A stretch of 52,606 bases of DNA from Candidatus Acutalibacter stercorigallinarum (GTDB lineage: Bacteria; Bacillota; Clostridia; Oscillospirales; Acutalibacteraceae): the NCBI GenBank assembly GCA_019112625.1, contig DXIW01000009.1, forward strand, positions 1 through 52,606, given 5' to 3'. How positions within the stretch are numbered: the first letter of the stretch is position 1; every line of letters begins with the position of its first letter. The position numbers and the translations under genes are program-made. This document shows positions 1 to 52,606 of the stretch, one piece after another. A model generated the notes under the pieces. It ran no database searches, was not told the origin of the DNA, and saw only the letters and a list, made by a program, of their open reading frames with translations.

Positions 1-757
<757 letters not shown>

Positions 758-1312
758 TTATTCGTACACAGAGGGGCTCAGGATGCCCACGAAGGGCAGG
801 TTCCGGTATTTCTCGTCGTAATCCAGCCCGTAGCCCACGATGAAGGCGTCGGGGATCTGGGCGCCCACGTAGGTGGCCTTCACGTCCACCTCCCGGCGCT
901 CGGGCTTGTCGAACAGGGTGCAGATGCGGATGCTCCTGGGCCCGCGGGACTGGAGCAGCTCCATCAGGTAGCTCAGGGTCTTGCCGCTGTCCAGGATGTC
1001 CTCCACCAGCACGATGTCGTACCCCTCCAGGGGGATGTCCAGGTCTTTGATGATCTTCACCACGCCGCTGGTCTTTACGCCGGAGCCGTAGCTGGAGGTG
1101 GCCATAAAGTCGATCCGGGCGGGGATGGTGATGGCCCGCATCAGATCGGCCATAAACACCACCGAGCCCTTGAGCACACTGACCAGGAGCAGGTTCTTCC
1201 CCTTGTAGTCCCGGGTGATCTCCTGGCCCACACGCTCCACCATCACGGCGATCTGCCGCTCGGTAAACAGCACTTCTTCGACATCCTGCAGCATCTCTTG
1301 TTCTTCCCGCAT
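758..1312 (-). CDS. hpt: hypoxanthine phosphoribosyltransferase
   Basis: Purine salvage enzyme of 184 residues that converts hypoxanthine or guanine plus PRPP to IMP or GMP in the cytoplasm. The PRPP-binding loop VLVEDILDSGKTL and the LLLVSVLKGSVVF segment are typical, and the length fits the family. The frame is open further upstream, but the ATG at 1312 (MREEQEM) is preceded by GGGAGAGGG and gives the usual length. It lies 38 bases after tilS and before ftsH. A possible extra promoter inside tilS (1619-1647) could drive hpt and ftsH separately. Confidence 0.95.
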   Translation of the reverse strand: MREEQEMLQDVEEVLFTERQIAVMVERVGQEITRDYKGKNLLLVSVLKGSVVFMADLMRAITIPARIDFMATSSYGSGVKTSGVVKIIKDLDIPLEGYDIVLVEDILDSGKTLSYLMELLQSRGPRSIRICTLFDKPERREVDVKATYVGAQIPDAFIVGYGLDYDEKYRNLPFVGILSPSVYE

Positions 1313-1350
1313 GTCCCTCTCCCTTTCTTTGTTCCCGCACAAGCTGTGTT

Positions 1351-2706
1351 TCAGCGTTCCCGTTCCCGCAGTTCCACGGTGAGCAGCTCCCCGCCCGCCG
1401 CGGCCCCAAAGCCCTGGGCCGGCCCCAGCCCCTCGCAGTAGAGGAGCTGGCCGCCGCACTCCAGCAGCACCAGGCGCTCCCGGCAGGGCTGTGGCACCCG
1501 CCGCTCCTGGAGCAGCCGGTTCAGGCTTTTTTCCGCCCCGCGGCCTGCCGGGGCGAAGCGGTCCCCCGGCAGCCGGGTACGGGCCGTTAAGGGGCTTCCC
1601 GGCTTCAAATGTCCTGTAATTATAGCATAGTCCAGCGCATTTTTGAAGAACGAATTATGAATTTTTTGGCCCTGCGCCCCACTTTCCTGTGATTTTCTTC
1701 GTAAAATCAGGACCCTTCCGTCGGGAAGGATGTTCTCCCCCGGGCCCACCTCCACCTGGAAGGGGCCGCCGGGGGCCGGGCGCCAGGCGTAGAACACCCC
1801 CTGGCGGCACTGGGCCGCCACGCCCCCCGGCAGGGACAGGGCCCCGCCGGTCTCCAGCAGGGCGGCGGCCAGGTCCAGGTGTTTTTTCTCCAGGTCCCGG
1901 CAGCCGGCCTCCGCCAGGTACCGGACCAGGGCCCGGGCCTGCAGACTGGGGTGGGCTGCCCGCAGGAGCCTCGCCTCCAGGCCCCAGGGGAGCCTGGCCT
2001 CTTCCAAAAGGGAAGCCGCCTGGGCGTCTAAAAACTCCCGGTCCCGGCGCAAAAGGGCCGCGGCCTGCCCCGCCCCCTGGACGAACCGGGGGTTCAGCTC
2101 CTCCAGCAGGGGGAGCACCTCCCTGCGCAGCCGGTTGCGGGCAAAATCGCCAGTGAGGTTGGTGCTGTCCGTCACATAGGAAAGGCCTTTTTCGGCGCAG
2201 TAGGATTCGATCTCCCGGCGGTCCACCCCCAAAAAGGGGCGCAGCACCTTCCCCCGCCGGGGCGGGATGCCGCACAGCCCGGCAAGCCCCGTGCCCCGGC
2301 ACAGGTGCAAAAGCATGGTCTCCGCGTTGTCCTGGGCGTTGTGGGCCGTAAGGATCCGGTCTGCCTCCCCTTGGGCCAGGGAATGGAAAAAGTCGTACCG
2401 CACCTGACGGCCGCACTCCTCCACCCCCAGGCCGCGCTGCCGGGCCAAAGCCGCCACATCCGCCCGCAGCAGGGCGAACCGGACCCCCAGCCGCCGGGCG
2501 AAGGCCTCCGCCGCGGCCTGGTCCCGCTCCGCCTCCTCCCCCCGGAGCAGGTGGTTCACATGGGCCAGCACCACACGCCGGGGGCCGATCTTTTCACACA
2601 GCCAATGGGCCAGGGCGGTGGAGTCCGCCCCGCCGGAAAAGCCCACCACCGCCAGACCCTCCGGCGGCAGGCCGGAGAGGTCGGCGGCGGCAAAATACTC
2701 ACTCAC
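1351..2706 (-). CDS. tilS: tRNA(Ile)-lysidine synthase
   Basis: Forms lysidine at C34 of the tRNA-Ile that reads AUA, using ATP and lysine. The 451 residues begin with the N-type ATP pyrophosphatase P-loop SGGADST near residue 25 and end with the TilS C-terminal domain (RLPGDRFAPAGRG). The start is GTG at 2706 and overlaps the end of dnaB by 8 bases, which suggests translational coupling. A stretch at about 1610-1700 is clearly richer in A and T than the rest of the gene. It encodes the conserved linker before the C-terminal domain and also holds a promoter-like sequence. Confidence 0.95.
   Translation of the reverse strand: MSEYFAAADLSGLPPEGLAVVGFSGGADSTALAHWLCEKIGPRRVVLAHVNHLLRGEEAERDQAAAEAFARRLGVRFALLRADVAALARQRGLGVEECGRQVRYDFFHSLAQGEADRILTAHNAQDNAETMLLHLCRGTGLAGLCGIPPRRGKVLRPFLGVDRREIESYCAEKGLSYVTDSTNLTGDFARNRLRREVLPLLEELNPRFVQGAGQAAALLRRDREFLDAQAASLLEEARLPWGLEARLLRAAHPSLQARALVRYLAEAGCRDLEKKHLDLAAALLETGGALSLPGGVAAQCRQGVFYAWRPAPGGPFQVEVGPGENILPDGRVLILRRKSQESGAQGQKIHNSFFKNALDYAIITGHLKPGSPLTARTRLPGDRFAPAGRGAEKSLNRLLQERRVPQPCRERLVLLECGGQLLYCEGLGPAQGFGAAAGGELLTVELRERER
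1619..1647 (-). promoter_or_regulatory. possible internal promoter in the 3' part of tilS
   Basis: On the minus strand TTCAAA, a 17-base spacer and a perfect TATAAT lie inside tilS in an AT-rich patch. Transcription would start near 1612, about 300 bases before hpt. The -35 box is only a partial match, so this is a candidate. Confidence 0.4.
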
Positions 2707-4081
2707 CGCGGATCACCTCGCGGGAGGTGAAACGCATATATTCCCCCTGCCAGTGGACAGGGATATCCTTGGTCTCGCCGTGGCGGTTCTTGGCCACGAT
2801 GATCAATCCTGCGTTCTGGTCCATATCCTCGGTCATGGTGCCGCCCTCGCTGATGGCGTTGTAGGCCTCCCGGTGGAGGAACAGCACGATGTCGGCGTCC
2901 TGTTCGATAGAGCCGGAGTCACGCAGCTCCGAAAGGCCGGGGCGGTGGTCCTTGGTGCGCTCGGTGGGGCGGCGCAGCTGGGACAGAGCCACCACCGGCA
3001 CGTTCAGCTCCTTGGCCATGATCTTCAGGCTGCGGGTGATCTCCGCCACCTCGTTGACCCGGTTGTCCGTGCGCTTGGGGCTGGTCATCAGCTGGAGGTA
3101 GTCCACGATCACCAGGTCCACGTCCTTCAGCCGCAGCAGCTTGGCCTTCATCTTCTGGGCGGTGATGTCGGGGCTGTCGTCCAGGTACAGGGGGGCCTTT
3201 CCCAAAATGTCGCTGGCCTCTACCAGCCGGGCCCACTCGTCGTTGGAGAGGTTCCCCGCCCGCAGCTTGGTGCCCTCCACCAGGGCCTCGCTGGCCAGCA
3301 GGCGGGAGGCCAGCTGCTCCCGGCCCATTTCCAGGGAGAAAAAGGCCACCTTGCGGCCCCGGGTCACCGCCACGTGCCGGGCGATGTTCAGCCCCAGGCT
3401 GGTCTTGCCCACGCCGGGCCGGGCCGCCAGCACAATCAGGTCCGAGCGGTTCAGGCCGGTGATGGTGGCGTCCAGCTCCCGGATGCCGGTGGGCAGGCCC
3501 TGGTACCGTTCCTTGTCCGGGCTGTTGAGCTGGTCCAGCCGGTCGAAGGTCTCCAGCAGCACCTCGCCCAGGCGCTGCAGGCCCTGCACGCTCTTGCCCT
3601 GGCGGATGCGGTAAATGCGCTCCTCCGCGGCGTCCAGCAGCAGGGAGGGGTCCTCCGCCCCCTCGCTGGCGTCGTCCAGGATGCTGCGGGCGGCCTTCAT
3701 CAGGCTGCGCATGTCGTACTTGTCCCGCACGATCTGGGCGTAGACCTCCACGTTGTCGATGGAGGGCACCAGCTGGGCCAGCTGGGTGAGGTACACCTTG
3801 CCGGTGTCCTGGTCGAACTCCCGGTTCTCCTTCAGCTTTTCCAGCACGGTGACAAAATCCACGGGCTGCCCCAGGACGAACATGTCCCGCATGGCCCCGT
3901 AGATCATCTGGTTGTTCACCGCGTAGAAGTACTCCTCCCGGGGGAGCAGGTCCATGACCACGTTGAGACAGGAGGGCTCCAGCAAAATGGCCCCCAGCAC
4001 AGACTGCTCCGCCTCCAGGCTGAAGGGCAGGTTCATCCCCGGCTCGGCCTGGGTGCGCAGGGTATCAGGGCTGTAATCCAT
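2699..4081 (-). CDS. dnaB: replicative DNA helicase DnaB
   Basis: Hexameric helicase that unwinds DNA at the replication fork. The 460 residues have the usual N-terminal domain (LPFSLEAEQSVLGAILL) and the RecA-like ATPase domain with Walker A ARPGVGKTS (Lys226) and Walker B VDLVIVDYLQLM. Length is normal and no intein is present. It starts at ATG 4081, 13 bases after rplI, and overlaps tilS at its end. The gdpP-rplI-dnaB order matches yybT-rplI-dnaC of Bacillus subtilis. Confidence 0.97.
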   Translation of the reverse strand: MDYSPDTLRTQAEPGMNLPFSLEAEQSVLGAILLEPSCLNVVMDLLPREEYFYAVNNQMIYGAMRDMFVLGQPVDFVTVLEKLKENREFDQDTGKVYLTQLAQLVPSIDNVEVYAQIVRDKYDMRSLMKAARSILDDASEGAEDPSLLLDAAEERIYRIRQGKSVQGLQRLGEVLLETFDRLDQLNSPDKERYQGLPTGIRELDATITGLNRSDLIVLAARPGVGKTSLGLNIARHVAVTRGRKVAFFSLEMGREQLASRLLASEALVEGTKLRAGNLSNDEWARLVEASDILGKAPLYLDDSPDITAQKMKAKLLRLKDVDLVIVDYLQLMTSPKRTDNRVNEVAEITRSLKIMAKELNVPVVALSQLRRPTERTKDHRPGLSELRDSGSIEQDADIVLFLHREAYNAISEGGTMTEDMDQNAGLIIVAKNRHGETKDIPVHWQGEYMRFTSREVIRGE

Positions 4082-4094
4082 GGCCCCCGCTCCC

Positions 4095-4538
4095 TTACTC
4101 GTGGACCACCACGCTCATGGTGGTGGTGATGCCGCCGTAGAATTTCAGCTCCACCGGGTAGGTGCCGAAGGCCTTGATGTCCGCATCCAGTACCACCTTG
4201 CGCTTGTCCACCTCCACGCCGAATTGCTCCTTGATGGCCTCGGCGATCTCCTTGGGGGTGACGGAGCCGAAGATCTTCCCGCCCTGGCCGGCCCGGGCGG
4301 CGATCTTCACCACCTTGCCGGAGAGGGCGTCGGCGCTCTTCTGGGCGTGCTCGGTCTCGGTTTTTACCTTATAGGCCTTGGCGGCCTCGGCGTTCTTCAA
4401 CTCGTTCATGGCCTGGGCGTTGGCCTCTTTGGCCAGCTTGCGGGGCAGCAGAAAGTTGCGGGCGTAGCCGTCGGAGACGTTGACCAGCTCCCCCTTTTTC
4501 CCAATGGACTTCACGTCCTGCAGCAGTACGACTTTCAT
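4095..4538 (-). CDS. rplI: 50S ribosomal protein L9
   Basis: Ribosomal protein L9, 147 residues, made of two globular rRNA-binding domains joined by a long helix. The N-terminal signature [16 protein letters not shown] and the C-terminal [12 protein letters not shown] segment are intact. It lies between gdpP and dnaB in the minus-strand operon, with start ATG at 4538. Confidence 0.98.
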
Positions 4539-4584
4539 AACGAATACCCTCTTTCTCTATGGTAGTATCCTGTGGTAAGGCGGG

Positions 4585-6570
4585 TCACCGGGGCTCCTGG
4601 TCCTCCCCGTTCTCCGCCAGCTTGGTGTCCAGGGCGCGCATCAGGGCACGGCGCACCTCGCTGACCGTGGCGTTCTTCACCTGGGCGCCGGCCATGGTGA
4701 AGTGCCCGCCGCCGCCGAAGCCCTCCAAAATCAGCTGGACGTTCACGTCACCCAGGCTGCGGCCGGAGATGTTCACATCGCTGCCCGACCGGTAGATGAC
4801 AAAGGAGGCCCTTACCCCCAGGATGGACAGCAGCTCGTCGGCGGCCTGGGCCGCCACGATGCGCAGGTCCTCCACCTCCCAGGTGGAGGCGGCGATGGCG
4901 CAGCCCTTGTAGATCTCCGCCCCGCTGACCAGCTGGGCCTTCTGCTTGTAGGTGTCCAGGGTGTCGGAGAAGAGCTTCTTCACCGCCACGGTGTCCGCCC
5001 CCTGGCGGCGCAGGAAGGCCGAGGCCTCGAAGGTGCGCACGCCGGTTTTCAGCACGAAGTTCTTGGTGTCCAGCATGATGCCGGCCAGCAGGGCCTCGGC
5101 ATCCGCCGCGTCGATGGCGCTGGCCTTGATGTACTGCACCAGCTCCGTCACCATCTCCGAGGCGGAGCTGGCGTAGGGCTCGTGGTAGAAGATCAGGGCG
5201 TTCTTGATGTGGGAGACCATCATCCGGTGGTGGTCGATGACCACCACCCGGGGGACGCGCTCCAGCAGCTCGTGGTACTCCACGAAGTTCACCGAGTGGG
5301 TGTCCACCACGATGAGCAGGGACCGGTCCGTTACGGCCTGGAGGGCCTCCTGGGCCCCGATGAACACGTCCTCCTCCGGGTAGGCTCGGGCCACGGTGTC
5401 CACCAGGGGACGGGCCAGGGTCTGGTTCCGGTTGATGACCACCGCCGCGGGCTTCTCCAGCCCCTTGTGGATGGCGGCCCACATGCCCACCGCGGCGCCC
5501 ACGCTGTCCAAGTCGGAGTTCTTGTGGCCCATGATGAACACCCGGTCGCTGTCCTTCACGTGGTCGGTGAGGGTGGCGGCGATGACCCGGGTGCGCACCT
5601 TGTCCCGCTTCTCCACGCCCTTGGAAAGACCGCCAAAGAATTCGTAGGTGTCACCCTTCTGCATAACGGCCACCTGGTCGCCGCCCCGGCCCAGGGCCAT
5701 ATCCAGGGCCTGGCGGGCCCAGCGCTCGCTCTCGGCGATGTCCTGGGAGCCCCGGCCCAGCCCCACCGAGATGGTGGCGCTCATGTTGTTTTTGCCGCTC
5801 TTGATGGCGCGCACGTCGTCCAGCACCCGGAAGCGCCGCTGCTTGGCCTCCTCCACGTGGGACTCGTCGGTGAGGAACAGGTACCGGTTGTCGCTGAGGC
5901 GGCGGAGAAAGCCGCCCATCTCCTCGCTGGCCCAGCGGTAGAGCACCGCGTCCACCTCGCCGGAGATGCGGGAGCCCTCGCCCCCCATGTTGTCCCGCAG
6001 CAGCTCCTCCCGGTTGTCGAACACCACCAGGCCCACCACGGGCTTTTTCTCCCGGTACTCCTTGTGGATGGCCTTGAAGTAGGTGTCGTCCACAAAGTAG
6101 AGGAGGTACCCCTCCTTGGCCCGGGCGCCGTACACGGTGTACTCCCGGCCCCCGTGGGACACGGCCGCGCCCTTTTCCCCCATCACCTGCCGGAAGGTTT
6201 TGGGGTAGATGTACCGCAGCACGTTCTCCCCCACAAAATCACGGCCACGGCCCAGGGTATCGGCAAAGGCCTGGTTGGCCCACACGATGTCCCCCGCCCG
6301 GCCCACCACGGCCACGGCCAGGCCGAATTCCTGCAGGGCATAGGATTCCTCCCCGGTGAGCACCCGCTTGGCCCCCCGCAGCGCGCGGGAGGAGTCCCGC
6401 CGGCGCAGCAGGTCGGAGGCGCCCACCGCCAGCAGGGAGACCCCCGCCGCGGTGAGCTCCACCAGGAAGAGTATCCTGCTGTGGGGATAGCTGGCAAACG
6501 CCATGGCCACCATGGCCGCCGCCATCAGGTACAACAGGGGCGATACCACCCAGACCTTTTTCCTTCGCAC
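4585..6570 (-). CDS. gdpP: cyclic di-AMP phosphodiesterase GdpP (YybT family)
   Basis: Membrane protein of 661 residues expected to hydrolyse the second messenger c-di-AMP to pApA. The order is two membrane helices (about 7-55), a PAS-like domain (about 85-145), a degenerate GGDEF-like domain (about 170-305) and a DHH/DHHA1 phosphodiesterase module. The DHH metal-binding motifs are intact: HKNSD353LD355 and ID446HH448, with GGGGH near the C-terminus. The start is GTG at 6570 with AGGAAGTG 7 bases before it. Its place next to rplI-dnaB is the classical Firmicute context. Confidence 0.95.
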   Translation of the reverse strand: MRRKKVWVVSPLLYLMAAAMVAMAFASYPHSRILFLVELTAAGVSLLAVGASDLLRRRDSSRALRGAKRVLTGEESYALQEFGLAVAVVGRAGDIVWANQAFADTLGRGRDFVGENVLRYIYPKTFRQVMGEKGAAVSHGGREYTVYGARAKEGYLLYFVDDTYFKAIHKEYREKKPVVGLVVFDNREELLRDNMGGEGSRISGEVDAVLYRWASEEMGGFLRRLSDNRYLFLTDESHVEEAKQRRFRVLDDVRAIKSGKNNMSATISVGLGRGSQDIAESERWARQALDMALGRGGDQVAVMQKGDTYEFFGGLSKGVEKRDKVRTRVIAATLTDHVKDSDRVFIMGHKNSDLDSVGAAVGMWAAIHKGLEKPAAVVINRNQTLARPLVDTVARAYPEEDVFIGAQEALQAVTDRSLLIVVDTHSVNFVEYHELLERVPRVVVIDHHRMMVSHIKNALIFYHEPYASSASEMVTELVQYIKASAIDAADAEALLAGIMLDTKNFVLKTGVRTFEASAFLRRQGADTVAVKKLFSDTLDTYKQKAQLVSGAEIYKGCAIAASTWEVEDLRIVAAQAADELLSILGVRASFVIYRSGSDVNISGRSLGDVNVQLILEGFGGGGHFTMAGAQVKNATVSEVRRALMRALDTKLAENGEDQEPR

Positions 6571-6618
6571 CTTCCATCACTTCCTACTCAGACATGCCTG
6601 GCTCGGCCCAGGGAGCGC

Positions 6619-8715
6619 TCAGACCTCCATGATGATGGGCAGCACCATGGGGCTGCGCTGTGTCTTGCGGTACAAGAACCGGGAGAGCTCGTCCTTTACG
6701 TTCTGCTTTAAGGCGCTCCAGTCCCGCACCCGATGCTTCGCACAGTCCTCCAGCGTATTATACACCACTTTCCGAGCTTCGTCCATAAGGGCTTCCGATT
6801 CCCGCACGTACACAAAGCCACGGGACACAATGTCCGGCCCGGCAGCCACGTGGCCTGTGTCCCCTTCGATGGTGCACACCGCCACGATGATGCCGTCCTC
6901 GGCCAGGTGCTTCCGGTCCCGCAGGACGATGCTGCCCACGTCGCCTACGCCCAGGCCGTCTACCAGCACGCTGCCGGCGGGGGCGTCGGCCAGCTGCTTG
7001 ATGCCGTCCTCCTGGATCTCCAGCACGCTGCCGATGTGGCCGATGAAGATGTTCTCCTCCGGGATGCCCATGGCCATGGCCAGGCCCGCGTGCTTGCGCA
7101 GGTGCTTCTGCTCCCCGTGGACAGGGATGAAGAATTTGGGCCGGGTGAGGGCCTGCATCAGCTTCAGCTCCTCCTGGCAGGCGTGGCCGGAGACGTGGAC
7201 CTCGTACATGCTCTCGTAGATGACGGTGCAGCCCTGTTTCAGCAGCTCATCCACCACGGCGCCCACGGTCTTTTCGTTGCCGGGGATGGGCCGGGCGGAG
7301 AGGATGATGAAGTCGTTGGGGTTGATGGCCACCTGGCGGTGGTCGGAGAAGGCCATGCGGGTCAGCGCCGACATGGGCTCCCCCTGGCTGCCGGTGGTGA
7401 TGAGCACCAGCTGGCCGGGCTCGTACCGGTTGATGAGGTTCAGGTCGATGAGCACCCCGTCGGGGATATGGAGGTACCCCAGCTCGCTGGCGATGCCCAT
7501 GACGTTCACCATGCTCCGGCCGGAGAGGGCCACCTTGCGGCCGTATTTCACGGCGCAGTCGATGATCATCTGCACCCGGCTGATGGAGGAGGCGAAGGTG
7601 GCCACGATAATGCGCTTGCCCTCCGCCCGCAGGAACAGGGAGTCCAGGGAGTTGTGCACCGACTGCTCGGTCTTGGTATAGCCGGGGCGCTCGGCGTTGG
7701 TGGAGTCGGCCAGCAGGGCCAGCACCCCCTCCTTGCCCAGCTCGGCGAAGCGGGCCAGGTCGATCATGGCCCCCTCGGCGGGGGTCATATCGATCTTAAA
7801 GTCACCGGTGTGGACGATGGTGCCCGCGGGGCTGTGGATGGCCAGGGCCACCGCGTCGGCGATGGAGTGGTTCACGTGGATGAGCTCCACGTCCATGCAG
7901 CCCATCTGCAGGTGGGACCCGGGCGGGGTCACCTGCAGCCGGGCGGAGCCGGTGAGGCCGTGCTCCTTCAGCTTCCCCTCGATGAGGCCGATGGTGAGGG
8001 CCGTGCCGTACACGGGCACGTTCAGCTTTTTCAGCAGGTAGGGCACCGCGCCGATGTGGTCCTCGTGGCCGTGGGTGATGACCACGCCCCGGATCTTGGA
8101 GCGGTTCTTCTCCACGAAGGTGAAGTCGGGGATGACCAGGTCTACCCCCAGCATCTCCTCGTCGGGGAAAGCCATGCCGCAGTCTACGATCACCATATCA
8201 TCCTGGCACTCGTACAGGGTGAAGTTCTTGCCGATCTCGTTGAGCCCCCCCAGAAAGTAGGCCCGGATGGGGGGCTTTTTCGATTTTTTCTGCCTGCCCC
8301 GGCCCTTTTTCTGGGCCTGGGCCTTCTCCTGGACCTGGGCCTGCTTGGCGGCCCGGGCCTGCTGGGCCGCGGCGATGGGGGCGGTGCCCAGGGTCTGCTT
8401 TTTCCCCCGGGCCTGGCGGCCCCGGCCGCTCTCCGCCTTCCGGGCGGCGGCCGCCGCCTGGTCGCTCTGGACCTGGGGGGTCTTGCCCCGGCCCTTCCCC
8501 TGCTTGGCGCCGCCGTGGGCAGCCTTCTCCTTCTGGGCCTGGGCGGGGACCTCTTTGGCCTTGCCCCGCTGGGCCGCTGGCTTCTGCCGGGGGCCGGCGA
8601 TCTTCCCGATCTTCGGGGCGTCCTCCGCCCCGCTGAGGACCTGGTCCTGCTGTCTTGCCGGGAGCTCTGTGCCCTCCCCGGCGGGCTTGCGTCTGTTATT
8701 CTTCTTCTCTGCCAC
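6619..8715 (-). CDS. rnj: ribonuclease J with long basic N-terminal extension
   Basis: Metallo-beta-lactamase/beta-CASP ribonuclease (5'-3' exo- and endonuclease) of RNA decay and rRNA maturation, 698 residues. The zinc motif is TH215GHED219H220IG and the conserved fold starts near Ile150. Residues 1-149 are a low-complexity tail rich in Lys, Arg, Ala, Gln and Gly with no aromatic core, probably disordered; Bacillus RNase J1 lacks it. The GTG at 8715 has AGGAGG 7 bases upstream, better placed than the ATG further up at 8799. It heads the operon running to ftsH; a promoter at 9018-9046 implies a ~300-nt leader. I cannot tell J1 from J2 by eye. Confidence 0.93.
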   Translation of the reverse strand: MAEKKNNRRKPAGEGTELPARQQDQVLSGAEDAPKIGKIAGPRQKPAAQRGKAKEVPAQAQKEKAAHGGAKQGKGRGKTPQVQSDQAAAAARKAESGRGRQARGKKQTLGTAPIAAAQQARAAKQAQVQEKAQAQKKGRGRQKKSKKPPIRAYFLGGLNEIGKNFTLYECQDDMVIVDCGMAFPDEEMLGVDLVIPDFTFVEKNRSKIRGVVITHGHEDHIGAVPYLLKKLNVPVYGTALTIGLIEGKLKEHGLTGSARLQVTPPGSHLQMGCMDVELIHVNHSIADAVALAIHSPAGTIVHTGDFKIDMTPAEGAMIDLARFAELGKEGVLALLADSTNAERPGYTKTEQSVHNSLDSLFLRAEGKRIIVATFASSISRVQMIIDCAVKYGRKVALSGRSMVNVMGIASELGYLHIPDGVLIDLNLINRYEPGQLVLITTGSQGEPMSALTRMAFSDHRQVAINPNDFIILSARPIPGNEKTVGAVVDELLKQGCTVIYESMYEVHVSGHACQEELKLMQALTRPKFFIPVHGEQKHLRKHAGLAMAMGIPEENIFIGHIGSVLEIQEDGIKQLADAPAGSVLVDGLGVGDVGSIVLRDRKHLAEDGIIVAVCTIEGDTGHVAAGPDIVSRGFVYVRESEALMDEARKVVYNTLEDCAKHRVRDWSALKQNVKDELSRFLYRKTQRSPMVLPIIMEV

Positions 8716-9011
8716 TCGATTTCCTCCTACACACAAAAATAGCGTCACATCATTTTTGCCTGTGGAAGCAGGGACTTTCCGGCAGGGGGAACCAGGCAAG
8801 CACTGGGCTCGCCTCCCCCAAAAAGCGGGAAAAGGGCACGCCGCCCCAAGCGCCGCACAAACCCGTTCCCGGCGCTTTCCCGCTCGCTATTCCCCGCCGC
8901 GCGGGGCGGGCGCTCCCGCCCCTGTCCGCGCAGCTGCTGCTTCCGTGCTATACAAAAACGCGGCTCCTGCCGCATGGATGCCGTAACTAGCCGGCCCTTG
9001 GGCCGCTGTAT
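8716..9011 (-). promoter_or_regulatory. long 5' leader of the rnj operon
   Basis: About 296 bases separate the predicted transcription start from the GTG of rnj, with no convincing small gene. The leader holds a perfect 8-bp GC hairpin (8903-8910 with 8915-8922, loop CGCT on the plus strand) and further GC-rich stems. Autoregulation through a leader is known for other RNases such as RNase E; for this gene it is only a suggestion. I found no known riboswitch or ncRNA signature. Confidence 0.45.
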
Positions 9012-9017
9012 GGATAT

Positions 9018-9046
9018 ATTGTAACGGTTTCCCGCCGCTCTGTCAA
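9018..9046 (-). promoter_or_regulatory. promoter of the rnj-gdpP-rplI-dnaB-tilS-hpt-ftsH operon
   Basis: Minus strand TTGACA, a 17-base spacer and TACAAT, a near-consensus sigma-A promoter. Cloverleaf element E1 begins 8 bases upstream of the -35 box. Confidence 0.75.
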
Positions 9047-9054
9047 GGGAAAGG

Positions 9055-9142
9055 GCCCCCGACCCTCCGGCCGCGGCGCGGCCGCCCCTCCCGCAGGGAG
9101 GGGGCCTGCCCCGCCGGGGCGGGGCAGGCGAGGGCCGGGGGC
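9055..9142. repeat. cloverleaf element E1 (88 bp)
   Basis: The closing stem pairs 9055-9067 with 9130-9142 (12 of 13 pairs). It encloses three hairpins that abut without a free base: 9068-9084 (7 bp, loop GGC), 9085-9103 (8 bp, loop GCA) and 9104-9129 (11 bp, loop CGGG). The element lies between the divergent promoters of rnj and the acetyltransferase gene. It has the same architecture as six other elements in this window. Confidence 0.85.
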
Positions 9143-9161
9143 GGCGAGGGCCGGGGGCGGC
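9130..9161. repeat. 16-bp tandem duplication of the right arm of E1
   Basis: GAGGGCCGGGGGCGGC occurs twice in direct succession (9130-9145 and 9146-9161). The first copy contains the right closing arm of E1, so either copy could pair with the left arm. Confidence 0.9.
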
Positions 9162-9251
9162 GGGCCGGTGAAAAGCGAAGCGGGAGTAATGTGCTCCGCC
9201 TTACCTCTAGCATCGGCAGTCCGGGCCCGGTTTATGCCGCGGCCCGTCCCA

Positions 9252-9279
9252 TTGACTTTCCCGGGCGGGGTGCTATAAT
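9252..9279 (+). promoter_or_regulatory. promoter of acetyltransferase-PHP pair
   Basis: TTGACT, a 16-base spacer and TATAAT; transcription should start near 9286, about 23 bases before the ATG at 9309. Confidence 0.8.
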
Positions 9280-9308
9280 GGGGCTGGACCCGGGGAAGGA
9301 GGATGTTC

Positions 9309-9917
9309 ATGGACTTGCTGGAACGGATGGAGAGCGGGAAGCTCTTCTATGCCGGGGACCCGGAATTGTCCCGGGCGAAGCTGCGCTGCAAGGAGCTTTT
9401 GTACGACTTCAACCACGCCAGGCCCTCCCAGGCCGGGGAGATGCTGGCCCTGCTGGGGCAGCTGCTGGGCGCTGTGGGAGAGGGCTGCTGGATCGAGCCG
9501 CCCCTGTACGTCAACTGGGGCAGCCGCATCACCCTGGGGGACCACGTGTACGCCAACACCGGGCTGACGGTGATTGACGACACTTTCGTCAACATCGGCA
9601 GCCACGTGATGCTGGGCCCCCGGGTGACCATCTCCGCCGCCAGCCACCCGGTGGACCCGGAGCTGCGCCGCCAGGCCTATCAATACGACCTGCCGGTGGT
9701 CCTGGAGGAAAACGTGTGGGTGGGGGCCGGGGCCACCATCCTGCCGGGGGTCACCATCGGGAAAAACAGCGTCATCGGCGCGGGCAGCGTGGTGGACCGG
9801 GACATCCCCCCGGACGTGGTGGCCGCGGGGGTGCCCTGCCGGGTGCTCCGGGAGATCGGTCCCCGGGACCGGGAGTATTACCACAAAGACTGGCCCGTAA
9901 AGGACGGGCTGGCGTAA
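9309..9917 (+). CDS. sugar O-acetyltransferase of the maltose/galactoside acetyltransferase type
   Basis: Left-handed beta-helix acetyltransferase of 202 residues expected to move acetyl from acetyl-CoA to a sugar hydroxyl. An N-terminal MAC-type segment (MESGKLFYAGDPELSRAKLRCK) is followed by hexapeptide repeats such as GDHVYANTG, and by the active-site His in SAASHPVDPE. Length is typical of Maa/LacA. I prefer the ATG at 9309 because AAGGAGG abuts the ATG at 9303. A PHP-domain gene follows after 31 bases under the same promoter. The acceptor sugar cannot be read from sequence. Confidence 0.88.
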   Translation: MDLLERMESGKLFYAGDPELSRAKLRCKELLYDFNHARPSQAGEMLALLGQLLGAVGEGCWIEPPLYVNWGSRITLGDHVYANTGLTVIDDTFVNIGSHVMLGPRVTISAASHPVDPELRRQAYQYDLPVVLEENVWVGAGATILPGVTIGKNSVIGAGSVVDRDIPPDVVAAGVPCRVLREIGPRDREYYHKDWPVKDGLA

Positions 9918-9948
9918 AGGAAAATCAAACCAAAGGGGAGAGAGCACA

Positions 9949-10917
9949 ATGAAAGACCAGATTTTGCTGCCGGAGGGCGGCTATTACAAGGCCAACCTCC
10001 ACTGCCATACCACCATCTCCGACGGGGAGTTCACCCCCGAGGAGATCAAAGCCGCCTACCAGAAGGAGGGCTACTCCATCGTGGCCTACACCGACCACGA
10101 CCGCTACCGCTGGCACAAGGAGCTGGACGGCCCGGACTTTTTGGCCCTGGCCGCCTACGAGACTGAGGTGACAGAGTTTTCCACCGGTCCCGACTGCTGG
10201 CCCGACCTAAAGACCTACCACCTGAACCTGTTCGACACCGACCCCACCCAACACCAGCAGGAGAAGGCCGCGAGCCCCCGGCCGCCCCAGCGCTACGGGG
10301 ACTTTTACGGTCTCAATGAGTACATCCAGCAGATGCGGGACCTGGGCTTCCTGGTGTGCTACAACCACCCCTACTGGTCCCTGCAGAATTACAACGACTA
10401 TGCCGGCCTGCGGGGTCTGTTCGCCATGGAGATCTACAACCACGGTTGCGAGCACGACGGCCTGTACGGCTTCCACCCCCAGGCCTACGACGAGATGCTC
10501 CGCTCCGGCCAGAAGCTGTTCTGCCTGGCCACCGACGACAACCACGACCGGCAGCCCCTGGGCCACCCCCTGAACGACTCCTTCGGGGGCTTCGTGCAGA
10601 TTGCCGCCCGGGAGCTCACCTACCCTGCCGTCATCCAGGCCCTGCGGGAGGGGCAGTTTTACTGGTCTATGGGGCCCCAACTGCAGGGGGTCAGGATCGA
10701 GGACGGCTGCCTGAAGGTAAAGACTTCCCCGGTGGAGAAGATCTTCGTCATCCAGAAGGGCCGGGACTGCTACCAGACCGCCGTGAACCCCGGGGAGAGC
10801 CTGACCGAGGCTTCCTTCCCCCTCACCGGGAAGGAGGGCTGGTTCCGGGTGCAGGTCCGGGACGGCCGGGGCCTGTACGCCGGCACAAACGCCTATTTCA
10901 TCCCCGACCTGCTGTAA
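9949..10917 (+). CDS. PHP-domain metal-dependent phosphoesterase
   Basis: Protein of 322 residues with a PHP (polymerase and histidinol phosphatase) fold. The N-terminal HCHTTISDGEFTPEE and AYTDHDRY motifs supply metal ligands, followed by CYNHPYWSL, MEIYNHGCEHDG and LATDDNHD. The C-terminal third looks like a beta-sandwich. Related proteins are annotated as phosphoesterases, but the substrate is unknown. The start has AAAGGGGAGAG upstream, and a strong terminator follows the stop by 14 bases. Confidence 0.8.
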   Translation: MKDQILLPEGGYYKANLHCHTTISDGEFTPEEIKAAYQKEGYSIVAYTDHDRYRWHKELDGPDFLALAAYETEVTEFSTGPDCWPDLKTYHLNLFDTDPTQHQQEKAASPRPPQRYGDFYGLNEYIQQMRDLGFLVCYNHPYWSLQNYNDYAGLRGLFAMEIYNHGCEHDGLYGFHPQAYDEMLRSGQKLFCLATDDNHDRQPLGHPLNDSFGGFVQIAARELTYPAVIQALREGQFYWSMGPQLQGVRIEDGCLKVKTSPVEKIFVIQKGRDCYQTAVNPGESLTEASFPLTGKEGWFRVQVRDGRGLYAGTNAYFIPDLL

Positions 10918-10930
10918 TACCGCCGTCAAC

Positions 10931-10967
10931 AAAAACCCAGGAAGGCCCCGGCCTCCCTGGGTTTTTT
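10931..10967 (+). terminator. rho-independent terminator after the PHP gene
   Basis: An A-rich left flank, CCCAGG and GGCC arms in an almost perfect palindrome, and a run of six T. Confidence 0.9.
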
Positions 10968-10978
10968 ATGGTAGAAAG

Positions 10979-11006
10979 CAAAAAGAAAGACGGGCCCGAA
11001 GGCCCG
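10979..11006 (-). terminator. terminator of tRNA-Gly
   Basis: On the minus strand CGGGCC-TTCG-GGCCCG, a UUCG tetraloop hairpin, followed by TCTTTCTTTTT. Confidence 0.85.
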
Positions 11007-11014
11007 CCGCAGAT

Positions 11015-11090
11015 TGGAGCGGAAGACGAGGCTCGAACTCGCTACCTCCACCTTGGCAAGGTGGCGCTCTACCAGATGAGCTACTCCCGC
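11015..11090 (-). tRNA. tRNA-Gly, anticodon GCC
   Basis: A 76-nt cloverleaf including an encoded CCA end. The acceptor stem GCGGGAG pairs with CTTCCGC (one G-U), the anticodon stem CACCT/AGGTG encloses TTGCCAA, and the T arm contains GTTCGAG. The anticodon lies opposite 11055-11057. It has its own consensus promoter and terminator, so it is a single-gene unit. Confidence 0.98.
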
Positions 11091-11109
11091 GCTTTCACGA
11101 TGCTTATGT

Positions 11110-11138
11110 ATTATACCAAGCCCGGCCACGCTTGTCAA
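11110..11138 (-). promoter_or_regulatory. consensus promoter of tRNA-Gly
   Basis: Minus strand TTGACA, exactly 17 bases, TATAAT: a perfect sigma-A promoter about 20 bases before the tRNA 5' end. Confidence 0.92.
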
Positions 11139-11150
11139 GGGGGAATTTAC

Positions 11151-11180
11151 AAAAAAACCGGACCCCCGCAGGGGCCCGGC
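11151..11180 (-). terminator. terminator of the cold-shock gene
   Basis: Minus strand CCGGGCCCC pairs across a short loop with GGGGTCCGG, followed by seven T. Confidence 0.9.
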
Positions 11181-11206
11181 CTTTCGTCTTAGCAGCAGAG
11201 CGGAAT

Positions 11207-11416
11207 TTACAGCTTCACTACGTTGACAGCCCGCAGCTTCTCGCTGTTCTTGGGATCGGGCTCGGTCTCGAAGGTCACCTTCTGGCCCTCTTCCAGGGTC
11301 TTGAAGCCGTCGCACTGGATCGCGGAGAAGTGCACAAAAACGTCCTCGCCGCCTTCATCGTTAGAGATGAAGCCATAACCTTTTTCTGCGTTAAACCATT
11401 TGACTGTACCGTTCAT
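11207..11416 (-). CDS. csp: cold-shock protein (CspA/CspD family)
   Basis: Single-stranded nucleic-acid-binding OB-fold protein of 69 residues. [17 protein letters not shown] carries the RNP1 motif (KGYGFI) and DVFVHFSAI carries RNP2. The ATG at 11416 is preceded by GGAGGTG at 6 bases; the ATG 15 bases upstream precedes that site and is unlikely. The gene is monocistronic with its own promoter and terminator and a leader near 190 nt, as in other cold-shock mRNAs. Confidence 0.96.
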
Positions 11417-11611
11417 GTTCGGCACCTCCATAAAAGTGTGTGTATCCGGCCAGGGGGCCAGATCACGGGTGGTTCCTGTTGTGGGACTTCCCGCTTTCCA
11501 AGCTGCGCCGGGGTCTCCCCCTTAACAAAAAGCTCACAGCTTGTGTAAATCATCAGACGTTCGCATGACTTACAAAAACTGTGAGTTCATCGCCCTGCTA
11601 AATACGCCTAT

Positions 11612-11640
11612 ATCCTACCACGTTTTCTGCACATTGTCAA
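11612..11640 (-). promoter_or_regulatory. promoter of the cold-shock gene
   Basis: Minus strand TTGACA, 17 bases, TAGGAT. Transcription from near 11605 leaves an untranslated leader of about 190 nt. The region 11417-11611 has no gene. Confidence 0.8.
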
Positions 11641-11692
11641 GCAGAATTTTCCCTCTCCCCCGCCCGGGGCGAAAAAAAGCCGGGGCGGGCAC

Positions 11693-11721
11693 TGTTCAAA
11701 CCGGCGCCTCCATGCTATAAT
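11693..11721 (+). promoter_or_regulatory. probable promoter of the moxR operon
   Basis: TATAAT at 11716-11721 with a weak -35 (TGTTCA) 17 bases upstream and a leader of about 40 nt before moxR. Confidence 0.6.
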
Positions 11722-11768
11722 AAGAAAATCAGTTTACAGAATATCCGATTTTCCGGGAGGGAGTTTTT

Positions 11769-12707
11769 ATGATACAGCCGCAAGCCCTGGCGGTCCTCGA
11801 CCAGGTGCGCCGGGCCGTGGTGGGGAAAGACGCCGTGGTGTGCAAGGCCCTTATGGCCATCCTGGCCAAGGGGCACATCCTCTTGGAGGACAACCCCGGC
11901 CTGGGCAAGACCACCCTGGCCCTGGCCTTCTCCAAGGCCATGAGCCTCTCGTACCGCCGGGTGCAGTTTACGCCGGAGATCATGCCCGCGGACGTGGTGG
12001 GCTTTACCATGTACGACCAGCGCACCGGACAGTTCCAGTACCGGCCCGGCGCCGCTTTGTGCAACCTGTTTTTGGCCGATGAGCTCAACCGCACCAGCGC
12101 CAAGACCCAAAGTGCGCTTTTGGAGGCCATGGAGGAGGGGCAGGTCACGGTGGACGGGGTGAGTCACAAGCTGCCTGTCCCCTACACCGTCATCGCCACC
12201 CAGAACCCGGTGGGCTCCGCGGGCACCCAGCTGCTGCCCGAGTCCCAGCTGGACCGGTTCATGGTGCGGCTCTCCCTGGGCTACCCCAGCCTGGAGCAGG
12301 AGGTGGAGATCCTCCGGCAGACCGAGGGGGAGCGGCCGGTGGACGGCCTGCAGCCCGTGGTGTCCCTTGCCGACGTGGCGGACATGCAGCGCCAGGTGGG
12401 CCGGGTCCACGTGGCCGACGACATCTACCGCTATGTGGCCCAGCTGTGCGCCGCCACCCGGGAGCACGCCCTGGTGCGGCTGGGGGCCAGCCCCCGGGCC
12501 GGCGGGGCCCTGGTGCGCATCTGCCGGGCCTCCGCCTGGATGGCCGGCCGGGACTTCGTCATCCCCGGGGACGTGCAGTTGCTGTTTTTCGACGTGCTGG
12601 AGCACCGGATCACCCTGGACCCCCAGGCCCGCCTGGGGGACAAGGACGCCCACGCCGTGCTGGCCGAGGTCCTCAAGACCGTGGCCGCCCCCCGGCTGGT
12701 GCGGTAA
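11769..12707 (+). CDS. MoxR-family AAA+ ATPase
   Basis: Cytoplasmic chaperone-like ATPase of 312 residues. Walker A is DNPGLGKTT, Walker B is LFLADELNR, and sensor 1 lies in VIATQNPVGSAGTQLLPE, followed by the SQLDRF arginine region. The gene is followed after 17 bases by a DUF58 protein and then a membrane transglutaminase-like protein. This three-gene set is widespread, and MoxR is thought to help assemble or activate the partner proteins. The client here is unknown. Confidence 0.93.
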   Translation: MIQPQALAVLDQVRRAVVGKDAVVCKALMAILAKGHILLEDNPGLGKTTLALAFSKAMSLSYRRVQFTPEIMPADVVGFTMYDQRTGQFQYRPGAALCNLFLADELNRTSAKTQSALLEAMEEGQVTVDGVSHKLPVPYTVIATQNPVGSAGTQLLPESQLDRFMVRLSLGYPSLEQEVEILRQTEGERPVDGLQPVVSLADVADMQRQVGRVHVADDIYRYVAQLCAATREHALVRLGASPRAGGALVRICRASAWMAGRDFVIPGDVQLLFFDVLEHRITLDPQARLGDKDAHAVLAEVLKTVAAPRLVR

Positions 12708-12724
12708 GGGAGGAGGGCGAGGCC

Positions 12725-13885
12725 ATGCTGCGCAACAGGCTCTGCTACGGGCTGGTGCTGCTGGGCACGGGCCTGTTTTTCCTGTGCTATAACGGGTATG
12801 TGTCCTACTATGTGTTCCTCCTGTCCCTGCTGCTGCCGGTGGTGTCCCTGGTGCTGTCCCTGCCGGGGATGCTCACCATGCGCCTGTCCCTGTCCCTGGA
12901 CAGTCCCGACCCCTACCTGGCCCACCTGCGCAAGGGGGAGGCCGTCACCCTGCGGCTGGGGGCCCGGTGCCCCTGGCCCTTCACCGGCAGCCGGGTAAAG
13001 CTGCGGCTGGCGGTGCGCAACACCCTCACCGGGGAGGAACGCCGGGAGTGGCTGGTGCTGGTCCCCAGCCGGAAGGCCCTCACCCTGGAGCACAGCCTGG
13101 CTTCTTCCACCTGCGGCCTGGTGGAGTGCACCCTCGCCCGGGCCAAGGCCTGCGACCTGCTGGGGCTGTTCTCCCTGCCTGTGGGGGTGAAGCGGCTGCC
13201 CGCCTGCCGGGCCTTTTTCTTCCCCGGGGTGTACAGCCCCCTGCTCCAGGCGGAGCATCTCCCCGCCCTGGACGGGGAGGGGGAGCGGTACTCCCCCACA
13301 AAGCCCGGGGACGACCCCACGGAGCTCTTCGGCCTGCGGCCCTACCGCCAGGGGGACCGGCTGTCCCAGGTGCACTGGAAGCTGTCCCAGAAGGCCGGGC
13401 AGACCTTGGTGAAGGAGCTGAGCCTGCCCGTGTCCGACCACATCCTGTTCCTGCTGGACCTAAACGGCAGCGGCTGGGACGCGGACCTGCTTCTGGACGC
13501 CTTCGCCACCCTCTCTGACTTCCTGGCGCAGCAGGAGATCGCCCACCGGGTGGGCTTTTTGGGTAAGACCGGGGGGTTCCGCCTGGTGGAGCTCGCCGCC
13601 CCCCAGGACACCCGCCCCGCCCTGGAGGCCCTGCTCACCCTGGAGGGCCGGGCGCCCCTGCCTCCCCTGTCCCGGGAGGACCTGCCCGGCGGGGTGTCCC
13701 ACGCCCTGGTGCTCACCGCCCGGACCCGGGAGCCCCTGCTGGCCCTGCTGCGGGGCCGCTACCCCAGCGCCCGGTGCACGGTGATCCGGGCTTTCGCCCA
13801 GGGGGACGGCCCCCTGCGGGAGGGGGACCAGATCCTGCTGCGGCCCGGCCGGGTCCAGGAGGCCCTCCAGGGCCTGACGCTGTGA
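12725..13885 (+). CDS. DUF58 domain membrane protein
   Basis: Protein of 386 residues with two adjacent membrane helices at about residues 7-45 and a C-terminal DUF58 domain (von Willebrand A-like). The DUF58 signature is GLRPYRQGDRLSQVHWKLS. The ATG at 12725 follows GGGAGGAGGGCGAGGCC; open frame upstream overlaps moxR and is not coding. It is the middle gene of the MoxR-DUF58-transglutaminase set. Its role is unproven; it may be an adaptor for the MoxR ATPase at the membrane. Confidence 0.88.
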   Translation: MLRNRLCYGLVLLGTGLFFLCYNGYVSYYVFLLSLLLPVVSLVLSLPGMLTMRLSLSLDSPDPYLAHLRKGEAVTLRLGARCPWPFTGSRVKLRLAVRNTLTGEERREWLVLVPSRKALTLEHSLASSTCGLVECTLARAKACDLLGLFSLPVGVKRLPACRAFFFPGVYSPLLQAEHLPALDGEGERYSPTKPGDDPTELFGLRPYRQGDRLSQVHWKLSQKAGQTLVKELSLPVSDHILFLLDLNGSGWDADLLLDAFATLSDFLAQQEIAHRVGFLGKTGGFRLVELAAPQDTRPALEALLTLEGRAPLPPLSREDLPGGVSHALVLTARTREPLLALLRGRYPSARCTVIRAFAQGDGPLREGDQILLRPGRVQEALQGLTL

Positions 13886-13918
13886 CGCTATTTTTCATTT
13901 AGAAAGGAGGCGGCGGCC

Positions 13919-16531
13919 TTGAAACGCAGACCTGAGGCCCAGGAGGCCGCCTCCCTGCTGGGGCGGCCCCGGGCCCTGCTCCCCGAGCCGGAGCTGGTGC
14001 CCCAGGGACTCTTTTACAGCTGCCTGGTGGCATTAGGGGGCCTGGGCGCATTGGGGTGCGTCCTCACCGCGTTCCAGATCCCCGTCCAGGCCCTGATTCT
14101 CTTCGGGGTGGGGGCCTGCTGCTGCCTGGCCTTCGGCCTGGCCGCCATGAACCGCAAGGCCTGGGTCATCGTCTCCCTGGCGGCCCTGGTGCTGTGGGCG
14201 CTGTGGACCTGGCGGCAGTGGGAAAACCTGGAGCAGGGCTTTGCCATCTCCGCCAATCTGGTGCTCCAGGCCTACGGGGACAAGCTGGGCATTTCGCTGC
14301 CCCAGCTTCCCAACCCCATCCACCCCAACCGCCAGGCCCAGATCGCCACCCTGCTCTGGGTGGGGGTGGAGGTCCCCTTCTTCTGGCTGCTCACCTTCCT
14401 CTGGGCCCGGCGGAAAAGCGCCCTGTCCGCCTTTTGCCTCACCGGGCTGTTCCTCTTGTCCCACATGGCCATCTCCCTGCTGCCGGCGGCCTGGGCCCTG
14501 GGGGCGCTGCTGCTGTTCTGGTGCGTGCTGCTGCTCACCGCCGGGTCCCTGGGCCAGCGCCACAAGCTGCTGGACGAGCAGGGCACCTACCGGCTGGCGG
14601 GCACCGCCGCGGCCCGGCCCTTCACTCTGCTTTTGCTGCCCTTGCTGGCCCTGTGCATGGTGGGGCTGTACCACCTCTTCCCCGAGGACACCTACCAGCG
14701 GCCCCAGCTGGTCACCGGCCTGCGGGAGGACCTGTCCGACGGTCTGGGCCTGGAGGGCCCCCTCCCGGGGGACGGAGGCAGCGGCAACAGCCGGGTGGAC
14801 CTGAGCGCCCTGGGCAGCCGCCACTACACCGGTGAGACCGCCCTGCGGGTGAAGTACGACTGGGAGGGGGACCGGGACCAGAGCACAGCCCAGAACCTGG
14901 AGAAGGACTATCTCAAGAGCTTTGTGGGCAGCGTGTACACCGGCCACAGCTGGGAGCGTCTGGACAGCGCCGCCGCCCGGGAGCTGGAGGAAATCACCGG
15001 GGAGCTGGAGGTCCAGTCCCTGCTGGTCCGGTACCAGGAGCTGGGGGGCAGCCAGAACCGCTATGCCAGCGACATCTCCTACACCCTGTCTGTGGAGAAC
15101 GTGGGGGCCAGCTCCCGCCTGGCCTTCCTCCCCTACGGCCCCCTGGGCGGGGACCAGTGGGGGGAGCAGGGCCTGGCCCTGGTGGAGGACGGCTTCGCCC
15201 AGTCCTCCCGGTGGCTGCTGGGCACCGACCGCTACCAGCTCTCCTGCCTGGGCCTGCCCCAGGGGGTCTCTTACTACGAGCGGGCCGTCTCCCTGCCGGT
15301 GGACCTGTACGCCGCCTACTGCGCCGCCCAGGGCCGGGAGGTCCCGGAACACCTCACTCCCGAGGAGGACATGGCCGCCTCTTTGGAGCTGTCCGACGCC
15401 CTCCGGGGGGACCCAGCCGCCCAGCCCCAGGCCTGGACAGAGACTGGCCAGTTCCTCCCCGACCGGTGGCGCATCCCCGACTGGGCCCTGTCCGCCTATG
15501 AGGCATACGACCCGGAGGCCGCCGCCTTCCTCCAGTCGGTGGAGGCCTACAGCGATTTCGTCTACCGCTACTACACCCAGCTCCCCGCCGGGCTGGAGAA
15601 CTTTCTCGACCAGTTCCGCCTGGAGCACGGCCTGGACCCCACGGGCTACAGCGACCCCATCGCCGCCATGGAGGAGGGGCTCCACCGGCTGTACGACCAG
15701 GGCTACACCTATACCCTCTCCCCCCAGAGCCCGCCGGAGGGGGAGGACTTCGTCACCTGGTTCCTCACCGAGGGCCGGGAGGGTTACTGCGTCCACTTTG
15801 CCACCGCGGCGGTGGCCCTGTTCCGCTCGGCGGGCATCCCCGCCCGGTACGCCGAGGGCTACGCCGTGCCCTCCGGCTACGACGGCCTGTGGGTGGACGT
15901 GCCCGACTACAACGCCCACGCCTGGGTGGAGGTGTACACCGGGGGCACGGGCTGGCTGCCGGTGGAGGTGACCCCCGCCGGGCCGGACGCCCCCGCCGCC
16001 TACCTCAATGCCCAGTACCCCACGGCAGAGGCCTCTCCCACCCCGGAGCCCGCGGCCTCCCCCACCCCGGCGCCCACCCCGGCGGCCACGGCCAGCCCCT
16101 CCGCCGGCCCGGCGGTTTCGCCTTCGGCCAGCCCTGCCGCCGGTGACGGTGAGGGGGGCTCCTGGGCCTTCCCCTGGCAGCCGGTGCTGGGGGTGCTGCT
16201 GGCCCTGGCCGGGGCGGCGCTGGCCCTGTGGGCCAACCGGGCCATCCGCCGCCAGGCGCGGCGGCGGGCCTTTGCCCAGCGGGACCGGAACAAGGCCGCC
16301 CTGGCCGCCTACGCCCACCTGCTGCGGCTGTGGGCCCTGGCGGAGCCCGGCTCCGCCCCGCCCCAGGAGTGGGAGGACCTGGCCCTGAAGGCCCGGTTCA
16401 GCAGCCACACCCTCACCCGGGAGGAGCTGGGCGTCCTCACCGGGGCCGCCGCCGGGCTGGAGGGCCGCCTGGGCCGGGAGCTGCCCGCAAAGCAGCGGCT
16501 GTGCCGGCAATACCTCCAGGGGCTGCTCTAG
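13919..16531 (+). CDS. membrane transglutaminase-like (TgpA type) protein
   Basis: Protein of 870 residues. Several N-terminal membrane helices (about 35-245) precede an extracellular region with a transglutaminase-like domain, a Pro/Ala/Ser/Thr-rich linker (about 700-745), a final helix (about 755-775) and a cytoplasmic tail. Catalytic candidates are Cys624 (EGYCVHFATAA), His667 (NAHAWVEVY) and Glu683 (LPVEVTPA) where Asp is usual. The start is TTG at 13919 with GAAAGGAGG 8 bases upstream. The gene closes the moxR-DUF58 operon. A cell-surface peptidase or cross-linking role is possible; the substrate is unknown. Confidence 0.85.
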   Translation: MKRRPEAQEAASLLGRPRALLPEPELVPQGLFYSCLVALGGLGALGCVLTAFQIPVQALILFGVGACCCLAFGLAAMNRKAWVIVSLAALVLWALWTWRQWENLEQGFAISANLVLQAYGDKLGISLPQLPNPIHPNRQAQIATLLWVGVEVPFFWLLTFLWARRKSALSAFCLTGLFLLSHMAISLLPAAWALGALLLFWCVLLLTAGSLGQRHKLLDEQGTYRLAGTAAARPFTLLLLPLLALCMVGLYHLFPEDTYQRPQLVTGLREDLSDGLGLEGPLPGDGGSGNSRVDLSALGSRHYTGETALRVKYDWEGDRDQSTAQNLEKDYLKSFVGSVYTGHSWERLDSAAARELEEITGELEVQSLLVRYQELGGSQNRYASDISYTLSVENVGASSRLAFLPYGPLGGDQWGEQGLALVEDGFAQSSRWLLGTDRYQLSCLGLPQGVSYYERAVSLPVDLYAAYCAAQGREVPEHLTPEEDMAASLELSDALRGDPAAQPQAWTETGQFLPDRWRIPDWALSAYEAYDPEAAAFLQSVEAYSDFVYRYYTQLPAGLENFLDQFRLEHGLDPTGYSDPIAAMEEGLHRLYDQGYTYTLSPQSPPEGEDFVTWFLTEGREGYCVHFATAAVALFRSAGIPARYAEGYAVPSGYDGLWVDVPDYNAHAWVEVYTGGTGWLPVEVTPAGPDAPAAYLNAQYPTAEASPTPEPAASPTPAPTPAATASPSAGPAVSPSASPAAGDGEGGSWAFPWQPVLGVLLALAGAALALWANRAIRRQARRRAFAQRDRNKAALAAYAHLLRLWALAEPGSAPPQEWEDLALKARFSSHTLTREELGVLTGAAAGLEGRLGRELPAKQRLCRQYLQGLL

Positions 16532-16589
16532 CGCCGCACGAAAATCGCCCTGCCCCGCACGGGAACAAGGTAGACAGCAGGCGGAAAAC

Positions 16590-16618
16590 TTGGTATCCTA
16601 TTGTCTTGGAATAACAAT
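16590..16618 (+). promoter_or_regulatory. possible promoter of the 83-residue protein gene
   Basis: TTGGTA, 17 bases, AACAAT. Both boxes match in part only; read-through from the moxR operon is the alternative, since no terminator lies between. Confidence 0.4.
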
Positions 16619-16643
16619 TTATAAGAAAGACGAGGGAACCCAC

Positions 16644-16895
16644 ATGGAGATCAAGGAAAAGATCGAAGAGATCGTAGAGAAAGTAAAGAGCGACAAGGAC
16701 TTTGGCAAGCACTTCAAAGAGGACCCCGTCAAGGCCCTGGAGGGCGTGCTGGGCACCGACCTGCCCGACGAGCAGGTGAAGGCCCTCATCGAAGGGGTCA
16801 AGGCCAAGGTGAACCTGGACGAGCTGGGCGACAAGGCCGGCGACTTTCTGGGCGGCGCCATGGACAAGGTCAAGGGCCTGTTCGGCAAGAAGTAA
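16644..16895 (+). CDS. small helical protein resembling a nitrile-hydratase-type leader peptide
   Basis: Not assigned to a family with certainty. The 83 residues are charged and helical. Residues 12-45 (KVKSDKDFGKHFKEDP, VKALEGVLGTDLPDEQVKAL) recall the D-F...DP..AL...G..LP pattern of nitrile-hydratase-type leader peptides. A Gly-Gly pair at 70-71 is followed by a 12-residue basic tail (AMDKVKGLFGKK). No Cys, Ser or Thr occurs in the tail and no maturation or C39 exporter gene is nearby, so a peptide precursor role is speculative. GAGGGA precedes the ATG at 16644, and a terminator follows. Confidence 0.75.
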   Translation: MEIKEKIEEIVEKVKSDKDFGKHFKEDPVKALEGVLGTDLPDEQVKALIEGVKAKVNLDELGDKAGDFLGGAMDKVKGLFGKK

Positions 16896-16907
16896 ACAGG
16901 AACACAC

Positions 16908-16939
16908 AAAAAGGAGGGGCGGCTGCCCCTCCTTTTTCT
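16908..16939. terminator. bidirectional terminator
   Basis: AAAAAGGAGGGGC-GGCT-GCCCCTCCTTTTT has T runs on both strands, so it can end the 83-residue gene (plus) and the nifS-iscU operon (minus). Confidence 0.9.
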
Positions 16940-16952
16940 TCGCAGCATAAAT

Positions 16953-16985
16953 CCCCCGGCCCTTGGGCCGGGGGACGTTTTTTAT
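16953..16985 (+). terminator. second terminator-like hairpin next to iscU
   Basis: CCCCCGGCCC pairs with GGGCCGGGGG and is followed by ACGTTTTTTA on the plus strand. It touches the iscU stop codon on the other strand. Confidence 0.6.
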
Positions 16986-17413
16986 ACCTCGCAGGCGCAC
17001 TCCTCGCACTCGGCGATCTCCCCCACGATGGGGGTGGGGTCGATGCCCTGGCGGCGGTAGTAGTCGGCCACCGCAGCCTTGATGGCCTGCTCCGCCAGCA
17101 CGGAGCAGTGGATCTTCACCGGCGGCAGGCCGTCCAAGGCCTCCATCACCGCTTTGTTGGTGAGCTTTAAGGCGTCGTCGATGCTCTTACCCTTGATCAT
17201 CTCCGTGGCCATGCTGCTGGTGGCGATGGCCGCCCCGCAGCCGAAGGTCATAAAGGACACGTCGGTGATGACGTTGTTCTCCACCTTGATATACATCCGC
17301 ATGATGTCGCCGCACTTGGGGTTGCCCACCTCCCCCATGCCGCTGTAGTCCTTCATCTCCCCTACGTTCCGGGGGTTGGCGAAGTGGTCCATTACCTTGG
17401 CGCTGTATGCCAT
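16982..17413 (-). CDS. iscU: iron-sulfur cluster scaffold protein IscU/NifU N-domain type
   Basis: Scaffold on which [2Fe-2S] and [4Fe-4S] clusters are assembled, 143 residues. The three conserved ligand cysteines lie in NPKCGD, TFGCGAA and KIHCSVLAEQA. A Cys-rich C-terminal tail (ECEECACEV) ends the protein. The ATG at 17413 (MAYSAKVMDHF) is preceded by AAAGGA; longer readings of this frame run back over nifS and are not real. It follows the cysteine desulfurase gene by 68 bases, with an intercistronic hairpin between them. Confidence 0.95.
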   Translation of the reverse strand: MAYSAKVMDHFANPRNVGEMKDYSGMGEVGNPKCGDIMRMYIKVENNVITDVSFMTFGCGAAIATSSMATEMIKGKSIDDALKLTNKAVMEALDGLPPVKIHCSVLAEQAIKAAVADYYRRQGIDPTPIVGEIAECEECACEV

Positions 17414-17455
17414 AACAGTCATTCCTTTCTGTATTCCGTCAAAATGCTTTGGGGC

Positions 17456-17474
17456 CCGGGGCGCGCTGCCCCGG
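17456..17474 (-). other. intercistronic hairpin between nifS and iscU
   Basis: CCGGGGC pairs with GCCCCGG across a five-base loop, with no T run. It could protect or process the mRNA between the two genes. Confidence 0.55.
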
Positions 17475-17481
17475 CCGGGGT

Positions 17482-18681
<1,200 letters not shown>

Positions 18682-18755
18682 TTCACTCTTCCTTTCCGTT
18701 TTGGTCTTTTTATGGAAAAGCCATACGAAATTACAGCTTTTGCGTTCCGAGGATT

Positions 18756-18784
18756 AATATACACCATTTTAGTATAGTTTTCAA
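18756..18784 (-). promoter_or_regulatory. promoter of nifS-iscU
   Basis: Minus strand TTGAAA, 17 bases, TATATT, about 75 bases before the nifS start. Confidence 0.75.
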
Positions 18785-18863
18785 GCCCTCCGGCGAAAAA
18801 GTGAGAAAAAATTTTTCCCCCGGCGTGTGCACTTCCCGGCGGGGAAAATCGCAAAAATCCATC

Positions 18864-18892
18864 TTGCCATTTGCCCAGAAAAAAGCTATACT
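18864..18892 (+). promoter_or_regulatory. promoter of the fuculose aldolase-fucose isomerase operon
   Basis: TTGCCA, 17 bases, TATACT, divergent from the nifS promoter. The start point would be near 18899, 36 bases before the ATG. Confidence 0.75.
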
Positions 18893-18934
18893 CAAAGAAA
18901 GATTTTGTAGTTTCCTGAAAGGAGCTGAACACAG

Positions 18935-19642
18935 ATGGACCTCGCATCCATCAAGGAGCAGATCTGCGACGTGTGCCACAAAATGTGGCAGCTGGGCTGG
19001 GTGGCCGCCAACGACGGCAACGTCTCCGCCCTGTTGGAGGACGGCACCGTCCTGGCCACCCCCACGGGCATGAGCAAGAGCTTCATCACCCCGGACAAGC
19101 TGCTGCGATTGGACCGCCAGGGAAATGTGCTGGAGGCGGCGGAGGGCCTGCGGCCCTCCAGCGAGATCAAGATGCACCTGCGCTGCTACGACAAGCGGGA
19201 GGACGTAAAAGCCGTCATCCACGCCCATCCCCCGGGCGCCACCGGCTTCGCCGTGGCCCACCGGCCCATGGACATGTACAATATGATCGAGGACGTGTCC
19301 GTCATCGGGGCCGTGCCCCTGACCCCCTACGGCACCCCCAGCACCACCGAGGTGCCCGACGCCATCGAGCCCTATTTGGAGGAGCACGACGTGATGCTGC
19401 TGGAAAACCACGGGGCCCTGGCCGTGGGCAGCGATGTGGTCACCGCCTTCTACCGCATGGAGAGCCTGGAGCTGTGGGCCAAGATCACCATCAACGCCAT
19501 CATCCTGGGGGGCAGCTACGACATCAGCCGGGAGAACATCCAGAAGCTCATCGACCTGCGGGGCTTCTACCGGGTCACCGGCCGGCACCCGGGGTATAAA
19601 AAGTTCCCCCGCCGGGAGACCGGAGAGCCCGACACCAAGTAA
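18935..19642 (+). CDS. fucA: class II aldolase, probably L-fuculose-phosphate aldolase
   Basis: Zinc-dependent class II aldolase/adducin-fold protein of 235 residues. Metal and catalytic residues lie in PSSEIKMH (Glu), VIHAHPPGATG (two His) and LENHGALAVG (His); TPTGMSKSF and NDGNVSA bind the phosphate end. With fucose isomerase next to it, cleavage of L-fuculose 1-phosphate to DHAP and L-lactaldehyde is the best guess. Other pentulose phosphates remain possible. The protein is slightly longer than the ~215-residue E. coli FucA. GGAGCTG precedes the ATG. Confidence 0.82.
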   Translation: MDLASIKEQICDVCHKMWQLGWVAANDGNVSALLEDGTVLATPTGMSKSFITPDKLLRLDRQGNVLEAAEGLRPSSEIKMHLRCYDKREDVKAVIHAHPPGATGFAVAHRPMDMYNMIEDVSVIGAVPLTPYGTPSTTEVPDAIEPYLEEHDVMLLENHGALAVGSDVVTAFYRMESLELWAKITINAIILGGSYDISRENIQKLIDLRGFYRVTGRHPGYKKFPRRETGEPDTK

Positions 19643-19686
19643 CCCGGCCCCATGGGGCTGGACTATAAAAGGAGGAGTTTATCACT

Positions 19687-21471
19687 ATGTTGTATCCGAA
19701 GATCGGCATCCGGCCCGTCATCGACGGGCGCTGGGGCGGCATCCGGGAGGGCCTGGAGGAGCAGACCATGGCCATGGCCAGAAGCGCCGCCGCCCTCATC
19801 AGCGAGAACCTGAAGTACCCTGACGGCACCCCGGTGCAGTGCGTCATCGGCTGCACCACCATCGGCGGCGGGGCCGAGGCCGCCCGTGTGGCGGACCAGT
19901 TCTCCACCGAGAACGTGGTGGCCACCCTGTCCGTCACCCGGTGCTGGTGCTACGGCACCGAGACCTTTGACATGGACCCCAAGACCATCAAGGCGGTGTG
20001 GGGCTTTAACGGCACCGAGCGCCCCGGCGCCGTGTACCTGGCCGCGGTGATGGCCGCCCACGCCCAGCGGGGCCTGCCCGCCTTCTCCATCTATGGCCAC
20101 GATGTCCAGGACATCACCGATACCTCTGTCCCCGCCGACGTGGCGGAGAAGCTGCTGCGCTTCGCCCGGTGCGCCATCGCCGTGGGCTGGATGAAGAACA
20201 AGGCCTACGTAAACCTGGGCGGGGTGGCCATGGGCATCGCCGGCAGCTACTGCGACGCCGGGGTGATGCAGCACACCTTCGGCCTGCGCCCCGAGTGGGT
20301 GGACCTCACCGAGATCCTCCGCCGGGTGACCCTCCACATCTACGACCAGGAGGAGTACGAGAAGGCCCTGGCCTGGATCAGGGCAAACTGCAGAGAGGGC
20401 TTTGACTGCAACGCCGGCAAGGACCTGCCGGAGGTCATCACCAAGTCGAAGGTGGTGCCCCCGGACCAGGACTGGGAGTTCGTGGCCAAAATGACCATCA
20501 TCATGCGGGACATCCTCTACGGCAACCCCAAGCTGGACGACCTGGGCTGGCACGAGGAGGCCCTGGGCCGCAACGGCGTGGTGGGCGGCTTCCAGGGGCA
20601 GCGCCAGTGGACCGACTGGCTGCCCAACGCCGACTTCACCGAGGCCATCCTGGCCTCCACCTTCGACTGGAACGGCGTAAAGCAGCCCACTCCCTTCGCC
20701 ACGGAGAACGACACCTGCAACGGCATCTCCATGCTGCTGGGCACCCTGATCTCCGGCACCGCCCCCTGCTTCCATGACGTGCGCACCTATTGGGGCCCCG
20801 AGGCCTGTGAGCGGGTTACCGGCTGGAAGCCCGAGGGCCTGGCCAAGGACGGCTTTATCCATCTCATCAACTCCGGGGCCACGGCCCTGGACGGCTCCGG
20901 CGCCGCCCGGAACAGCGCCGGGGAGCCCTGCATGAAGCCCTTCTGGGAGATGACCCAGGAGGACGTGGACGCCTGCCTGCAGGCCACCGACTGGTGCCGG
21001 GCCAACTACGAGTACTTCCGGGGCGGCGGCTTCTCCAGCCACTTCCGCTGCCGGGCAGAGATGCCCGTCACCATGCTGCGGTTCAACATCGTAGAGGGCG
21101 TGGGCCCCATGCTGCAGATCGCCGAGGGCTGGACCGCCGACCTGCCGGACAGCGCCCACGCCCCCATGGACCGCCGCACCGACCCCACCTGGCCCACCAC
21201 CTGGTTCGTGCCCCGGCTCACCGGGGAGGGCGCCTTCACCAGCGTCTACGATGTGATGGCCAACTGGGGCGCCAACCACGGGGTCACGGTCTACGGCCAT
21301 GTGGGCGCCGACCTGGTCACCCTGGCCAGCATGCTGCGCATCCCCGTGGCCATGCACAATGTGCCGAAGGAGAAGGTGTACCGCCCCCACGCCTGGGCCG
21401 CTTTCGGCACCCAGGACACCCAGTCTGCCGACTACGCCGCCTGCAAGCACTACGGCCCCCTGTACCGGTAA
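19687..21471 (+). CDS. fucI: L-fucose isomerase
   Basis: Interconverts L-fucose and L-fuculose, and D-arabinose and D-ribulose, as a Mn2+-dependent hexameric enzyme. The 594 residues match the family length (E. coli FucI about 591). They start with the typical [20 protein letters not shown], and active-site regions include [10 protein letters not shown] and WGANHG. It follows the aldolase by 44 bases with GGAGGAG before the ATG. No fuculokinase, fucose mutarotase or permease lies in this window. Confidence 0.95.
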
Positions 21472-21514
21472 GGATACCATCCTGAACACCGCCGAAAAGA
21501 GAGGGGGTACTGCC

Positions 21515-22381
21515 GTGAAAAAAATTACTTCTTTGCTTTTAGCCCTGCTGCTGGTGTTCTCTGTGACTGCCTGCGGCAACGACGACATGGGTTCCGCCGG
21601 CACCGTCCTTAGCGCCAGCTCCCTCAGCCCGGCCAGCCTGCCCGCCAGCTCCCCGGCCGGGGCGGAGGGGACCACCGTCACCGCCATGTTTGTGCTCTTG
21701 GGCCGGGAGGAGGACCCGGACGGGTACCTCCTCTTTGACCAGGACACCGGCGAGGCCTTCACCCTGGGGGGCATGGGAGATGGCGGGGAGTTTGACTGGC
21801 AGGACTACGCCACCGGGAACATCTTGGAGCTCACCTTCGGCCCGGACTGGAGCACGGCGGAGATCTGGCCCGCCATCTACTACGGGCTGGATGGCGTCAC
21901 CCTGCTGGAGGAAGGGGACCCTGCCGACGCGGACCAGTACGCGGACACGGTGGCCATGCACTACGACCCCCAGCCCCAGGAGCCCCCTGTGCTCAGCCTC
22001 TCCTGGCGGGAGACGTTTGCGGGCAGCGGCCTGGCCGTGGGTACCAGCGTAACCACCTTCCGCTGCCAGTACCACTATGTGGACCTGGAGGACCAGCCCG
22101 GGGTCACGGAGATCGACCTGGGGGAGCCCATAGAGCAGGACATCCGGGAGCTGGAGCTGGAGGCCCCCACCCAGGTGGAGCTGTCCCTCTACAAAACCGA
22201 GGGGGACTGGGCCCTGGAACGCTGGCCCCTAAGCGACCCCGCCGCCCCGCCGGAAACTGTGACGCTCACCCAGGAGGACGACCCCACCGCCCGCCAGTGC
22301 ACCGCCGAGCCGGGCTGGGTGTACCACCTCACCGTCGCCCCGGCGGAGGGAGGATTTTTGGAGTACGTATTTCAAGCCTGA
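21515..22381 (+). CDS. predicted lipoprotein of unknown function
   Basis: I do not recognise the family. The 288 residues start at GTG 21515 (GAGAGGGGG upstream) with a signal peptide whose lipobox VTAC places the lipid-modified cysteine at position 20. A Ser/Pro/Ala-rich spacer follows. The mature part is acidic with alternating beta-strand-like segments. It lies 43 bases after fucI and may be cotranscribed. A role in sugar binding is not supported, because it lacks the length and look of a solute-binding protein. Confidence 0.75.
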   Translation: MKKITSLLLALLLVFSVTACGNDDMGSAGTVLSASSLSPASLPASSPAGAEGTTVTAMFVLLGREEDPDGYLLFDQDTGEAFTLGGMGDGGEFDWQDYATGNILELTFGPDWSTAEIWPAIYYGLDGVTLLEEGDPADADQYADTVAMHYDPQPQEPPVLSLSWRETFAGSGLAVGTSVTTFRCQYHYVDLEDQPGVTEIDLGEPIEQDIRELELEAPTQVELSLYKTEGDWALERWPLSDPAAPPETVTLTQEDDPTARQCTAEPGWVYHLTVAPAEGGFLEYVFQA

Positions 22382-22388
22382 AGTGAAG

Positions 22389-22425
22389 AGCAGGGCTGCC
22401 GTATCCAGCGGCAGCCCTGCTTTTT
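22389..22425 (+). terminator. terminator of the fuc operon and lipoprotein
   Basis: GCAGGGCTGCCG pairs with CGGCAGCCCTGC (12 bp) across TATCCAG and is followed by five T. Confidence 0.93.
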
Positions 22426-22563
22426 GCGGCGCAGGGAAAGTCCGGCATCGCTTGACGGCGCTCAACCCCGTCTCACCTGCCGGTTCGGCCAGCTCGCAGC
22501 AGAGCGCCACCGGTGATTATCGCCCCCTTTGGACCCCCCGAAAGGGCAGTGAAGAGTAAAGAA

Positions 22564-22645
22564 GGAAACTCCCCCAGTCATGGCGCAGCCATGACAGCCC
22601 CCTCACAGAGGGGGCCCGGCTCCGCCGGGCCGGAAGGGGTTTTCC
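22564..22645. repeat. cloverleaf element E6 (82 bp, partly decayed)
   Basis: An imperfect closing stem (22564-22574 with 22636-22645) encloses three hairpins: 22577-22595 (8 bp, loop GCA), 22597-22615 (8 bp, loop ACA) and 22616-22628 (5 bp, loop TCC). AACTCCCC in the left arm and the GGCCCGGCTCCGCCGGGCCG hairpin are shared with E5, which lies in the opposite orientation. Confidence 0.75.
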
Positions 22646-22663
22646 TGGAGGGTGATAAAAGCT

Positions 22664-22757
22664 GCAAGAATCGCGGTTTTGCGAAAGCAAAATGGAAGTT
22701 TCGCAAACTCCCAAGCGATTCTTGCCGAGTTAGCCGAGGGGGAGCGAGGATAACTCG
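22664..22757. repeat. three-way-junction element B1
   Basis: GCAAGAATCGC (22664-22674) pairs perfectly with GCGATTCTTGC (22715-22725). Inside are TTTTGC-GAAA-GCAAAA (22677-22692) and AGTTT-CGC-AAACT (22697-22709). Directly after the stem, CGAGTTA (22726) pairs with TAACTCG (22751). The arrangement matches element B2 at 35870. Confidence 0.75.
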
Positions 22758-22759
22758 TG

Positions 22760-23050
22760 CGCTGCCAAATAGAAGTTCTCTGCTTTTTTCTTTCAAGAAA
22801 CGCTGATACGAGTTAACGGGCCTGCCCGCTTTGCCCAGTGTAATCGTTGCTACGTAAAAGCTCTCTGCTTCTCTCTAAAAAGGCCGCTGCAAGTTGGTGG
22901 GCCTGCCCGCTTTACGCAGTACGATCGCTGCCAAATAAAAGTTCTCTGCTTCTCTCTAAAAAGGCCGATACGAGTTGGCGGGCCTGCCCGTTTTGCCCAG
23001 TGTAATCGTTGCCACGTAAAAGTTCTTTGCTTCTTTCTTTCAAGAAAGAA
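22760..23050. repeat. tandem repeat of about 82 bp, 3.5 copies
   Basis: Units start at 22760, 22845, 22926 and 23007 (the last is partial). Each begins CG(C/T)TGC followed by an AAG-TTCTCTGCTT-like core and ends with GGCCTGCCCG-like sequence. Units 1 and 3 resemble each other most, as do 2 and 4, so the array looks like a doubled two-unit block. There are no spacers and no open frame. The stretch 22430-23260 as a whole holds no gene that I can support. Confidence 0.8.
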
Positions 23051-23055
23051 GAGAG

Positions 23056-23083
23056 AAGGCGCCCGCAGCGATGCGGGCGCCTT
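23056..23083. other. 12-bp perfect GC hairpin after the tandem repeat
   Basis: AAGGCGCCCGCA pairs with TGCGGGCGCCTT across GCGA. A long T run is missing, so termination is uncertain. Confidence 0.6.
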
Positions 23084-23203
23084 TGGAGAGAGGAAGTAAG
23101 GAGTAAAAATAAGGATGAAAAATGAGGAAGTGTAATGGAAAAGGGGTTTTTCCAGTGGCTTTTCTTACCACGCTTATACGATACCCCCCAAATGTGACGG
23201 GAA

Positions 23204-23218
23204 CATGGAGACTCCATG
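23204..23218. promoter_or_regulatory. palindrome upstream of the TetR promoter
   Basis: CATGGAG-A-CTCCATG is a perfect 15-bp palindrome 46 bases upstream of the -35 box. It could be an operator for the regulator that follows, but position alone does not prove this. Confidence 0.35.
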
Positions 23219-23263
23219 ACGGTTTTGGAAAGAATTTTCGAACAAATTATGTCCGACACCATG

Positions 23264-23292
23264 TTGATTTTTCGAGCAGCGTGCATTATACT
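23264..23292 (+). promoter_or_regulatory. promoter of the TetR regulator-oligopeptidase operon
   Basis: TTGATT, 17 bases, TATACT, 45 bases before the regulator ATG. Confidence 0.75.
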
Positions 23293-23337
23293 TTTCTCAA
23301 GGGAGATCCTATTGTTTACAGGGAAAGGAGGCGCGCC

Positions 23338-23931
23338 ATGCGGCATACCGCCAACGACCACCGCACCCGGGTCACCAAGCTCCTCATCCGCCGGGCTTTT
23401 CTGGACCTGCTGGGGCAGAAGCCCATCCAGAGCATCACCGTCAAGGAGCTCTGCGCCCAGGCGGGCATCAACCGGGGCACGTTCTATTCCCACTACACCG
23501 ACATCTACGACCTGCTGGGCCAGATGGAGGCCGGCTTCCAAAAGGAGCTGGAGGGCCTTCTCTCCGGCCAGGAGGGGGACCCGGTGAAGGTCACCACCAG
23601 CATCTACCAATTCCTCAAGGACAACGCGGACTTCTGCGCCGTCACCCTGGGGGAGCATGGGGACAAGGCCTTCGCCGCCCGGCTGCTCTCCTCGGCCCGG
23701 GAGCGCTCTATGGACTCCTATGCCAGGTATTTCCAGGGGGCCAGCCCCCAGCAGATCGACGAGTTTTTCGCCTTTGTCAGCGGGGGGCACATCGCCCTGC
23801 TGCAAAAATGGGTGTCCGACGGCATGGCGGCCAGCGCGGAGGAGATGGCTGCCACGGCGGAGAACATCATGCTCTACGGCATCGGCTTTTTGCGAAACAA
23901 CACCCCTCCAGAAAGGAAGAGTACCCCATGA
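23338..23931 (+). CDS. TetR/AcrR-family transcriptional regulator
   Basis: Regulator of 197 residues. The N-terminal helix-turn-helix spans about residues 10-58 (ITVKELCAQAGINRGTFYSHY with DIYDLL after it). The ligand-binding region is helical and resembles the TetR C-terminal type with a conserved Phe and Asp in the first helices. The ATG at 23338 follows GGAAAGGAGG. Its stop overlaps the start of the M3 peptidase gene (ATGA), so the two are coexpressed. It probably controls its own promoter; the signal is unknown. Confidence 0.88.
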   Translation: MRHTANDHRTRVTKLLIRRAFLDLLGQKPIQSITVKELCAQAGINRGTFYSHYTDIYDLLGQMEAGFQKELEGLLSGQEGDPVKVTTSIYQFLKDNADFCAVTLGEHGDKAFAARLLSSARERSMDSYARYFQGASPQQIDEFFAFVSGGHIALLQKWVSDGMAASAEEMAATAENIMLYGIGFLRNNTPPERKSTP

Positions 23932-25619
23932 AATTTTCCCAGATGACCTACCAGCGCCCCGACTACCCCGCGGCCTTCCGCCAGCTGGAGGACCTGACCG
24001 CCCGGCTGCGGGCCGCCGGTTCCGCCGGGGAGCAGGTGCAGCTCTACCGCCAGGCAGAGGAGCTCCTGTCCCACCTGAGCACCCAGGCCACCCTGTGCTC
24101 CATCCGCTACACCGTGGACACCCGGGACCCCTTCTACGAGGCGGAGAACGAATACAACGACCAGCAGTCCCCCCTGCTCCAGGAGAAGCTCCAGGAGTTC
24201 CAGAAGGCCCTGACAGCCTCCCCCTTCCGCAGGGAGTTGGAGGAGGAGCTGGGGGTGCTGTTGTTCCGGAATATCGAGCTGGAGCTGAAGTCCTTCTCCC
24301 CGGAGATCATCCCCCTGATGCAGGAGGAGAACCAGCTGCAGAACGAGTACCAGAAGCTCTACGCCAGCGCCCGGATTCCCTTCCAGGGCAAGACCGTCAC
24401 CGTGGCCCAGCTGGGGCCTTATAAGGAGAGCACCGACCGGGCCACCCGCCGGGCTGCCCTGGAGGCCGAGGGCTCCTTCTTCGACGAGAACCGACAGCAG
24501 TTCGACCAGCTCTACGACAAGCTGGTGAAAAACCGCACGGAGCAGGCCAGAAAGCTGGGATTTGCAAACTATGTGGAGCTGGGCTTCCTGCGCCGGGGCC
24601 GCAACTGCTACGCCCCCCGGGACATCGCCGCCTTCCGGGACGCGGTGGTAAAAGACCTGGTGCCCCTCACCGTCAAATTGAAGGAGCGCCAGGCCAAGCG
24701 CCTGGGCATCGATGATTTCAAATTCCAGGACAACGCCTTAAAATTCAAGGACGGCTCCGCCGCCCCCCAGGGTACCCCGGAGGAGATTCTGGCCGCGGGG
24801 AAACAGATGTACCACGAGCTCTCCCCCGAGACCGCCTCGTTTATTGACCTGATGTTCGATAACGAGCTCTTCGACGTGCTGGCCAAGGAGGGCAAGGCCC
24901 CCGGCGGCTACTGCACCGGCCTGGAGGACTACGGTTACCCCTTCATCTTCTCCAACTTCAACGGCACCTCCGGGGACGTGGACGTGCTCACCCACGAGGC
25001 GGGCCACGCCTTCGCCGACTATATGTCCAACCAGGCGGTACAGACCCACGCCCTGCGCTGCCCCACCATGGAGGGCGCCGAGACCCACTCCATGAGCATG
25101 GAGTTCCTCACCGCCCCCTGGCACCACCTGTTCTTCGGGGAGCAGAACGGCAAGTACCAGCTCTCCCACGCCGAGGACGCCCTGCTGTTCATCCCCTACG
25201 GCTGCCTGGTAGACCACTTCCAGGAGGAGGTCTACTCCCACCCGGACTGGACCCCCGAGGAGCGCAACCAGTGCTGGCTCCGGCTGGAGCAGCGCTACCG
25301 GCCCTATCTCGACTTCGACAACCTGCCCTTCTACAGCCGGGGGGCCGGGTGGCAGCGGCAGCTGCACATCTACCTGTACCCCTTCTACTATATCGACTAC
25401 TGCCTGGCCCAGGTGATGAGCCTGCAGTACTTCGCCCTGTCTTTGCAGGACCGGGACGCCGCCTGGGAGAAGTACATGGCCTTCGTGCGCCAGGGCGGCA
25501 CCAAGACCTTCATCGACCTGGCCCACTCCGTGGGCCTGCGCTCCCCCCTGGACGACGGCTGCGTAAAGGACGTGTGCCAGGCTGCGTTCCAGTGGACGGA
25601 AGGGCATTTGGTGGAATAA
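23928..25619 (+). CDS. M3-family oligoendopeptidase
   Basis: Cytoplasmic zinc oligopeptidase of 563 residues, of the PepF-like M3 clade. The metal motif is H356E357AGH360 in LTHEAGHAFADY, and the downstream Glu region is EGAETHSMSMEFL. Length is typical of the shorter M3 oligoendopeptidases. The ATG overlaps the TetR stop by four bases and has GAAAGGAAG upstream. A terminator follows at 25638. Confidence 0.93.
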   Translation: MKFSQMTYQRPDYPAAFRQLEDLTARLRAAGSAGEQVQLYRQAEELLSHLSTQATLCSIRYTVDTRDPFYEAENEYNDQQSPLLQEKLQEFQKALTASPFRRELEEELGVLLFRNIELELKSFSPEIIPLMQEENQLQNEYQKLYASARIPFQGKTVTVAQLGPYKESTDRATRRAALEAEGSFFDENRQQFDQLYDKLVKNRTEQARKLGFANYVELGFLRRGRNCYAPRDIAAFRDAVVKDLVPLTVKLKERQAKRLGIDDFKFQDNALKFKDGSAAPQGTPEEILAAGKQMYHELSPETASFIDLMFDNELFDVLAKEGKAPGGYCTGLEDYGYPFIFSNFNGTSGDVDVLTHEAGHAFADYMSNQAVQTHALRCPTMEGAETHSMSMEFLTAPWHHLFFGEQNGKYQLSHAEDALLFIPYGCLVDHFQEEVYSHPDWTPEERNQCWLRLEQRYRPYLDFDNLPFYSRGAGWQRQLHIYLYPFYYIDYCLAQVMSLQYFALSLQDRDAAWEKYMAFVRQGGTKTFIDLAHSVGLRSPLDDGCVKDVCQAAFQWTEGHLVE

Positions 25620-25637
25620 ACCCAGCCTCCGGGGAAA

Positions 25638-25670
25638 GGCGTCCGCCGCCAGAGCGGGCGTCTTTCTTTT
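25638..25670 (+). terminator. terminator of the peptidase operon
   Basis: GGCGTCCGC pairs with GCGGGCGTC (two G-U pairs) and is followed by TTTCTTTT. Confidence 0.8.
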
Positions 25671-25688
25671 GCCCGGCCCGGAAAGGTC

Positions 25689-25717
25689 TTGCAAAAATCC
25701 CGGAGACAGGCTATGAT
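25689..25717 (+). promoter_or_regulatory. promoter of the flavin reductase-like gene
   Basis: TTGCAA, 17 bases, TATGAT. Since the start point would be near 25724, any start codon upstream of that is excluded. Confidence 0.78.
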
Positions 25718-25754
25718 AACACCAGAGAGACTGTTTTTGGAAAGGAAGATGGCT

Positions 25755-26261
25755 ATGGCATTTCGCGAGATCAGCCCAGAAGAGCTGAGAGACAACCCCT
25801 TTACCCTCATCAACAAGGATTGGATGCTCATCACCGCCGGGAACAAAGAGAGCCACAACACCATGACCGCCAGCTGGGGCGGCGTGGGGGAGCTGTGGGG
25901 CAGGTACGTGTCCACCATCTACATCCGGCCCCAGCGCTATACCCTGGAATTTGTAGAACGGGAGGACTACTACTCCCTATGCTTCTTCGACGAGAGTTAC
26001 CGCCCGGCCCTGAACTTCTGCGGCAGCAAATCCGGCCGGGACTATGACAAGGACAAGGAGACCGACCTCACCCCCTGTTTTGACCAGGCCGCCCCCTACT
26101 ACCAGCAGGCCCGGCTGGTGTTCCTCTGCCGGAAGCTGTACCGCCAGGACATGGCAGAGGACAGCTTTCTGGACAAGGAAGTCCTGGCGAAGAACTACCC
26201 CCAGAACGACCTGCACCGCATGTTCATCGGGGAGATCGTAAAGGTGCTGGAGCGGGTGTAA
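25755..26261 (+). CDS. flavin reductase-like (FMN-binding split-barrel) protein
   Basis: Protein of 168 residues with the features of flavin reductase domain proteins: NTMTASWGGVGELWG near the N-terminus, then a barrel ending in FIGEIVKVLER. Such proteins bind FMN and reduce flavins or act in small redox reactions. I chose ATG 25755 because AAAGGA lies 8 bases upstream; ATG 25749 is too close to it, and the start at 25689 overlaps the promoter. It is probably a single-gene unit; E2 begins 11 bases after its stop. Confidence 0.82.
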   Translation: MAFREISPEELRDNPFTLINKDWMLITAGNKESHNTMTASWGGVGELWGRYVSTIYIRPQRYTLEFVEREDYYSLCFFDESYRPALNFCGSKSGRDYDKDKETDLTPCFDQAAPYYQQARLVFLCRKLYRQDMAEDSFLDKEVLAKNYPQNDLHRMFIGEIVKVLERV

Positions 26262-26271
26262 CGCCCCAGCC

Positions 26272-26358
26272 GGCGCCCTCTCCATCGCGGCTGTGCCGCG
26301 ATGGCTCCTCCCGTTACGGGAGGAGCCGCCACCGCCCTGCGGTGGCGGAGAGGGCGCC
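26272..26358. repeat. cloverleaf element E2 (87 bp)
   Basis: The closing stem GGCGCCCTCTCC (26272-26283) pairs perfectly with 26347-26358. Three hairpins abut with no free base: 26284-26302 (8 bp, loop TGT), 26303-26327 (10 bp, loop GTTAC) and 26328-26346 (8 bp, loop CCT). It lies 11 bases after the flavin reductase-like gene and 58 before the ABC-F gene. Confidence 0.92.
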
Positions 26359-26416
26359 CGGCCAGGGCGCAGAAGCCCGCCCGCACTCCCAATACCACCA
26401 CAGAAAGGACCCTGCT

Positions 26417-28006
26417 ATGATCACTGTTTCCGATCTGGCCCTGAGCTTTCAGGGGCAAGCCCTGTTCTCCGGGGTAAACCTGATCTTCCAGCCCGGCAAC
26501 TGCTACGGCGTCATCGGCGCCAACGGGGCGGGGAAGTCCACCTTCCTGCGCATCCTCTCCGGGGAGCTGGAGCCCACCAAGGGCCAGGTAGTTATCGACG
26601 AAAAAAGCCGCATGTCGGTCCTAAAGCAGGACCACTACGCCTACGAGGAGTACACCGTGTTCGAGACCATCCTCCAGGGCAACCCCCGGCTGTACCAGGT
26701 CTTAAAGGAGAAGGACGCCCTCTACGAGAAGCCGGACTTCTCCGAGGAGGACGGCAACCGGGCCGCCGAGCTGGAGGCCGAATTCGCCGAGTTGAACGGC
26801 TGGGAGGCCGAGACCGAGGCCGGCAAGCTCCTCCAGGGCCTGGGGCTGGACAATATGCTGCTCTACAGCCTGATGAGCGCCCTGAAGGAGAGCGAAAAAG
26901 TAAAGGTGCTGCTGGCCCGGGCCCTGTTCGGCCAGCCGGACATCATCCTGCTGGACGAGCCCACCAACGGCCTGGACCCCAAGTCCATCACTTGGCTGGA
27001 GAATTTCCTCCTGGACTACGAAGGCACGGTGATTGTGGTCTCCCACGACCGGTATTTCCTCAACAACGTGTGTACCCACATTGTGGACATCGACTACACC
27101 AAGATCAAGCTGTACGTGGGCAACTACGACTTCTGGTACGACTCCAGCCAGCTCATGCAGCGCCTGCTGCGGGACCAGAACCGCAAGGTGGAGGAGAAGA
27201 AGAAGGACCTGGAGGAATTCATCCGCCGGTTCTCCGCCAACAAGTCCAAGTCCCGGCAGGCCACCTCCCGGAAAAAACTGTTGGACAAGCTGACCCTTGA
27301 GGAGATGCCCGCCTCCTCCCGGCGCTACCCCTTCGTGTCCTTTACCATGGACCGGGAGCCGGGCAAGGAGATTCTCACGGTGGAGGGCCTCTCCAAAACC
27401 GTGGAGGGGGTAAAAGTGCTGGACAACGTGTCCTTCCGGGTGAACAAGGGGGACAAGATCGCCTTTGTGGCGGACAACGAGCTGGCCATCACCACCCTGT
27501 TCAAGATCCTCATGGAGGAGCTTACTCCCGACGCGGGCAGCTTCAAGTGGGGGGTCTCCACCAGCCAGAGCTACTTCCCCCAGGACAACTCCCCCTATTT
27601 CGGGGATACGGAGGACACCATCCTCCAGTGGCTGGAGCAGTACTCCAAAGACACCACCGAGACCTACCTGCGGGGCTTTTTGGGGAAGATGCTCTTCTCC
27701 GGGGACGACGTGTACAAGCCGGTGAAGGTCCTCTCCGGCGGGGAGAAGGTGCGGTGCATGCTCTCCCGCATGATGATGTTCGAGAGCAACGTGCTGCTGT
27801 TGGACCAGCCCACCAACCACCTGGACCTGGAGTCCATCACCGCGGTGAACAACGGGCTCATCGATTTCAAGGGCGTGGTGCTGTTCACCTCCCACGACCA
27901 CGAGTTCACCCAGACCGTGGCCAACCGGATCATCGAGCTGCTGCCCGAGGGCGGCGTCTTCGACCGGATGACCACCTACGACGAGTACCTGGAGATGCGG
28001 GGCTGA
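26417..28006 (+). CDS. ABC-F ATPase, YkpA/YbiT-like, with degenerate second nucleotide site
   Basis: Soluble ABC-F protein of 529 residues without membrane domains. ABC-F proteins act on ribosomes, and some protect them from antibiotics. Domain 1 has Walker A GANGAGKST and LLDEPTNGLD, but MSALKESEK in place of LSGGQ, as I recall for YkpA-like members. Domain 2 has LSGGEKVR, but its Walker A region reads ADNELAITT without lysine, and Walker B is LLLDQPTNHLD with Gln for the catalytic Glu. The ATG at 26417 follows AGAAAGGA. The isomerase gene 28062 follows after 55 bases and may be cotranscribed. Confidence 0.9.
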   Translation: MITVSDLALSFQGQALFSGVNLIFQPGNCYGVIGANGAGKSTFLRILSGELEPTKGQVVIDEKSRMSVLKQDHYAYEEYTVFETILQGNPRLYQVLKEKDALYEKPDFSEEDGNRAAELEAEFAELNGWEAETEAGKLLQGLGLDNMLLYSLMSALKESEKVKVLLARALFGQPDIILLDEPTNGLDPKSITWLENFLLDYEGTVIVVSHDRYFLNNVCTHIVDIDYTKIKLYVGNYDFWYDSSQLMQRLLRDQNRKVEEKKKDLEEFIRRFSANKSKSRQATSRKKLLDKLTLEEMPASSRRYPFVSFTMDREPGKEILTVEGLSKTVEGVKVLDNVSFRVNKGDKIAFVADNELAITTLFKILMEELTPDAGSFKWGVSTSQSYFPQDNSPYFGDTEDTILQWLEQYSKDTTETYLRGFLGKMLFSGDDVYKPVKVLSGGEKVRCMLSRMMMFESNVLLLDQPTNHLDLESITAVNNGLIDFKGVVLFTSHDHEFTQTVANRIIELLPEGGVFDRMTTYDEYLEMRG

Positions 28007-28061
28007 AACCGCGAGCCATCGCGGAGCGTCTTATAGAAAAACTTACTTAGGAGGAATCGGT

Positions 28062-28937
28062 ATGGCAAAGATCAACATCGGCACCTGCGTGCCCGGCCAG
28101 GGGACGGAGCAGCTGCTCCCCCATTTCATCCAGGCGGGGTTTGAGTGCGTAGGGCTCAACTTCCACATGGTGTTCACCGAGGAGAGCCTGCCCGCCTACG
28201 CGGAGAAGGTAAAGCGCCTGCTGGGGGATTCCGGCGTGAAGGTCTCCTCCATCGGCTACTACTGTAACGCCTTGGAGAACGAGGCCCAGCGCAAGACTTT
28301 GGAGGACTTCATCGACAACGCCCACCTGTTCGGCACCAACCTGGTCACCACCTTCGCCGGGGCCCTGGAGGGCCAGCCGGTGGAGAAGGCCATCCCCCGG
28401 TACAAGGAGGTCTTTGGCGAGCTGGCCAAGCGGGCCGAGGACAAGGGCGTGAAGCTGTGCATCGAGAACTGCCCCATGGACGGCACCTGGAACAGCGCCA
28501 CCTGCAACATCGGCTTTAACCCCAAGGCCTGGGAGCTGATGTTCGACGCGGTGCCCAGCAAAGCCATCGGCCTGGAGTGGGAGCCCGCCCACCAGATGGT
28601 CCAGCTCATTGACCCCCTGCCCGTGCTGGAGCAGTGGATCGACCGGGTGTACCACCTCCACGGCAAGGACTGCACCATCCACTGGGACCGGGTGAAGAAG
28701 TACGGCGTGTTCGGCGCCGCCAACTTCGCCGAGCCCCGCACCCCCGGCTACGGCGACACCGACTGGCGGGACGTGTTCCACATCCTGTACTCCAACAACT
28801 TCGAGGGCGACCTGGTGGTAGAGGGCTTCCACGACCCCATCTTCCAGGGCGACCTGGAGTGGGCGGGCCAGCTCCACGCCCTGCAGTACCTGAAGTGGTG
28901 CCGGGGCGGAACGGAAGCGAATCCCTGGCACGTGTGA
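28062..28937 (+). CDS. sugar phosphate isomerase/epimerase-like TIM-barrel protein
   Basis: Xylose isomerase-like TIM-barrel protein of 291 residues. Metal-ligand candidates occur in KLCIENCPMDG (Glu), LEWEPAHQM, YHLHGKD and LVVEGFHDP (Glu). Family members epimerise or isomerise sugars, inositols or uronates; the substrate is unknown. TAGGAGGAATCGGT precedes the ATG. Copy 1 of a 70-bp direct repeat starts within the last codons of this gene. Confidence 0.85.
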   Translation: MAKINIGTCVPGQGTEQLLPHFIQAGFECVGLNFHMVFTEESLPAYAEKVKRLLGDSGVKVSSIGYYCNALENEAQRKTLEDFIDNAHLFGTNLVTTFAGALEGQPVEKAIPRYKEVFGELAKRAEDKGVKLCIENCPMDGTWNSATCNIGFNPKAWELMFDAVPSKAIGLEWEPAHQMVQLIDPLPVLEQWIDRVYHLHGKDCTIHWDRVKKYGVFGAANFAEPRTPGYGDTDWRDVFHILYSNNFEGDLVVEGFHDPIFQGDLEWAGQLHALQYLKWCRGGTEANPWHV

Positions 28938-29000
28938 CCACGCGGGACGGGAAAAATCGCTATCCACTCGCTAACGCTCGTTAACCGCGATTTTTAGTGG
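28931..29000. repeat. 70-bp direct repeat, copy 1
   Basis: It begins CGTGTGACCAC at the stop of the isomerase gene. An AAAAATCGC/GCGATTTTT stem encloses CTCGCTAACGCTCG. Copy 2 lies 180 bases downstream with about ten differences. Confidence 0.8.
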
Positions 29001-29023
29001 TTTACTGCAAGGCTTCCACTTCT

Positions 29024-29110
29024 GCCCCGCCCCGCCCTTTCGCTGCGCGAAAGCGCCTCCCCGCCAGCCGCGGGGAGGCGGCCGCGTGACCACGCGGCGC
29101 GGGGCGGGGC
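29024..29110. repeat. cloverleaf element E3 (87 bp)
   Basis: The closing stem GCCCCGCCCCGC (29024-29035) pairs perfectly with 29099-29110. Hairpins are 29037-29053 (CTTTCGC-TGC-GCGAAAG), 29054-29080 (11 bp, loop CAGCC) and 29081-29098 (8 bp, loop AC). One free base is left. It sits between the two 70-bp direct repeats and touches the second. Confidence 0.9.
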
Positions 29111-29180
29111 GCGTGTGACCACTCATGACGGGAAAATCGCTATCCGCTCGCTAACGCTCGTTAACCACAATTTTTAGCGG
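29111..29180. repeat. 70-bp direct repeat, copy 2
   Basis: Matches 28931-29000 at about 60 of 70 positions, including GTGTGACCAC, CGCTATCC and CTCGCTAACGCTCGTTAACC. The right stem arm is mutated, so pairing is weaker than in copy 1. Confidence 0.8.
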
Positions 29181-29193
29181 CTTCTTCGCACGC

Positions 29194-29225
29194 AAAAAGA
29201 GAGAGGAACTATTCCTCTCTCTTTT
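29194..29225. terminator. bidirectional terminator between isomerase and NUDIX genes
   Basis: AAAAAGAGAGAGGAA-CTA-TTCCTCTCTCTTTT ends converging transcription; it lies 27 bases after the NUDIX stop. Confidence 0.88.
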
Positions 29226-29251
29226 CTTGTTCTGGCCGGCTTTCCCCGGCC

Positions 29252-29728
29252 CTATTCCCATTCTGTGCGGAGCGTCAGCCCATCCGGCAAATGGAAGATT
29301 TCCTCTTTCAAAAACAGGGGGTAAAAATATTCCTCCCGGAGGCTTTCCCACCTCAGCCATGTAAAGGTGTGGGTGTGCTTCCCCTCGCGCAAAACGAAGG
29401 ACTCCCCTTTGTCCAGCAGCTCCGGCCCCACGGGGCCCATGAGGAAATAGAGGCACAGCTCATGGTAGGAGAGGCCGTCCACATCCTCGGTGAAGAACGC
29501 CTGGTTCAGCCACAGCGGCCGCTGGATCTCCACCGCCACGCCCAGCTCCTCCCGCAGCTCCCGCGCCACGGCCTGTTCCGCCGTCTCCCCCATCCGCACC
29601 CTGCCCCCGGGCAGGTAATAGTAGGGGGAGCGCTCGTCCTGCATGGCCAAAATCTTCCCCTCGTGCAGCAGCAGGGCGCACACCCGGTAGTTGAATTTTT
29701 CCTTGCCCATCACAAAAGAGACGTCCAC
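29252..29728 (-). CDS. NUDIX hydrolase
   Basis: Pyrophosphohydrolase of 158 residues acting on a nucleoside diphosphate linked to another group. The NUDIX box is complete (GRVRMGETAEQAVARELREE followed by LG). The start is GTG 29728 with AAGGAGG 7 bases upstream. It is the last gene of the aroD-AAA-NUDIX series, 40 bases after the AAA gene. Substrate unknown. Confidence 0.9.
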   Translation of the reverse strand: MDVSFVMGKEKFNYRVCALLLHEGKILAMQDERSPYYYLPGGRVRMGETAEQAVARELREELGVAVEIQRPLWLNQAFFTEDVDGLSYHELCLYFLMGPVGPELLDKGESFVLREGKHTHTFTWLRWESLREEYFYPLFLKEEIFHLPDGLTLRTEWE

Positions 29729-29767
29729 CGCTTTCCCTCCTTTTGGGGAGCATGGCGCCGTTTCCGG

Positions 29768-31852
29768 TCAAACCCCAAAATCCTCCGGCAGCAGCAGCTC
29801 CAGGTCCCGCTGTTCCTCCGGCAGGTTCACGTTCCGGCGGGAGCAGGCGATGACCGCCTCCTCCACCTTGTTCCGGGCCATGCGGCCGTTGCCACCCACG
29901 CGGGGGTCGCCGGTGCGCTGCTGCTCCCCGTAATACCGGAGCAGCGGCCCGTCGCAGCCGGGGTCCAGCCGGTAGCCCTTGCCCTTCACGATGCTCTTGG
30001 TGATGTCCAGCAGCTCCTGGGCGGTGTAGTCGGGGAACTCGATGATATTGGGGAAGCGGGATTTTAACCCGGAGTTGGCGGTGAGGAACTCCTCCATCTC
30101 CTTGGAATAGCCCGCCAAAATCACCACCAGGCTGTCCCGGTGGTCTTCCATCCCCTTAACCAAGGTGTCGATGGCCTCCAAGCCGAAGCTGTCATCCCTG
30201 CCCCGGTAGAGGGAGTAGGCCTCGTCGATGAACAGCACCCCGCCCAGGGCGGCTTGAATGGCTTTCTGGGTCAGGGGGGCAGTGTGGCCCACATACTGGC
30301 CCACCAGGTCCGCCCGGGTCACCTCTACCAGCTGACCCCCCGCTAGCACGCCGATGGCCTTTAAGTACCGGGAGACGATGCGGGCCACCGTGGTCTTGCC
30401 CGTGCCCGGGTTTCCCGTGAAAATCATGTGCATGGAGGGGGAGTCCGCCTTCAGGCCCCGCTCTTTCCGCAGCTGCTGCATCTTGAAGTTGTCCTCCAAA
30501 GAGAGGATGTAGTCCTTCACCGCGGTAAGGCCCACGATCTCGTCCAGCTCCGCCTTCACCGCCTGCAGGGCCAGGTCCTCCTGCGGGGCCTGGTGCTCCA
30601 GGGGGAGGACCGTCTCCTCCCCGGCCTTTTCGAAGCGCAGCTCCATCCCCGCCTCCCCGGCGGCAAGGCGGCCCCCCTGGGCGGGCAGGCCCTGCTTCAG
30701 CTTCACCTCGCTGAGGGCCTTGTACAGCCGCTCCGCCTCCTCCTTTAAGGAGGCGGCCCCCGCCTCCTGGGTGAAGGCCTGGGAGAGGGCCGCGGCCTCC
30801 TGGGGGCCGTAGGCGAGGGGGAAGCCCAGCTGCTTCTGGGACTTCTCGCACAGGTCCCGCAAACAGCGGTCCGCCAGTTCCCCCAAAGCCTCGGGGGAGA
30901 AGGGCGCTGTCTCGCAGATGTCGTCCAGGGCGGCCAAAAAAGGCGCGCCGAAGGTCCCGGCCAGCTGCTCCCGGCTCTGGCTGGTGAGGAGGAACAGGTA
31001 TTTCCCCGCCCCGGAGAGGGAGGACACCGCCCCGGGCACCAAGGCGCTGCCGATGTCCACCAGCATGCCCTTCTGCTCCGCGTAGCGGCCGGGCAGGGGC
31101 ACGCTGCCCTCCTGGAACAGCCCGGACACCAGGGCCAGCACGGCGGGGCAGCACTTCTCCACCCCTTCGAACACCAGGGCCGCGGCCCCGCTTTTCAAAG
31201 CGGCGTACAGGTCCTGGAAAAACAGCTTTTCCGACCCGGCGGCGCTGTAGGCCCCCAGGTCCAGGGCGGCGGTCTTGGGGCTCTTCAGCACCCCCTGCCG
31301 CCCCAGGGAGGCGATGAGCACCTCCAGGGCGCTGTGGCGGCCGGTGCCCGCCTCCCCTAAAATGGCGGCCCGGCACAGGGGGGCGCTGGGGCGGCACCCC
31401 GCCACAAAGGGCCGCTTTAAGGCCAGGGTCAGCCCGGTCACGAACCCGTCCTGGCCCAGCACCCGGCTCACCGCCTCCAGGCGGGCGGTCTCGAAGGCGC
31501 TGTCCAGGTCCTTGGGGCTGCCCTGGTTGGCGGCGGCAGCCCGGTGGTCCACCCCGTCCGCCTGCAGGCGCAGCTCCAGGCCTGCCATGTCCGCCTTGGC
31601 CTGGCGGGTCAGCTCCTGGATGCTCTCCCCCAGGGACTTGGACAGGCTGTCACCAGCCTCCTGGGCCGCTGCCACCGCCTGGCCCGCCTGCTCCTGGCGC
31701 TGGCGGGCGGCCTCCAGCGCGGCGCCCAGGTCCATGGGGTCCGGCGCCTGGGGGGCGGGCCCCTTTTTCTCCGGGCCCTCCCCCTTGTCCCCCAGGCGGA
31801 ATTTCCCGCCCCGGAACATGGAATTCAGAATATCGTCGATGTCGTTTCTCAT
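29768..31852 (-). CDS. AAA+ protein: degenerate Clp-like module plus CbxX/SpoVK-type module
   Basis: Protein of 694 residues. A charged N-terminal region with coiled-coil character (about 1-115) precedes a module that resembles a ClpB D2 domain but is decayed: Walker A reads GEAGTGR172HS, and LVFEGVEKCCPAV replaces the usual LLDEIEKAHPDV. The C-terminal module (about 435-694) is an intact CbxX/CfqX/SpoVK AAA domain with GNPGTGK486TT, Walker B GGVLFIDEAY and sensor LVVILAGY. It follows aroD by three bases. SpoVK acts in Bacillus sporulation; that role here is inference. Confidence 0.88.
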   Translation of the reverse strand: MRNDIDDILNSMFRGGKFRLGDKGEGPEKKGPAPQAPDPMDLGAALEAARQRQEQAGQAVAAAQEAGDSLSKSLGESIQELTRQAKADMAGLELRLQADGVDHRAAAANQGSPKDLDSAFETARLEAVSRVLGQDGFVTGLTLALKRPFVAGCRPSAPLCRAAILGEAGTGRHSALEVLIASLGRQGVLKSPKTAALDLGAYSAAGSEKLFFQDLYAALKSGAAALVFEGVEKCCPAVLALVSGLFQEGSVPLPGRYAEQKGMLVDIGSALVPGAVSSLSGAGKYLFLLTSQSREQLAGTFGAPFLAALDDICETAPFSPEALGELADRCLRDLCEKSQKQLGFPLAYGPQEAAALSQAFTQEAGAASLKEEAERLYKALSEVKLKQGLPAQGGRLAAGEAGMELRFEKAGEETVLPLEHQAPQEDLALQAVKAELDEIVGLTAVKDYILSLEDNFKMQQLRKERGLKADSPSMHMIFTGNPGTGKTTVARIVSRYLKAIGVLAGGQLVEVTRADLVGQYVGHTAPLTQKAIQAALGGVLFIDEAYSLYRGRDDSFGLEAIDTLVKGMEDHRDSLVVILAGYSKEMEEFLTANSGLKSRFPNIIEFPDYTAQELLDITKSIVKGKGYRLDPGCDGPLLRYYGEQQRTGDPRVGGNGRMARNKVEEAVIACSRRNVNLPEEQRDLELLLPEDFGV

Positions 31853-31855
31853 GGG

Positions 31856-32614
31856 TCACATCCCTTTCTGTGTCCCCCAGGGGTCCAGGTCCTGGAGGAT
31901 GGCCCGCAGGTCCTCGGCGTTGAGCTGGCCGGGGGCGGAGGCGCTGCTCCCCGCCCCAAAGGTGAGGCAGGAGCCGGTCAGGCCGCCGCTCACCCGGCTG
32001 AGCTTGCCCAGGTCCCCCATGGCCATGGTGATCACCGGCCCGATCTGGGCGCTGGCCTCATAGGTGGCCTCAAGCACGGCCAGCACGTCGGCGGGGCTCT
32101 GGGGCATCACCGCCAGCTTGGGCAGATCCGCCCCCAGGGCTTTCATCCGCAGCAGGGTCTCCACCATCTCCTGTTGGGGCGGTGTTTTCTGAAAGTCGTG
32201 GCGGGAGACCACCACCCCCAGGCCCCTGCTGCGGGCCAGGGCGATGAGCCGCCTTGCCCGCTCCTCCCCGCAGGAGAGCTCCACATCCAGCAGCCGGAAG
32301 CCCCCCAGCCCCACCAGGGCGGCCAGCCGCTCCTCGTACGCCGCCGGGGAGAGGTCCGCCTGGCCCCCTTCCTTGGCGGTGCGCAGGGTGCACAGCAGGG
32401 GCTTGTCCCCCAGCTCCCGCCCCAGCAGGGCCAGGGCGCCGGAGCAGTCCCCCTGGTACCAGTCGGCCCGCCACTCGTACAGGTCCGCGGGCAGGGCCGC
32501 GGCCAGCCGGGCCTCCTTCAACAGCCCCAGCTCGCACCCGCTGGTCAGGGGCACGCAGACCTTCGGCAGCCCGCTGCCGAATTCCATGCCCGCGATTGTC
32601 ACCGTTTTTTCCAT
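31856..32614 (-). CDS. aroD: type I 3-dehydroquinate dehydratase
   Basis: Shikimate pathway enzyme of 252 residues that removes water from 3-dehydroquinate through a Schiff base. The conserved EWRADWY, the catalytic His in VVVSRHDF and the Schiff-base Lys in LPKLAVMP are present, and the C-terminal GxxxSAPGQ-type loop reads GSSASAPGQ. It starts at ATG 32614 under its own promoter. It leads an operon with an AAA protein and a NUDIX hydrolase, which have no evident link to aromatic synthesis. Confidence 0.93.
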   Translation of the reverse strand: MEKTVTIAGMEFGSGLPKVCVPLTSGCELGLLKEARLAAALPADLYEWRADWYQGDCSGALALLGRELGDKPLLCTLRTAKEGGQADLSPAAYEERLAALVGLGGFRLLDVELSCGEERARRLIALARSRGLGVVVSRHDFQKTPPQQEMVETLLRMKALGADLPKLAVMPQSPADVLAVLEATYEASAQIGPVITMAMGDLGKLSRVSGGLTGSCLTFGAGSSASAPGQLNAEDLRAILQDLDPWGTQKGM

Positions 32615-32671
32615 ACGCTCACTCCCTCTTTCCCGGTCCTCACAGTGTTTCTATCCCCATTTGCTCTTTCC

Positions 32672-32700
32672 AGTATACTTGGGCCGGGGGGAAAAGTCAA
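32672..32700 (-). promoter_or_regulatory. promoter of aroD-AAA-NUDIX
   Basis: Minus strand TTGACT, 17 bases, TATACT. Confidence 0.82.
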
Positions 32701-32734
32701 TTTCCCAAACGTAAACTTTGGCCCCCTTTCCCCG

Positions 32735-32763
32735 TTGCTTCCCGCCGCCGGATGGCGTATAAT
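32735..32763 (+). promoter_or_regulatory. promoter of dehydratase-aldolase operon
   Basis: TTGCTT, 17 bases, TATAAT, divergent from the aroD promoter; about 45 nt of leader before the ATG. Confidence 0.78.
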
Positions 32764-32813
32764 GAGAGCAGTATCACCGCCCTGGCGCCGCCGGGGCCGG
32801 GAGGAGGATCGCC

Positions 32814-34532
32814 ATGTTAAAAAGCCAGGAAGTGCGCGGGCTGGCCCCGGAGATGGACCCCCTGCGCATGGGCATGGGCTGGACCGCCCAGGACCTGGAA
32901 AAACCCCAGGTGCTCATTGAGAGCACCTACGGCCAGAGCCACCCGGGCAGCGCCCACCTGCTGGGCCTGGCCCAGCAGGCCCAAAAAGCCGCGGACGCGG
33001 CCGGGGCCAAAGCCGCCCTCTACTTCGCCACCGACATCTGCGACGGCATGAGCCAGGGCCACGACGGCATCAACTATTCCCTGGCCAGCCGGGACACCAT
33101 CGCCAATCTCATCGAGATCCACGCCAAGGCCACCACCTTCGACGCCGGGGTGTTCCTCTCCAGCTGCGACAAGTCCGTTCCCGCCCAGCTCATGGCCATC
33201 GGCCGCATCGACATCCCCGCCATCGTGGTCACCGGCGGGGTGATGGAAGCCGGCCCCGACCTGCTCACCCTGGAGCAGATCGGCAAGTACAGCGCCATGT
33301 ACCAGCGTGGGGAGATCAGCGAGGAGCAGTTCACCTTTTACAAGCACCACGCCTGCCCCTCCTGCGGGGCCTGCTCCTTTATGGGCACCGCCTCCACCAT
33401 GCAGATCATGGCCGAGGCCTTGGGGCTCATGCTCCCCGGCAGCGCCCTCATGCCCGCCACCTGCGGCGACCTGCAGGAGGTGGCGAAAAAGGCCGGGGCC
33501 CGGGCCGCCCAGATGGCGGTAGAGGGCGTCACCGCCCGGCAGATGGTGACCGCCGAGAGTTTTGAGAACGCGGTGCTGGTCCACGCGGCCATCTCCGGCT
33601 CTACCAACACCCTGCTGCACCTGCCCGCCATCGCGAAGGAGTTCGGGGTGGAGCTGGACGGCGACGCCTTCGACCGGATGCACCGGGGGGCCCACTACCT
33701 GTTGGACATCCGCCCCGCCGGCCGCTGGCCTGCGGAGTACTTCTACTACGCCGGAGGCGTGCCCCGGGTGATGGAGGAGATCAAGTCCATGCTCCACCTG
33801 GACGTGATGACCGTCACCGGCAAGACGTTGGGGGAGAACCTGGAGGACCTGAAGCACAGCGGTTACTACGAGAAGTGCGACGCCCTTCTGCGCAAGACGG
33901 GCCTTGCCCGCACCGACATCATCCGCAGCTTCGAAAAACCCATCGGCAGCGACGGCACCATCGCGGTCTTAAAGGGCAACCTGGCCCCGGGGGGCAGCGT
34001 GGTCAAGCACAGCGCCGTACCCAAGGAGATGCACCAGGCGGTTTTGAAAGCCCGGCCCTTCGACAGTGAGGAGGAGGCCATCCACGCCATCCTCACCCAC
34101 CAGATCCAGCCCGGGGACGCGGTGTTCATCCGCTACGAGGGCCCCAAGGGCAGCGGCATGCCGGAGATGTTCTACACCACCGAGGCCATCGCCTCCGACC
34201 CGGAGCTCTCTGCCTCCATCGCCCTCATCACCGACGGGCGCTTCTCCGGGGCCAGCAAGGGCCCGGCCATCGGCCACGTCTCCCCCGAGGCCGCCGAGGG
34301 CGGCCCCATCGCCCTGGTGGAGGAGGGGGACCTGATCCAGGTCGATATCCCCGGCCGGGTGCTGCGCATCTGCGGCATCCAGGGCAGAGAGCTGCCCGAG
34401 GAGGAGATCGCCGCTGTGCTGGAGCAGCGCCGGGCCGCCTGGCAGCCCAGGCCGCCCCGGTACCAGACCGGCATTTTAGGACTGTTCACCCGCAGCGCCG
34501 CCTCCCCCATGGAGGGCGGCACCATGGACTGA
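32814..34532 (+). CDS. IlvD/Edd-family dehydratase, probably for a sugar acid
   Basis: Iron-sulfur dehydratase of 572 residues. Cysteines for the cluster lie in SSCDKSVPAQ and HACPSCGACS. The first-cysteine motif of [2Fe-2S] members is replaced by HPGSAHLL, as in [4Fe-4S] E. coli IlvD (VPGHVHL), which hints at an oxygen-sensitive [4Fe-4S] enzyme. A KDPG-type aldolase follows after 14 bases, so dehydration of an aldonate (gluconate, galactonate or similar) to a 2-keto-3-deoxy acid is likelier than branched-chain amino acid synthesis. GGGAGGAGG precedes the ATG. Substrate not readable. Confidence 0.85.
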   Translation: MLKSQEVRGLAPEMDPLRMGMGWTAQDLEKPQVLIESTYGQSHPGSAHLLGLAQQAQKAADAAGAKAALYFATDICDGMSQGHDGINYSLASRDTIANLIEIHAKATTFDAGVFLSSCDKSVPAQLMAIGRIDIPAIVVTGGVMEAGPDLLTLEQIGKYSAMYQRGEISEEQFTFYKHHACPSCGACSFMGTASTMQIMAEALGLMLPGSALMPATCGDLQEVAKKAGARAAQMAVEGVTARQMVTAESFENAVLVHAAISGSTNTLLHLPAIAKEFGVELDGDAFDRMHRGAHYLLDIRPAGRWPAEYFYYAGGVPRVMEEIKSMLHLDVMTVTGKTLGENLEDLKHSGYYEKCDALLRKTGLARTDIIRSFEKPIGSDGTIAVLKGNLAPGGSVVKHSAVPKEMHQAVLKARPFDSEEEAIHAILTHQIQPGDAVFIRYEGPKGSGMPEMFYTTEAIASDPELSASIALITDGRFSGASKGPAIGHVSPEAAEGGPIALVEEGDLIQVDIPGRVLRICGIQGRELPEEEIAAVLEQRRAAWQPRPPRYQTGILGLFTRSAASPMEGGTMD

Positions 34533-34546
34533 GAGGAGCGACATAC

Positions 34547-35188
34547 ATGGAAGCATTGGACAAGCGCTTATTCGATACCGGGGTCATCCCTGTCATCGCC
34601 CTGGAGGACGAGACCCAGGCCGTGCCCCTGGCCCAGGCCCTGCTGGCCGGGGGCATCGCCGCGGCGGAGGTGACCTTCCGCACCCCGGCGGCGGCCGGGG
34701 GCATCGCCCGCATGGCCAAGTCCCACCCGGAGATGCTGGTGTGCGCCGGCACGGTGCTCACCGTGGACCAGGCCAAGGCCGCCGTAGACGCCGGGGCCCA
34801 GGCTGTCATCTCCCCGGGCACCAACCCCAAGGTGGTGGAGTGGTGCCTGGCACACCAGGTGCCCGTGTACCCCGGCTGCGCCACCCCCACCGAGGTGGAG
34901 GCCGCCCTGGGGCTGGGCCTCACCACGGTCAAGCTGTTCCCCGCCCAGGTGGTGGGGGGCGTGGCCATGCTGAAAGCCCTGTACGGCCCCTACCGCCAGG
35001 TAAAATTCATGCCCACCGGGGGCATCTCCCCCGCCAATTTGGGGGAGTACCTGGCCCAGCCCAACGTCATCGCCTGCGGGGGCAGCTGGCTGTGCCCCAA
35101 GGAGCACCTGGCCGCGGGCAACTGGCAGAAGATCGCCGACCTGGCCCAGGCCTGCTCGGACATGGTACGGCAGCTGCGGGCCCAGTGA
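34547..35188 (+). CDS. eda: 2-keto-3-deoxy-6-phosphogluconate (KDPG/KHG-type) aldolase
   Basis: Class I aldolase of 213 residues that splits KDPG-like acids into pyruvate and an aldehyde. The catalytic Glu lies in AEVTFRTP, GTVLT binds pyruvate, and the Schiff-base Lys is in TTVKLFPAQVVGG. It forms an operon with the IlvD/Edd dehydratase, which together resemble the two Entner-Doudoroff steps. A kinase for the keto acid or acid is not in the window, so the physiological substrate stays open. Confidence 0.92.
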   Translation: MEALDKRLFDTGVIPVIALEDETQAVPLAQALLAGGIAAAEVTFRTPAAAGGIARMAKSHPEMLVCAGTVLTVDQAKAAVDAGAQAVISPGTNPKVVEWCLAHQVPVYPGCATPTEVEAALGLGLTTVKLFPAQVVGGVAMLKALYGPYRQVKFMPTGGISPANLGEYLAQPNVIACGGSWLCPKEHLAAGNWQKIADLAQACSDMVRQLRAQ

Positions 35189-35194
35189 CCGTCC

Positions 35195-35239
35195 GGGCCG
35201 CCCGGAGCGGCCGCCCGGCGGCCTTTCCCCGGGCGGCCC
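35195..35239. other. GC-rich inverted repeat after eda
   Basis: GGGCCGCCCG (35195-35204) pairs with CGGGCGGCCC (35230-35239) around a smaller GGCCGC/GCGGCC hairpin. It is simpler than the cloverleaf elements. Confidence 0.6.
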
Positions 35240-35254
35240 TCAACAACACAAAAG

Positions 35255-35290
35255 AGCCTGCGGGAGACGCCCCGCAGGCTTTCTGTTTTA
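35255..35290 (+). terminator. terminator of dehydratase-aldolase operon
   Basis: AGCCTGCGGG pairs with CCCGCAGGCT and is followed by TTCTGTTTTA. Confidence 0.88.
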
Positions 35291-35291
35291 C

Positions 35292-35321
35292 AGGAAAAGA
35301 GGGCGCCGCTTTGGCGCCCTC
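35292..35321 (-). terminator. terminator of the zinc-ribbon protein gene
   Basis: Minus strand GGGCGCC-AAAGC-GGCGCCC followed by TCTTTTCC. Confidence 0.75.
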
Positions 35322-35347
35322 CCTGTTCCCATTTGATTACTGGCTGC

Positions 35348-35785
35348 TTACTTGTCCTCGCCCTCGTCCTCTTCGTCATCGTCGAAGTCGAACTCCAGGG
35401 TCTCGCCGCAGCCGGGGCACTGGATGCTGCCCTCTTCCAGCATGGCGTCGGTCAGCTGGATGGTATCCCCGCAGCTGGGGCAGGTCACCTCGAACTGGGC
35501 GTCCTCAAAGTCGTCCTCATCGCCGTGGTGGCAGTGGCCGCAGCCGCACTCGTCCTCGTCGTTCAAGCCGTAGTAGTCCTCTTCCAGGGTGCCCAGGTCC
35601 TCGTCGATCTCATCCACCTGCTCCCCCAGCTCGGCGAAGCCGTCCTCCAGCTCCTCCACCGAGACGCACAGGTCGTCCAGCAGCTCCAGCATGGCGTTGA
35701 GGACCTTGGTCTCCTTGGCGGCGGGGTCCAGCTCCAGGCCCTCCATCAGGCCGCGGATATAAGAAGCTCTCTCAGAATTGGTCAT
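35348..35785 (-). CDS. acidic zinc-ribbon protein with CD1247-like N-terminal domain
   Basis: Protein of 145 residues seen in many clostridia. The N-terminus (SERASYIRGLMEGLELD) matches the CD1247-type domain as I recall it. An acidic, coiled-coil-like centre (about 35-75) leads to CGCGHCHH and a zinc ribbon CPSCGD...CPGCGE, and the end is a run of Asp and Glu. Function is not established; a nucleic-acid or RNA polymerase related role is possible but unproven. It follows efp on the same strand; AAAGGAGG precedes the ATG. Confidence 0.8.
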   Translation of the reverse strand: MTNSERASYIRGLMEGLELDPAAKETKVLNAMLELLDDLCVSVEELEDGFAELGEQVDEIDEDLGTLEEDYYGLNDEDECGCGHCHHGDEDDFEDAQFEVTCPSCGDTIQLTDAMLEEGSIQCPGCGETLEFDFDDDEEDEGEDK

Positions 35786-35869
35786 CGCTCTCGTTCCTCC
35801 TTTTTCCTGCCGGGGCGGGCCCGGCTGTTAGAGTTGGGTCCGCTCTTGGCGGAACCTCTTTCGCTCACC

Positions 35870-35968
35870 GCAACGTTTCACGGTTTTGGCGAAGCCAAAA
35901 TCACGGTCTTGCAGACCGGGAAGTGAAACTTGCCGAGCTTAAAAGCAGCTGCGCTGCTTTTAAGCTCG
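35870..35968. repeat. three-way-junction element B2
   Basis: GCAA-C-GTTTCAC (35870-35881) pairs with GTGAAAC-TTGC (35923-35933) with one bulged C. Inside are TTTTGGC-GAA-GCCAAAA (35884-35900) and CGGTCT-TGC-AGACCG (35904-35918). A perfect 16-bp hairpin (35934-35949 with 35953-35968, loop TGC) follows directly, and its right arm includes the efp stop codon. The layout equals that of B1. Confidence 0.82.
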
Positions 35969-36517
35969 TTCCATATACTCCCCGGTGCGGGTGTCGATGC
36001 GGATCATCTCGCCCTCGTTGATGAACAAGGGCACGCGGATCTCCGCGCCGGTCTCCACGGTGGCGGGCTTCAGGGTGTTGGTGGCGGTGTCGCCCTTCAC
36101 GCCGGGCTCGGTCTTGGTGACCTCCAGCTCCACGAAGTTGGGGGGCTCCACGCCGAACACGTTGCCCTTGTAGGAGAGCACACGGCACTCCATGTTCTCC
36201 TTCACGAACTTGAAGTTGTCCCCCAGGATGCTGCCGTTGATGGGGATCTGCTCGTAGGTCTCGTTGTCCATAAAGTAGTACAGGTCCCCGTCGCTGTACA
36301 GGTACTGCATGTCCTTGCGCTCGATGTAAGCGGTGGGGTACTTGTCGCTGGGGTTAAAGGTTTTCTCGGTGACGGCCCCGGTGAGCACATTGCGGATCTT
36401 GGTGCGCACGAACGCCGCGCCCTTGCCGGGCTTTACGTGCTGGAATTCGATGATGGAGTACACGCTGCCGTCCATCTCGAAGGTCACGCCGTTTCTAAAA
36501 TCGCCTGCGGTTACCAT
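35960..36517 (-). CDS. efp: translation elongation factor P
   Basis: Three-domain factor of 185 residues that relieves ribosome stalling at polyproline. The KOW-like N-domain contains the modifiable loop with [10 protein letters not shown], in which the tip residue is Lys. The OB domains end with the typical [27 protein letters not shown] lies 10 bases before the ATG. The gene has its own promoter at 36550 and follows a pepP-like gene, the same neighbourhood as yqhT-efp in Bacillus. Confidence 0.97.
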
Positions 36518-36549
36518 AACTATACGACCTCCAAATAGTTTCTGTCTTT

Positions 36550-36578
36550 ATTGTAATATATTTTCGCCGGGAATGCAA
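36550..36578 (-). promoter_or_regulatory. promoter of efp
   Basis: Minus strand TTGCAT, 17 bases, TACAAT, between the pepP-like gene and efp. Confidence 0.72.
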
Positions 36579-36607
36579 GGAAAATCCCGCGGCCCCGGCA
36601 GCCGGGC

Positions 36608-37687
36608 CTACAGCTCGATCAATTCCTTGGGGGACTTGGTCAGGCTGCGGCAGCCGTCGGCTGTCACAAGGAGCATATCCTCGATGCGCACGCCGTACTT
36701 GGCGGGCACATAGATGCCGGGCTCGTTGGTGATGACCATGCCCTCGGCGCAGGGGGTCTTGTCCAGCCTGGAGAAGCGGGGCCACTCGTGGATCTGGAAG
36801 CCCACCCCGTGGCCCAGGCCGTGGCCGAAGGTGCCGGGGTAATCCTTCTCGATGATGTCCCGGGCCACCTTGTCCACATCGCAGCAGGGCACGCCGGGCT
36901 TCACCGCATCGAAGACCGCCAGATGGGCTTCCAGCACCTTCTCGTACACCGCCCGCTGCTCGTCGGAGACCTTCCCCAACGCCACGGTGCGGGTCATGTC
37001 GGAGTTGTAGCCGTCCAGCAGGGCGCCGGTGTCCATGGTGATGAAGTCCCCCTGCTGCAGGGCGTAGTCCGAGGGCACCGCGTGGCACTGGGAGCCGTTC
37101 TTGCCCGCGGCCACGATGGGATCGAAGGCGTTGCCCTCCGCCCCCTGCCTGCGCATGAAGAATTCGATCTCCAAAGCCAGCTCCCGCTCGGTGACGCCCT
37201 CTTTGATGTAGGACAGGATATGCTGGAAGGCGGCGTCGGTGATCTCCTGGGAGGCCTCGATCTTCTTGACCTCCTCCGGGGACTTGATCATCCGCTGCTC
37301 CCGGACGGCCTCGTCCAGGGTGTCGTCCAGCACCGCCTGGGCCCCCGCCTTCTGGAGGGCCTTTTCCAGGGTGCGGGCCTGGGCCACGGAGAGCTCCTCG
37401 CACTCCATGTAGACCTGCTTGACGCCGTGGGACTTTACCAACTCCCCCACCTTCTCCGGCAGGGAGGTAAAGCCCATCACCGTGCAGTATTTGGCCTTGT
37501 AGCGGGCGGCCTCCTCATAGCGGAAGTCCATGAGCAGGTAGGCCCCCTCCGCCGTGACCAGCAGGGCCCCGGCGCTGGAGGGGAACTGGGTGAAATAGCG
37601 GCGGTTGTTCCCCGAAACCAGCAGGGCCGCCTTTTGGCTGTCGCCGCCGATGAGCTTGTCGGCCAATCTCTCGACAGGGTTTTTCAT
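36608..37687 (-). CDS. Xaa-Pro aminopeptidase (M24 family)
   Basis: Creatinase-fold metallopeptidase of 359 residues that removes N-terminal residues before proline. Metal ligands follow the M24 pattern: MDTGALLDGYNSDMTRT (two Asp), GHGLGHGVG (His), NEPGIY (Glu) and the final Glu region VRIEDM. I chose ATG 37687 (MKNPVERLADKL); the earlier ATG would put the GAAAGGAAG site inside the gene. It lies between yqeG and efp, and is probably cotranscribed with yqeG. Confidence 0.92.
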   Translation of the reverse strand: MKNPVERLADKLIGGDSQKAALLVSGNNRRYFTQFPSSAGALLVTAEGAYLLMDFRYEEAARYKAKYCTVMGFTSLPEKVGELVKSHGVKQVYMECEELSVAQARTLEKALQKAGAQAVLDDTLDEAVREQRMIKSPEEVKKIEASQEITDAAFQHILSYIKEGVTERELALEIEFFMRRQGAEGNAFDPIVAAGKNGSQCHAVPSDYALQQGDFITMDTGALLDGYNSDMTRTVALGKVSDEQRAVYEKVLEAHLAVFDAVKPGVPCCDVDKVARDIIEKDYPGTFGHGLGHGVGFQIHEWPRFSRLDKTPCAEGMVITNEPGIYVPAKYGVRIEDMLLVTADGCRSLTKSPKELIEL

Positions 37688-37748
37688 AGTACCATCCGCT
37701 TCCTTTCGTGGCAAAACATGAAAATGTCCAAGGGGAAGCGCCTTCCCC

Positions 37749-38255
37749 TCAGCGCAGAATGTCCTTTCGCCGGGCCAGCTTCTCCCGCACCCCCCGCTCG
37801 AAAAACCGGCGGAGGCGGAAGGTGAACCCCTCCTCGGGCTCGATGGGGGTCAGCAGCACCGACTTCATGCCGCAGAGGTTGGCCCCCACGATGTCGGTGA
37901 ACACCTGGTCCCCCACGATGGCGCAGTCCCGGCAGCGCAGCCCCAGCCGCCGCCGGGCCTTTAAGTACCCGTAGGGGAAGGGCTTGCAGGCAAAGCTGAT
38001 GAAGTCCAGCCCGAACCGGGCCGCGAAGGGCCCCACCCGCTTTTTGAAGTTGTTGGACACGATGATCAGCCGGAAGCCGGCCTCCCCCATGGCTTTCGCC
38101 CACTCCATGGCCCCGGGGATGGGCTGGTGGGAGGTATAGCTGGCGATGGTGTTGTCCACGTCCAGCAGGATGGCGGACACCCCCATCCGGCGCAGCAGCT
38201 CCGGGCTCAGGTCCGTCACCCGCTGCTGTAGGGCAGTGGGCCGTAGCAATCCCAT
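37749..38255 (-). CDS. YqeG-family HAD phosphatase (subfamily IIIA)
   Basis: HAD-superfamily protein of 168 residues. The nucleophile motif is LLDVDNTI, motif II is IVSNN, the Lys is in CKPFPYG and the acidic motif IV is VGDQVFTD. In Bacillus, yqeG neighbours ribosome assembly GTPase genes. The substrate is unknown. The gene starts at 38255 with GGAAGGAGTG upstream, shortly after the rpsU terminator, with no clear promoter of its own. Confidence 0.9.
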   Translation of the reverse strand: MGLLRPTALQQRVTDLSPELLRRMGVSAILLDVDNTIASYTSHQPIPGAMEWAKAMGEAGFRLIIVSNNFKKRVGPFAARFGLDFISFACKPFPYGYLKARRRLGLRCRDCAIVGDQVFTDIVGANLCGMKSVLLTPIEPEEGFTFRLRRFFERGVREKLARRKDILR

Positions 38256-38290
38256 AGGGTCGTCACTCCTTCCGGCGCTTGTGTGGGCAC

Positions 38291-38316
38291 AAAAAAGCGG
38301 GCATAAAGCCCGCTTC
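38291..38316 (-). terminator. terminator or attenuator after rpsU
   Basis: Minus strand AAGCGGGC-TTTAT-GCCCGCTT with six T. Since yqeG lacks an obvious promoter, some read-through is likely. Confidence 0.85.
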
Positions 38317-38342
38317 CGTGGTGCACGTGATTGGAGCAGCCT

Positions 38343-38519
38343 TTACTTATACTTCCGCTTGCGAGCTGCTTCTGACTTTTTCTTCCGCTTGACAGAGGGC
38401 TTCTCATAAGCCTCTCTCTTGCGGACCTCCTGGATAACGCCAGCCCGTGCGCATTGTTTCTTAAAGCGACGGAGCGCGCTGTCCAGAGACTCGTTGTCCT
38501 TTACTCGGATCTCAGCCAT
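38343..38519 (-). CDS. rpsU: 30S ribosomal protein S21
   Basis: Small basic ribosomal protein of 58 residues. The start [20 protein letters not shown] and the basic C-terminus ([17 protein letters not shown]) are typical. GGAGGGATATAG precedes the ATG at 38519. The gene has a consensus promoter and a terminator, and yqeG lies downstream on the same strand. Confidence 0.97.
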
Positions 38520-38586
38520 CTATATCCCTCCCATCCGCCGTCCGGCAGGGGTTTTCGTCGTATTCTTCTCGCATACGATACAACCC

Positions 38587-38615
38587 ATTATAGCTTTCTC
38601 CCCGCGGCTTGTCAA
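38587..38615 (-). promoter_or_regulatory. consensus promoter of rpsU
   Basis: Minus strand TTGACA, 17 bases, TATAAT. Confidence 0.92.
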
Positions 38616-38681
38616 CCCCCGAGTTGTGAACGGTTTCTTAAATCGCATCAAACTAAGGGAAGGCCCCCAGGGCTACCGGCC

Positions 38682-38768
38682 CCACCCTCCCCGGCTTTCG
38701 CTGCGCGAAAGCGGCGCCCCGCCTGCGCGGGGAGCCGCCGCGGCTGGCCGCGGCCCCGGGGCGGGCGG
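38682..38768. repeat. cloverleaf element E4 (87 bp)
   Basis: The closing stem pairs 38682-38693 with 38757-38768 (10 of 12). Hairpins are 38694-38712 (8 bp, loop TGC, containing CTTTCGC-TGC-GCGAAAG as in E3), 38713-38736 (9 bp with one mismatch) and 38737-38754 (8 bp, loop TG). Two bases remain free. It starts 29 bases after the Ca2+-ATPase stop in the direction of transcription. Confidence 0.82.
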
Positions 38769-38796
38769 AAGGGGACCCTGTCCCCCGGGCCTGCCC

Positions 38797-41409
38797 TTAA
38801 TGCCGGTGGCGCACCAGGCCGATGGCCTTGGCAATCTCCATCACCACCAGGGGGGCCAGGATGAGCCCCAGGCCCGCGGCGTACAGCCAGCCGGGGAGGA
38901 GCACCAGCTCGAAGGCCACCCCCACCGGGGTGAACAGCACCAGGCACACCAGCAGCACAGAGGCCAGGGCCGCCCAGTTGAGCTTGTGGTTGGTAAAGGG
39001 GCCGATCTGGAACAGGGAGTGCTGGCTGCGCATGTTGAAGGCTTGGACGATCTGGGTGAGGGACAGCACCATAAAGGCCATGGTCTGGCCGGCCTCCAGG
39101 CTGCCGCCGTAGCGCTCGCCCAGCAGAAAGCCGATGAGGGTCAAAATGGCGAACATGCAGCCCTGCAGCACCACCTGCACCCCCAGCCCATGGGCGAAGA
39201 TACCCTCGTTCTTGGGCTTGGGACTGTGGTCCATCACGTCAGCCTCCACCGCCTCCATGCCCAGGGAGATGGCGGGCAGGCTGTCGGTGACCAGGTTGAT
39301 CCACAGAAGCTGCATAGAGAGCAGGGGTGTCTTGTGCCACAAAATCATGGCGAAGAACACGGTGAGCACCTCGCCGATGTTGGTGCCCAGCAGGAAGCCC
39401 ACCACCTTCTTGATGTTGGCGTAAATGCCCCGGCCCTCCCGCACCGCGTCCACGATGGTGGCGAAATTGTCGTCGGTGAGGGTCATGTCCGCGGCGCCCT
39501 TGGCCACGTCCGTGCCGGTGATGCCCATAGCGCAGCCGATGTCCGCGGCCTTCAGGGCCGGGGCGTCGTTGACGCCGTCGCCGGTCATAGAGACCACCTG
39601 ACCCTTGCGCTGCCAGGCCTTTACAATGCGGATCTTGTTCTCCGGGGACACCCGGGCGTACACCGCGATGTGCTCCACGTTCTCATCCAGCTGTTTGTCG
39701 TCCATGGCGTCCAGCTCCGCGCCGGTGATGGCCCGGTCCTCCGGGCCCAGGATGCCCAGCTCCGTGGCGATGGCCGAGGCCGTCACCACGTGGTCGCCGG
39801 TGATCATCACCGGCTTGATGCCCGCCTTGCGGCAGGTGGCCACAGCCACCTTGGCCTCGGGCCGGGGCGGGTCGATCATGCCCACCAGGCCCAGCAGGGC
39901 CAGGCCGTTTTCCAGCTCCTCGCTGGAGAGCTCCGCCGGCAGGCTGGGGATCTCCTTATAGCCCACCGCCAGCACCCGCAGGGCCTGGCGGCTCATCTCG
40001 TCGTTTTTCTCCTTTGCGGCCTCCAGGTCGCCCTTGACGCACCGAGCGGCCATCACGTCGAAGGCCCCCTTGACGATGACCACCAGCCTGCCGCCGATCT
40101 CGTTTACCGAGGTCATCAGCTTCCGGTCCGAGTCAAAGGGCAGCTCCCCCCGGCGGGGGTACTGCTGGTTCAGGGCGTCCTGCTCCAGGCCGTTTTTGTG
40201 GGCCGCCACCAGGATGGAGGTCTCGGTGGGGTCGCCGATGTGGGTCTCCTTCCCGTCCGGCCCGTAGGTGACGGACCCGTCGCAGCACAGGGCCCCCAGG
40301 GTCAGCAGGTGCCGGGCCTTGGCCGAATTCTCCCCGGACACCTCCTCCAGGGCCTGCTCCCCCTCTACCCACAGCTTTACCAGGGTCATGCGGTTCTGGG
40401 TGAGGGTGCCGGTCTTGTCCGAACAGATGACCGAGGCGCTGCCCAGGGTCTCCACCGCGGGCAGGCGGCGGATGAGGGCGTTCTTTTTCACCATGCGCTG
40501 CACGCCGATGGCCAGCACGATGGTGACGATGGCGGGCAGCCCCTCGGGGATGGCGGACACCGCCAGGGACACGGAGGTCATAAAGATCTCCAGCACCGGG
40601 ATGCCGTTTAAGAGCCCCACCACAAAGATGACGGCGCAGGCCCCCAGGGCCACAAAGCCCAGGTATTTGCCCAGCTGGGCCAGCTTCTGCTGCAGGGGGG
40701 TCTGGGTCTCCTTCTCCCCCTCCAGCAGGCCGGCGATCTTGCCCATCTCCGTGTCCATGCCCGTGCCGGTGACCACCGCCGTGGCGGTGCCGTAGGTGAC
40801 AGAGCACCCGGAGAACACCATGTTGTCCCGGTCACCCACCCCGGCCTTTTCCTCCACCAGGGCATCGGCGTCCTTCTCGCTGGGGACAGACTCCCCGGTG
40901 AGGGCGGACTCCTCGCTCTTCAGGCTCACGCTTTTCAGCAGCCGGGCGTCGGCGGGGATGAAGTCCCCGGCCTCCAGGCGGATGATGTCACCGGGCACCA
41001 GCCCGGCGGCGTCCACCACCTGCTCCTGCCCGTCCCGGACAACCCGGGCGTGGGGGGCGGACATATTCTTCAGGGCGTCCAGCGCCTTCTCCGCTTTCGA
41101 CTCCTGCACCATGCCCATCACGGCGTTGAGCACCACGATGAGCAGGATGAGCAGCGGCTCGAAAAATTCCATGGGGTCGTGGCCAAAGCAGGCCACCACA
41201 AAGGACACCACCGCGGCCAGCAGCAAAATGACGATCATCACGTCCTTGAACTGCTCCAAAAACCGCTGGAGGTTTGTCTTTTTCCGGGCCTCCTGCAGCT
41301 TGTTGGGGCCGTACTGGGCCAGCCGTTTGGCGGCCTCCCCGGCGGTGAGGCCCCGGGCCTCATCGGTAGAGAGCTCTCGCAAAAGCTCTTCTCTGGTTTT
41401 ACTGTGCAA
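38797..41409 (-). CDS. P2-type calcium-transporting ATPase
   Basis: Cation pump of 870 residues similar to SERCA/PMCA-type bacterial Ca2+ ATPases. It has an N-terminal cation-ATPase domain, an actuator loop with LTGES, the phosphorylation motif CSD331KTGTLT, a hinge TGDGVNDAPALK, and about ten membrane helices. PEGLP in helix 4 and NLVTDSLPA in helix 6 are typical of calcium pumps. The start is TTG 41409 with AGGAGG 8 bases upstream; the ATG inside that spacing reads into a stop after five codons. It has its own promoter; E4 follows. Confidence 0.93.
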   Translation of the reverse strand: MHSKTREELLRELSTDEARGLTAGEAAKRLAQYGPNKLQEARKKTNLQRFLEQFKDVMIVILLLAAVVSFVVACFGHDPMEFFEPLLILLIVVLNAVMGMVQESKAEKALDALKNMSAPHARVVRDGQEQVVDAAGLVPGDIIRLEAGDFIPADARLLKSVSLKSEESALTGESVPSEKDADALVEEKAGVGDRDNMVFSGCSVTYGTATAVVTGTGMDTEMGKIAGLLEGEKETQTPLQQKLAQLGKYLGFVALGACAVIFVVGLLNGIPVLEIFMTSVSLAVSAIPEGLPAIVTIVLAIGVQRMVKKNALIRRLPAVETLGSASVICSDKTGTLTQNRMTLVKLWVEGEQALEEVSGENSAKARHLLTLGALCCDGSVTYGPDGKETHIGDPTETSILVAAHKNGLEQDALNQQYPRRGELPFDSDRKLMTSVNEIGGRLVVIVKGAFDVMAARCVKGDLEAAKEKNDEMSRQALRVLAVGYKEIPSLPAELSSEELENGLALLGLVGMIDPPRPEAKVAVATCRKAGIKPVMITGDHVVTASAIATELGILGPEDRAITGAELDAMDDKQLDENVEHIAVYARVSPENKIRIVKAWQRKGQVVSMTGDGVNDAPALKAADIGCAMGITGTDVAKGAADMTLTDDNFATIVDAVREGRGIYANIKKVVGFLLGTNIGEVLTVFFAMILWHKTPLLSMQLLWINLVTDSLPAISLGMEAVEADVMDHSPKPKNEGIFAHGLGVQVVLQGCMFAILTLIGFLLGERYGGSLEAGQTMAFMVLSLTQIVQAFNMRSQHSLFQIGPFTNHKLNWAALASVLLVCLVLFTPVGVAFELVLLPGWLYAAGLGLILAPLVVMEIAKAIGLVRHRH

Positions 41410-41449
41410 CAGCCATACCTCCTAGTCGTTGCGTTGTGTTGTGATGATA

Positions 41450-41478
41450 ATGGTACCAGGTTTTCCCCCGGCCCGCAA
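41450..41478 (-). promoter_or_regulatory. promoter of the Ca2+-ATPase gene
   Basis: Minus strand TTGCGG, 17 bases, TACCAT; moderate match. Confidence 0.55.
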
Positions 41479-41520
41479 GGGGCAAAACAGGGCGATGTTA
41501 CACTTTTTCCCCGGGCGCGA

Positions 41521-41548
41521 AAAAAGCCTGGGCAGCCCCAGGCTTTTC
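41521..41548 (-). terminator. terminator of nrdR
   Basis: Minus strand AGCCTGGG-GCTG-CCCAGGCT followed by TTTTT. Confidence 0.9.
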
Positions 41549-41550
41549 CT

Positions 41551-42012
41551 TTACTCTTTTTTGCTGTTGATGATCTTGGACAGCTCCTCCATAAAGCTGT
41601 TGATGTCCTTGAACTGCCGGTACACCGAGGCGAACCGCACGTAGGCCACCTCGTCCACGCTCTTCAGCTTCTCCATGGCGTAGGTGCCAATGCGCTGGCT
41701 GGACACCTCCCGGTCCAGGGAATTCTGGAGCAGGGTCTCGATCTCGTCCACGATGCGCTCCAGCGTGTCCACGGACACCGGCCGCTTCTCGCAGGCCCGA
41801 AGCAGGCCGTTTAACAGCTTGCTGCGGTCGAACGTCTCCCGGGACTTATCCTTTTTGATGACCACGATGGGCACGTTCTCAATGACCTCGTAGGTGGTAA
41901 AACGCTTGGCGCACTTCAAGCACTCCCGGCGGCGGCGGATGCGCTCCCCCTCGTCGGTGGGGCGGGAATCGATGACGCGGCTCTCGCTGTAGCCGCAGTA
42001 AGGACATTTCAC
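41551..42012 (-). CDS. nrdR: transcriptional repressor NrdR
   Basis: ATP-cone repressor of ribonucleotide reductase genes, 153 residues. A zinc ribbon ([20 protein letters not shown], then CLKC) is followed by an ATP-cone domain ([20 protein letters not shown]). The start is GTG 42012 with GGAGGTG 8 bases upstream, which gives the standard (V/M)KCPYCG start. It has its own promoter and terminator; no nrd genes are in the window. Confidence 0.96.
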
Positions 42013-42043
42013 AGCAGGAACACCTCCAGTTGATCTCCCTGCC

Positions 42044-42073
42044 ATTATACCGCAAAAAACGCGGAAAAAGCAA
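42044..42073 (-). promoter_or_regulatory. promoter of nrdR
   Basis: Minus strand TTGCTT, 18 bases, TATAAT. Confidence 0.75.
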
Positions 42074-42111
42074 GAGATTTTCCGTGCGCTGCGGGGAAAA
42101 AGCAGCGCATG

Positions 42112-42504
42112 TCACGATTTTCCCCCGCTCTCTCCCTGCCAGACCATCTTCTCCCCGCCCCAGGGCCAGTCCCCGGTGAGGACAACCTTGTCGATCTCTC
42201 CGTACTCCCCCAGGGGGAGCTCCATGTCCCCGAAGCTGTTAAAGGTGGAGCCGTGCTTCAGCCAGCAGGTGACATACAGGGTCTTTTCCTCCTGGTCATA
42301 GTCCGCGGTGACTTTCCAGTGCTTCAGCTTATGGGGGTTGTAGTCCCCCAAGGGCAGCACGGTGAGGGAGTCCCCCGTAAAGGAGACCTCCGCGGAAGTA
42401 ACATCATCGGGGTTCACCGCCACGGGCCTGCTGACCAGGAGGAAGGCCAGCCCCAGAGCCAGCACCACGCCGGCCAGCAGCCAGAGCTTCCTGTGTTTTT
42501 TCAT
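42112..42504 (-). CDS. small membrane-anchored protein of unknown function
   Basis: I do not recognise the family. The 130 residues begin with a basic start and a hydrophobic helix (LWLLAGVVLALGLAFLLV, about 7-24) that anchors or secretes it. A beta-rich domain of about 100 residues follows, with several Trp and acidic residues. AAAGGAGG lies before the ATG at 42504. Element E5 separates it from the isomerase gene upstream. Confidence 0.7.
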   Translation of the reverse strand: MKKHRKLWLLAGVVLALGLAFLLVSRPVAVNPDDVTSAEVSFTGDSLTVLPLGDYNPHKLKHWKVTADYDQEEKTLYVTCWLKHGSTFNSFGDMELPLGEYGEIDKVVLTGDWPWGGEKMVWQGESGGKS

Positions 42505-42543
42505 TGGGATGCCTCCTTTTCACCGGGCGGGGATTGCCACGGC

Positions 42544-42628
42544 CGGGCAACTCCCCTGGCCCGGCTCCGCCGGGCCGCCCCCTTCTGGAAGGGGGCGGCT
42601 TTCCTTTGGAAAGCCGGGGAGTTGCCCG
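42544..42628. repeat. cloverleaf element E5 (85 bp)
   Basis: The closing stem CGGGCAACTCCCC (42544-42556) pairs perfectly with 42616-42628. Hairpins are 42558-42576 (8 bp, loop TCC), 42577-42596 (9 bp, loop TG) and 42597-42615 (8 bp, loop TTT). Only T42557 is free. Read on the minus strand, its second and third hairpins correspond to those of E6. It begins 30 bases after the isomerase stop. Confidence 0.92.
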
Positions 42629-42657
42629 AAAGGCCTCCGCCAGCAGTCAGCAGCCTC

Positions 42658-43440
42658 CTACCGGAAGGCCTCCTCCACCGCCTGCCTCGCCTGCTCCAGC
42701 TCCTCCGTGCCACCGAAGTTGTCCCGGTACACCTCGGTGATCACCGCGCCCTGGTAGTGGAGCTCCTCCAACAGCGCCCGGAACCCCGCCAGGTCGAACG
42801 CCCCGGCCCCGGGGAGCAGGCAGGGCCGCCCCTCCCGGCAGTCGGAGAGATGCACGTGGCACAGCCGGTCCCCCATGGCCCGGGCCACCTCCTCCACGGG
42901 ATGGTCCATCATGCGGCACTGCTTCACATCCAGCACAAAGGCGCAGTCCTCCCCCAGATAGGCCCTCATGCCCTGTAAAAACGCCGGGTCGCTGGCCCGC
43001 AGGTTCCGCACGTTCTCCTGGGCGGGCCGGGCGCCGGTGTCCCGGGTAAAGTGGGTCATCTGCCCAAAGCGCTCCCAGTACTCCCGGTCGCTCAAAGCCC
43101 CGTGGCCCAGGGGCTGGCCATGGATGACCACATACTTCCCGCCCAGGTAGGCCGCGGCCTCGCAATACCGCCGGTAAAAGGCGAAGGCCTCCGCCGTGCG
43201 CCGGGGGTAATTCCCGAAGAGCAGGGAGGACTCCATGGCCGAGGTAAAGGGGTGCACCGAGGTAAACACCGCCCCATACTCATGGGCCCGGGCCTTCAGC
43301 TCCCGCAAAAAGGGGCGCTGCAGCTCGCTTTCGCAGTTGAGGAACACCTCGAACCGCCGGAACCCCAGCCCCAGCAGCAGGTCCAGCGCCCGCTCCGTCT
43401 CCATGGGGTACAGACAGGCCGTGCTGATGCCGGTCTCCAT
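42658..43440 (-). CDS. sugar phosphate isomerase/epimerase-like TIM-barrel protein
   Basis: Xylose isomerase-like protein of 260 residues. It contains FTSVHPFTS, YVVIHGQPL, FVLDVKQCRM (Asp), CHVHLSDCREG (His, Asp) and VITEVYRD (Glu), the usual metal-binding pattern of the family. The substrate is unknown, and it is distinct from the isomerase at 28062. GGAAAGGAGGGGG lies before the ATG at 43440. It follows the Imm-5-like gene by 25 bases and probably shares its promoter. Confidence 0.85.
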   Translation of the reverse strand: METGISTACLYPMETERALDLLLGLGFRRFEVFLNCESELQRPFLRELKARAHEYGAVFTSVHPFTSAMESSLLFGNYPRRTAEAFAFYRRYCEAAAYLGGKYVVIHGQPLGHGALSDREYWERFGQMTHFTRDTGARPAQENVRNLRASDPAFLQGMRAYLGEDCAFVLDVKQCRMMDHPVEEVARAMGDRLCHVHLSDCREGRPCLLPGAGAFDLAGFRALLEELHYQGAVITEVYRDNFGGTEELEQARQAVEEAFR

Positions 43441-43465
43441 GGTACCCCCTCCTTTCCTGTGATGA

Positions 43466-44008
43466 TCACCGCTTCATAAAATCCGCCCAGACCAGGTCCG
43501 CGCCGGGCTCCCACGCTTTCCAGTAAGCCAGGCGCTCCCGGTACCAGGCGGCCTGCCGCTCCACCGCTTCCCGGCAGCCGGGGAAGCCCAGCTCCAAGGC
43601 CAGGGCCGTCAGCTGGTAGACGGGCCCGCCCAAGGCGTGGCCCGCCGTGTGCACCACCGAGCAGGCCTGCCCCACCCCGTGGCACAACGCCCGCTCCACC
43701 GGGGAGCCCCACTCCTTCGCGCAGGCGTGGCAGTCCAAAATAGCCCGCTGGGCGGGGCGCATGGTGCACAGCCCAGCCCCCCACCGGCGGCTCTCCGCCA
43801 GGGCGGCGGCGGGCCGGGGGTCCTCCGGTCGGCGCCGGGCCAGCTCCGCTGCCATCTGCTCCGCCAGCTCCCAGGCCCACAGGGCCGCCGCCCGGTGGTT
43901 GGCGCTCTCCAGCTCCCGGGCCAGGGGCTGCAGCAGCTCGTCCCCGGGCCGGAAGAGCACCTGGTTTTTCCGGCGCAGCCGGGCCTGGGCCGTATCCATC
44001 CAGTCCAT
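43466..44008 (-). CDS. helical protein resembling Imm-5-like putative immunity proteins
   Basis: Protein of 180 residues, almost all helical. The pattern DPRPAAALAESRRWGAG, then a small-residue-rich helix with ARALCHGVGQACSVVHT-like sequence and HALGGPVYQL, recalls the Imm-5-like family as I remember it (DxRP and a later AxxAxAHxxxHAxGAxxY). Such proteins are called putative immunity proteins, but no toxin lies nearby. It starts at 44008 under a promoter that is divergent from the ABC-F gene. Family assignment is tentative. Confidence 0.6.
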   Translation of the reverse strand: MDWMDTAQARLRRKNQVLFRPGDELLQPLARELESANHRAAALWAWELAEQMAAELARRRPEDPRPAAALAESRRWGAGLCTMRPAQRAILDCHACAKEWGSPVERALCHGVGQACSVVHTAGHALGGPVYQLTALALELGFPGCREAVERQAAWYRERLAYWKAWEPGADLVWADFMKR

Positions 44009-44031
44009 GGGCCTCCCCCTTTCTCTGTTCC

Positions 44032-44060
44032 ATTATACCCAATGGGGTGGGCAGGCGCAA
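44032..44060 (-). promoter_or_regulatory. promoter of the Imm-5-like gene
   Basis: Minus strand TTGCGC, 17 bases, TATAAT. Its -35 box lies 6 bases from the -35 box of the divergent promoter. Confidence 0.72.
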
Positions 44061-44066
44061 CCCCTC

Positions 44067-44095
44067 TTGCAGGGAACGCCTTTTTCCGATATAAT
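44067..44095 (+). promoter_or_regulatory. promoter of the ABC-F-mutS-like-mtaB operon
   Basis: TTGCAG, 17 bases, TATAAT. A perfect palindrome GGGAGCGCGCTCCC (44117-44130) lies in the early transcribed region and could be an operator or a 5' hairpin. Confidence 0.75.
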
Positions 44096-44159
44096 AGATA
44101 GGATTGCAGACTTTCCGGGAGCGCGCTCCCCTGACGATATGAGATATGTGGTGACTGCT

Positions 44160-46100
44160 ATGGCGATCTTGACCGTAAACAACATCAAACAGAGCTTCGG
44201 AGAGGAGACCATCCTCGAGAATATCACCTTCGAGATGCAGAAGGGGGAACGGGTGGGCCTGGTGGGGGTCAACGGCTCGGGAAAGACCACCCTGTTCAAG
44301 GTCCTCACCGGGGAGTACACCCCGGACACGGGCTCGGTGGTCTTTGGCAAGGACACGGTGCTGGGCTATATGGAGCAGCACGTGTGCCGGGACTTTGAAA
44401 AGACCGCCCTGGACGAGGTGATGACCGTCTTTGCCCCCCTGCTGCGCATGGAGCGGGAGCTGGAGGACATAAACCAGCTGCTGTCCGCCCACCCCGAGGA
44501 GCAGGAGCTGGAAAAGCTCATCCTCCGGCAGACCCAATTAAACGACGCCTTTGTGGACGGGGGCGGCCTCACCTGCCGGTCCCGGGCCCGCAGCGCCCTC
44601 ATGGGCCTGGGCTTTACCGAGGAGCAGCTCGCAAACAAGGTGGGGGTGCTCTCCGGCGGGCAGAAGGCCAAGCTCCAGCTGGCGAAGATGCTCCTCTCCG
44701 GGGCCAACCTCCTGCTCTTGGACGAGCCCACCAACCACCTGGACATCCCTTCGGTGGAGTGGCTGGAGAGCTTCCTCACCGCCTATACCGGGGCCTATAT
44801 CGTCATCTCCCACGACCGGTATTTCCTGGACAAGGTGACCTCCCGCACCCTGGAGATGAAGGGCCTGGGGCTGGACTCCTACAAGGGCAACTACAGCCGG
44901 TATCTCGACCTGAAGGCCGAAAAGCGCCTGGCCGCGGAGCGGGTCTACGAGAGCACCCAGAAGGAGATCAAGCGCATCGAGGGCATCATCGAGCAGCAGC
45001 GGCGGTGGAACCAGGAGCGCAACTATGTGACCATCGCCAGCAAGCAGAAGCAGATCGACCGGCTGGAGGCCACCCTGGAGGAGCCCGACAAGGACCCGGA
45101 GGAGATCCGCTTCCAGTTCCACGCCAGCCGGAGAAGCGGCGACGACGTGCTCACCGCCGAGGACCTGTCCCTCTCCTTCGGCGGGCCCAAACTCTTCGAG
45201 CACGTGAACCTGGAGATCAAGCGGGGGCAGAAGGTGTTCCTCATCGGCCCCAACGGCTGCGGCAAAACCAGTCTGTTCAAGATCCTCCTGGGCCAGTACC
45301 GCCAGGACACCGGCCTGGTAAAGATCGGCGTGGGGGTGGACATGGGCTACTACGAGCAGTCCCAGCTCAGCCTGGACGACTCCAAGACCGTCATCGACGA
45401 GATCTGGGACCTGCACCCCCGCATGACCCAGACCGAGGTGCGCAGCGCCCTGGCGGTGTTCCTCTTCAAAGGGGAGGACGTGTTCAAGCCCGTGGGGGCT
45501 CTCTCCGGCGGGGAGCGGGCCCGGGTGCTGCTATTAAAGCTCATGCTCAGTAAGGCCAACTTCCTGCTGCTGGACGAGCCCACCAACCACCTGGACATCG
45601 GCTCCTGCCAGGCCCTGGAGGACGCCCTTTTGGGCTACGACGGCACCCTGTTCGTGGTGTCCCACGACCGGTACCTCATCAACAAGCTGGCGGACCGGGT
45701 GTACGTGCTGGGGAAAGACGGGGCCCGGCTCTACCACGGCAACTACGACGCCTACCTGGAGCAGCGGGAGAAGGAGCAGCAGGCCCTGCCCCAGGAGGAA
45801 AAGTCCCAGCCCAAGGTGAACCTGTACAAGCTGCGGAAAGAGCGGGAGAGCGAGCTGCGGAAAAAGCGCAGCGCCCTGGCCCGCCTGGAGCAGGAGATCG
45901 AGGAGAACGACAGGAGCCGGAAGGCCCTGGAGCAGCGCCTGGAGCAGCCTGAAATCGCCGCCGACTACGAGGCCGTCACCCAGACCTCCCAGGAAATCGG
46001 CATGCTCCAGGAGGTGGCCGAGGGGCTGCTGCTGCGGTGGACGGAGCTCTCTGAGGAATTGGAGGCCCTGGAGCGGGCCGCCCAGGAGCTGGACAACTGA
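44160..46100 (+). CDS. ABC-F ATPase (YdiF/Uup-like)
   Basis: Ribosome-associated type ABC protein of 646 residues with two complete ATPase domains. Domain 1 has GVNGSGKTT, LSGGQKAK and LLLDEPTNHLD; domain 2 has GPNGCGKTS, LSGGERAR and LLLDEPTNHLD. A charged linker and a C-terminal coiled coil (about 545-645) complete it. The ATG at 44160 gives the standard MAILTVNNIKQSFG start; the ATG at 44139 is possible since no strong ribosome site is visible for either. Both lie downstream of the promoter. The mutS-like gene follows by 11 bases. Confidence 0.92.
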   Translation: MAILTVNNIKQSFGEETILENITFEMQKGERVGLVGVNGSGKTTLFKVLTGEYTPDTGSVVFGKDTVLGYMEQHVCRDFEKTALDEVMTVFAPLLRMERELEDINQLLSAHPEEQELEKLILRQTQLNDAFVDGGGLTCRSRARSALMGLGFTEEQLANKVGVLSGGQKAKLQLAKMLLSGANLLLLDEPTNHLDIPSVEWLESFLTAYTGAYIVISHDRYFLDKVTSRTLEMKGLGLDSYKGNYSRYLDLKAEKRLAAERVYESTQKEIKRIEGIIEQQRRWNQERNYVTIASKQKQIDRLEATLEEPDKDPEEIRFQFHASRRSGDDVLTAEDLSLSFGGPKLFEHVNLEIKRGQKVFLIGPNGCGKTSLFKILLGQYRQDTGLVKIGVGVDMGYYEQSQLSLDDSKTVIDEIWDLHPRMTQTEVRSALAVFLFKGEDVFKPVGALSGGERARVLLLKLMLSKANFLLLDEPTNHLDIGSCQALEDALLGYDGTLFVVSHDRYLINKLADRVYVLGKDGARLYHGNYDAYLEQREKEQQALPQEEKSQPKVNLYKLRKERESELRKKRSALARLEQEIEENDRSRKALEQRLEQPEIAADYEAVTQTSQEIGMLQEVAEGLLLRWTELSEELEALERAAQELDN

Positions 46101-46111
46101 GGAGGAACCCC

Positions 46112-47722
46112 ATGATCGCCGCACTTTTTCTCCTCCTGCTGGTGCTGGCCGCCGCGGCCGGCATGGTGGCAGGAGGCATCTCCAATGGGAAAAAGCTGCG
46201 CCGGCGGGTGCTGGACCAGTTCGGCCGTCGGCCCCAGGAGGACTACCCCCTGGAGGACATTCCCGCCTACTGCCAGCTGGACTCCGCCCCGGCCATCGAC
46301 CACACCACCTGGACGGACCTGGACATGGACCTGGTGTTCCGGCGGCTCAACAGCTGCCAGAGCTCTGTGGGGGAGCAGGTGCTGTACGCCCAGCTCCACC
46401 GGCTCTCGCCCCCGGCCCGCTGGGAGGAGCTCCTCGCCCACCTGGAAGCTCGCCCCCAGGAGCGGGAGGCCCTGTGGCTCCAGCTGGCCCGGCTGGGGAA
46501 GCGCCGGGGCGGCTACAGCCTCCCCGAATTTGTCTTCTCCCCGGTGGAATGCCAGCTTCCCCTGGCGCCCCTCTACCCGGTGCTGGCCTGGCTGCCCCTG
46601 GCCTGTCTGGCGCTGGTGCCCTTCCTCCCCTGGGTGGGAGGCGGGCTGTTCCTGGTTTCTCTGTGCGGGAACGTGGCCCTATACTACCTGGGCAAGCGCC
46701 GGGTCCAGGGGGACCTGGACGCCCTGGGGGCCTTCCTCTCCCTGCTCTCCACCTGCCGGAAGCTGGAAAACACCCTCACCCTCCCCGCCCAGCGGGAGGA
46801 GCTGCGCGCCGCCCTCGCCCCCTTCCGTCCCCTGCTGGGCCGGGTGCCGGGGACGGGGGTCACCGGCGGGGCGGACTGGGAACTGTGCCGGGAGTATTTC
46901 CGGCTGCTCACCCTCCGGGACCTGCGGGTGTACCGCAAAGCCCAAAAGCTCATGGCCGCCCATCCCCAGCAGCTGCGAGCGCTGTTTGAGTCTGTGGGCG
47001 CGGTGGACATGGCGGTGGCCGTCCTGTCCTTCCGGGCCACCCTGCCCCAGTGGTGCCGGCCGGTGTTTTGGGAGGAAAACACTTACGACTTCACCGGCCT
47101 GTTCCACCCCCTGCTGCAGGAGCCCGTGGCCAACAGCGGCCGCTTTACAAAAGACGTGCTCCTCACCGGCTCCAACGCCTCAGGGAAGTCCACCTTCTTA
47201 AAAGCCCTGGCGGTCAACGCCATTTTAGGGCAGAGCCTCCTCACCTGCGCCGCGGAGGGCTGCGGCTTCCGGCCGGGGCCGGTGCTCACCTCCATGGCGG
47301 TCAAAGACGACATCTCTGCCGGGGAGAGCTACTTCATGGCGGAGGTGCGCTCCCTCAAGCGCCTCACCGACGCCGCCCGGCTGGGGGGCTGCCTGCTGTT
47401 CATCGATGAGATCCTCCGGGGCACCAACACCGGGGAGCGCCTGGCCGCCAGCCAGGCGGTCTTAGAGGAGCTCCACCGCCGGGACTGCCTGTGCGTGGCC
47501 GCCACCCACGACCGGGAGCTGACCTGGCGCCTGGCCGGCGCCTACCGCAACTACCACTTCCAGGAGACCCTGACCGCCGAAGGCGTCCAGTTCGACTACG
47601 CCCTGCGGGACGGCCCCGCCAACACCCAAAACGCCATCCGCCTCTTAGGGCTGCTGGGCTTCCCCCAGGCCACAGTCCGCCGGGCAGAGGAGCTGGCAGA
47701 ACAAGGAGAGGAACGCCCATGA
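46112..47722 (+). CDS. membrane-anchored MutS-like ATPase
   Basis: Protein of 536 residues with a MutS domain V ATPase at its C-terminus: Walker A GSNASGK359ST and Walker B CLLFIDEILRGTNT, then ATHDREL. One helix at residues 2-22 and a further hydrophobic pair at about 150-190 place it in the membrane. The DNA mismatch-binding domain I of classical MutS is absent, so mismatch repair is unlikely. GGAGGAACCCC precedes the ATG. Its stop overlaps the mtaB start (ATGA). Its cellular role is not known to me. Confidence 0.88.
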   Translation: MIAALFLLLLVLAAAAGMVAGGISNGKKLRRRVLDQFGRRPQEDYPLEDIPAYCQLDSAPAIDHTTWTDLDMDLVFRRLNSCQSSVGEQVLYAQLHRLSPPARWEELLAHLEARPQEREALWLQLARLGKRRGGYSLPEFVFSPVECQLPLAPLYPVLAWLPLACLALVPFLPWVGGGLFLVSLCGNVALYYLGKRRVQGDLDALGAFLSLLSTCRKLENTLTLPAQREELRAALAPFRPLLGRVPGTGVTGGADWELCREYFRLLTLRDLRVYRKAQKLMAAHPQQLRALFESVGAVDMAVAVLSFRATLPQWCRPVFWEENTYDFTGLFHPLLQEPVANSGRFTKDVLLTGSNASGKSTFLKALAVNAILGQSLLTCAAEGCGFRPGPVLTSMAVKDDISAGESYFMAEVRSLKRLTDAARLGGCLLFIDEILRGTNTGERLAASQAVLEELHRRDCLCVAATHDRELTWRLAGAYRNYHFQETLTAEGVQFDYALRDGPANTQNAIRLLGLLGFPQATVRRAEELAEQGEERP

Positions 47723-49008
47723 ACGTAAAATTCATCACCCTGGGCTGCAAAGTGAACCAGGTGGAGTCCGAGGCCATGCGGGAGGCGCTGCTGGCCGGCG
47801 GTTTCCAGGAGGCCGCCGAAGGCCAGACCGCCGACGTGGTGGTGGTCAACTCCTGCACCGTCACCGCCGTAAGCGACCAGAAAGCCCGCCAGGCCCTGCG
47901 CCGGGAGAAGAAGCGGAACCCCGGGGCGGTGGCGGTGCTCACCGGGTGCTGGCCCCAGGCCTTCCCCCAGGAGGCGGAAGACTTTTTAGAGGCGGACATC
48001 GTGCTGGGCACCACCCGCCGGGCCGCCCTGCTGCCCAAGATTTTAGAGTACCTCTCCACCAAGCAGCGCATTGTGGACATCGCCCCCCACGAGAAGGGGG
48101 AGAAGTTCGAAAAGCTCACCATCTCCGCCATGCACGGCCGCACCCGGGCTTTTCTCAAGATCGAGGACGGCTGTGACCGGTTCTGCTCCTACTGCATCAT
48201 CCCCTATGCCCGGGGCCGGGTACGCTCCAAGCCCCTGGAGGACATCAAAGCCGAGGCCGCCCTGCTGGGGGACCACGGCTACCGGGAGGTGGTGCTCACG
48301 GGCATCAACCTGCCCGCCTACGGCAAGGACCTGGGTCTGCACCTCTGCGACGCGGTAGAGGCCGCCTGCGCCGCCCCCGGCATCGCCCGGGTGCGGCTGG
48401 GGTCTCTCGAGCCGGAGCAGCTCACCCCGGGGGTCATCGCCCGCATGGCAAAACAGGAAAAGCTGTGCCCCCAGTTCCACCTCAGCCTCCAGTCCGGCTG
48501 CGACACCACCCTAAAGCGCATGAACCGCCACTACACCACCGCGGAGTACCGGCAGATCGTCCGCAACCTGCGCCAGGCCTTCCCCAACTGCGCCATTACC
48601 ACCGACATCATGGTGGGCTTTGCCGGGGAGACGGAGGAGGAGTTTGCCGCCTCCCTGGCCTTTGCCAAAGAGATCGCCTTTGCCAAGGTCCACGTGTTCG
48701 CCTACTCCCGGCGGCCCGGCACCCGGGCCTACAACATGCCGGCCCAGGTGACCAACAAGGTGAAGGAGGACCGCAGCCGGCAGATGATCGCCGCCACCCT
48801 GGCCACCCAGCGCGATTTCTTCGCCGCCCAGGTGGGCCGGGTGGAGGAGGTGCTCTTTGAGCAGGAGCGGGAGAAAAACGTGTACGAGGGCTATACCAGA
48901 AACTACACCCCGGTGCGGGCGGCCAGCGCTGTGCCCCTCCAGGGCCAGGTGCTGCCGGTGGAGATCACCCAGGTCCTGGAGGACTGCTGCCTGGGCAGGC
49001 TGGTGTGA
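47719..49008 (+). CDS. mtaB: tRNA (N6-threonylcarbamoyladenosine 37) methylthiotransferase MtaB
   Basis: Radical SAM enzyme of 429 residues that adds a methylthio group to t6A37 of tRNAs. It has the N-terminal UPF0004 domain with cluster cysteines (LGCKVNQ, NSCTVT and TGCW), the radical SAM motif CDRFCSYCIIPYARG and a C-terminal TRAM-like domain (VEEVLFEQ to PVEITQV). The ATG at 47719 overlaps the MutS-like stop. The frame is open upstream, but that part lies inside the preceding gene. E7 begins 8 bases after the stop. Confidence 0.94.
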   Translation: MNVKFITLGCKVNQVESEAMREALLAGGFQEAAEGQTADVVVVNSCTVTAVSDQKARQALRREKKRNPGAVAVLTGCWPQAFPQEAEDFLEADIVLGTTRRAALLPKILEYLSTKQRIVDIAPHEKGEKFEKLTISAMHGRTRAFLKIEDGCDRFCSYCIIPYARGRVRSKPLEDIKAEAALLGDHGYREVVLTGINLPAYGKDLGLHLCDAVEAACAAPGIARVRLGSLEPEQLTPGVIARMAKQEKLCPQFHLSLQSGCDTTLKRMNRHYTTAEYRQIVRNLRQAFPNCAITTDIMVGFAGETEEEFAASLAFAKEIAFAKVHVFAYSRRPGTRAYNMPAQVTNKVKEDRSRQMIAATLATQRDFFAAQVGRVEEVLFEQEREKNVYEGYTRNYTPVRAASAVPLQGQVLPVEITQVLEDCCLGRLV

Positions 49009-49015
49009 CGTGCCC

Positions 49016-49104
49016 CGCGCCCTCTCCGTCCCGGCAAAGCCGTGACCTACGCCCCAGCAAGCTGGGGCGTAGGCTTCGCCTACGGCGAAGCGGGAGAGGG
49101 CGCG
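49016..49104. repeat. cloverleaf element E7 (89 bp)
   Basis: The closing stem CGCGCCCTCTCC (49016-49027) pairs perfectly with 49093-49104. Hairpins are 49028-49046 (7 of 8 bp, loop AAA), 49047-49072 (12 bp, loop AA) and 49073-49091 (8 bp, loop TAC). One base is free. Eleven bases of the arm (GCGCCCTCTCC) are the same as in E2. Confidence 0.92.
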
Positions 49105-49175
49105 CGAGCCAAGCCTCGCTCACGCTCAGCTTACTCGGTCAAAAATCCTAGAGAGGATTTTTGCGTGCGAGCCAA
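49104..49175. repeat. hairpin flanked by a 9-bp direct repeat
   Basis: GCGAGCCAA occurs at 49104-49112 and 49167-49175. Between them lie CTCGCTCACGCTC, close to a motif in the 28931 repeat, and a perfect 9-bp hairpin (AAAAATCCT/AGGATTTTT, 49141-49162). The rest of 49176-49306 has no gene; a weak TTGTAA (49225) may be part of the MFS promoter. Confidence 0.55.
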
Positions 49176-49306
49176 ATCCTGTTCCTCCCCCCTCCCGAAA
49201 AACAAAACTTTTTACCCAAACCTATTGTAAATCTAACAGGGATATGCGAAGATAGTAGTGACAAGCAAAGAACCCGCGTCCCGCGGGAAAAGAGGGGTGC
49301 CTGCCT

Positions 49307-50602
49307 GTGGCAAAAAGCAGCGAGAAAAAATTCACCAAGACCGAAAAAAGCTGGATCCTTTACGACTGGGCCAACTCCGTCTACGCCACCAACATCATGG
49401 CGGTGCTGTTTCCCATCTACTTCGGCAGCGTGTGCCAGGCCGCCGGGGCGGACAACCTGGTGCTCTGGTCCTACGGCACCTCCGTCGCCACGTTCCTGGT
49501 GGCGATTCTGGCCCCGGTGCTGGGCTCTTTAGCCGACCACAAGGGCCACAAAAAGCGGCTGTTCGTGGCCTGCCTGGTCTTAGGCGTGGCCTTCACCCTG
49601 TTCTCCGCCCTCACCGACGACTACCGGGGCCTGCTGGTGGGCTACGTGGTGAGCCATATCGGCTTTTCCGGCTCCTGTTTGTTCTACGACGCCTTCCTCA
49701 CCGACGTGACCACCCGGGAGCGGATGGACCGGGTCTCCGCCTGGGGCTATGCCATGGGCTACATCGGCGGCAGCACTATCCCCTTTGTGCTGGCCATCAT
49801 CATCCTGTTCGTCATGGGCATGGAGAACCCGGTGGCCTTCAAGCTGGTCATCCTGCTCACCAGCGTGTGGTGGCTGGCGTTCAGCATCCCGTTCCTGAAA
49901 AACGTCCACCAGATCCACTATGTGGAGGCGAAAAAAGGCCTGTTCCGCTCCACCTTCCGGAACCTGTGGGCCACGGCCAAGGACATTTTCACCCAGAAGC
50001 GGGTATTTTTCTTCATCATCGCCTATTTCTTCTATATCGACGGGGTGAACACCATCATCTCCATCTCCACCTCCTACGGCACCACCCTGGGGCTGGACAC
50101 AGTGGGCATGATTCTGGCCCTGCTGGTCACCCAGATTGTCGCCATGCCCTTCTCCATCCTCTTCGGCAAGCTGGCGGGGAAGGTGGGCTCCATCAACCTG
50201 CTGTGCGGGTCGGTGGGCATTTACTTCGTCATCACCGTGGTGGGGTTCTTCATGGGCTTCAACATCGAGCAGAACCCCGGCAGCCAGTCCGCCCTGATGC
50301 TCTCCCAGGTGCTTTTCTGGTGCATGGCCTTTCTGGTGGGCACGGTGCAGGGGGGCATCCAGGCCCTCTCCCGCAGCTATTTCGGCAAGCTCATCCCCGC
50401 CGACCGCTCCAACGAGTACTTCGGCTTCTTCGACATTTTCGGCAAATTCGCCGCAGTCATCGGCCCCCTGCTGGTGGCGCTGTTCACCCAGTTCACCGGC
50501 CGGGACTCCATCGGCGTGATCTCCCTGGCCATCCTGTTCCTCATCGGCGGGGCCATCCTGCTGGCCGGGCGGAAGACCCTGTTCCGGACGGAGGAAAAAT
50601 AG
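49307..50602 (+). CDS. MFS transporter of the UMF1/Atg22-like type
   Basis: Membrane carrier of 431 residues with about twelve helices. The start WILYDWANSVYATNIMAVLF is the signature of the UMF1 (unknown major facilitator) group related to yeast Atg22, and a cytoplasmic GSLADHKGHKKR loop follows helix 2-3 as in MFS proteins. The transported compound is unknown. The start is GTG 49307 with AGAGGGG upstream. It is separated from mtaB by about 300 bases with E7, and is followed by a strong terminator. Confidence 0.88.
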   Translation: MAKSSEKKFTKTEKSWILYDWANSVYATNIMAVLFPIYFGSVCQAAGADNLVLWSYGTSVATFLVAILAPVLGSLADHKGHKKRLFVACLVLGVAFTLFSALTDDYRGLLVGYVVSHIGFSGSCLFYDAFLTDVTTRERMDRVSAWGYAMGYIGGSTIPFVLAIIILFVMGMENPVAFKLVILLTSVWWLAFSIPFLKNVHQIHYVEAKKGLFRSTFRNLWATAKDIFTQKRVFFFIIAYFFYIDGVNTIISISTSYGTTLGLDTVGMILALLVTQIVAMPFSILFGKLAGKVGSINLLCGSVGIYFVITVVGFFMGFNIEQNPGSQSALMLSQVLFWCMAFLVGTVQGGIQALSRSYFGKLIPADRSNEYFGFFDIFGKFAAVIGPLLVALFTQFTGRDSIGVISLAILFLIGGAILLAGRKTLFRTEEK

Positions 50603-50616
50603 GACAGAAAGCCCGA

Positions 50617-50655
50617 AAAGGGGCCGCTGCGGTGTGCAGCGGCCCCTTCTTTTTG
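50617..50655 (+). terminator. terminator of the MFS gene
   Basis: GGGGCCGCTGC pairs with GCAGCGGCCCC across GGTGT and is followed by TTCTTTTT. A shorter T run on the other strand may also serve the DUF4097 gene. Confidence 0.9.
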
Positions 50656-50670
50656 TGCAGATCACACTTT

Positions 50671-52167
50671 TTACGGCAGTGGGTACAGCTCCATCGCGCC
50701 GCTGACGGTCTCCAGGTGGAGGGCGGCGCCGCCCTGGCCGAAAGCAACCTGGCCATGGCGTTTTTTCAGGGCACCGATGAGGGGGAACCGGGAGCGGAAG
50801 CCGCCGGAGACGCTGTCGTACTCCACGGTAAAGCCCGGCCCCTCCTGGGGCAGGCCCAGGCTGATCTTCCCGGAAACGGTGTTGAGGCGGGCGGTGCGGG
50901 GATACTGCTCCGCCTGGAGGGACAGGGCCCCGGAGACGGTGCTCAGCTTTATCTCCTCCCCGCTGCCTGTGGCGGTGAGGGCGCCGGACACCGTCTCCCC
51001 CTTCAGTGTGGCGCAGGAGAAGCCCAGCAGCTCTGTCTTGCCGGAGACGGCGTTGCAGGCCAGCTGCCGGGCGGAGACGTCCTCCAGGCGCAGGGCGCCG
51101 GAGACGGTCTCTGCCGCCAGGGAGTGGGCGGCCAGAGCCTGGCACAGCAGGGGGCCCGAGGCGGTCTCCCCCTGGATGGCGCCGGCCTGGAAGCCGGTGA
51201 GGTACAGCGCGCCGCTGACGGTGCTGGCCTTTACCTCCTCCAGGGGGGCGGTTTGGGGCAGCTCCACCACCAGGTGCTTTTGGAGGGTGAGGGGCCGGAA
51301 ACCCAGGAAAATCGCGGGTTTTTGGGTCCACTGGACGGTGAGGCAGCCGTTTTCCTCCCGCAGGGCCAGGCGCTCCTCCTCCTTGAGGGGGCGGGGGGAG
51401 TACTCGGTCAGGCGGAGGGTGTCCCCCTCCCAGGGGCGGACCTCCACCGGGCCGTTGACCCAGTTGACCTGCAGGCGGGAGATGGGGCCGGGGGTGGGGA
51501 GCTCGTAGCTGTGGGGCTCCAGCGGAAGGGGGATGAGGGGAGCTGCCGGGGCGGGAACCTGGGGGTTGTAGAGGCAAAAATCGCCCGGAATGGACCCGGT
51601 TTGGCCCGCATTTGACCCAAAATCGCCCGGGTTTGGCCCGGTTTCGCCCGCGTCGGGGCCCACCTCGTCCTCCTGGGGGCCAACTTCGTCCTCGCTGGGG
51701 CCGGCGGCCTCTTTTTCAAGGTACGATTCGTTCTGTACTTCTTCTACATTATCTGTTCCGATTTGATATGCCGCAAACTCGGCCTGGGCGGCCTCCCACT
51801 CCCCTTGGACTTCGTCCATCTGAGCCTGGGCTTCGGCGAGGGCGGCTTCCAGCTCGCCGCTGGGGGCGGTGGCGGACAGGGCGGCTTTGGCCCGTTCGAA
51901 TTTGTCCCTGGCCCGGTCCAGCTTGGCTTGGGCCTTATCCAGCTTGGCCTGGACTTTGGCTTGGGCCTTATCCAGCTTGGACTGGGCGGCGGCCTGGAGC
52001 TCCGCCAGCCGGGGCGGAAGGTTGGGGGCGGCGGGGCTGAAATCGCCGGAAACAGGGGGTTCGGGAGCGGGGTCCTCCCCCAGGGCCTCCAGGAGGCGCT
52101 GGGCCTGGTCCTGGGTGATCTTCCCCGCCTGCAGCAGGTCGAGCACCTGGCGCTTTTCCTCGTTCAT
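50671..52167 (-). CDS. DUF4097 beta-strand repeat protein with LiaX/YvlB-like N-terminus
   Basis: Protein of 498 residues. The N-terminus (EEKRQVLDLLQAGKITQDQA) is a short helical domain shared with YvlB/LiaX-type proteins. A Lys/Ala/Gln coiled coil with repeated KLDKAQAK (about 65-100), an acidic Gly/Pro-rich spacer (about 150-195) and a DUF4097 domain follow. The latter has eight (T/A)xSG turns spaced about 20 residues, suggesting a beta-solenoid. No signal peptide is seen. It starts one base after the DUF2089 gene stop. LiaX in enterococci is linked to envelope stress; that role is inferred here. Confidence 0.85.
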   Translation of the reverse strand: MNEEKRQVLDLLQAGKITQDQAQRLLEALGEDPAPEPPVSGDFSPAAPNLPPRLAELQAAAQSKLDKAQAKVQAKLDKAQAKLDRARDKFERAKAALSATAPSGELEAALAEAQAQMDEVQGEWEAAQAEFAAYQIGTDNVEEVQNESYLEKEAAGPSEDEVGPQEDEVGPDAGETGPNPGDFGSNAGQTGSIPGDFCLYNPQVPAPAAPLIPLPLEPHSYELPTPGPISRLQVNWVNGPVEVRPWEGDTLRLTEYSPRPLKEEERLALREENGCLTVQWTQKPAIFLGFRPLTLQKHLVVELPQTAPLEEVKASTVSGALYLTGFQAGAIQGETASGPLLCQALAAHSLAAETVSGALRLEDVSARQLACNAVSGKTELLGFSCATLKGETVSGALTATGSGEEIKLSTVSGALSLQAEQYPRTARLNTVSGKISLGLPQEGPGFTVEYDSVSGGFRSRFPLIGALKKRHGQVAFGQGGAALHLETVSGAMELYPLP

Positions 52168-52168
52168 G

Positions 52169-52570
52169 TCATGCTCCTCCTTTCAGCTGGTTCAGGGCCT
52201 GGATGGCGGCCTCCACGTCCAGCTCGCCGCTGGCCAGGCGGGACAGCACCTCGGCCTTTTCCGCCTTCTCCCGCTGGGCCCGCTCCTCGGGGCGCTGGTC
52301 CAGGCCCAGAGCGGCGAGAGCCGCGTCCAACATATTTTTGACGGTGGGATAGCTGACCCCCAGGGCCCGCTCCACCTCTTTGATGGAGCCCCGGCAGCGG
52401 AGGAAGGTCTCGATGAACCGCAGGTGCTTCTCCTCCAGCTTGCAGAAGCGGCAGGGGGCGAACTCGCCGGTGAGCTCGGTGCCGCAGTGGGAGCACCGGA
52501 CCCGGGTGACCGTGGTGCTGTGGCCGCACACGGGGCACTGGGCCGGGGCGTGATAGATGGCGTTGGCCAT
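52169..52570 (-). CDS. DUF2089 zinc-ribbon/helix-turn-helix protein
   Basis: Protein of 133 residues. A zinc ribbon (CPVCGHSTTV, CSHCGTEL, then CRFC) precedes a helix-turn-helix-like segment (RGSIKEVERALGVSYPTVKN) typical of DUF2089. The C-terminal helix (LSRLASGELDVEAAIQAL) resembles the N-terminal domain of the DUF4097 partner, so the two may interact. The gene pair DUF2089-DUF4097 is common in Firmicutes; DUF2089 is probably its regulator. AAAGGAGATG precedes the ATG. A TATACT at 52594-52599 may be the -10 box. Confidence 0.87.
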   Translation of the reverse strand: MANAIYHAPAQCPVCGHSTTVTRVRCSHCGTELTGEFAPCRFCKLEEKHLRFIETFLRCRGSIKEVERALGVSYPTVKNMLDAALAALGLDQRPEERAQREKAEKAEVLSRLASGELDVEAAIQALNQLKGGA

Positions 52571-52606
52571 GGTCCCATCTCCTTTCTGCCTGTAGTATAA
52601 GCCCTG

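What the first reader, a model, noticed from the sequence alone, without database searches (positions are those of the whole stretch)
9055..49104. Seven intergenic cloverleaf elements with a conserved fold and diverged sequence
At 9055, 22564, 26272, 29024, 38682, 42544 and 49016 lie elements of 82-89 bp that each form a 12-13 bp closing stem and three hairpins (mostly 7-12 bp, loops 2-5). In E1 and E2 no base is unpaired at the junction; E3, E5 and E7 have one. Seven copies with the same plan in 52.6 kb, all outside genes, cannot be chance. The geometry fits a four-way DNA junction (cruciform) or a compact RNA. I do not recognise a named family. MITE- or REP-like mobilisation by a transposase encoded elsewhere is inference.
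Basis: seen in the sequence. Interest (0 to 1): 0.82.

Follow-up and report, generated by a model that had tools for sequence, protein, structure and literature searches.

The report
Hairpin-array repeats between bacterial genes
A gut bacterium carries many copies of a short DNA repeat that folds into a cloverleaf of tight hairpins between genes; it looks like an undescribed family of interspersed palindromic repeats, with relatives elsewhere in its bacterial order, whose hairpins keep their pairing while their sequence changes.

Summary
Seven 82-89 bp elements lie where stated, each a closing stem around three tight hairpins, outside genes; shuffled DNA gave none so compact. They are not isolated: a 452 kb sample of the genome (an Acutalibacter/Neglectibacter relative) holds 41 related stretches in 35 clusters, none inside a predicted gene. 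A commoner four-hairpin form also matches 37 of 295 sampled genomes of the order, own included. Ten of 16 three-hairpin copies align nearly full-length with another copy (73-86%); E1 does not. Hairpin arms change in pairs and loops change fastest. Relatives lack the elements at the same places (two-flank evidence for E3, E4, E6; weaker for the rest). No Rfam or tRNA match, no Y1/RAYT transposase match in this incomplete genome, no target-site duplication, no U-tract. I read it as an undescribed family of non-autonomous, foldback interspersed repeats, comparable with BOX or BIME elements but not shown to be either. Ten of 16 three-hairpin copies lie within 31 bp after a stop codon, so many are probably transcribed as mRNA 3' structures. 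Mobilisation is unproven.

The parts
9055..9142 (.). E1: closing stem + 3 hairpins, between divergent genes (RNase J and a maltose-acetyltransferase-like gene)
   Evidence: fold; chain finder; neighbours. Not matched by model R1 at E<=1
22563..22646 (.). E2: closing stem + 3 hairpins; H1 GTCATGGC and H2 GCCCCCTC arms are those of the four-hairpin form
   Evidence: matched by the four-hairpin model R2
26272..26358 (.). E3: 10 bp after the stop of a flavin-reductase-like gene; the outer stem extends to about 26262-26369
   Evidence: spacer lacks it in G032
29024..29110 (.). E4: between convergent genes (AP_endonuc_2 and NUDIX)
   Evidence: absent from the spacer in G032 and after the gene in G033
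38682..38768 (.). E5: about 30 bp after the stop of a P-type ATPase gene; its H1 is identical to that of E4
   Evidence: absent after this gene in G033 and G032
42544..42628 (.). E6: 29 bp after the stop of an AP_endonuc_2 gene, in a spacer before an nrdR-like gene (named from recall of its N-terminus)
   Evidence: no element in 14 relatives with both flanking genes
49016..49104 (.). E7: 7 bp after the stop of a UPF0004/Radical_SAM (mtaB-like) gene
   Evidence: absent after this gene in G033 and G032; a different cloverleaf follows the same gene in L009

Best explanation
The seven elements are copies of an interspersed, non-coding, foldback repeat family of this bacterial order. Each copy is a run of three or four short hairpins (mostly 7-11 bp arms, 3-5 nt loops) inside inverted-repeat ends. 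Shown here: multi-copy and largely homologous; outside predicted genes; lineage-specific positions; hairpin arms kept paired by two-sided changes while loops change fastest. Inferred: the copies spread as non-autonomous DNA elements (the hairpins or terminal inverted repeats being the substrate of an enzyme not yet identified), are tolerated between genes, and, where they sit just after stop codons, are transcribed as a compact four-way-junction 3' structure that would impede read-through and 3'-to-5' decay.
For: Copies: 41 stretches in 35 clusters in 452 kb, none in a predicted gene although 84% of the sample is predicted coding; 93 two-strand R2 matches in the whole genome with 139 of 3675 candidates scored. 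Homology: alignments between copies, e.g. E4-E5 81%, E6-C63 83%, E3-L088 77-78%, E7-C20 73%, four-hairpin pairs 90-92%; 10 of 16 three-hairpin copies have a match covering 90% or more of their length. Lineage-specific positions: no element in 14 relatives between the E6 flanking genes, in G032 for E3 and E4, and none beside the relevant gene in G033/G032 for E5 and E7. Distribution: 37 of 295 genomes and 28 of 148 genera of the order, own included; within the genus 9 of 29 genomes, own included, with 1 to 93 two-strand matches. Structure kept: 13-copy alignment, four hairpin helices 399 of 403 cells paired, 61 two-sided changes against 3 one-sided and 4 unpaired; whole structure 95.6% paired against 83.8% in shuffles. 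Sixteen three-hairpin copies: 399 of 416 inner pairs Watson-Crick, above every re-pairing of arms. Position: 10 of 16 three-hairpin copies within 31 bp after a stop.
Against: No transposase was linked to the family; only one transposase family was searched (Y1_Tnp: no match in this 86%-complete genome), and no target-site duplication was found in 27 copies. Insertion rather than loss is inferred; several comparisons rest on one conserved flank only (E1, E5, E7). E1 is not matched by model R1 and has only a 65-nt, 74% alignment to another copy (E = 0.002); 6 of 16 three-hairpin copies lack a near-full-length match. In one search one of five covariation measures (further pair types) did not exceed shuffles (178 of 500), and relatedness alone can beat such shuffles. 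The 31 bp stop-codon cutoff was chosen after seeing the distances; my gene calls come from a simple codon-usage caller; under a null that weights each spacer equally the bias is weaker (0.35 per copy, P = 0.02). Only 1 of 25 other stretches is within 31 bp after a stop, so the 3'-structure role cannot hold for the whole family.
Confidence: 0.62

Rival explanations
1. The elements are primarily functional RNA: conserved mRNA 3'-end structures (U-tract-less terminators or exonuclease barriers), kept by selection on the RNA fold, and multi-copy because many genes use them.
For: 10 of 16 three-hairpin copies lie 6-31 bp after a stop codon and none within 31 bp before a start; expected 4.1 of 15 given the spacers, nominal P = 1e-4. 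Strong pairing covariation.
Against: Few G-U intermediates in the hairpins (3 one-sided cells against 61 two-sided; 5 G-T among 416 inner pairs of the three-hairpin copies), unusual for an RNA under fold selection. No conservation beside the same genes in the relatives examined. No T-run longer than 3 within 20 nt outside either end of E1-E7, though one side of E2 is T-rich (7 of 12). The other stretches are mostly far from stops.
Confidence: 0.2
2. Classical REP/BIME elements moved by a RAYT, or a DDE-type MITE, whose transposase lies in the missing part of the genome or, for DDE, was not searched for.
For: Terminal inverted repeats, multi-copy, intergenic, positions differ between species. 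Y1_Tnp matches occur in 8 of 20 genomes searched.
Against: No Y1_Tnp match in this genome, the copy-richest of the 29 of the genus searched; no target-site duplication; REP units are single 20-40 bp palindromes (start of the abstract of PMC3733652 in listings), not closed 3-4 hairpin arrays.
Confidence: 0.1
3. Composition artefact: GC-rich spacers folding by chance.
For: The genome is GC-rich (65% in the window) and loose three-branch folds occur in shuffles.
Against: No compact array in shuffles; homologous copies; arrays in loci of 40-50% G+C.
Confidence: 0.01

Closest known systems
Pneumococcal BOX elements
   Same: Modular, strongly folded, variable number of internal units, sharing MITE features; likely to affect co-transcribed genes (passages of PMC3049150).
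   Different: BOX is boxA-boxB(n)-boxC. Here the internal units are short hairpins whose arms vary by compensated changes, and the ends close into a multi-way junction. No sequence comparison with BOX was run; the host order differs.
REP/BIME with RAYT transposases
   Same: Extragenic palindromes in mosaic clusters, proposed non-autonomous elements (passages of PMC2817692).
   Different: RAYT genes are described as always flanked by two REPs; no Y1_Tnp match was found in this genome. Units are closed arrays of 3-4 hairpins. A GTAG-type REP tag was not searched for.
Bacterial MITEs
   Same: Short, non-coding, terminal inverted repeats, highly base-paired (definition read in a passage of PMC3049150).
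   Different: GC-rich rather than AT-rich; no target-site duplication detected; no parent insertion sequence identified or systematically sought.
Repetitive hairpin elements of sponge mitochondrial genomes
   Same: Intergenic hairpin-forming repeats (title and abstract start of PMC2800124 in a search listing).
   Different: Organellar; not compared in sequence or fold here.

Membership tests
REP/BIME (RAYT-associated) | A Y1 (RAYT) transposase gene in the genome flanked by the palindromes | tested here: not met
   PF01797: 0 matches in G000; genome 86% complete, so absence is not absolute
REP/BIME (RAYT-associated) | Single 20-40 bp palindrome with a GTAG- or CGTC-type tag | tested here: inconclusive
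   Units are about 80-112 bp arrays of 3-4 hairpins; the tag itself was not searched for
MITE | Terminal inverted repeats | tested here: met
   Closing stem of 10-13 pairs in the window copies; in the four-hairpin alignment the closing helix is 84% paired
MITE | Target-site duplication | tested here: not met
   27 copies, direct repeats of 3-10 bp at fixed offsets no commoner than with shuffled flanks; the true ends may lie outside the fold
MITE | Presence/absence at orthologous sites | tested here: met
   E6 absent in 14 relatives with both flanks; E3, E4 absent in G032. Species-level comparison only
BOX | boxA-boxB-boxC module sequences | not tested
   No BOX sequence was fetched or compared
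Rfam families / tRNA | Match to a curated model | tested here: not met
   Window: only one tRNA and one cspA match, neither on an element. 13 loci with family members: a single sub-gathering microRNA hit, 35 bits against a cut-off of 97
Intrinsic terminator | G+C-rich hairpin followed by a U-tract | tested here: not met
   Longest T-run in the 20 nt outside either end of E1-E7 is 3; E2 is T-rich on one side (7 of 12). No terminator-scan tool was run

The most novel reading that the evidence does not exclude
The hairpins are maintained at the DNA level: a templated palindrome-correction or fold-back copying process keeps both arms complementary while their sequence drifts, so that arms change in pairs with few wobble intermediates and 3-nt loops are close to random. 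The family would then be a natural record of hairpin-templated DNA synthesis in gut Clostridia rather than an RNA family or an ordinary MITE.
Probability: 0.2. Interest if true: 0.78.

Novelty: new variant of a known kind. Interest (0 to 1): 0.52.

Why it matters
A repeat family found in many families of a large order of gut bacteria gave no Rfam 15 match and turned up in none of my seven searches of an open-access paper library (listings and starts of abstracts). It offers dozens of natural replicates per genome in which hairpins diverge by paired changes, so it can test whether palindromes are kept by RNA selection or by DNA-level correction. It may also give strongly folded 3' structures to many mRNAs, and it may contribute to assembly breaks in metagenome-assembled genomes (both inference).

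Tried and rejected
RAYT/IS200 mobilisation: PF01797 gives no match in G000; no other transposase family was searched. Target-site duplications: none. Known RNA: Rfam scans at gathering and relaxed thresholds. My first impression that three-hairpin copies share no sequence beyond composition (ungapped arms: H1 0.49 against 0.37 expected, the others at expectation) was mostly wrong: gapped alignment links 10 of 16 copies nearly full-length. These alignments were made with the low-complexity filter off in GC-rich DNA, so the weakest (E1, L094, L096 8663) may be composition. Hairpin module swapping between elements: only modest support (14 of 48 arms recur elsewhere as hairpins against 32 of 240 column-shuffled controls; 7 identical 8-bp arm pairs against 2.8 expected, reached in 40 of 1000 shuffles), so I do not lean on it. 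E7 and an element in Acutalibacter sp. 1XD8-33 (L009) both follow mtaB, but of 26 mtaB loci (L002 is cut; L189/L006 and L191/L014 are the same sequence) only L009 has one, so shared ancestry at that site is not supported. Plasmids: no match to one family member from another genus. Phage records and viral contigs: matches in 10 phage records (1 covering at least 80% of the query) and 9 viral stretches, which may be host DNA. Conserved tracts outside the ends: TTTTTGG on 4 and a CTTCTTG-type motif on 2 of 46 strict ends, not pursued.
Full report
What is there. The seven elements fold as reported at the given places. Each is a closing stem of 10-13 pairs around three hairpins with 3-5 nt loops; predicted junctions hold 0, 5, 0, 1, 2, 1 and 1 unpaired bases for E1-E7. 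A strict geometric finder found 5 of the 7 and nothing in 10 shuffles. A broader finder on the window plus 400 kb of the same genome found 20 elements, 15 with three hairpins and 5 with four, against none in one shuffle of the same sequence. A looser RNA-fold scan also finds sloppy three-branch folds in coding DNA and in shuffles, so the tight packing is what matters.

Where it is. The window is contig 68 of a 2.19 Mb, 70-contig, 86%-complete genome. Many of the named relatives of one of its proteins are Acutalibacter, Neglectibacter or unclassified Oscillospiraceae/Clostridia.

A family, not seven oddities. A model made from E6 and E2 found E3 and E7 well and E4 and E5 weakly (24 bits; the best unrelated window hit has 22.8), but not E1 at E<=1. 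In the genome it gave 47 two-strand matches, a lower bound because its first look missed even E3 and E7. The matched loci showed a second, commoner form with four hairpins: ends AACTCCCTC...GAGGGAGTT, outer hairpins such as GTCATCGC-NNN-GCGATGAC, inner hairpins such as CCTCCCTC-NNN-GAGGGAGG, sometimes a conserved linker. E2 carries two hairpins of that form. In the 452 kb sample there are 41 stretches (16 three-hairpin, 5 four-hairpin, 20 found by profile only, many of these partial; the 42 printed counts E2 twice), in 35 clusters when stretches closer than 120 bp are merged. None lies in a predicted gene, although 84% of the sample is predicted coding. Alignment of the copies shows E4-E5 81%, E5-L092 83%, E6-C63 83%, E3-L088 77-78%, E7-C20 73% over 85 bp, and four-hairpin pairs up to 92%. 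Ten of the 16 three-hairpin copies have a match covering at least 90% of their length; the other six, E1 among them (65 nt, 74%, E = 0.002), do not.

Distribution. The four-hairpin model R2 matches 37 of 295 genomes drawn from the order, 28 of 148 genera, own included, with 13 candidates scored per genome. Of 17 of these loci from other genomes that I folded at the matched coordinates, 13 give a junction of three or more branches; L205, L208, L219 and L222 fold otherwise, some as long rods in which the two halves pair (in one search L210 was read at a wrong offset). In the genus, 9 of 29 genomes match: 93 two-strand matches here, 43 in the closest relative G033, then 22, 13, 10, 7, 6, 1 and 1, and none in 20 (139 candidates scored per genome). 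The model from E6/E2 matched only 2 of 29 other genomes, so the three-hairpin form is harder to trace. In 780 kb of named relatives the finder gave only the two L009 elements.

Orthologous sites. Between the E6 flanking genes (an AP_endonuc_2 gene and an nrdR-like gene) 14 relatives have a spacer without any array; the closest relative's contig ends in other repeats. The window has there not only E6 but also a 130-aa ORF, so E6 need not have come alone. For E3 and E4 the spacer in G032 lacks the element with both flanks present; in G033 and G012 one flank differs. For E5 and E7 the 3' flanks of the same genes in G033 and G032 hold no array; for E1 only the right-hand gene in G033 could be compared. 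For E2 the corresponding G033 interval holds no array, but it is long. No array was found in the 65 kb of G033 loci at hand, though R2 shows that G033 has copies elsewhere. These are species-level comparisons; gain is more likely than loss but not proven for each copy.

How the sequence changes. In a 13-copy alignment (copies chosen by me from profile and model hits, structure named by me) the four hairpin helices have 399 of 403 cells paired, with 61 two-sided changes, 3 one-sided (G-U) and 4 unpaired. The closing helix is looser: 3 two-sided, 15 one-sided (all U-G) and 19 unpaired cells. The whole structure is 95.6% paired against 83.8% for shuffles; four of five measures exceed all 500 shuffles, the number of pair types does not (178 of 500). 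Among the 14 closest pairs (not independent) loops differ at 75 of 163 positions, closing stems at 40 of 262, linkers at 11 of 100; of 59 changed arm pairs 52 were compensated. In the contiguous sample all 9 GTCATCGC hairpins have a perfect right arm and 7 different loops. Over the own loci, part of them fetched by a structure model, 79 of 85 outer hairpins chosen by their left arm are perfect; 115 further occurrences of those 8-mers had no hairpin and were set aside as chance. For the C-rich inner arms it is 85 of 131, where chance matches enter. The 16 three-hairpin copies have 399 of 416 inner pairs Watson-Crick, above all 2000 re-pairings of arms in each helix; the finder favours paired arms, so this is partly by construction.

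Position. Ten of 16 three-hairpin copies start 6-31 bp after a stop codon; none is within 31 bp before a start; of the other 25 stretches 1 is within 31 bp after a stop. Given each spacer's length the expectation is 4.1 of 15 (E1 lies between divergent genes), nominal P = 1e-4 with a cutoff chosen afterwards. Cruder nulls give 0.12 per copy when spacers are weighted by length (P = 3e-6) and 0.35 when each spacer counts once (P = 0.02). No T-run longer than 3 lies within 20 nt of either end of E1-E7.

Mechanism. I take the family to be non-autonomous interspersed DNA repeats whose hairpins are under constraint, because positions are lineage-specific, copies are intergenic and largely homologous, and the family is patchy in the order. 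The mobilising enzyme is unknown: no Y1_Tnp match in this genome, no target-site duplication, other transposase families not searched. The scarcity of wobble intermediates and the free loops leave open a DNA-level process, palindrome correction or fold-back copying; spread plus selection for a foldback substrate is the plainer reading. Copies just after stop codons will probably be transcribed and should act as strong 3' structures (inference).

Known or not. The family is not in Rfam 15 by these scans. My paper searches (open-access library only) listed no description. I recall, from no call, seeing similar hairpin repeats in other gut Clostridia genomes, so it may be known informally. BOX, REP/BIME and MITEs are the nearest kinds (passages of PMC3049150 and PMC2817692). 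The few passages that my terms brought up in PMC2267715 and PMC13155455 describe nothing like it; the rest of those papers was not read.

Noticed in passing
window 11152-11579 (-) and 11015-11090 (-): Rfam cspA thermoregulator match (86.1 bits, cut-off 78) over a 74-aa ORF, next to a tRNA-Gly (gcc) gene.
   Followed up: no
window 28931-29003 and 29112-29183: Two direct repeats of about 73 bp (88% identical; GACGGGAAAA.TCGCTATCC...) flank E4 closely; they belong to a different repeat.
   Followed up: partly
window 22382-23800: The spacer around E2 holds other repeats (about 22456-22513 and 23007-23058) that match many places in genomes of the genus.
   Followed up: no
L070, L073, L075, L091, L118, L007: A second module, GTCTCGCCTGCCGGCTCGGTCGG or its complement plus a GAGCGCC/TGCCACCGGCA-type hairpin, lies inside or beside hairpin arrays and recurs in other species.
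   Followed up: partly
L009 12365-12475 and 14652-14759: Acutalibacter sp. 1XD8-33 carries two inverted copies of a three-hairpin cloverleaf with long arms on either side of mtaB; their middle arms differ by paired changes.
   Followed up: partly
four-hairpin ends in L062, L063, L092 and, loosely, L096: A tract like CCTTTTTGGTGTTTAGGGCTTTTGAAGGG lies outside one end (TTTTTGG in 4 of 46 strict ends), so the mobile unit may be longer than the fold.
   Followed up: partly
window 42112-42504 (-): A 130-aa ORF without Pfam match sits with E6 in a spacer that holds neither in 14 relatives.
   Followed up: no
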